Below are positions 1-20,662 of a DNA stretch of 20,662 nt, in pieces. The position numbers and the translations under genes were made by a program. Below the pieces are notes generated by a model. It did not search any database and was not told where the DNA came from. It saw nothing but the letters and a program-made list of their open reading frames with translations. Location: the IMG/VR virus record IMGVR_UViG_3300044675_008055, positions 1-20,662 of that record, one strand, 5' to 3'. Every line of letters begins with the position of its first letter. Positions within the stretch are counted from its first letter, which is position 1. The DNA is from a virus.

Positions 1-410
1 TCAATGTGTTTGCGAATGTTTTCATTTGCATCAGCAATAGAATCATAATCTCTTTCACTAACACTTGTTCCTCTTTCTTTTATAAGAGAATCACGAGTAG
101 TTTTGGTTATATGTTGAAGAGCATCATATAAATCAGGCTCACCATATTGAGTAGTAAGATTTTTATGTAATTCTCCAAAGTGTTGAGAATCATCACCTAA
201 AATTTTAGATATTGATCCATCTAAGTGTTTTTTAAATTCACCGTGAATACCCGAATCATCACCTTTGACATTTGGAAGTTCACTTTTGATAAAATGTAAA
301 AACTGACCTAATACATGATCTCTATGGTCATTTATTCTTGGTTTTTTATCTCCGTAATTAAACGGTACAATATCATTTGCTTCAAGTAAATATTCTTTAA
401 AGGTTTTCAT
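1..410 (-). CDS. Partial gene: T4 internal-protein-like N-terminus
   Basis: The reading frame starts at the ATG at 408-410 and stays open to the left edge, giving at least 136 residues with the C-terminus missing. The protein begins MKTFKEYLLEAND. This closely resembles the capsid-targeting leader of T4 internal head proteins (MKTYQEFIAEA, from memory), where the prohead protease cuts after the Glu. The rest is hydrophilic and His/Asp-rich, with no domain I recognise; a helical stretch around residues 55-110 contains LHKNLTTQYGEPDLYDALQH. An AATAAATA late-promoter-like octamer lies 7 nt before the start, just after a terminator, so the gene probably has its own late transcript. I infer a packaged, processed head protein; its biochemical activity is unknown. 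Confidence 0.8.
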   Translation of the reverse strand, partial: MKTFKEYLLEANDIVPFNYGDKKPRINDHRDHVLGQFLHFIKSELPNVKGDDSGIHGEFKKHLDGSISKILGDDSQHFGELHKNLTTQYGEPDLYDALQHITKTTRDSLIKERGTSVSERDYDSIADANENIRKHI

Positions 411-417
411 ACTACAA

Positions 418-425
418 TATTTATT
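418..425 (-). promoter_or_regulatory. Late-promoter-like octamer AATAAATA
   Basis: Read on the minus strand, AATAAATA ends 7 nt before the ATG at 410. It matches the T4-type late consensus TATAAATA at seven of eight positions and lies directly downstream of the terminator at 435-457, where a new transcript would be expected to start. Confidence 0.5.
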
Positions 426-434
426 AAAAGAAAC

Positions 435-457
435 AACCCCCGAACTTCTCGGGGGTT
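435..457 (-). terminator. Rho-independent terminator
   Basis: A 9-bp perfect stem (AACCCCCGA pairing with TCGGGGGTT) with a 5-nt loop is followed on the minus strand by a T-rich tail (GTTTCTTTT). It ends the minus-strand transcript carrying the gene at 489-1121. Confidence 0.85.
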
Positions 458-488
458 GACATACTAAAGGTTCAAATTCTAGTACGAT

Positions 489-1121
489 TTATCGGGGTCC
501 TCTAAAATACATTTTATTCTGATCATCACGCATACCACGTGCATCTGTTTGATCACCAATACGTTGTAAAACATCTTCAATGTGTGCAGCAAATGCACCT
601 TTACCCCCTAAAAGTTCATATGATGCTTTAAGACCTTCTGCGTGCGAAGAATCAGCTTGATCTAAACTTCCTTTTTTAATTAATTGACTAAGATGTTGAG
701 AAATTTCAGAATGAGTTTGTGGATCAATAGAACCACCTGCACTACCACCTTCATCATTGTCTAAAAAATCTTGAAGCATATCTGCCGATGATGGACCTTT
801 TGCTTCATTCAACATGGTAGGAAATCCACCATAAACAATATTATTTCTATTATTGTTTATAATAACTCTACCTTCTTTGAGAGCCTTCTTTTTATCAATG
901 GCTTTCTTAATTGCCTTATCCTTGGATCCAAAGTATTCATCCTTAGATGATTCTACTTCACCATCACCATCATAGTCTTTAGTGGATTTCTTTCCATTCT
1001 TACTATTTTTACCATTCTTCTTGGATTTGTTAAACTTACTAATATCAAATCGTTTCTCAATAAGATTGAGTTGTGCTTGAAGTTGTTCGTATAATGCTTT
1101 GTAGTAGTCTAGGTCATTCAT
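489..1121 (-). CDS. Putative virion protein with calcium-loop-like motif and protease-site-flanked peptide
   Basis: This 210-residue protein matches no family I can name. A helical N-terminus (1-25) leads into a Lys/Asn/Ser linker (30-48). At 49-62 there is a calcium-loop-like DYDGDGEVESSKDE, with Asp at loop positions 1, 3 and 5 but Lys at 12, so it is not canonical. A Lys-rich helix follows (66-82), then LKE-GRVI at 81-87 and YGGFPTMLNE-A at 97-107. These two (L)xE sites would release a 23-residue peptide if cut by a T4-type prohead protease, and nearly the same segment occurs in the protein at 1889-2293. The C-terminal half has helical repeats (ISQHLSQLIKKG, HIEDVLQRIGDQ). TATAAATA lies 5 nt before the ATG and no Shine-Dalgarno is seen. 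A structural or head-internal role is inferred. Confidence 0.8.
   Translation of the reverse strand: MNDLDYYKALYEQLQAQLNLIEKRFDISKFNKSKKNGKNSKNGKKSTKDYDGDGEVESSKDEYFGSKDKAIKKAIDKKKALKEGRVIINNNRNNIVYGGFPTMLNEAKGPSSADMLQDFLDNDEGGSAGGSIDPQTHSEISQHLSQLIKKGSLDQADSSHAEGLKASYELLGGKGAFAAHIEDVLQRIGDQTDARGMRDDQNKMYFRGPR
818..875. repeat. Dispersed repeat, copy 1
   Basis: This segment encodes the GRVI...YGGFP stretch and is similar at DNA level to 2212-2260. Both copies share the 17-mer taggaaatccaccataa (818-834 here, 2212-2228 there) and a second block ctctaccttc (866-875 here, 2251-2260 there). The central part differs by small in-frame length changes. Confidence 0.75.
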
Positions 1122-1126
1122 ATTAT

Positions 1127-1134
1127 TATTTATA
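1127..1134 (-). promoter_or_regulatory. T4-type late promoter TATAAATA
   Basis: A perfect T4 late octamer on the minus strand, 5 nt before the ATG at 1121. In T4 the octamer covers about -13 to -6, which would put +1 on this ATG. The octamer contains the TAA stop codon (1130-1132) of the preceding gene. Confidence 0.65.
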
Positions 1135-1849
1135 AACTTAATCGTTTATCCTGTGTTGATTTAATGTATGCATTCATTTTATCCAAGTAACCCTTATTTC
1201 GCAATTCCTTGAATACCATATTCTCAATACTCACTTCTCCAGACTTTTTGAGTCCAGAACTTCTCATATTTCTAAGTTTTTCTTTTAATTTATCAAAAGA
1301 TTCATCTTCTGCATTTGATGAAATTAAATCATCAATTTTTTCAATATATTCGGTAACCTTCTTTTCAATACTTGGATCTTCTAAATTTACTTCTTGATGC
1401 TTAGGCTCTGTTATCCATTGGTCATTAAGAACGCTATAAGCCCCCTGATCAGGTGGTACGGCTTCTTTAACGTCTTGAGCGTATACTTCTACATCATGCC
1501 CTAGAATGGTTATATCATGAGTTAGTGACCAAAGTTGTTTCTTATCTTTAAGGTAGTCATCTATTAAATTTGGGCAGTTATCAATTTTTCTTTTATCAAC
1601 CAAAATGTGAAGATCAATGTCTGAATATGATGTGTAAGCATAACTTGCATTACCACCAACTAGAATATAATCTTCTACTGCACTTTCTGGTAATCCAACC
1701 CACTTTACCCAGGTACGCCCAATATCTAAAAGTTTAGCTTTAATGTCTTTTCTTAATTGCATACCATCCCAAATCTTTGGATTTAGTTCATCATGGTATT
1801 CAAGAGTTGAAGAAGTATTTTCTTCTAAGAATTTTTTAAAAGAAAGCAT
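1130..1849 (-). CDS. Nucleotidyltransferase-fold protein with capsid-targeting-like leader
   Basis: This 239-residue protein carries the pol-beta nucleotidyltransferase signature: GG at 65-66, then SDIDLHILVD with Asp77 and Asp79, and a third acidic residue probably Glu121 in HDVEVYAQD. These would bind the metal ions that transfer an NMP group; the substrate cannot be read from sequence. The C-terminal half is helical and charged, ending FKELRNKGYLDKMNAYIKST. The first residues, MLSFKKFLEEN, resemble a T4 capsid-targeting leader with a possible cut after LEE, which raises the possibility that the enzyme is packaged in the head. It lies between putative virion genes. The start has only a weak AAAGAA upstream and a poor late-promoter match (TATAAAGA). 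Similar proteins occur in large phages, as I recall, without known function. Confidence 0.85.
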   Translation of the reverse strand: MLSFKKFLEENTSSTLEYHDELNPKIWDGMQLRKDIKAKLLDIGRTWVKWVGLPESAVEDYILVGGNASYAYTSYSDIDLHILVDKRKIDNCPNLIDDYLKDKKQLWSLTHDITILGHDVEVYAQDVKEAVPPDQGAYSVLNDQWITEPKHQEVNLEDPSIEKKVTEYIEKIDDLISSNAEDESFDKLKEKLRNMRSSGLKKSGEVSIENMVFKELRNKGYLDKMNAYIKSTQDKRLSL

Positions 1850-1888
1850 TTTAGATTCTTTAATAATTTTTTTCTTTATATATGATCA

Positions 1889-2293
1889 TCAATAATTAGA
1901 CCGATATTGTTCTATCCACCATGTAATCTGAAACCAAAGATCATACTCATATGCTTTTCTTCTTCTAAGATACTCTTCTCGTGATTCTCCATCTAATTGT
2001 CTTGGACTATTTGCTTCTTGCCATTCAATAAACCATTTGTCAAATTCTGGTGTATTATATGGTGGCACTCTTCCTGGTGGTAGAATTCCAGGAGGTGTTC
2101 CAACTGGAGTTCCTTGAGATGGTCCTGCTTGAGCTGGTACTTCTGCAACATTATTATTAGTAAGATTTTGAGCAGTTATTATTGTTGGTGCAACAACTTC
2201 ATTAATTATTTTAGGAAATCCACCATAATTAATATTATTAGTTCTAATTACTCTACCTTCATTTAAATTATATTTTTTATTATGGTGTTTCAT
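1889..2293 (-). CDS. Pro/Gly-rich putative virion protein with protease-bounded peptide
   Basis: This 134-residue protein matches no named family. It starts MKHHNKKYNLNE-GRVI. Residues 13-32 (GRVIRTNNINYGGFPKIINE) are bounded on both sides by T4-type (L/I)-N-E sites and closely match residues 84-106 of the protein at 489-1121. A Thr/Asn/Ala stretch (33-58) and a Pro/Gly linker (59-80) follow. The C-terminal part (84-134) is rich in Trp, Tyr, Glu and Arg and probably helical (FDKWFIEWQEAN, REEYLRRRKAYEYDLWFQITWW). It lies 3 nt after the stop of the gene at 2297-3337, with GAGATAA before the ATG as a possible weak ribosome site, so the two are probably co-transcribed. A packaged or structural role is inferred. 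Confidence 0.8.
   Translation of the reverse strand: MKHHNKKYNLNEGRVIRTNNINYGGFPKIINEVVAPTIITAQNLTNNNVAEVPAQAGPSQGTPVGTPPGILPPGRVPPYNTPEFDKWFIEWQEANSPRQLDGESREEYLRRRKAYEYDLWFQITWWIEQYRSNY
2212..2260. repeat. Dispersed repeat, copy 2
   Basis: The second copy of the segment at 818-875, encoding the GRVI...YGGFP peptide. The 17-mer taggaaatccaccataa at 2212-2228 is identical in both copies, and ctctaccttc at 2251-2260 is also shared. Confidence 0.75.
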
Positions 2294-2296
2294 TTA

Positions 2297-3337
2297 TTAT
2301 CTCATTCCATGTGCGGCTTTTAATTTCATAACTTCTCGTTGGTATGCATTTCCTTGAGCAGTATTTAAAGTCTGCCATTTTGCATCCTGTGGAATTTCTT
2401 CTTCTTCGGTATCAGGATCATCAAAATGTGTTACAATTAAATTTCTAAGTCTTGCTTCTACTTCTGGTGTATTTGTAAAACCTTGATATGGTTGGGGCTT
2501 TAAAGGATCCATAGGTGGTTGTTGTGGCATACCTTTCATACCCTTTTTACCTTTTTTAGAAGGCATACCAGGAGGTGGCATACCACCTGGAGGTCCAATT
2601 GGTGGCATTCCAGGTCCACCTGGAGGACCAACTAATGCCAATTCTTCAGTTATACCATTATCATTATAATTTTTAATTTTATACACTTGACGAGAATACT
2701 GATCATAATGATATGTCTCTGTAGGAACTCTAGGTGTTGCACGACCTGATTGTTCATCTGATACATAAATGTTGTATTTTTGCAACAATTCTTTTAAATT
2801 TTGATTCAGATGATTGGCAACAGCATTATTCATTGTTTGCCATGTTACAACTTTTGATTCTGGTGCTAAATTAAATTTTTCTTTTATTTTATCACTATAA
2901 GCTCGGCTAACAGAACTGTTATCAGTTTTATCAGCATATTGATTAACAAATTGTTGAACTGAAGCTGTTAAATTTGGAGCAACTTCAAATCCCATACCAA
3001 AACTTGCTGTATTTACAGATGTTCCAGGAGCATTAGTTACAATTACTGCCTCTGCACCGGTTGGATTAGTCGCAGTATCGAAGTATGGAAATATATTACC
3101 AACTGCTTCTTGACCTTTGCCTGGAGCTAATACAGGTGGTGCATTAGCTTCAAAGATATCATCAAATGTATGTTGAACTATTTCTTTTTTATTCTTAATT
3201 TTATTACGTTTAAAAGAATCAAATAACTGAGATTTAATTCCTTTGTTGACTTTTTTAATGCCTAAAGCGGAAGAATTTAGTTTTGCACCAAAAACATCCT
3301 GCACGTTATAAACATTTCCTTCATTCATTTCTTGCAT
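2297..3337 (-). CDS. Putative virion protein with Pro/Gly/Met-rich linker
   Basis: This 346-residue protein matches no family I can name. It begins MQEMNEGNVYN, with a possible protease site MNE-G, and has a second site DIFE-ANAPP at 60-67; both fit T4-type prohead processing only loosely. Residues 85-130 are rich in Ala/Thr/Asn/Gly and likely beta or flexible. Residues 140-235 look folded (IKEKFNLAPESKVVTWQTMN, TYHYDQYSRQVYKIKNYND). Residues 237-275 form a Gly/Pro/Met segment resembling collagen without the strict G-x-y period, followed by a basic KKGKKGMKG patch. The tail has an acidic run and a helix. A perfect TATAAATA lies 5 nt before the ATG, with no Shine-Dalgarno. It is the first gene of the minus-strand operon 1889-3337. 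Confidence 0.8.
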   Translation of the reverse strand: MQEMNEGNVYNVQDVFGAKLNSSALGIKKVNKGIKSQLFDSFKRNKIKNKKEIVQHTFDDIFEANAPPVLAPGKGQEAVGNIFPYFDTATNPTGAEAVIVTNAPGTSVNTASFGMGFEVAPNLTASVQQFVNQYADKTDNSSVSRAYSDKIKEKFNLAPESKVVTWQTMNNAVANHLNQNLKELLQKYNIYVSDEQSGRATPRVPTETYHYDQYSRQVYKIKNYNDNGITEELALVGPPGGPGMPPIGPPGGMPPPGMPSKKGKKGMKGMPQQPPMDPLKPQPYQGFTNTPEVEARLRNLIVTHFDDPDTEEEEIPQDAKWQTLNTAQGNAYQREVMKLKAAHGMR

Positions 3338-3342
3338 AATAC

Positions 3343-3350
3343 TATTTATA
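3343..3350 (-). promoter_or_regulatory. T4-type late promoter TATAAATA
   Basis: A perfect late octamer on the minus strand with GTATT between it and the ATG at 3337. The 5-nt spacing matches the promoter at 1127-1134. It lies in the short divergent gap before the plus-strand gene at 3374. Confidence 0.65.
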
Positions 3351-3373
3351 CATTATAGTTCATGAAGATAATT

Positions 3374-3664
3374 ATGGCAAAAATACGCAAAACAGCTCCA
3401 GCTAAAAAAAGAAAATCCCCAATTCTTCCACCAGTACCAGTAAAGGTTTATCCAGCTTTTATTCAATCTTTTATAGATGAAGTTGAAAGTAAAAACAATT
3501 TTAAAGTTGTCGTAAATCAATACAATGAAGATGCAGCATATCATGTTGGGGTATGCAAGCCAGTAAAGCATAATAAGTATCATTGTATTTGGATGTCAAA
3601 TTTTGTAGAAAATGAAGAAATTTTAAAATCATTCTGGTTAAGCGAATCATTTAAAAATTCCTAA
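3374..3664 (+). CDS. Small basic protein of unknown function
   Basis: A 96-residue protein I do not recognise. The N-terminus is strongly basic and Pro-rich (MAKIRKTAPAKKRKSPILPPVPVKVY), followed by a compact region with mixed aromatic and charged residues (FIQSFIDEVESKNNFKVVVNQYN, HNKYHCIWMSNFVENEEIL). The frame could start at the ATG at 3362. I chose 3374 because a weak TATAGT -10-like element at 3354-3359 would put the transcript start near 3366, after the first ATG. The stop codon TAA (3662-3664) lies inside the CTAAATA element that precedes the next gene. A nucleic-acid-binding role is possible from the basic N-terminus but is not shown. Confidence 0.7.
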   Translation: MAKIRKTAPAKKRKSPILPPVPVKVYPAFIQSFIDEVESKNNFKVVVNQYNEDAAYHVGVCKPVKHNKYHCIWMSNFVENEEILKSFWLSESFKNS

Positions 3665-3667
3665 ATA
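3661..3667 (+). promoter_or_regulatory. Late-promoter variant CTAAATA
   Basis: CTAAATA lies 8 nt before the ATG at 3676 on the plus strand. The same variant precedes five minus-strand genes in this window in the matching orientation. It contains the TAA stop (3662-3664) of the upstream gene. Confidence 0.5.
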
Positions 3668-3675
3668 TTTGTAAC

Positions 3676-3936
3676 ATGTACGACAAATACTCTATAGTAA
3701 CAGGCATAACCGCAAATCCAGGTATCAGACTACCTAAACATAAAGGTATTATGATTGGAAATACTGGGGCAACTGGGCACTTTAGAGCAAACTGTATTTC
3801 TAATACTGGTAGTTTAACAGGAATTACATTTTATACTGTTAACCATAACGTTGAAGGTTATTCCATTCTTCCATTACAATTGCATACGCTGGAATCAATT
3901 TCTGCAAGTGGACCTTCAATATCTTTATTGAATTAA
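3676..3936 (+). CDS. Small beta-rich protein, first of a tandem paralogous pair
   Basis: An 86-residue protein rich in Gly, Ser, Thr, Asn and Ile, with the composition of a small beta-sandwich. It shares the frame MYDKY..(S/T).IT..P..RL.KHK..M with the next gene, and both end in a short hydrophobic strand followed by LLN (SISLLN here, SVYLLN there). The pair therefore arose by tandem duplication and then diverged strongly in the middle. I do not recognise the family. Small surface or decoration proteins of virions have this size and composition, but that is only an inference. A CTAAATA late element lies 8 nt before the start, and no Shine-Dalgarno is visible, whereas the second copy has one. 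Confidence 0.8.
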   Translation: MYDKYSIVTGITANPGIRLPKHKGIMIGNTGATGHFRANCISNTGSLTGITFYTVNHNVEGYSILPLQLHTLESISASGPSISLLN

Positions 3937-3946
3937 AGGATTAACT

Positions 3947-4222
3947 ATGTACGATAAATACGCATATTCAACTTTGATTACTCCATCACCAAATACAAGA
4001 CTAGCTAAACATAAAGCGGTAATGTTAATTAACAATGTTGCTAGTCATGGAAGTAACCCAGCTGATAATTCCTTTTTAGTAATAAATAAATCTGGTAATA
4101 CTGGTTTTTACAGTCCCACATCTCCAAGTAACGCTGTTAAACCATTTACAATTATACCAGTACAAATGTATAGTTATAATATTGCTGTTGCTTCAACAGT
4201 TTCAGTATATTTATTGAACTAA
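3947..4222 (+). CDS. Small beta-rich protein, second of a tandem paralogous pair
   Basis: A 91-residue paralogue of the gene at 3676-3936. Conserved positions include MYDKYA at the start, LITPSPNTRLAKHKAVM at 10-26, the strand FTIIPVQMYS and the end VSVYLLN. The middle (residues 30-60) is Ser/Asn/Gly-rich and unlike the first copy. A good Shine-Dalgarno, AAAGGA, lies at 3936-3941 before the ATG at 3947, so this gene is translated as the second member of a polycistron, unlike the first copy. The function is not recognised; a virion surface role is one possibility. Confidence 0.8.
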   Translation: MYDKYAYSTLITPSPNTRLAKHKAVMLINNVASHGSNPADNSFLVINKSGNTGFYSPTSPSNAVKPFTIIPVQMYSYNIAVASTVSVYLLN

Positions 4223-4223
4223 T

Positions 4224-4430
4224 ATGTCTAAAGACATTCGATGTCTGATTACCAACAACCTTCTTAAAAAGGGTGAGTGGTTTTGGCTATCGTGGGAAAT
4301 GGATGCTGCCATCTCAGCACCCGGTCTAGCAGAATTAGAAATGCGCCGTCATGATCCTGACGATGACTTTGCTAGAATGTTGTGGCAAGAATGGGAATGG
4401 ACTCGGGAAATCGGAAACCCAGATCTTTAA
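4224..4430 (+). CDS. Small acidic Trp-rich protein, unknown function
   Basis: A 68-residue protein beginning MSKDIRCLITNNLLKKGEWFW and containing five Trp residues, with an acidic HDPDDDFARMLWQEWEWTRE near the C-terminus. The ATG lies just after the stop of the previous gene (4220-4222), so translational coupling is likely; no clear Shine-Dalgarno is present. Its stop overlaps the stop of the convergent gene at 4427-5083 within TTAA. Codon use is more GC-rich than in the gene before it. I do not recognise the family. The small size, compactness and Trp content would suit a protein-binding inhibitor, but nothing in the sequence proves this. Confidence 0.7.
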   Translation: MSKDIRCLITNNLLKKGEWFWLSWEMDAAISAPGLAELEMRRHDPDDDFARMLWQEWEWTREIGNPDL

Positions 4431-5083
4431 TTTCTTAACATTCTAGAAATCTTTTGTGATACCGATTCCTTAACTGTTTTCCAGTTCTTGCTAGGAAGTT
4501 CGTATTTGCCTTCATCTTCTGGTTCTTCTTCATCACCAATTACATTATCAGATGCATCAAGTCTTACATCTTGAGCATCAGCATCACCGTCTCTATCAAC
4601 ATCAGTGGGTTTAGAGTCGTGTGCCCAAGGAAATGAAGGTAGTTTTCCATATGGAACTTCTTCTGTGCCTGAATCTGGATCTGTTGGATCGTATGAGTCA
4701 TCAGCAACATCCCCTCCATGGTATCCAGTTTCTACACGTTGAACACCACCACCAATAGCAGCTTTTTCATTTTTAATTTGAGCAGCTCTATCTTGGAATC
4801 CACTAAAATCAAAATCACTCAATTCTCCCTCACCAGAACTTGCAGCTTTACCAGCTGATTCAGCAGCAGCAGCTTTAGCTGCACGTCTTTTTTCGCTGTC
4901 TACAAGTGAACGTGCTTTTTTTGCAGCCATTCCTGCTTCACTGCGATTAGGTTTATAGGCTTCATTTAACATTTCACCGTTATATGAACGTTGTTCTGCA
5001 AGAATTTCAAATCCTTTGCGTTGGGCTTGAACACCAGCTTCGTTTAAGGAATGAATCCAACCGTAATAACCTTTATTCTTCAT
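4427..5083 (-). CDS. Ala/Asp-rich protein with three likely prohead-protease sites and a calcium-loop motif
   Basis: A 218-residue protein starting MKNKGYYGWIHSLNE. I chose the ATG at 5083 over one at 5104 because CTAAATA plus the spacer ATAAT precedes it exactly as at the gene starting at 1121. Three (L)xE sites lie in the first 41 residues: SLNE-A (13-15), ILAE-Q (28-30) and MLNE-A (39-41), separated by short peptides. Residues 52-85 form an Ala/Lys-rich helix. Residues 88-155 are Gly/Asp-rich and disordered. Residues 161-172 (DVDRDGDADAQD) match a dockerin/EF-hand calcium loop well, with Asp at positions 1, 3, 5 and 12. The C-terminus is acidic, then a basic helix (KTVKESVSQKISRMLRN). No named family is recognised; a processed head-internal or scaffold-associated protein is inferred. 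Confidence 0.82.
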   Translation of the reverse strand: MKNKGYYGWIHSLNEAGVQAQRKGFEILAEQRSYNGEMLNEAYKPNRSEAGMAAKKARSLVDSEKRRAAKAAAAESAGKAASSGEGELSDFDFSGFQDRAAQIKNEKAAIGGGVQRVETGYHGGDVADDSYDPTDPDSGTEEVPYGKLPSFPWAHDSKPTDVDRDGDADAQDVRLDASDNVIGDEEEPEDEGKYELPSKNWKTVKESVSQKISRMLRN

Positions 5084-5088
5084 ATTAT

Positions 5089-5095
5089 TATTTAG
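5089..5095 (-). promoter_or_regulatory. Late-promoter variant CTAAATA
   Basis: CTAAATA on the minus strand, 5 nt before the ATG at 5083. It directly abuts the -35 element of the plus-strand promoter at 5096, so an early and a late promoter are back to back with no spacer. Confidence 0.5.
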
Positions 5096-5123
5096 TTGAC
5101 ACAAAAGTTCTATATGCTATACT
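5096..5123 (+). promoter_or_regulatory. Strong sigma70-type promoter
   Basis: TTGACA (5096-5101), a 16-nt spacer and an extended -10 TGcTATACT (hexamer 5118-5123). The expected start, 7 nt after the hexamer, falls on the ATG at 5130. It would drive the small gene at 5130-5264 and the tRNA-Tyr. Confidence 0.8.
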
Positions 5124-5129
5124 TCCTCT

Positions 5130-5264
5130 ATGACTTATGGTTCACATGGTGCAGGTAAGGGAAGTTCCCCTAGACACGTAAATTTGGAACAATATGGCAA
5201 AAATTATGAAGCAATTTTTAAAAAGAAGCCAGTAAAGAAAAAGCCTAAAAAAGCACCTAAATAA
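5130..5264 (+). CDS. 44-residue basic peptide, probably leaderless
   Basis: The frame encodes MTYGSHGAGKGSSPRHVNLE followed by a middle QYGKNYEAIF and a very basic, Pro-containing tail (KKKPVKKKPKKAPK). It is supported by its position: the ATG falls exactly where the strong promoter at 5096-5123 should start transcription, and the stop lies 6 nt before tRNA-Tyr. No Shine-Dalgarno is possible on such a transcript. The Gly/Ser/Arg N-terminus and Lys tail suggest binding to nucleic acid or to the ribosome. I do not recognise the family. It may be an early host-takeover peptide or a short leader ORF of the tRNA transcript. Confidence 0.65.
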   Translation: MTYGSHGAGKGSSPRHVNLEQYGKNYEAIFKKKPVKKKPKKAPK

Positions 5265-5269
5265 ACTAC

Positions 5270-5352
5270 GCAAGAGTACTCAAGCGGTCAACGAGGGCAG
5301 ACTGTAAATCTGCTGATTAATTTCTACGAAGGTTCGAATCCCTCCTCTTGCA
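5270..5352 (+). tRNA. tRNA-Tyr, anticodon GUA
   Basis: Acceptor stem GCAAGAG/CTCTTGC is perfect, followed by discriminator A at 5352. The anticodon stem GCAGA/TCTGC encloses loop CTGTAAA with anticodon GTA at 5304-5306. The long variable arm (about 5314-5329) is typical of bacterial tRNA-Tyr. The T arm GAAGG-TTCGAAT-CCCTC has one mismatch. CCA is not encoded. It decodes UAU/UAC and lies in the plus-strand early block. Confidence 0.93.
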
Positions 5353-5360
5353 TTTATTAT

Positions 5361-5388
5361 TTGACTTCGTTTCAGATATGTGTATAAT
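5361..5388 (+). promoter_or_regulatory. Strong sigma70-type promoter
   Basis: TTGACT (5361-5366), a 16-nt spacer and a perfect TATAAT (5383-5388). As with the promoter at 5096, six bases separate the -10 hexamer from the ATG (5395), so transcription should start on the initiation codon. Confidence 0.85.
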
Positions 5389-5394
5389 ATGACT

Positions 5395-5751
5395 ATGGAA
5401 ACATCTCCAGATCCAATTAAAAAAAATTCATATCATATTTCAGAGTCTGTATTAAAACAGATGGATGAAGCCAAGCAAGCTAAAAAAATGTATAAATCTC
5501 CTAAACATTACGAATACGATCCATCTCTCAATGGTTTACAGGAACTTGGATCAAACCAAGTTGTTATCAATCAAGCACTTAATGATAGAATGAAAACATT
5601 AGAGGCTCACAATTCAGCTTTAATATATCGATTAAAACAATTAGAAACCATTCTTACATCTAAAAACTTTATTGATTATAGTGAAAAATTAGATGAACTT
5701 ATGGATAAACTTGATGATCTTCAATCTAGAGTTGATTTGCTTGACGAATAA
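5395..5751 (+). CDS. Coiled-coil protein of unknown function, probably leaderless
   Basis: A 118-residue protein from the ATG at 5395 (METSPDPIKKNSYHISESVL). Earlier in-frame ATGs at 5380 and 5389 lie inside or next to the -10 element, so they would not be on the transcript. The C-terminal half (about 55-118) is a strong coiled coil with leucine heptads (MKTLEAHNSALIYRLKQLE, KLDELMDKLDDLQSRVDLLDE), so the protein probably forms dimers or trimers. The first half is charged and partly disordered. No DNA-binding motif is obvious. The strong promoter and position ahead of other small genes suggest an early gene. Its TAA stop lies inside an AATAAATA element that precedes the next gene. The family is not recognised. 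Confidence 0.78.
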   Translation: METSPDPIKKNSYHISESVLKQMDEAKQAKKMYKSPKHYEYDPSLNGLQELGSNQVVINQALNDRMKTLEAHNSALIYRLKQLETILTSKNFIDYSEKLDELMDKLDDLQSRVDLLDE

Positions 5752-5774
5752 ATAAACCGGAGTATATTATTATT

Positions 5775-5948
5775 ATGCCTAACTCAAAACAACGTCTTAC
5801 TAAACGTGCTCATAAGAAGCGTGAAGAACGCATGAAGCGCAATCGTATTCAGAGTCTTATGAAGGCTCGTGTTGGTACACTTCGCAGTCTTGACGCGAGT
5901 GGACAACTTCCTGTATGTGTCAAGGAAAAGAGACTGCCCAATGGCTAA
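5775..5948 (+). CDS. 57-residue basic protein, N-terminal ribosomal S20-like
   Basis: The frame encodes MPNSKQRLTKRAHKKREERM, then KRNRIQSLMKARVGTLRSLDASGQ and a short tail ending in RLPNG. The start MPNSK, the basic helix and RNRxxS...K, followed by a short helix and an xSG turn, resemble the N-terminal half of bacterial ribosomal protein bS20 (about 87 residues). This is a resemblance from memory, not a proven homology. GGAG lies 12 nt before the ATG, an unusually long distance, and AATAAATA lies further upstream. Arg codons are mostly CGT/CGC rather than AGA, unlike neighbouring genes, which hints at high expression or foreign origin. It overlaps the next gene by 8 nt (ATGGCTAA). It could instead be a generic RNA-binding peptide. 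Confidence 0.7.
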   Translation: MPNSKQRLTKRAHKKREERMKRNRIQSLMKARVGTLRSLDASGQLPVCVKEKRLPNG

Positions 5949-6237
5949 AACTGCCACAATGATGTCGTTTGATGAACTTCGAAAGAAGTATGATCATATT
6001 GATTGTTTTTTCACATATTATAATGGAGAGAAATCTTCTTTTGATTTTTATGGCACTGATGCAAATGGAACTGAGGTTCGTATTTCCATTGGTGGATGTC
6101 CTGCATGGATCAAGACTATTGAGTTTGGTCCTAAAGATCCTATAAATATTAGTGATTCAATTGAACGTCATGTTCGATTTGTCTCTGTTACAGATAACCG
6201 TGGTAAGCAAGTTTACGAACAATTTTTTGATGTCTAA
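5941..6237 (+). CDS. Small protein of unknown function
   Basis: A 98-residue protein starting MAKTATMMSFDELRKKYDHI. I chose the ATG at 5941, which overlaps the stop of the previous gene (5946-5948), rather than an upstream in-frame start inside that gene. AAGGAAAAGAG lies upstream as a loose ribosome site. Residues 20-75 alternate hydrophobic and polar positions and are probably a beta sheet (FFTYYNGEKSSFDFYGTDAN, TEVRISIGGCPAWIKTIEFG). The end has SIERHVRFVSVTDNRGKQVY. No motif points to an enzyme. It is translated in a tight run with the next two small genes. The family is not recognised. Confidence 0.8.
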   Translation: MAKTATMMSFDELRKKYDHIDCFFTYYNGEKSSFDFYGTDANGTEVRISIGGCPAWIKTIEFGPKDPINISDSIERHVRFVSVTDNRGKQVYEQFFDV

Positions 6238-6246
6238 AGGAAACTA

Positions 6247-6681
6247 ATGGGAAATTCAGATTATAACGATTTTAGAAATTGGCAGAATGGTGACGATAGT
6301 GAAGAGAACAATCCACATGATGGATTCTTCTTCTTTGGTAATTCTAGCCCAGAATTTAAGAAGATGTGGGATCAAATGCGTAATGGTGAAAATCCTGCCG
6401 ATAGCCTTCGTGACTATCTTAATATGGATGACATGTTGGATAAATGGGCTCAAGACAATAAGAAGAAACCATTTAATCCAAACAATCCACCAAAACATTC
6501 ACGTAGACCAATTAAGCATAAGCCTAAGACAACTCCATTTAGTCAAGAAGAATATTTTAAACTTATTGAAATTCGTGGATACCTTGCTATCAAGGAACAA
6601 TTTGCACATGTTAAGGCATTAGATAAGTTGCTTAATCAGATTGTTATTAAGCCTATAAACAATCCAGGAGAGTTCCAATGA
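6247..6681 (+). CDS. Asn/Asp-rich small protein, unknown function
   Basis: A 144-residue protein with a good Shine-Dalgarno (AAAGGA at 6236-6241). The first third is acidic and Asn-rich (SDYNDFRNWQNGDDSEENNP), with a run of four Phe at 27-30. A Pro/Lys/His-rich basic linker (75-94) separates it from a helical C-terminal part (98-140: QEEYFKLIEIRGYLAIKEQF, HVKALDKLLNQIVIK). The charge asymmetry, acidic front and basic middle, is clear. Its end overlaps the next start by 4 nt (ATGA), indicating translational coupling. No family is recognised. It belongs to the plus-strand small-gene block, where host-interaction proteins are expected. Confidence 0.8.
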   Translation: MGNSDYNDFRNWQNGDDSEENNPHDGFFFFGNSSPEFKKMWDQMRNGENPADSLRDYLNMDDMLDKWAQDNKKKPFNPNNPPKHSRRPIKHKPKTTPFSQEEYFKLIEIRGYLAIKEQFAHVKALDKLLNQIVIKPINNPGEFQ

Positions 6682-6890
6682 CATATATTGCAGGTGAAGC
6701 ATACCAAAAGGGATATTCAGCCCGTATGGGTGGTGCAGAGAAGGCATCAAATGTTTATGAGTCTACCAGTGTGTATTGGCAAGAATGGGCTACTGGTTGG
6801 GATGATGCTCACACTAAGATAATTAGTGAAGCCAGAGAAAATACTGGCTGTTCAAAACCTAAGTGTTGTAAGACGTTTATTCAAGAATAA
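6678..6890 (+). CDS. RMF/CrpP-like small protein
   Basis: A 70-residue protein. Residues 7-44 follow the pattern of the ribosome modulation factor/CrpP family: EAYQKGYSARMGG, then a short loop with NVY where NPY is usual, then W..W..GWDDA. Bacterial RMF binds near the anti-Shine-Dalgarno and dimerises 70S ribosomes; CrpP-like proteins share the fold. The assignment rests on the spacing of Gly, Ala, Asn, Tyr and Trp, recalled and not searched. The C-terminal extension has CSKPKCC (58-64), which could bind a metal and is not part of RMF. AGGAGAG lies before the ATG. It is the last gene before the terminator at 6891-6915. A role in modifying host ribosomes is inferred. Confidence 0.65.
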   Translation: MTYIAGEAYQKGYSARMGGAEKASNVYESTSVYWQEWATGWDDAHTKIISEARENTGCSKPKCCKTFIQE

Positions 6891-6915
6891 AAAAATTCCC
6901 CGAAAGGGGATTTTT
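6891..6915. terminator. Bidirectional rho-independent terminator
   Basis: The stem TCCCC/GGGGA (6897-6901 with 6906-6910) has a GAAA tetraloop and is flanked by A-tracts on the left and T-tracts on the right, so it works on both strands. It separates the convergent genes ending at 6890 (plus) and 6914 (minus) and overlaps the stop of the latter. Confidence 0.85.
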
Positions 6916-8404
6916 AAATATGTGGTTTTAAAATTTGATCAATTTTAGTATGATGTTTTGGGTCTATGTGTTTTTTAAAATATTCAATTGCTTCTGGATG
7001 AATATTAATATGATCTTCACGACCGCGAGTTAAACTTCTAAGTGATCTTATTTCAATATTAGACCCGGCTGTATCTGTATTTTTATGAGTTGTACTTTGA
7101 CTACGATTTCTATCTATTATTCTACCGGATAAAGGTTTCCAGTGTGAACTTATAGAACTTGTTGGAATCATAAAAAATTTGCCACTTTTATTTCTTCTAA
7201 CTCCAACCCCTTGAGGCCATTTTGTGTTTAAATTCTCAATGTGTTGTGATTTTTCTTTTTCAATATCTTCTGCTGTTGCAGTTTCTTTTTTTAATTTGGT
7301 TGGAATTTTACCTTCAAAACGATCTGTTTTTATATCAATTCCAGTAGTCCCATTGTCTGGTAAAAATGTATAAGCATCTGGAAGTTTTTCTTTTGATCTT
7401 TCATCAGGGTGTGATGGTGTTTTTTTCTTAATCTGATTTACAGAATTTATAAATTGTCTAAAATGATTATTTCTTTCATTTTCATCATCTATTTGTGATA
7501 TATCATGCAGACCTTTTGCAAATAAAAGTGTTCTTGCATGTAGTTCTGCTCCATGACTATCGGTACGATCAATTACAGGTTTATCATTAGTACTATACTT
7601 TATATCAAGTATTGATGATACTGTGTCATTTATGGGTGCATGTAAATCGTCGGGAATGTCATAACTTTTTTTTTGTTTTGTTTTTGGTTCCATGGGAACT
7701 TCTTCATTTAAGATATCTAAAAATCCTAAATTGTATTCTTCAACAAAACTTTTAGCAGGATAGGAAAGCCAATGAATATCTTTATTAGATCTTATAGCCA
7801 TCTTACCTGAAGGATTTCTTTGTTGAAATCTTTTAAGATATCTTTTGGTTACACTATCTGGAATATGCTTCCAGGCTTTAGCATTTTTAAAATGTTTAAA
7901 TTCTTTATCATCTACATCAAACATTTCTACTGGCATACGAGTAAACATAGGTGCTTCCAAAGGTTTATCGTATCCCATAACTCCACCAGTACTTTGAACA
8001 TCTTGAGGAGTACCAAGAGTACCTGGAGCACCACCACCAGAAACCATACCAGCACCCATATCTTCGTTGATTAATAAACCAGATTCAAGATAACCTTCAA
8101 TAAAGAATAAAAATTCATTTGAATTTAATCCAAGTGATTCTGCTTCTTCGTTAAACATTTGAAAAGTAGAAACATAACTAGCTAAACGAGCTTTCGTATA
8201 GCTCATAGGAAGTTGATCAAAAATCTTCTTTAATTTAATTATAAAATATTCGTAAGGATCAATGCTACTCTCTGGTTTGAGTAGATTACCTTCTGCATCA
8301 ATCACCCCAGATGAAAACGATGCTAGACTCGTATAAGGAGCCGTAATAGTTTCAGAAAATTTGGATAACGAGAATGAAGGTATGTAAGCTGATGAAGACT
8401 GCAT
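6914..8404 (-). CDS. Large putative virion protein with internal LNE/INE sites
   Basis: A 496-residue protein of unrecognised family. Residues 50-112 form a helical domain (PYEYFIIKLKKIFDQLPMSY, EFLFFIEGYLESGLL). Likely protease sites follow at LINE-D (112-114) and ILNE-E (232-234). Between them are a Gly-rich linker (118-145) and a well-ordered block at 157-206 (MPVEMFDVDDKEFKHFKNAK, SVTKRYLKRFQQRNPSGKMA) that looks conserved and basic. The rest (240-496) is hydrophilic and rich in Lys, Asp, His and Thr. Processing would give three fragments. CTAAATA lies 7 nt before the ATG. A scaffold or head-internal role would fit, but no catalytic motif is visible. Confidence 0.85.
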   Translation of the reverse strand: MQSSSAYIPSFSLSKFSETITAPYTSLASFSSGVIDAEGNLLKPESSIDPYEYFIIKLKKIFDQLPMSYTKARLASYVSTFQMFNEEAESLGLNSNEFLFFIEGYLESGLLINEDMGAGMVSGGGAPGTLGTPQDVQSTGGVMGYDKPLEAPMFTRMPVEMFDVDDKEFKHFKNAKAWKHIPDSVTKRYLKRFQQRNPSGKMAIRSNKDIHWLSYPAKSFVEEYNLGFLDILNEEVPMEPKTKQKKSYDIPDDLHAPINDTVSSILDIKYSTNDKPVIDRTDSHGAELHARTLLFAKGLHDISQIDDENERNNHFRQFINSVNQIKKKTPSHPDERSKEKLPDAYTFLPDNGTTGIDIKTDRFEGKIPTKLKKETATAEDIEKEKSQHIENLNTKWPQGVGVRRNKSGKFFMIPTSSISSHWKPLSGRIIDRNRSQSTTHKNTDTAGSNIEIRSLRSLTRGREDHINIHPEAIEYFKKHIDPKHHTKIDQILKPHI

Positions 8405-8411
8405 ATACTAA

Positions 8412-8418
8412 TATTTAG
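8412..8418 (-). promoter_or_regulatory. Late-promoter variant CTAAATA
   Basis: CTAAATA on the minus strand, 7 nt before the ATG at 8404. Its TAA is the stop codon (8415-8417) of the preceding gene. Confidence 0.5.
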
Positions 8419-8813
8419 TTTTCAGCCTGTAACAACTTTCGATCAACTCTAGGGTCTGTATTAATTTTATTATAATTAACTTCTGGAATAGACACATTAC
8501 TAAATTCCAAAAATACCAGAAATGATTTCAAATATGAATGTAATCTTGGTTCTAGTTTAAAAAAGAGAATTCTAATGCAATTCTCTTCACCAAACACATT
8601 TCTTAAAATTATAATATGGTTCATTATAAGACGTTCTCTTATAGATTTTAACGTCTTATGCTTATGAATTTTTTGTAATAGTCTTTTAACGTATTTAATA
8701 CGCTTTAAATCATCAATAAATTCATTTTTTCCAGAGCATTCTGGATTAAAATAAGTCTTTTGACAGAAGTCTAAAAAGTCTTCTTCATTCAAAAAGCTAC
8801 TTTTTGGATTCAT
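8415..8813 (-). CDS. Small helical protein of unknown function
   Basis: A 132-residue protein. I chose the ATG at 8813 (MNPKSSFLNEEDF), which follows the stop of the upstream gene by 7 nt; a GTG at 8849 would overlap that gene by 29 nt and has no ribosome site. The sequence is mostly helical: a charged N-terminus with FLNEED (7-12), a basic region (34-60, DLKRIKYVKRLLQKIHKHKT) and a hydrophobic core RLIMNHIIILRNVFGEENCI followed by RILFFKLEPRLHSYLKSFLV. This core looks like a segment I have seen in conserved hypothetical proteins of aquatic T4-like phages, but I cannot name the family. It is probably co-transcribed with the gene at 8821-9366. Confidence 0.75.
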   Translation of the reverse strand: MNPKSSFLNEEDFLDFCQKTYFNPECSGKNEFIDDLKRIKYVKRLLQKIHKHKTLKSIRERLIMNHIIILRNVFGEENCIRILFFKLEPRLHSYLKSFLVFLEFSNVSIPEVNYNKINTDPRVDRKLLQAEN

Positions 8814-8820
8814 TGTTATA

Positions 8821-9366
8821 TTAATGCATGCAGCCACAATCGGTCCCACTATTTAACGAAGAATCAACACTTGGTACGATTGTTATAGTAAGTTTCTTTA
8901 AGAAATTTGGTTGCTTAGTAACAGTAACAGATAAAGCTAACGAATGTCCTAATTTTTCTTTAATTCCATCACCTTGTTTGAAACCCTTTACATTTACATC
9001 ATCGTAAGGATTTTGACCATATACACCAAGTTGAGGACTACCATATTGAACTAACTCAAATGTGTTTAGTCCGTCTTGTAATGCAGCCTTGTAACCAAAA
9101 TCAAAACCAAAGTGATTTAACTTTTGCTTAATGACTGCCATTACTCCATCTGGATCAATATATTCTCTTGATGAGAAACCATAAAGCATAGCATTGATGG
9201 CATCAATTGAGTGCGGTAGCTTTACGTTGAAAGTACCCTTATCAGTTAAAGCTGATTGACCTAATCTACCTTGAGGATCACCAATATAAAGACCACCACC
9301 AAAGGTATGTTCTGGTGCGTTTTCTTGTAATACGTTAATTTTGGTTAATAATTGTTTAAATTTCAT
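8821..9366 (-). CDS. Putative virion protein with capsid-targeting-like leader
   Basis: A 181-residue protein starting MKFKQLLTKINVLQENAPEH, a short basic leader followed by a possible protease cut after LQE (13-15). After the leader come FGGGLYIGDPQGRLGQSALT and a mixed alpha/beta region (30-115) that includes DAINAMLYGFSSREYIDPDG and a helix. The C-terminal part is beta-rich (SLALSVTVTKQ, KLTITIVPSVDSS) and ends DCGCMH, a Cys pair that might bind metal. I do not recognise the fold. CTAAATA lies 12 nt upstream and overlaps the stop of the gene at 9382; an ordinary Shine-Dalgarno is not evident. A packaged or structural role is inferred from the leader. Confidence 0.78.
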   Translation of the reverse strand: MKFKQLLTKINVLQENAPEHTFGGGLYIGDPQGRLGQSALTDKGTFNVKLPHSIDAINAMLYGFSSREYIDPDGVMAVIKQKLNHFGFDFGYKAALQDGLNTFELVQYGSPQLGVYGQNPYDDVNVKGFKQGDGIKEKLGHSLALSVTVTKQPNFLKKLTITIVPSVDSSLNSGTDCGCMH

Positions 9367-9378
9367 TGGTGTTCTTTA

Positions 9379-9385
9379 TATTTAG
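9379..9385 (-). promoter_or_regulatory. Late-promoter variant CTAAATA
   Basis: CTAAATA on the minus strand, 12 nt before the ATG at 9366. Its TAA is the stop codon (9382-9384) of the preceding gene. Confidence 0.5.
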
Positions 9386-10278
9386 TTCTGAATTATTTTC
9401 TTATTCATTAACCCATATAAATTGGGATCATATGGTTTTGTAAGCAATGAATTAAGTGTATTGGCAGAGATAGACTTAGTTAAATTCTGTACCTTATTAT
9501 CTGGTAAAACCTCTGTACCCTCTTTCAACATATCAGTTACAGATTTGGTGCTCCAAGTTCTGCAAGCCCAGTAGCGTGCCTTCCAGCGCGGTCCAGGAGT
9601 ATCACACCTGTGTCTTGCACGGAAATTACGACGACGAGCTGGGTTATCCCGCTTGATTTCCATGTTAGGGTCACCAAAATTAACTTTAACTACATTACCC
9701 TTGTCATTCTTTACAAAAACCTTATACTTTTTAACATCACCAGCCATAATTTTATTTAATTTGACTTTTTTATTTCCTTCTTCATATATTTCAATTTTTT
9801 CATTGTATTCATTATATGAAGTTTCTTCAATATTATCTACAAAACCCATTACTGTATTAGCTTCAAAAATTTCATTACTTTCACAATTATTATTTAAAAA
9901 TGTTACATGATAAAGTCCATTAGACTCTTCAATATAATCTACTTCTAACATTTGACCCGATTCATTGATGATTACATCACATGGAAGCAATTCATGTGCT
10001 TCAATCGTATCATAATTCATTTTAAATACATTAGAAGCACCTTCTACTGAAAACACATTATAAGATTCTTTAATTTCAGAAACACCAGTTTTTACAAATA
10101 CTGGCTTCTTACCTTTACTCTCAGTAATCTCTTTTTTACTTTTCATAGTCTTCTTATCAGCATTACGCTTTTTAATAGAACTAGAATTCTTATTGGCAGC
10201 TTTCTTAGCTAACCATTTACCAAGTCCTGTTTCAGCAAAAATCTTTTCAAGTAAAATGTTAACGTTTTTAGAATTCAT
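9382..10278 (-). CDS. Putative virion protein with a conserved basic aromatic domain
   Basis: A 298-residue protein. I chose the ATG at 10278 (MNSKNVNILLEKIFAETGLG) because AGGA lies 7 nt upstream; an ATG two codons earlier overlaps the previous stop as ATGA. IFAE-T (13-16) is a possible processing site, followed by a Lys/Ser-rich basic region (24-60). Residues 70-170 are acidic and beta-like. Residues 184-250 form a distinct domain: KKYKVFVKNDKGNVVKVNFG, then DNPARRRNFRARHRCDTPGP and RWKARYWACRTWS. It has many Arg and Trp plus His223, Cys225 and Cys239, so nucleic-acid or metal binding is plausible. The DNA encoding it is much more GC-rich (about 57% over 100 bases by hand count) than the surrounding gene. 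I recall similar domains in large phages, but no function. Confidence 0.82.
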   Translation of the reverse strand: MNSKNVNILLEKIFAETGLGKWLAKKAANKNSSSIKKRNADKKTMKSKKEITESKGKKPVFVKTGVSEIKESYNVFSVEGASNVFKMNYDTIEAHELLPCDVIINESGQMLEVDYIEESNGLYHVTFLNNNCESNEIFEANTVMGFVDNIEETSYNEYNEKIEIYEEGNKKVKLNKIMAGDVKKYKVFVKNDKGNVVKVNFGDPNMEIKRDNPARRRNFRARHRCDTPGPRWKARYWACRTWSTKSVTDMLKEGTEVLPDNKVQNLTKSISANTLNSLLTKPYDPNLYGLMNKKIIQN

Positions 10279-10280
10279 GA

Positions 10281-12653
10281 TCATTTCCTGTTTTGGGTTT
10301 CACCTTTATGATGACCATTATCGGCTCGGTTTTCAGAACGATCTCTAACACGTAAATTCTTTACACTGTTAGAACCACCATTACGAATAGCATTTTTATG
10401 ATCAATATCCTTTTTAGATCCCTTTTTTACAACACCCTTTTTGATCATAAGTTCACGTGCTGCAGTTCTTGATGCACGTTCTTTTTTCTGCTTTGGTTTG
10501 CCGTGATAATTCTTATATTCTTTTTTATAATTTCTAATATACTTTTCTTCTAAATTATCAGCAATAATATCTTCAAACAAAGGAATAAGATATTCTGTAT
10601 TTTCGATTGTATATGAGTAAATTTTATTTAAAATTGGAATCAGGCATCCCGCACGTAGATCATCTTCTTCTAATAGAAGAGGACCATAATGTTCAATCAT
10701 ACTTCGTTCAGTATCAGAAATGATATTTACTTTATTTAATTTAGATAATAAGAAATTATTTGTCAAAGATTCAACAAGCATTTCATTAATAACAAAGTAA
10801 TTTTCACCTAACAATTTATCAGTAACTTTTTCAGTTTTATTTACTGGAATCTTAATTGTCTTTTTTCCAATAGTAACATAATTGTATTCTATAGAATTCA
10901 ACTCTTCTGGTTTAAATCCAGGTAATAAACTAGCATTAATATCAAAAGAAAGATTGTCTATTGAATTTTTAACAATTATTCCCAGTGGATCAATTGTTTT
11001 TCTATCAATAAAAAGTTTCTTCAGATTTGATTTGTCTTCGGTTGCTTCAATAACTGTTCGAAATTTTTGTAAATTTTGAATACTGGATTTTTTATATGTT
11101 GATATATTAGAAGTATCTAATGCCTGTTCATTCTGTTTGATACTAATAGAGGCAGTTTTAGCAATCTCCTGCATATAATCATCAGACATTGGAAATACAC
11201 CATTTGTTGTGATTATGTGATTGGGTGCATTTTTAGGATCAACTAAACCATCTCCGCGTAAAGATGATTGTAATATATTCTTGGTCAAAGAAATTAAAAA
11301 TGGATTCTTTTTTCCACCTTTAAATAATTCACTACCAGACTTTTTAATCGAAGCTTCATATGCTGAAACAGAAACTGCTGGATTTATATTTCCATTTTGA
11401 TCTATGGCAAAACCCAAGCTCTGTCCTGATGGAGAAAAAATCTCATAGGATTGAAATTTAGTTACCAGTTCTGGATTACTTAAAATCATTTGAAGTGATT
11501 GATCGGGCAACAATTGTGGTGAAAACTTTTCACTCGATGCTTCTACATCTGTTAAAAGTTTCTTTACAGATGGATCAGATTTTGCCATTTCTGGATCCAT
11601 TATTGTTTTGGTCAAAGCATTACCAATAATACCTCTAACAATTTTTCCACTTTGATTCAATGAATTTGTACTCATAGTGAATTCACCACCAGCAGAAATC
11701 TTAAATTTATATTCACCGCATTGTAATTCTGGAACACCATCAGAATACATACTAGAGTTACCAGATTCAATACTTGATAATAGATTCTGAATACATTCAT
11801 CACCAATTTGTGATAGAATTTTATTGGCTTGTAAAAAAGCAGTTTTTGTAAAATCTAAAGAGTTAGCTGATCCAGAAAACAATGCATTAAGTTCTTGTTC
11901 ACTTGCTCCAGCTTTTAATTTGGCAGCAAAAATTAAAGCATTTATTACTTGTTGATTATATGGTAAATTTGAGGTAGTATTAATACCAAATTGATTGGTA
12001 AGTGCTTCAAATGTAATATTATCAAACTCTTCAGACTTTTTAGGAGCTCTAATACTCTTAAAGTATTCTTGTTGTAAATCTAATGGCATAGATGCCATTT
12101 GATTGGTATCCATACCCTGCATTGCTTTTAGAATTTCTTCTTTAGATAGACGTTTAGCCTTCTGTGGTTGAGCTTCAGCGGTTTCTTGCTCACCTTCTTT
12201 TGCTTTTGGTTTATCACCAGTTTTTTCAGCTGTTTTTGGTGCTTTTTCTTCTTTGTCTTCTTGTTTCTTTAATTCACCAAATAGTAATTTGGACGCACGA
12301 GTCTGTTCAAATTTTGGATCATTTGTAAAACTCTTTGCTTCATCTTCCGTTAATGTATCTCCTTTATTTAATTTTACATGGTTCTCTTTATTAAAAGAGT
12401 CTTTAAAAATTAATTGGATTCTACCAGAAGCAGTTTTTACAGCAATAACTTCTTTTACCAATTCCCCTTTGGATTTTCTATCTCTTGGGATTTGTTTTGA
12501 TCTTTCAACTCTTTTACGGGCTGCATCCTTTGATTTATTGGATGTTGCGTTTCCCGTAGCCTTTTCTTTAGCGATAGCTTCCCCAGTAGTCCTAAAGGAG
12601 TCGGAGGCAGTGCGGGAGGCTTCGGTTAACTTTAAAAGATCTTTGAAGTTCAT
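10281..12653 (-). CDS. 790-residue putative head-internal protein with C-terminal HNH-like domain
   Basis: The longest protein in the window. It starts MNFKDLLKLTEASRTA, a T4 capsid-targeting-like leader with a probable cut after LTE (9-11). Residues 17-60 are basic; 110-175 are Lys/Glu/Ala/Pro-rich and disordered. Residues 190-700 look folded, with mixed helices and strands and no motif I recognise. The end is basic (KPKQKKERASRTAARELMIK) and then HNH-like: DIDH (749-752), NGGSNSVKNLR (758-768) and SENR (773-776), giving His752, Asn766 and Asn775, the order seen in HNH/N nucleases. Zinc-binding cysteines are absent. If active, it would nick or cut DNA near packaged or ejected genomes; that is inference. 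GATAAATA lies 7 nt before the ATG. Its TGA overlaps the next gene. Confidence 0.85.
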   Translation of the reverse strand: MNFKDLLKLTEASRTASDSFRTTGEAIAKEKATGNATSNKSKDAARKRVERSKQIPRDRKSKGELVKEVIAVKTASGRIQLIFKDSFNKENHVKLNKGDTLTEDEAKSFTNDPKFEQTRASKLLFGELKKQEDKEEKAPKTAEKTGDKPKAKEGEQETAEAQPQKAKRLSKEEILKAMQGMDTNQMASMPLDLQQEYFKSIRAPKKSEEFDNITFEALTNQFGINTTSNLPYNQQVINALIFAAKLKAGASEQELNALFSGSANSLDFTKTAFLQANKILSQIGDECIQNLLSSIESGNSSMYSDGVPELQCGEYKFKISAGGEFTMSTNSLNQSGKIVRGIIGNALTKTIMDPEMAKSDPSVKKLLTDVEASSEKFSPQLLPDQSLQMILSNPELVTKFQSYEIFSPSGQSLGFAIDQNGNINPAVSVSAYEASIKKSGSELFKGGKKNPFLISLTKNILQSSLRGDGLVDPKNAPNHIITTNGVFPMSDDYMQEIAKTASISIKQNEQALDTSNISTYKKSSIQNLQKFRTVIEATEDKSNLKKLFIDRKTIDPLGIIVKNSIDNLSFDINASLLPGFKPEELNSIEYNYVTIGKKTIKIPVNKTEKVTDKLLGENYFVINEMLVESLTNNFLLSKLNKVNIISDTERSMIEHYGPLLLEEDDLRAGCLIPILNKIYSYTIENTEYLIPLFEDIIADNLEEKYIRNYKKEYKNYHGKPKQKKERASRTAARELMIKKGVVKKGSKKDIDHKNAIRNGGSNSVKNLRVRDRSENRADNGHHKGETQNRK

Positions 12654-12659
12654 CTATCT

Positions 12660-13262
12660 TTATTTATCACTATTAAAATCCCCTTTATTACTGAAAGGAT
12701 TGTAAAGTATTAAATTTTTATGACTTTTAGCTCTACCATTACTAACACGGTAAAGAGCCTTTGAACTTAAATTGTTATTTTTGGCAAATTCTCTAACATT
12801 ATCTACAACAATTAGCTGTTTTGTGGTCATATCCTGGAATACAACCTGTTTAGTAATTGCTATCTTTTGTGGTGGGGCTTTTTTAACTTTAAAATGGGCA
12901 CCCTCAGTGGCTTTAGTCGCACGTACTTCTACTGCTGTCCAACCTTTATAGGTTTTACGAGTTCCATTTAAAAGCTCACATATCTTTCCAGATGTCATTC
13001 CTTGTGATTTAGCAAATTCTGCCATGTTAGTAAAGAATGTTTTTTCACCAGTATCGGCTCGTTTTAACCAATATCCATTCTTTTCATCTTCTGGTGGAAT
13101 CCATTGCCATGATCTACCATTTTGTTTAAAAAACCCACCGTGTTGTGCAATAAATGCGTTTCTTTGGTTTGCTGCTTTGGAATTATCATTCATTCTAGTC
13201 CAAAGTTTACTCCCACGAGTATTGACCATTTGTTCTAACGATTTTATTTCATAATATTCCAT
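12660..13262 (-). CDS. DNA-binding protein with two NUMOD-like modules
   Basis: A 200-residue protein with two similar helix-turn-helix-type modules: 75-110 (TFFTNMAEFAKSQGMTSGKI, then LLNGTRKTYKGWT) and 150-187 (VVDNVREFAKNNNLSSKALY, then VSNGRAKSHKNLIL). The pattern, hydrophobic-EFA-N/Q-x-x-x-LS/T...hxNGxxKoHK, is that of NUMOD1/IENR-type modules that bind DNA beside GIY-YIG or HNH nucleases in homing endonucleases. I see no GIY-YIG, HNH or LAGLIDADG motif in the rest. The N-terminus (1-70) is basic with Trp-rich RSWQWIPPEDEKNGYWLK. It may be a degenerate homing endonuclease or a standalone DNA-binding factor. It overlaps the upstream nuclease gene by 14 nt, so the two may be translated together. 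Confidence 0.75.
   Translation of the reverse strand: MEYYEIKSLEQMVNTRGSKLWTRMNDNSKAANQRNAFIAQHGGFFKQNGRSWQWIPPEDEKNGYWLKRADTGEKTFFTNMAEFAKSQGMTSGKICELLNGTRKTYKGWTAVEVRATKATEGAHFKVKKAPPQKIAITKQVVFQDMTTKQLIVVDNVREFAKNNNLSSKALYRVSNGRAKSHKNLILYNPFSNKGDFNSDK
12661..12668 (-). promoter_or_regulatory. Late-promoter-like octamer GATAAATA
   Basis: GATAAATA on the minus strand, 7 nt before the ATG at 12653, overlapping the TAA stop (12660-12662) of the preceding gene. Confidence 0.5.
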
Positions 13263-13902
13263 GATTATTATTATAACTCACTATTACATTTTTTAATTTC
13301 TTGACGTATTTTATAGGTTTATTTTGAAACACTTGTGTTAACCCATCTTCACATGAAATAAGAATGGCAAAGTTTTCTACAATAATTCCAGTTCTTTCCT
13401 GAAACATTAAAGCATATGCTGTTGCTTGTGTAAAATAACTTTCAACATCTTGTTTTCTTTTTTCTTTACTACTGGCTTTAAAATCGATAATTGAAAGCTT
13501 ACCATCGTATTCAGCGATACAATCTGTTCTTCCAGCAAGACCCAATGTCTTAGACCATAGTGGTGTTTCAATAGCAACTATATTTTGGATTTTGTCGAGT
13601 TCTGGTTTAATTTGATTAAATAGAACTTTAAAATTTGGAAGCATATTATCAAAGTCAATTTCTTCGTTATTTAAATAACTTTCAATTATACTATGTAATT
13701 TAGTGCCTCTAGATAAAACTCTTCTGCTTTCTTCTGGATTTTTTCTTCTCCATTCAGCAAAAAAGTTTTGTTTATCCCAGCCTACTACTGAAGTAACACT
13801 TGGAAAAACTCCACCTGGAGTTTCATAAAAACGTTTACCGTCAATGGTAACTTCTTTTAATTTATTGTCTATTTCTATTGGTTTATGTAAAAAGTTATTC
13901 AT
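13249..13902 (-). CDS. PD-(D/E)XK nuclease, RecB/MGME1-like exonuclease
   Basis: A 217-residue protein from the ATG at 13902; an in-frame GTG further upstream lies inside the promoter. Motifs are in the order of RecB-type/MGME1-like nucleases: SVTSVVGWDKQNFFAEWRRK near the N-terminus, RGTKLH with His70, ETPLW with Glu112, GLAGRTDCIAEYDGK with Asp127, IIDFKASSK with Asp140 and Lys142, and a Q-TAYA helix with Gln159 and Tyr163. These residues bind metal and cleave single-stranded DNA ends. In T4-like phages such enzymes act in DNA repair, recombination or host DNA degradation; which applies here is not shown. The sigma70-like promoter at 13920-13947 separates it from the late-promoter genes around it, which suits a DNA-metabolism gene. 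Confidence 0.9.
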   Translation of the reverse strand: MNNFLHKPIEIDNKLKEVTIDGKRFYETPGGVFPSVTSVVGWDKQNFFAEWRRKNPEESRRVLSRGTKLHSIIESYLNNEEIDFDNMLPNFKVLFNQIKPELDKIQNIVAIETPLWSKTLGLAGRTDCIAEYDGKLSIIDFKASSKEKRKQDVESYFTQATAYALMFQERTGIIVENFAILISCEDGLTQVFQNKPIKYVKKLKNVIVSYNNNHGIL

Positions 13903-13919
13903 GAATACACATTCTGATA

Positions 13920-13947
13920 AGTATAACACATATTATATAAATTACAA
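13920..13947 (-). promoter_or_regulatory. Possible sigma70-type promoter, minus strand
   Basis: On the minus strand, TTGTAA (13942-13947), a 16-nt spacer and TATACT (13920-13925) with an extended TGt before it. The expected start, near 13913, gives an 11-nt leader to the ATG at 13902. The -35 element is only a four-of-six match. Confidence 0.45.
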
Positions 13948-13953
13948 ATTTTA

Positions 13954-16014
13954 TTATCTAAGTCTAATAGTACGGGCTGTTTGATATAAATTTTGAATCA
14001 TGGCATTAATATCGCCACCCTTCATTCGTTTCCATTCATCATCATCATAACTTCCACGACCACCACCGGAACCCATACTACCTGTTCCTACAGGAGGTAC
14101 TACTGGGGGTATAATTGGTGGGGGAGGTGGTGGAGGTGGTGTCTGGGTAGAAGGAACTGTTACTACATTTGCTGGAGGAAGTAAAGTACCACCAGTTATC
14201 TTATTTAATGAAAAATCTGCTTTTTGTGTTTGAGTGTCTTTTGCAGGAACTTTTTCTTTTGCAGAAACTTTAGTTCCTTGTAAAGCTTTCCACCAATCAT
14301 TCGAATATTTATTAACTGTTTGTTTATTAGTATCTGAGGTTGCAATTAAAGGTTTTGCAGAAACATTTGAATTTGTAGATACATTTACGGGAACAGATGT
14401 TGACGATTTACTTCCAGGTGTTACTATTCTATTAGAAGAACTCGAGGTATTATCTACTGCTGATACTGGTTTTGATTCTGGAACAGTTGGTGGTCTCATT
14501 TCAACATTTCCAAGATTTTCTCTTGGAGCTGTTTCTACAGAACTTATTGATGAACTTGGTTTTGAAATGTCTACATTAGTAGCTGGAACTCCATTGCGTG
14601 CTGCAAGAGCAGCCATTGCAGTAACAGCAGCACGTTGTTTTGAACTACTAGTTGGTTTTGAGGATGATGTCGAGGATACACTATATGGTACAGGTTCAGC
14701 AGGTTGATATACTTCTGGTGTAGTTTGTGTTGATGTATCCCACACTGATCTTTGATTTGGAATTGTAGGATCTATAGGTTCAAGATTATATCCAGTATCG
14801 AGTGGAACTCGTTGCGGTCTTCCTCTAACAATTTTAACCCGTGGATCTGGAATTAGTTCTTTAATACCAGTTCTTATATTTCCAGGAATGTCTGACAATG
14901 AAGTATCTGCAATAGCTCTACCAGCTGCACTAACTGCTCCAGCTACGTTTTTACCAGCTTGAACAGCTGAGTCTGCAGTTCCTTTTGCAACTACTCCTAT
15001 ATCTCCAGCAACTTCTTTTCCTTTAGCATAAGCTATAGGAGCAGCTTTTATTGCAGCTGGAATTCCTTTTTCAGCTATTTTACCACCAATTGCAAATGGA
15101 CCAACACCACCAGCAACTTGACCAGCAAATCTTGGAAGTTGACCAGATTGATCTGCTTGATATGCCCCATATCCTAATGCACCTAAACCACCTAAATTAA
15201 CCGCAGATTGAGCAAAAGCAGCTCCTCCTTCAGCAGCATTTCTTGCTCTACCACCAATAGCTGCTGGAATAACTTTTGAAACAGGTTTAAGAAAATTAGG
15301 AATGAGTTTTGCAACTTTGGGGCCAACAGCTCTTCCTGCAGCTCCAGCTGCCATACCTGCACCTTTAAATAGTGCACCACCAGCTGCAGCCATTGCAAGT
15401 CCTTCTGGTGTCGTTAAACTATCTTGAGCACCACGTAAGAAACCATAAAGTGCTGCAGAATTATCATCTATTCCACCCCATTTATCCATTGTAACTGGAG
15501 CTTTAGAATATTCATTTCCAGTTTTTTCATCTTTTCCAGATATATTTAATTCTAAAGGTTTTGTTATATCTCCCGCTAGACTTTCATATTCATCTCGTGT
15601 CAGTATTTGAGCAAGTTCTGGTTTCTTTGCTAAAGCTTTTTTTAAGACTTCAGTTTCATCAATTGTAGCAGAGTCAGGTTGACCACCGGCAATAAGTTTT
15701 TGACGTTCATCAAAAGCTTCTTTACGAGCATCAACTAATGCTTTAGCAAATACTGATCTTGCTTTATCATATGCAACTGGATCTTTTTTAGCAAATGGAA
15801 CTTCAGCTTGTGCCATACCTTTGACACCCGGAAACTTTTCATAAGCAACATCAATAGCTAAGTCTCTTATATCTTCAGGTCTGGGACCCTTTGCTTTACG
15901 TAACTTATTATAAGAAAAACTATTGTCACCACCATCATCAAGAGCTTCATTCAAAATATTTTGTTGATATCTTTGTTCTAAAAGATATTTTACAATTGAG
16001 TGTTGTTTACTCAT
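13954..16014 (-). CDS. Gly/Ala-rich 686-residue putative head-internal or ejection protein
   Basis: It starts MSKQHSIVKYLLEQRYQQNI followed by LNE-A, a probable prohead-protease site at 21-23. Residues 30-200 are helical and charged. Residues 205-370 are dominated by Gly and Ala with small hydrophobics (GLAMAAAGGALFKGAGMAAG, AVNLGGLGALGYGAYQADQS), a composition able to insert into or cross membranes. Residues 400-640 are Ser/Thr/Pro/Val-rich and disordered, ending in a run of eight prolines (around 625). The last 45 residues are acidic then basic (YDDDEWKRMKGGDINAMIQN). No enzymatic motif is seen. Podovirus ejection proteins combine membrane-active and disordered parts, so a packaged, injected protein is a reasonable inference. 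GAGG lies 9 nt before the ATG. Confidence 0.82.
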   Translation of the reverse strand: MSKQHSIVKYLLEQRYQQNILNEALDDGGDNSFSYNKLRKAKGPRPEDIRDLAIDVAYEKFPGVKGMAQAEVPFAKKDPVAYDKARSVFAKALVDARKEAFDERQKLIAGGQPDSATIDETEVLKKALAKKPELAQILTRDEYESLAGDITKPLELNISGKDEKTGNEYSKAPVTMDKWGGIDDNSAALYGFLRGAQDSLTTPEGLAMAAAGGALFKGAGMAAGAAGRAVGPKVAKLIPNFLKPVSKVIPAAIGGRARNAAEGGAAFAQSAVNLGGLGALGYGAYQADQSGQLPRFAGQVAGGVGPFAIGGKIAEKGIPAAIKAAPIAYAKGKEVAGDIGVVAKGTADSAVQAGKNVAGAVSAAGRAIADTSLSDIPGNIRTGIKELIPDPRVKIVRGRPQRVPLDTGYNLEPIDPTIPNQRSVWDTSTQTTPEVYQPAEPVPYSVSSTSSSKPTSSSKQRAAVTAMAALAARNGVPATNVDISKPSSSISSVETAPRENLGNVEMRPPTVPESKPVSAVDNTSSSSNRIVTPGSKSSTSVPVNVSTNSNVSAKPLIATSDTNKQTVNKYSNDWWKALQGTKVSAKEKVPAKDTQTQKADFSLNKITGGTLLPPANVVTVPSTQTPPPPPPPPIIPPVVPPVGTGSMGSGGGRGSYDDDEWKRMKGGDINAMIQNLYQTARTIRLR

Positions 16015-16016
16015 TA

Positions 16017-17885
16017 TTATTGTCCTCTAAGACGTTTAAGTTGATCTTCAATATCTTTAGGGCTTCCAGGAGCAACTGCAGGTCTAGAAGTAGTTGATGT
16101 ACCTGAGTTCATAATATCTGACAATAATGATGTTCCATATTCAGCTGGCTGTACTGGACCAGCTACATCTGCATCACCAGCTTTTCCGGGTACTGCTCTT
16201 TGTTGCCGTTTTTCTTGTTCTCTTTTTCTAGCCTGTGTAGCTTGAGCATCTAAATTTTTTTGATTTTGTTCTCTTGCTCTTACATCAGCTCTACCAGCAG
16301 CAAGGTTAGCATTATCACCACCAGTTGGAGTTGGTAAGAATGGTTCTGGGGCTGCTCTTTGCTCAGTACCACCTAACATAAATGGTACTTTTGGTTTTGG
16401 TGGACCCATGATACCAGGTTCAAATAGAGATGGTATTCTAGTACTATTTTTTTGTAGAGATGCTTTGAGTGCAGTTTCTTTGTCTGCAGCAGCTTGTAAT
16501 CTTCCTTGATTCTCTAAAGAACCTTGTTGTACTTTTTCTTTATTAATTTGAGCCATTACCTGTGGCATCACAGAAGCTTTATCTTTAGCAATCTCTCGTG
16601 CTCGAATTTCTGGATTATTTTGGAAATCACTTAGTTCTTGGGCAGACCGATCCATTTGACGTGTGAGCCTACCACCTTCAGCTACTCGTGCATCATTTGC
16701 AGATCTTTGCATGTTTATCATGCTATCGGTTGACCCAGCAAGATCTCTAGCTTCTGCTGAACTATATCTTCCACCCATAGCTCCAGCTTGTTTGATTACT
16801 AATGAACTGTCTTCTCTATTAGTAGCATCATAATCTCTACCAGTATTTGACTTGAACTCACCGTAAGTCATGTTAGTACCTTGAATCTTGACATTCTGCA
16901 TTTTTTCTTTACGATCAGAAGCTTGTTGAGCAGCATCTGCACGATTTTGTTGCTCTCTTTGTGTTACATCTCTTTGAGTAGCGTCTCTGGATGAAGCAAA
17001 TGATGATTCAGTATCAGAATCAAAATAGGCTTTACTTCGAGTACGGGCAGCTGCTTCTTTTGCAGCTTCTTCTGGAGTTTTCTTTGCAGCAGCAAGAGCA
17101 GCAATGTCATCTTCCTGTTGGAAACTACTAATATTACTAGAAAGCTCCGAAGAAAGAGCTGGTTTACCCTGCATACCTGCAACTTTACTTCTAACAGTTG
17201 TTTCTAACTCAGCATTAGCTTTTGATAAATCTCCACCTCTCATCATTATTTTGGCTAATGCTAATTCACCAGCATCTTTAGCACTTAATGTAGAAGGATC
17301 TTGAGCAGATGTTCTGGAAATAACATCTGCTATACGAGTTGCTTGCATTCTACCACGCTCAGAAGGATCAGTTGGACCCTGTTGTTTATAAGAATCAAGC
17401 TCTTTTACCTTATCTTCACGTTTTGTTTTTAATTCAGTTTGTTTTTTTAGATTTTCTTGATATTTTTCTTCATTTCTTGGATCACGATCTCTCCAAGCTG
17501 GACGCTCATCTTCTGGTCTACGTCTTGTAGAACCACTTGATGACGCACCGCCACCCAATGAGCCAAATGATTGTGCTGGTGCTTCTGTTAAGTTAAATAA
17601 ATTAGATGTAATGTTAGGAGACGATCCAACATTTCTTGGAGTTGCTTTTTGAATAAAACTTTCATTCAAAGCAATGAGTGGTAATACACTATTTCTTATA
17701 TCATCTGAGATACGTGGTTGTACCAAGTCTTTCTCAACATAAAAAGGAGAATTTAATGACATAACTTTTGTAATGTCTTCCTTTAAGGTTGATGCACGTT
17801 TAACAGAATTGATGTCCGGATTCTTTGTTTTGGTTAAAAAATCCTTGACTTCCCAGTAAAATAGTCTATCTTGTTTATTATCCAT
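16017..17885 (-). CDS. Charged coiled-coil putative virion protein with LNE/LTE sites
   Basis: A 622-residue protein beginning MDNKQDRLFYWEVKDFLTKT. Two clear processing-type sites occur in the first 101 residues: IALNE-S (73-75) and NLTE-A (99-101). After that come a Gly/Ser hinge (106-120) and a long stretch of Arg/Lys/Glu/Asp/Gln/Ala-rich helix (121-480), including EEKYQENLKKQTELKTKRED and several Gln/Arg repeats. A Pro-rich region with hydrophobic spots follows (480-530, LFEPGIMGPPKPKVPFML), then a basic helix, and the end is KDIEDQLKRLRGQ. This composition suits a scaffold or packaged structural protein. No catalytic motif is recognised. It is the first gene of the minus-strand block; CTAAATA lies 10 nt before the ATG. 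The ATG shares a CCATGG palindrome with an ATG on the other strand. Confidence 0.82.
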   Translation of the reverse strand: MDNKQDRLFYWEVKDFLTKTKNPDINSVKRASTLKEDITKVMSLNSPFYVEKDLVQPRISDDIRNSVLPLIALNESFIQKATPRNVGSSPNITSNLFNLTEAPAQSFGSLGGGASSSGSTRRRPEDERPAWRDRDPRNEEKYQENLKKQTELKTKREDKVKELDSYKQQGPTDPSERGRMQATRIADVISRTSAQDPSTLSAKDAGELALAKIMMRGGDLSKANAELETTVRSKVAGMQGKPALSSELSSNISSFQQEDDIAALAAAKKTPEEAAKEAAARTRSKAYFDSDTESSFASSRDATQRDVTQREQQNRADAAQQASDRKEKMQNVKIQGTNMTYGEFKSNTGRDYDATNREDSSLVIKQAGAMGGRYSSAEARDLAGSTDSMINMQRSANDARVAEGGRLTRQMDRSAQELSDFQNNPEIRAREIAKDKASVMPQVMAQINKEKVQQGSLENQGRLQAAADKETALKASLQKNSTRIPSLFEPGIMGPPKPKVPFMLGGTEQRAAPEPFLPTPTGGDNANLAAGRADVRAREQNQKNLDAQATQARKREQEKRQQRAVPGKAGDADVAGPVQPAEYGTSLLSDIMNSGTSTTSRPAVAPGSPKDIEDQLKRLRGQ

Positions 17886-17895
17886 GGCTATGAAA

Positions 17896-17902
17896 TATTT
17901 AG
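17896..17902 (-). promoter_or_regulatory. Late-promoter variant CTAAATA
   Basis: CTAAATA on the minus strand, 10 nt before the ATG at 17885. It is 5 nt from a divergent TATAAATA with the same 10-nt spacing to its own gene. Confidence 0.5.
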
Positions 17903-17907
17903 ATTTC

Positions 17908-17915
17908 TATAAATA
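17908..17915 (+). promoter_or_regulatory. T4-type late promoter TATAAATA
   Basis: A perfect octamer on the plus strand, 10 nt before the ATG at 17926. The predicted start (about 17921) lies after the ATGs at 17884 and 17890, which supports 17926 as the HNH start. Confidence 0.65.
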
Positions 17916-17925
17916 CTTAAAAGGT

Positions 17926-18414
17926 ATGAATAAACAGGTCCTCTTGTTAAACCAAGATAGTACACCGCTTAATATCATTACCATTAGTAAAGCCTTTAAA
18001 TTGATCAGCCGAGACAAAGTTTGGGGCGATACCTCAGATGAATTTATTGAAGTAGTCTCTGTATCTAAGACTATCAAAATTCCTAAAATTTTAATTTTAA
18101 AATATTATGTAAAATTACCCTTTAAAAAAGCTGCTGCATCTAGGCAGAATATTTTAAGAAGAGATTTGTATTGCTGCCAATATTGTGGAAAAGAAATGAA
18201 TAACAAAGATGCTACTATTGACCACATTATACCTACCTCTAAAGGTGGAGCATCTTCATGGGTGAATATGGTAGCATCGTGTAGAGCATGTAATTTGTTT
18301 AAAGGAAGTAAAACCCCAAAAGAAGCACAAATGGTTTTAAAAAATAAACCAAAAGAACCTTCCTATGGATTCTTGTTTGAATCTATGCTAATTACCTTTA
18401 GAAAGAAAAAATAA
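17926..18414 (+). CDS. HNH endonuclease
   Basis: A 162-residue protein from the ATG at 17926 (MNKQVLLLNQDSTPLNIITI). The N-terminal VLLLN...PLNII block is typical of phage and bacterial HNH nucleases of this type, and it begins exactly at the chosen start; the late promoter at 17908 excludes the longer frame from 17884. The nuclease core is RRDLYCCQYCGK with Cys84/Cys87, ATIDHIIPTSKGGASSWVNM with His100 and Asn114, and CRACNLFKGSK with Cys119/Cys122 and Asn123. Two CxxC pairs bind structural zinc and the HNH residues bind the catalytic metal. It may be a free-standing homing endonuclease or may act in DNA processing; no intron is visible. It is followed directly by a zinc-ribbon gene sharing one base. 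Confidence 0.9.
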   Translation: MNKQVLLLNQDSTPLNIITISKAFKLISRDKVWGDTSDEFIEVVSVSKTIKIPKILILKYYVKLPFKKAAASRQNILRRDLYCCQYCGKEMNNKDATIDHIIPTSKGGASSWVNMVASCRACNLFKGSKTPKEAQMVLKNKPKEPSYGFLFESMLITFRKKK

Positions 18415-18719
18415 TGCCCAATTATGCTTTTAAGTGTGAAAATTGTGATCATGGATTTGATGAAATATTAAATTTATCAGATAGAGACATTCCATTAAAG
18501 AAACCTTGTCCAAAATGCAATAAGAAAAAGGTTTTTAGAAATTGGGGTGAAAGCAAGCCAATCTTAATGGCAGATGCTACACTTACTCCAACAAAAGCCA
18601 TGGGTAGTCAATTCAAAGAAGTTATTGATAAGATTAAATCCAATGGTCAAGTTCCAAAGAGATTTCATGAAAAATTGGACAACAGTCTAAATTCTAATGC
18701 TGTTAGAAGACTACGTTAA
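18414..18719 (+). CDS. FmdB-like zinc-ribbon protein
   Basis: A 101-residue protein starting MPNYAFKCENCDHGFDEILN. Two CxxC pairs (Cys8/Cys11 and Cys32/Cys35) with the spacing and surroundings of the FmdB zinc ribbon (LSDRDIPLKKPCPKCNKKKV) form a zinc-binding knuckle in the first 40 residues. The remaining 60 residues are basic and helical (SQFKEVIDKIKSNGQVPKRF). FmdB-type proteins were first linked to regulation, but their role is mostly unknown; here a nucleic-acid-binding helper is the most one can infer. Its ATG overlaps the stop of the HNH gene by one base (TAATG), so the two are translated together. Its stop overlaps the convergent resolvase stop within TTAA. Confidence 0.85.
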   Translation: MPNYAFKCENCDHGFDEILNLSDRDIPLKKPCPKCNKKKVFRNWGESKPILMADATLTPTKAMGSQFKEVIDKIKSNGQVPKRFHEKLDNSLNSNAVRRLR

Positions 18720-19255
18720 TTTTTAGATTCTATCAAAGCCTTTAAAACATAGTAACTGTCAATTACATCTGTAACAGGATTACTTAAAGTTTTCTGACCA
18801 AACATTGATTTTAAATCAGTGTTTGTTTCTTTGCTGAAGGTCTCATACATTACCTGTTTATCGGCGTTACCTTTGCCTGTGGCGCACTTCTTGACCTTAG
18901 ATGGCTCTACGATGGTTACAGGAATGGCGTGCTTGTAGAGCTTGTATTTGAGAAGACCCATGTTCTCGGCTAAATTAAATACTCTACCTTTAGCACCATA
19001 TGCATAACCTTCCATACCAACATCAGCAGCACCAATGCAAAGATTGGTTGCCCATTCTGATATTGTGTCAAATCGATCTACGTCTTGTACGTATTCCTGA
19101 AATGATTCACCAGTAATATTTGGTGCAATCTTATCAGCATATTTTTTAATATTGGTTAGATAATAGAAAAAACAATTATCAAATTTAAATGCCTTGCGTT
19201 CATCAAATAAACATAAGCAAGGGCAAGTGATAGAATAATCGATTCCTATTAACAT
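18716..19255 (-). CDS. RuvC-like Holliday junction resolvase
   Basis: A 179-residue protein from the ATG at 19255 (MLIGIDYSITCPCLC). The RNase H fold of RuvC is shown by GIDYS with Asp6, MEGYAYGAKG with Glu82, and NPVTDVIDSYYVLKAL with Asp163 and Asp166, the four acidic residues that bind two metal ions in RuvC. The middle helix GRVFNLAENMGLLKYKLYK and the strand PVTIVEPSKVKKCATGKG also match. RuvC-type enzymes cut four-way junctions during recombination and packaging; T4 itself uses the unrelated endonuclease VII. An ATG three codons upstream is possible, but the AATAAATA element would place the transcript start after it. The DNA for the Glu and Lys motifs is more GC-rich than nearby genes. 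Confidence 0.9.
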   Translation of the reverse strand: MLIGIDYSITCPCLCLFDERKAFKFDNCFFYYLTNIKKYADKIAPNITGESFQEYVQDVDRFDTISEWATNLCIGAADVGMEGYAYGAKGRVFNLAENMGLLKYKLYKHAIPVTIVEPSKVKKCATGKGNADKQVMYETFSKETNTDLKSMFGQKTLSNPVTDVIDSYYVLKALIESKN

Positions 19256-19267
19256 ATGGTACATGGA

Positions 19268-19275
19268 TATTTATT
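19268..19275 (-). promoter_or_regulatory. Late-promoter-like octamer AATAAATA
   Basis: AATAAATA on the minus strand, 12 nt before the chosen resolvase start at 19255. Its TAA is the stop codon (19271-19273) of the preceding protease gene. Confidence 0.45.
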
Positions 19276-20068
19276 CCGAAAACCAAGGCCAGTCACAGAC
19301 TTCTTGTTTCATAACAATATCTATCCATGGATAATAATAATCAATCTTTGCAGCACCATTGTCTACAACAGATTGTGTTTCTGGGTCAATACTCATAAAA
19401 TCAATTATACCTGCTAACTTACCATTATCTTCAAATACACCACCACCGGAATCACCAAAATATATTGATCCTTTATTTGCAAGCATTCTCATAATCTGAC
19501 CATTGTCTTCAATCAAACTTCCATAGTAACTCATCACACCTTTTTCACTTACTTTTTTATAACCTAGACTCCACCCAACAGTGATTAGAGATTCACCAGG
19601 AACCAATTCAAAAGTTGTTTTTATAAGATTTGTTGGTGGTTCAATACAATCGGTATCAAGAATGCAAATAACAATATCATTGATTAACATTCCACTATAA
19701 TATGGTTCTTTAGTAATTACTTTTATAATTCTTACTAGTTGTCCACTGTGTGTCCAGAAATAACAAGGAAAATTATCAGGATCACTAAAGCAATGTCTGG
19801 CACTTAGTATTGCTCTTGGATGAATTAAAACTGCTGAACCTATTATATCAACATGTTGTGTAACTAAAGCACCTACACAGGAGTAGCGGTCATTCTCGTC
19901 ATGTTCGATGGAATCGTACTTCGATGAATCCAAAAGAAATGAGGGAACTCCCGCTACTCCTGGTGTTTTGTTCTGTTCCGGTTCGTCGAATTTTTGGGAG
20001 CAGGATATGCTATTGCAAGCAGTGCTTGTCGCCAGACACAGTGCGAGGATTAAAGCCCTCATACTCAT
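19271..20068 (-). CDS. Exported chymotrypsin-fold serine protease (S1-like)
   Basis: A 265-residue protein. The first 17 residues (MSMRALILALCLATSTA) form a signal peptide, and Cys18 follows a lipobox-compatible TSTA, so the product is exported and may be lipid-anchored. The catalytic triad of the S1 family is clear: His92 in ILSARHC, Asp131 in INDIVICIL and Ser207 in FGDSGGG. The residue six before Ser207, which sets the S1 pocket in chymotrypsin, is Ser201, so trypsin-like Arg/Lys specificity is unlikely. Eight cysteines (11, 18, 23, 64, 93, 102, 141, 258) would allow disulphides outside the cytoplasm. It starts 8 nt after CTAAATA, behind a terminator, so it is a late-type gene of its own. 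Possible roles include acting on host envelope proteins, competitors or predators; none is shown. Confidence 0.88.
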   Translation of the reverse strand: MSMRALILALCLATSTACNSISCSQKFDEPEQNKTPGVAGVPSFLLDSSKYDSIEHDENDRYSCVGALVTQHVDIIGSAVLIHPRAILSARHCFSDPDNFPCYFWTHSGQLVRIIKVITKEPYYSGMLINDIVICILDTDCIEPPTNLIKTTFELVPGESLITVGWSLGYKKVSEKGVMSYYGSLIEDNGQIMRMLANKGSIYFGDSGGGVFEDNGKLAGIIDFMSIDPETQSVVDNGAAKIDYYYPWIDIVMKQEVCDWPWFSE

Positions 20069-20076
20069 GGCATTAA

Positions 20077-20083
20077 TATTTAG
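20077..20083 (-). promoter_or_regulatory. Late-promoter variant CTAAATA
   Basis: CTAAATA on the minus strand, 8 nt before the protease ATG at 20068 and directly after the tail of the terminator at 20091-20108. Confidence 0.55.
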
Positions 20084-20090
20084 AATAAAA

Positions 20091-20108
20091 AATCCCCTTG
20101 CGGGGATT
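20091..20108 (-). terminator. Rho-independent terminator
   Basis: A perfect 7-bp stem (AATCCCC/GGGGATT) with a 4-nt loop is followed on the minus strand by TTTTTTATT. It ends the transcript that carries the reductase and tRNA-Asn. Confidence 0.9.
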
Positions 20109-20128
20109 AATTATTACAGATTTTGAAA

Positions 20129-20201
20129 CTCCTCGGGCTGGGATCGAACCAGCGACATTTCGCTTAACAGGCGAATGCTACTACCACTGAGCTACCGAAG
20201 A
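20129..20201 (-). tRNA. tRNA-Asn, anticodon GUU
   Basis: Read on the minus strand, acceptor TCTTCGG/CCGAGGA has one T-G pair and discriminator G, which suits asparagine. The anticodon stem TTCGC/GCGAA is perfect around loop CTGTTAA with anticodon GTT. The T arm GCTGG-TTCGATC-CCAGC is perfect. The D stem has three pairs. CCA is not encoded. It lies 7 nt after the reductase stop and before a terminator, so it is probably cut from the reductase mRNA. Confidence 0.94.
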
Positions 20202-20208
20202 ACTTGAT

Positions 20209-20662
20209 TTACACTATCTGACATCCACCTGCAGTACAGGCAAACTCCTTACCAACTTCTGTATTATCTTCTGACTCATACTTCATGAGATCATTGAAGT
20301 TAACCTTGACCTTTGGATGTGCTGCATATGTTGCAGAATCAATTTGCTCGAACGGTGCCTGAGCATATGTATGATTATCACCACCCGGTAAGAATGCAAT
20401 ACCTGTTGCAACATCAAAGTTCTCCCACAACCAATTACCTACTTCAAGGAATTCACTATCCTTATAGTTGACAGTAACGGAAGGCTTGTGATGACAGTAA
20501 TGCTCTTGATATGTTTTCCACAGATCAAGATGGTCAAGTGCACGAAGATCTTCTGTAGTAACAGTACCACGAGGAGCCTTCATTGCAAAAGTAAATACGG
20601 CAGTAGAAGTTGGGTTTATCACATCATCCTCGCAGGGGACTCCTTGATCCTTCATCAAGTTA
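20209..20662 (-). CDS. nrdJ: Class II (B12-dependent) ribonucleoside-triphosphate reductase, C-terminal part
   Basis: The frame is open to the right edge, giving the last 150 or so residues of a protein normally near 700-800. DQGVPCEDDVINPTST, FTFAMKAPRGTVTTEDL, a helix LDLWKTYQEHYCHHKPSVTV, FLEVGNWLWENFD, IAFLPGGDNHTYAQAPFEQI and the end YESEDNTEVGKEFACTAGGC match adenosylcobalamin-dependent reductases of the monomeric RTPR type, as in cyanobacteria and their phages. The C-terminal CxxxxC pair (CTAGGC) is the dithiol that re-reduces the active site. The enzyme makes deoxynucleotides for phage DNA synthesis, and cobalamin dependence points to a host with access to B12. Base composition is higher in GC than in the putative virion genes. 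It is followed by tRNA-Asn and a terminator. Confidence 0.93.
   Translation of the reverse strand, partial: NLMKDQGVPCEDDVINPTSTAVFTFAMKAPRGTVTTEDLRALDHLDLWKTYQEHYCHHKPSVTVNYKDSEFLEVGNWLWENFDVATGIAFLPGGDNHTYAQAPFEQIDSATYAAHPKVKVNFNDLMKYESEDNTEVGKEFACTAGGCQIV

Follow-up and report, generated by a model that had tools for sequence, protein, structure and literature searches.

Two candidate capsid-targeting leader types on proteins of an uncultured T4-like phage

Genes of the window and their candidate processing sites

The window, the whole stretch of DNA analysed here, comprises 20,662 nucleotides of the IMG/VR virus record IMGVR_UViG_3300044675_008055. It is a genome fragment carrying no head genes, and megablast of the window against phages gave no match. 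An earlier note had proposed 13 candidate prohead-protease sites in ten of its minus-strand genes, and all 13 are present in the sequence, each in the gene named for it. The features are as follows, with these sites marked as listed.

3–410, minus strand: g1, cut by the window end; leader MKTFKEYLLE-A at 381–410; listed site LLE-A (E10)
489–1121, minus strand: g2; leader B, MNDLDYYKALYEQLQAQLNLIE, at 1056–1121
1127–1134, minus strand: late-promoter motif TATAAATA, first base at −13 from the g2 start codon
1130–1849, minus strand: g3, nucleotidyltransferase-like; leader MLSFKKFLEE at 1820–1849; listed site LEE-N
1889–2293, minus strand: g4; listed site NLNE-G (E12); module NEGRVI...YGGFPKIINE (about 2195–2272) between sites E12 and E32
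2297–3337, minus strand: g5; N-terminus MQEMNEGNVYNV; site IFE-A (E63)
3343–3350, minus strand: late-promoter motif TATAAATA, first base at −13 from the g5 start codon
4427–5104, minus strand: g6; N-terminal module KNKGYYGWIHSLNEA...GFEILAE-Q with site E37 (codon 4994–4996); listed sites SLNE-A (E22) and MLNE-A (E48)
6914–8404, minus strand: g7; conserved domain over the first 110 or so residues, listed site LINE-D (E114), capsid-like stretch, variable C-terminus; listed site ILNE-E (E234)
8821–9366, minus strand: g9; N-terminal helix MKFKQLLTKINVLQE-N; listed site VLQE-N (E15, 9322–9324)
9382–10284, minus strand: g10; listed site IFAE-T (E18)
10281–12653, minus strand: g11, 790 aa; leader MNFKDLLKLTE-A at 12621–12653; listed site KLTE-A (E11); HNH-like C-terminal stretch (by eye)
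12661–12668: late-promoter motif GATAAATA, at −15 from g11
13954–16014, minus strand: g14; leader ...KYLLEQRYQQNILNE-A at 15946–16014; listed site ILNE-A (E23)
16017–17885, minus strand: g15; N-terminal module MDNKQDRLFYWEVKDF at 17835–17885; later listed sites ALNE-S (E75) and NLTE-A (E101)

The proposal that the sites share an N-terminal position holds for eight of the ten genes, whose first 23 residues include a listed site; in 6914–8404 and 16017–17885 the listed sites lie at residues 75–234.

Conservation among orthologs was strong at several sites. The g1 leader occurs in 6/6 orthologs among the matches listed, and E10 is kept in all five orthologs under 92% identity. In g2, leader B is followed by an EF-hand-like DYDGDGEVE stretch (recognised by eye), KALKE-G (E83, kept in 17/17 orthologs) and TMLNE-A (E106, 15/17); about 100–118 N-terminal residues match distant relatives, and the rest finds no match. 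Both E12 and E32 of g4 are kept in 6/6 orthologs, and the g4 module recurs in g2 as part of a g2/g4 DNA repeat. The g7 LINE-D site is found in 11/11 orthologs and the g9 site in 8/8. A structure model of g9 places a helix at residues 3–15 with low confidence (pLDDT 61 overall, below 50 at the helix), and the g9 homolog in Melnitz-3 begins MKNFKNHIAE-E. Smaller samples gave E63 of g5 in 5/7 orthologs (its motif in 5/8), the g11 site in 3/4 and the g14 site in 2/2; G001, a related contig, carries two tandem genes whose starts resemble g14. Residues 704–782 of g11 match phrog_4590, which has no assigned function, and its structure model is poor (pLDDT 47.7).

The nucleotidyltransferase-like g3 matches phrog_36119, to which no function is assigned there, and two of its relatives are annotated as nucleotidyltransferases; a search of PDB sequences gave two weak matches, the best with E 0.037. 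Its leader is kept in all 17 orthologs, out of 55, that could be placed by pattern, and several orthologs carry a leader-like stretch internally, about 45 residues in. It is absent from five distant orthologs (G003, L029, L031, L032 and L040), and plain automatic alignment gave a poorer picture of the site (E in 12/35, motif in 7/40).

Several listed sites did not hold up. SLNE-A and MLNE-A of g6 are kept in just 6/14 and 4/11 orthologs; the conserved site is ILAE-Q, absent from the earlier list and present in 14/14 orthologs at a flank identity of 0.46. The ALNE-S and NLTE-A motifs of g15 recur in 1/4 and 2/4 orthologs. The g15 N-terminal module occurs on five clade proteins, with two of ten pairs dissimilar in the remainder. 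IFAE-T of g10 was rejected as a processing site and is probably a chance match, being unconserved (0/5 orthologs) in a protein with an excess of LxE and no sign of purging (52 against 16.0 expected, 6 sequences). Given this richness, g10 would be either unexposed to gp21 or core-like and multiply cut.

Across the sequences surveyed, the late motif NATAAATA lies upstream of 62/145 leader genes, 132/892 other genes and 289/11,700 random windows; it is thus absent before 83/145 leader genes and present before some non-leader genes. If these motifs act as late promoters, their closeness to the start codon would make the late mRNAs leaderless; HTVC008M shares the −13 spacing.

Processing-motif statistics in the window and in related contigs

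The candidate set comprised 12 genes (4365 aa), namely the ten noted earlier plus 489–1121 and 2297–3337, and the 16 other genes of the window (2248 aa) served as controls. The narrow motif (L/I)(N/T)E(A/G/S) occurs ten times in the candidates and never in the controls, against a shuffle mean of 0.99 for the candidates, with none of 2000 shuffles reaching ten; (L/I)(N/T)EA alone occurs six times in the candidates (shuffle mean 0.31). Within residues 1–30, (L/I)xE is found in 9/12 candidates (mean 2.6) and 3/16 controls (mean 3.3). Plain (L/I)xE, whose single matches the earlier note had called common by chance, does not separate candidates from controls: its density per 1000 aa is 11.5 in the former and 12.0 in the latter, a little above the shuffles in each, and (L/I)xxE (8.2 versus 7.1 per 1000 aa) does no better.

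Since both the motif and the genes had been picked after reading the sequence, the test was redone on contigs that had not been used for picking. In 322 genes of G001, G005 and G009, the narrow motif occurs 17 times in residues 4–50 (shuffle mean 2.8; the highest of 200 shuffles reached 8), and the remaining residues of the same genes hold 15 motifs against a shuffle mean of 13.2. G015, G016 and G018, contigs chosen for carrying leader B, gave 9 motifs in residues 4–50 (mean 3.7, shuffle maximum 11). The N-terminal enrichment is absent in 11 other T4-like genomes and contigs pooled (24 versus a mean of 18.3, maximum 29), where the rest of the proteins hold 109 motifs against a shuffle mean of 85.2. 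A T4 capsid-targeting (CTS) pattern has 7 matches in G001 and 8 in G005 against shuffle means of 0.9 and 0.8 (0/200 shuffles), 3 in Cr30 (null 2.8), none in HTVC008M and 3 in S-SM1 (1.7). In the window alone, a single match against 0.17 (32/200 shuffles) is not significant.

A T4-type leader and a second leader type

Sequence comparison gives good support to two leader families. Leader A is of the T4 internal-protein type, M-K-x-F-K-x-aromatic-L-x-E. As the earlier note had proposed, the window carries such T4-type leaders, on g1 and g3, with a gp21-type L/I-x-E at the leader end; g2, g6, g14 and g15 begin otherwise, having no leader with aromatics at positions 4 and 7. A motif-free similarity search joined 20 leader-A proteins, with 22 of 26 similar pairs dissimilar in the remainder. 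The 71 leader-A proteins, in which the frequencies of F4, aromatic 7, L8 and E10 are fixed by the selecting pattern, fall into 41 families by cargo and reach 721 aa in the clade.

Leader B is amphipathic, 22–28 residues long, and reads M-D/N-Y-L-T-N-Y-Y-K-N-L-C/S-E-Q-L-Q-...-L-x-E; neither it nor its carrier gene at 489–1121 featured in the earlier reading. The motif-free search placed leader B in a component of 17 proteins, a few of them loosely linked, with 59 of 63 pairs dissimilar in the remainder. By cargo, 86 leader-B proteins form 35 families, and the frequencies of residues 7–16 are fixed by the selecting pattern. An (L/I)xE lies in residues 21–40 of 61/62 leader-B proteins (shuffle mean 12.5, maximum 21) and in residues 19–40 of all 23 found later (mean 5.1, maximum 12), with the glutamate mostly at residue 23 or 27–28. 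A tblastn search of 50,697 phage records with the 29-aa consensus returned one weak match (E 8), the leader-B pattern found none in eight named T4-likes, and the corresponding DNA pattern found none in bacterial and archaeal genomes. In these searches leader B has no counterpart in cultured phages, and the tag type has no experimental precedent.

Eight clade sequences, three of which (G015, G016, G018) were preselected for leader B, hold 4.2–10.6 genes with either leader per 100 kb, against 0–2.3 in eight named T4-likes and 1.3–3.9 in three other contigs. The higher density agrees, for the clade, with the earlier suggestion of an unusually large set of such proteins. Cultured relatives that carry leader-A genes include DSL-LC02, DSL-LC03 and Melnitz-3.

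The known T4 system offers close parallels. The capsid-targeting leaders of T4 IPI–IPIII, as described in PMC9026906 and PMC5694885, likewise span about 10 residues with aromatics at 4 and 7, L/I at 8 and E10, place a single leader on diverse mature parts and are cut at L/I-x-E; residues 4 and 7 serve targeting and 8 and 10 processing (PMC9026906). For IPIII, packaging has been measured with GFP fusions. Unlike T4, the clade has more leader genes per 100 kb, some on large proteins and one on a nucleotidyltransferase-like protein, and its packaging is predicted from sequence. A cyanophage protein of leader-A type, T4-GC190 of S-SM1 (N-terminus MKKFSAFLNEAE), is reported among virion proteins (PMC3037559). 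Like g3, this cytidylyltransferase is an enzyme-like cargo, after MKKFSAFLNE-A; it is a differently named enzyme and shows no LxE avoidance. S-SM1 has a single strict-leader gene, yet 41 virion proteins according to that paper. In phiKZ, 201phi2-1 and SPN3US, PMC5694885 and PMC9026906 describe many head proteins that, as is predicted for the clade, bear N-terminal propeptides, cut by a gp21-like protease after x-x-E; these giant-phage propeptides are often longer than 100 residues and end in S/A/G/T-x-E, whereas clade leaders span about 10–28 residues and end in L/I-x-E.

Among 14 related contigs, gp21 was found in four and gp23 in three, and G001 encodes both. Head genes of G001 start with similar sites, MISE-A in a gp22-like gene assigned by position and LYE-D in gp23. 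None of the 14 contigs carries WhiB, sought as a host clue. Searches turned up no virion proteome for this clade, and no capsid-targeting leaders in uncultured T4-likes appear among the literature titles and abstract openings listed, a source in which leader B is not searchable by sequence.

Avoidance of the protease motif in cargo

Behind leader B, (L/I)xE occurs 36 times against a shuffle mean of 88 (100 shuffles, minimum 68; 87 proteins), and behind leader A 54 times against 110.9 (minimum 93; 71 proteins); the loci surveyed include close relatives, so these counts are not independent. Related motifs are not avoided in B and A cargo: (L/I)xxE stands at 1.06 and 1.10 of expectation, (L/I)xD at 1.25 and 1.34, and Ex(L/I) at 1.21 and 1.25. 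No avoidance of (L/I)xE is seen in 676 other genes (1.14) or in leader-A cargo of nine other T4-likes (0.97; S-SM1 T4-GC190 1.49).

By family, LxE is avoided in g6 after residue 50 (6 versus 25.0, 14 sequences) and g15 after residue 103 (4 versus 19.8, 5 sequences), and counts are 3 versus 8.5 in g14 after residue 25 (3 sequences) and 101 versus 135.6 behind the leader in the g3 family (50 related sequences). Little or no avoidance is seen in g1 (1.19 of expectation; 9 versus 7.6 behind the leader, 6 sequences), g9 (1.22), g11 (0.94), g2 after residue 110 (0.96) and g7 (0.84).

A capsid-like stretch in g7

Positions 7958–8065 of g7 encode a stretch resembling the mature N-arm of the major capsid protein. 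The g7–gp23 similarity is high in several orthologs, scoring 93 in G005, 88 in G001, 86 in L011 and 80 in L009, then 72 in L022/L021, 64 in G009/L023 and 58 in L014 (shuffle means about 24). The window copy (42) and its closest relatives score 38–45, which is not significant (shuffle maximum 47). Of 13 sequences in which gp23 was recognised, seven (S-CRM01, Cr30, DSL-LC03, Melnitz-3, HTVC008M, G008 and G018) lack a mimic of the gp23 site. T4 gp61.1, a 54-aa protein annotated as hypothetical, has a CTS-like start (MKTFKEFIKE-D); it and its counterparts, like the g7 orthologs, have a site followed by a stretch resembling their own gp23 cleavage-site region. Unlike gp61.1, g7 is a 496-aa protein in which a domain of about 110 residues precedes the site and a long tail follows.

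Discussion

The window is probably part of an uncultured T4-like phage with an enlarged capsid-targeting cargo system, in which at least two N-terminal docking leaders would bring a wide range of proteins into the prohead. This reading is based on motif statistics in the window and in contigs outside the earlier reading, leaders on unrelated proteins with a site at the leader end, site avoidance in cargo, and site conservation in g1, g2, g4, g6, g7 and g9. It also draws on the late-promoter motifs, gp21 and gp23 in relatives, the T4 CTS rules and the reported presence of T4-GC190 in virions. In the proposed sequence of events, the leader would fold as a helix and, while the prohead assembles, bind its scaffold core; gp21 would cleave after the glutamate, and the leader would depart. 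The cargo would remain with the DNA and enter the host by ejection. Part of it, with the nucleotidyltransferase as one possible example, may act early there, in the manner of T4 Alt and IPI. A fuller version, towards which we lean slightly, holds that leader B would be a second, coiled-coil capsid-address peptide, absent in T4, used by the clade alongside the classical T4 address on tandem interchangeable cargo genes, with at least ten delivered proteins per virion, motif-purged bodies and leaderless late mRNAs.

Leader-B proteins could instead be prohead core (scaffold) proteins like T4 gp67/gp68, fragmented by gp21 and expelled, shaping the head and undelivered. The two extra conserved sites of g2 (E83, E106), its lack of LxE avoidance after residue 110 and the resemblance, by eye, of leader B to a coiled-coil, scaffold-binding helix would fit this view, but leader-B cargo overall avoids (L/I)xE (36 versus 88), the opposite of what a fragmented protein needs, and its 86 cargo parts make up 35 families; we consider this alternative unlikely. 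It is also improbable that the leaders are N-terminal modules shuffled for some other end, for instance to promote oligomerisation, make translation more efficient or bind host factors, and that their (L/I)xE ends are incidental. Hydrophobic residues of leader B are spaced 3–4 apart, and its connection to the head is drawn from sequence; however, (L/I)xE is present in 84/85 leader-B proteins and is avoided behind both leaders, unlike in other genes. That the motif list reflects mainly chance and ordinary homology, as the failure of plain (L/I)xE to tell candidates from controls and the poor conservation of IFAE-T, ALNE-S and NLTE-A might suggest, is highly improbable given the shuffle tests, the contigs outside the earlier reading, the leaders on unrelated proteins and the site avoidance.

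If the leaders do address capsid cargo, they provide a sequence handle for phage proteins that are packaged and probably injected, and the hypothetical-gene arrays of uncultured phages could be read as a defined set of candidates for early effector and counter-defence roles. Additionally, avoidance of the protease motif in cargo may serve as a purely computational sign of prohead-protease exposure, one that can be searched for in other phages. Leader B, if its role is as proposed, would add a second address, independent of the first, by which proteins can be loaded into T4-type heads, and a second leader type would imply at least two docking surfaces on T4-type cores.

Leaders as modules

In five clade sequences, the N-terminal 60-residue segments fall into families, and the remainders of the same proteins are mostly unrelated. 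Leader A, the T4-type capsid-targeting start (CTS, MKxFKxaLxE), occurs in 20 proteins, and leader B, a non-T4 type reading M(D/N)YLTNYYKNL(C/S)EQLQ, links 17 proteins into one group, a few of them only loosely. Arrays of five leader-A genes lie in the T4-like contigs G001 (6193-8081; CTS pattern in four) and G005 (47771-51728; all five). A DNA pattern for YYKNLCEQLQ retrieved 34 IMG/VR stretches with 59 leader-B genes, several near-identical and up to three in tandem; a looser pattern retrieved 67 stretches, including all 34. Bacterial and archaeal genomes gave no match to the leader-B DNA pattern, and cultured phages gave one weak match to the leader. Among 62 non-identical leader-B proteins, the frequency of the commonest residue is 0.77-1.00 in 14 of positions 1-16 (residues 7-16 being part of the selecting pattern, and residues 1-6 and 17-30 lying outside it). 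At residue 22 it is 0.94, and from residue 31 onward it never exceeds 0.23. The proteins behind the leaders (cargo) form 35 families for 86 leader-B proteins and 41 for 71 leader-A proteins. Rarer shared starts (KNNKGYYSWIHSLNEA..., NEGRxI...GGFPRILNE, MDNKQDRQFYWEVKxF and FxDHLxFSxN) are less certain as shared modules than leaders A and B.

As pattern counts on gene calls made in this analysis, leader A and B genes together reach 9.7 per 100 kb in the window and 7.4, 8.8, 10.6 and 7.6 in G001, G004, G005 and G009; the density is 4.8, 5.1 and 4.2 in G015, G016 and G018, 1.3, 3.9 and 1.5 in G003, G006 and G008, and 0-2.3 in eight named T4-like phages (T4 1.8). Leader A genes alone number one in the window, 7, 3, 7 and 2 in G001, G004, G005 and G009, 4, 3 and 1 in G015, G016 and G018, and three in T4.

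The window record is a linear virus fragment of 20,662 bases, for which megablast against 50,697 phage records gave no match. Its nucleotidyltransferase-like gene g3 (1130-1849) retrieved 56 IMG/VR loci and, by tblastn, matches in 45 phage records, the best in Synechococcus phages DSL-LC02, S-N03, DSL-LC03 and S-CRM01, with Caulobacter phage Cr30, Prevotella phages and Maribacter phages among the others. PHROGs or Pfam named RuvC-like, exonuclease, HNH, trypsin-like and ribonucleotide reductase genes, and gave no named family for most leader or site genes. By eye, the trypsin-like protease (19271-20068) has a probable signal sequence; among compared loci, its relatives are in G006, L027 and L028 only. 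Two adjoining plus-strand genes (3676-3936 and 3947-4222) start with MYDKY, as does one gene apiece in G001, G005 and G009. The tRNA genes are as follows.

5270-5352, plus strand: tRNA-Tyr
20128-20202, minus strand: tRNA-Asn

Predicted cleavage sites

An earlier note had listed 13 sites at which the prohead protease gp21 would cut after (L/I)xE, giving weight to their shared position and the LNE-A/LTE-A form. All 13 are present, and the narrow motif (L/I)(N/T)E(A/G/S) is enriched, with 10 occurrences in the 12 candidate genes against a shuffle mean of 0.99 (0 of 2000 shuffles) and none in the 16 other window genes; broad motifs do not separate the two sets. In three contigs outside the note's view (G001, G005 and G009; 322 genes of at least 70 aa, 200 shuffles), the narrow motif occurs 17 times within residues 4-50 against a mean of 2.8 (maximum 8), and 15 times in the remainder against 13.2. 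In G015, G016 and G018, selected for having leader B, residues 4-50 hold 9 against 3.7 (maximum 11). These six contigs pooled give 26 against 6.9 N-terminally and 27 against 31.2 in the rest; 11 other T4-like sequences pooled give 24 against 18.3 and 109 against 85.2. Leader-B proteins carry (L/I)xE within residues 21-40 in 61 of 62 cases (shuffle mean 12.5, maximum 21), and 23 of 23 further ones within residues 19-40 (mean 5.1, maximum 12), the glutamate being mostly residue 23 or 27-28.

Gene by gene, several listed sites are weaker or fail: IFAE-T of g10 fails, SLNE-A and MLNE-A of g6 are weakly conserved, and both g15 sites are kept in part.

Table. Candidate window genes: site glutamates kept in orthologs below 92% identity; (L/I)xE avoidance in the family, observed vs expected (sequences within one family are related, not independent).
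g1, 3-410: 5/5; no avoidance
g2, 489-1121: E83 17/17, E106 15/17; no avoidance beyond residue 110
g3, 1130-1849: see text; suggestive, 101 vs 135.6
g4, 1889-2293: both 6/6; no avoidance
g5, 2297-3337: 5/7
g6, 4427-5104: ILAE-Q 14/14, SLNE-A 6/14, MLNE-A 4/11; clear, 6 vs 25.0
g7, 6914-8404: LINE-D 11/11, ILNE-E (motif) 8/11; weak
g9, 8821-9366: 8/8; no avoidance
g10, 9382-10284: IFAE-T 0/5; reversed, 52 vs 16.0 (6 sequences)
g11, 10281-12653: 3/4; no avoidance
g14, 13954-16014: 2/2; suggestive, 3 vs 8.5
g15, 16017-17885: ALNE-S 3/4 (motif 1/4), NLTE-A (motif) 2/4; clear, 4 vs 19.8

For g3, automatic alignment placed the glutamate in 12/35 orthologs and the motif in 7/40; positioned by the YH behind it, the leader reads (F/Y/H)(L/I/M)xE in 17/17 placed orthologs, of 55. 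The leader lies about 45 residues inside the protein in several orthologs, and five have none (G003, L029, L031, L032 and L040). A module like TGKKVLGKHPSKKKAIAQLQAIEISK stands ahead of the nucleotidyltransferase leader in G001, G009, L006, L007, L012, L014 and L056, and also opens the g9 homolog of G006. Another module, LxEGRVI..NN..YGGFPxxxNE, occurs in two window genes, at 801-887 and 2195-2272, and is visible as a DNA repeat. It lies between two predicted cut sites; cleavage at both would free a 20-23-residue peptide.

Avoidance of the cut motif in cargo

If cargo lies inside a prohead with active gp21, the motif is expected to be absent from the cargo body. Leader-B cargo (87 proteins, 13,558 aa) has 36 (L/I)xE motifs where shuffling predicts 88, with a minimum of 68 in 100 shuffles; leader-A cargo (71 proteins, 14,236 aa) has 54 where 110.9 are predicted (minimum 93). 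Near-miss motifs are not avoided in B and A cargo: (L/I)xxE stands at 1.06 and 1.10 of expectation, (L/I)xD at 1.25 and 1.34, and Ex(L/I) at 1.21 and 1.25; the ratios for (V/M)xE, 0.78 and 0.89, are slightly low. The (L/I)xE motif stands at 1.14 of expectation in 676 other clade genes, in leader-A cargo of nine other T4-like phages at 0.97, and in mature gp23, the major capsid protein (ten sequences), at 0.66; the three T4 leader-A proteins have none, but less than one is expected in each. Such avoidance is evidence for exposure to gp21; its lack is weak evidence against packaging, because a folded protein can keep the motif. The g10 protein and its orthologs, unusually rich in the motif, may belong to the prohead core and be cleaved repeatedly, or may have no contact with gp21.

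Head genes and late-promoter motifs

Of 14 contigs, four encode peptidase S77 (gp21) and three encode Gp23; gp21 is also present in all eight named T4-like phages. G001, whose nucleotidyltransferase is 60% identical to g3, has the head gene order portal-like, gp21, gp22-like, gp23 (portal and gp22 named by position), and its gp22 and gp23 start with similar sites, MISE-A and LYE-D. Between its g2 and g5 homologs lies an ORF of 3079 residues (15104-24343).

In cyanophages, the T4 late promoter takes the form NATAAATA (PMC2984593). A search of the 90 upstream bases placed this motif before 62/145 leader genes, 132/892 other genes and 289/11,700 random windows; gp55-like proteins are encoded in G001, G015, G016 and G018. 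Across G001, G004, G005, G009, the window and loci L175-L208, the motif keeps a fixed spacing of -13 to the start codon, seen in 86 cases, with 21 at -15, 17 at -14 and six at the next most frequent position. Window copies at -13 are as follows.

1127-1134: late motif
3343-3350: late motif

Taken with the T4 late 8-mer, which begins 13 bases ahead of the transcription start (PMC2988020), this spacing predicts that late mRNAs of the clade should be leaderless. The motif stands at -13 to -15 in 8/16 cases in HTVC008M, 10/25 in G015, 11/20 in G016 and 8/16 in G018, once each in DSL-LC02 and S-CRM01, twice in G006, three times in Melnitz-3, and never in T4, S-SM1, DSL-LC03, Cr30, G003 or G008.

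Precedents and proposed role

In the T4 CTS, residues 4 and 7 target, residues 8 and 10 process, and the cut follows L/I-x-E (PMC9026906). The putative cytidylyltransferase T4-GC190, reported in the S-SM1 virion proteome (PMC3037559), starts with MKKFSAFLNEAE and has (L/I)xE at 1.49 of expectation; the accessible portion of that paper makes no mention of a leader. T4-GC15, likewise in the S-SM1 virion according to the same portion, is without a leader.

A stretch resembling the gp23 N-arm lies behind the LxE-D site in several g7 orthologs (scores 93 in G005 and 88 in G001, with shuffle means near 24); the window copy scores 42, which is not significant. Among T4 proteins other than gp23, the one that best matches the T4 gp23 site region is gp61.1 (gene 61.1, 18966-19130; locus L227; score 77), which combines a CTS-like start with a gp23 cleavage-site-like stretch. 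Counterparts occur in DSL-LC02, S-SM1, G001, G003 and G015 and are absent from 7 of 13 sequences; in DSL-LC02 and S-SM1, similar proteins are encoded close to the primase gene. Shuffled controls covered the g7 orthologs and S-SM1. In the passages available, both papers in which gp61.1 is named list it as hypothetical.

The earlier note had proposed that this phage packages many proteins that may be ejected with the DNA. In our judgement, leader A is most likely, with high confidence, a docking helix for the prohead core that gp21 would cut off, the cargo staying in the head once the leader is gone; for leader B the same role is probable, held with rather less assurance. What the analysis shows directly is the leader sequences, their modularity, the sites, the avoidance of the motif and the statistics, whereas packaging, cleavage, ejection and cargo function are inferred; it is a guess that the g3 nucleotidyltransferase would be an injected modifier like T4 Alt.
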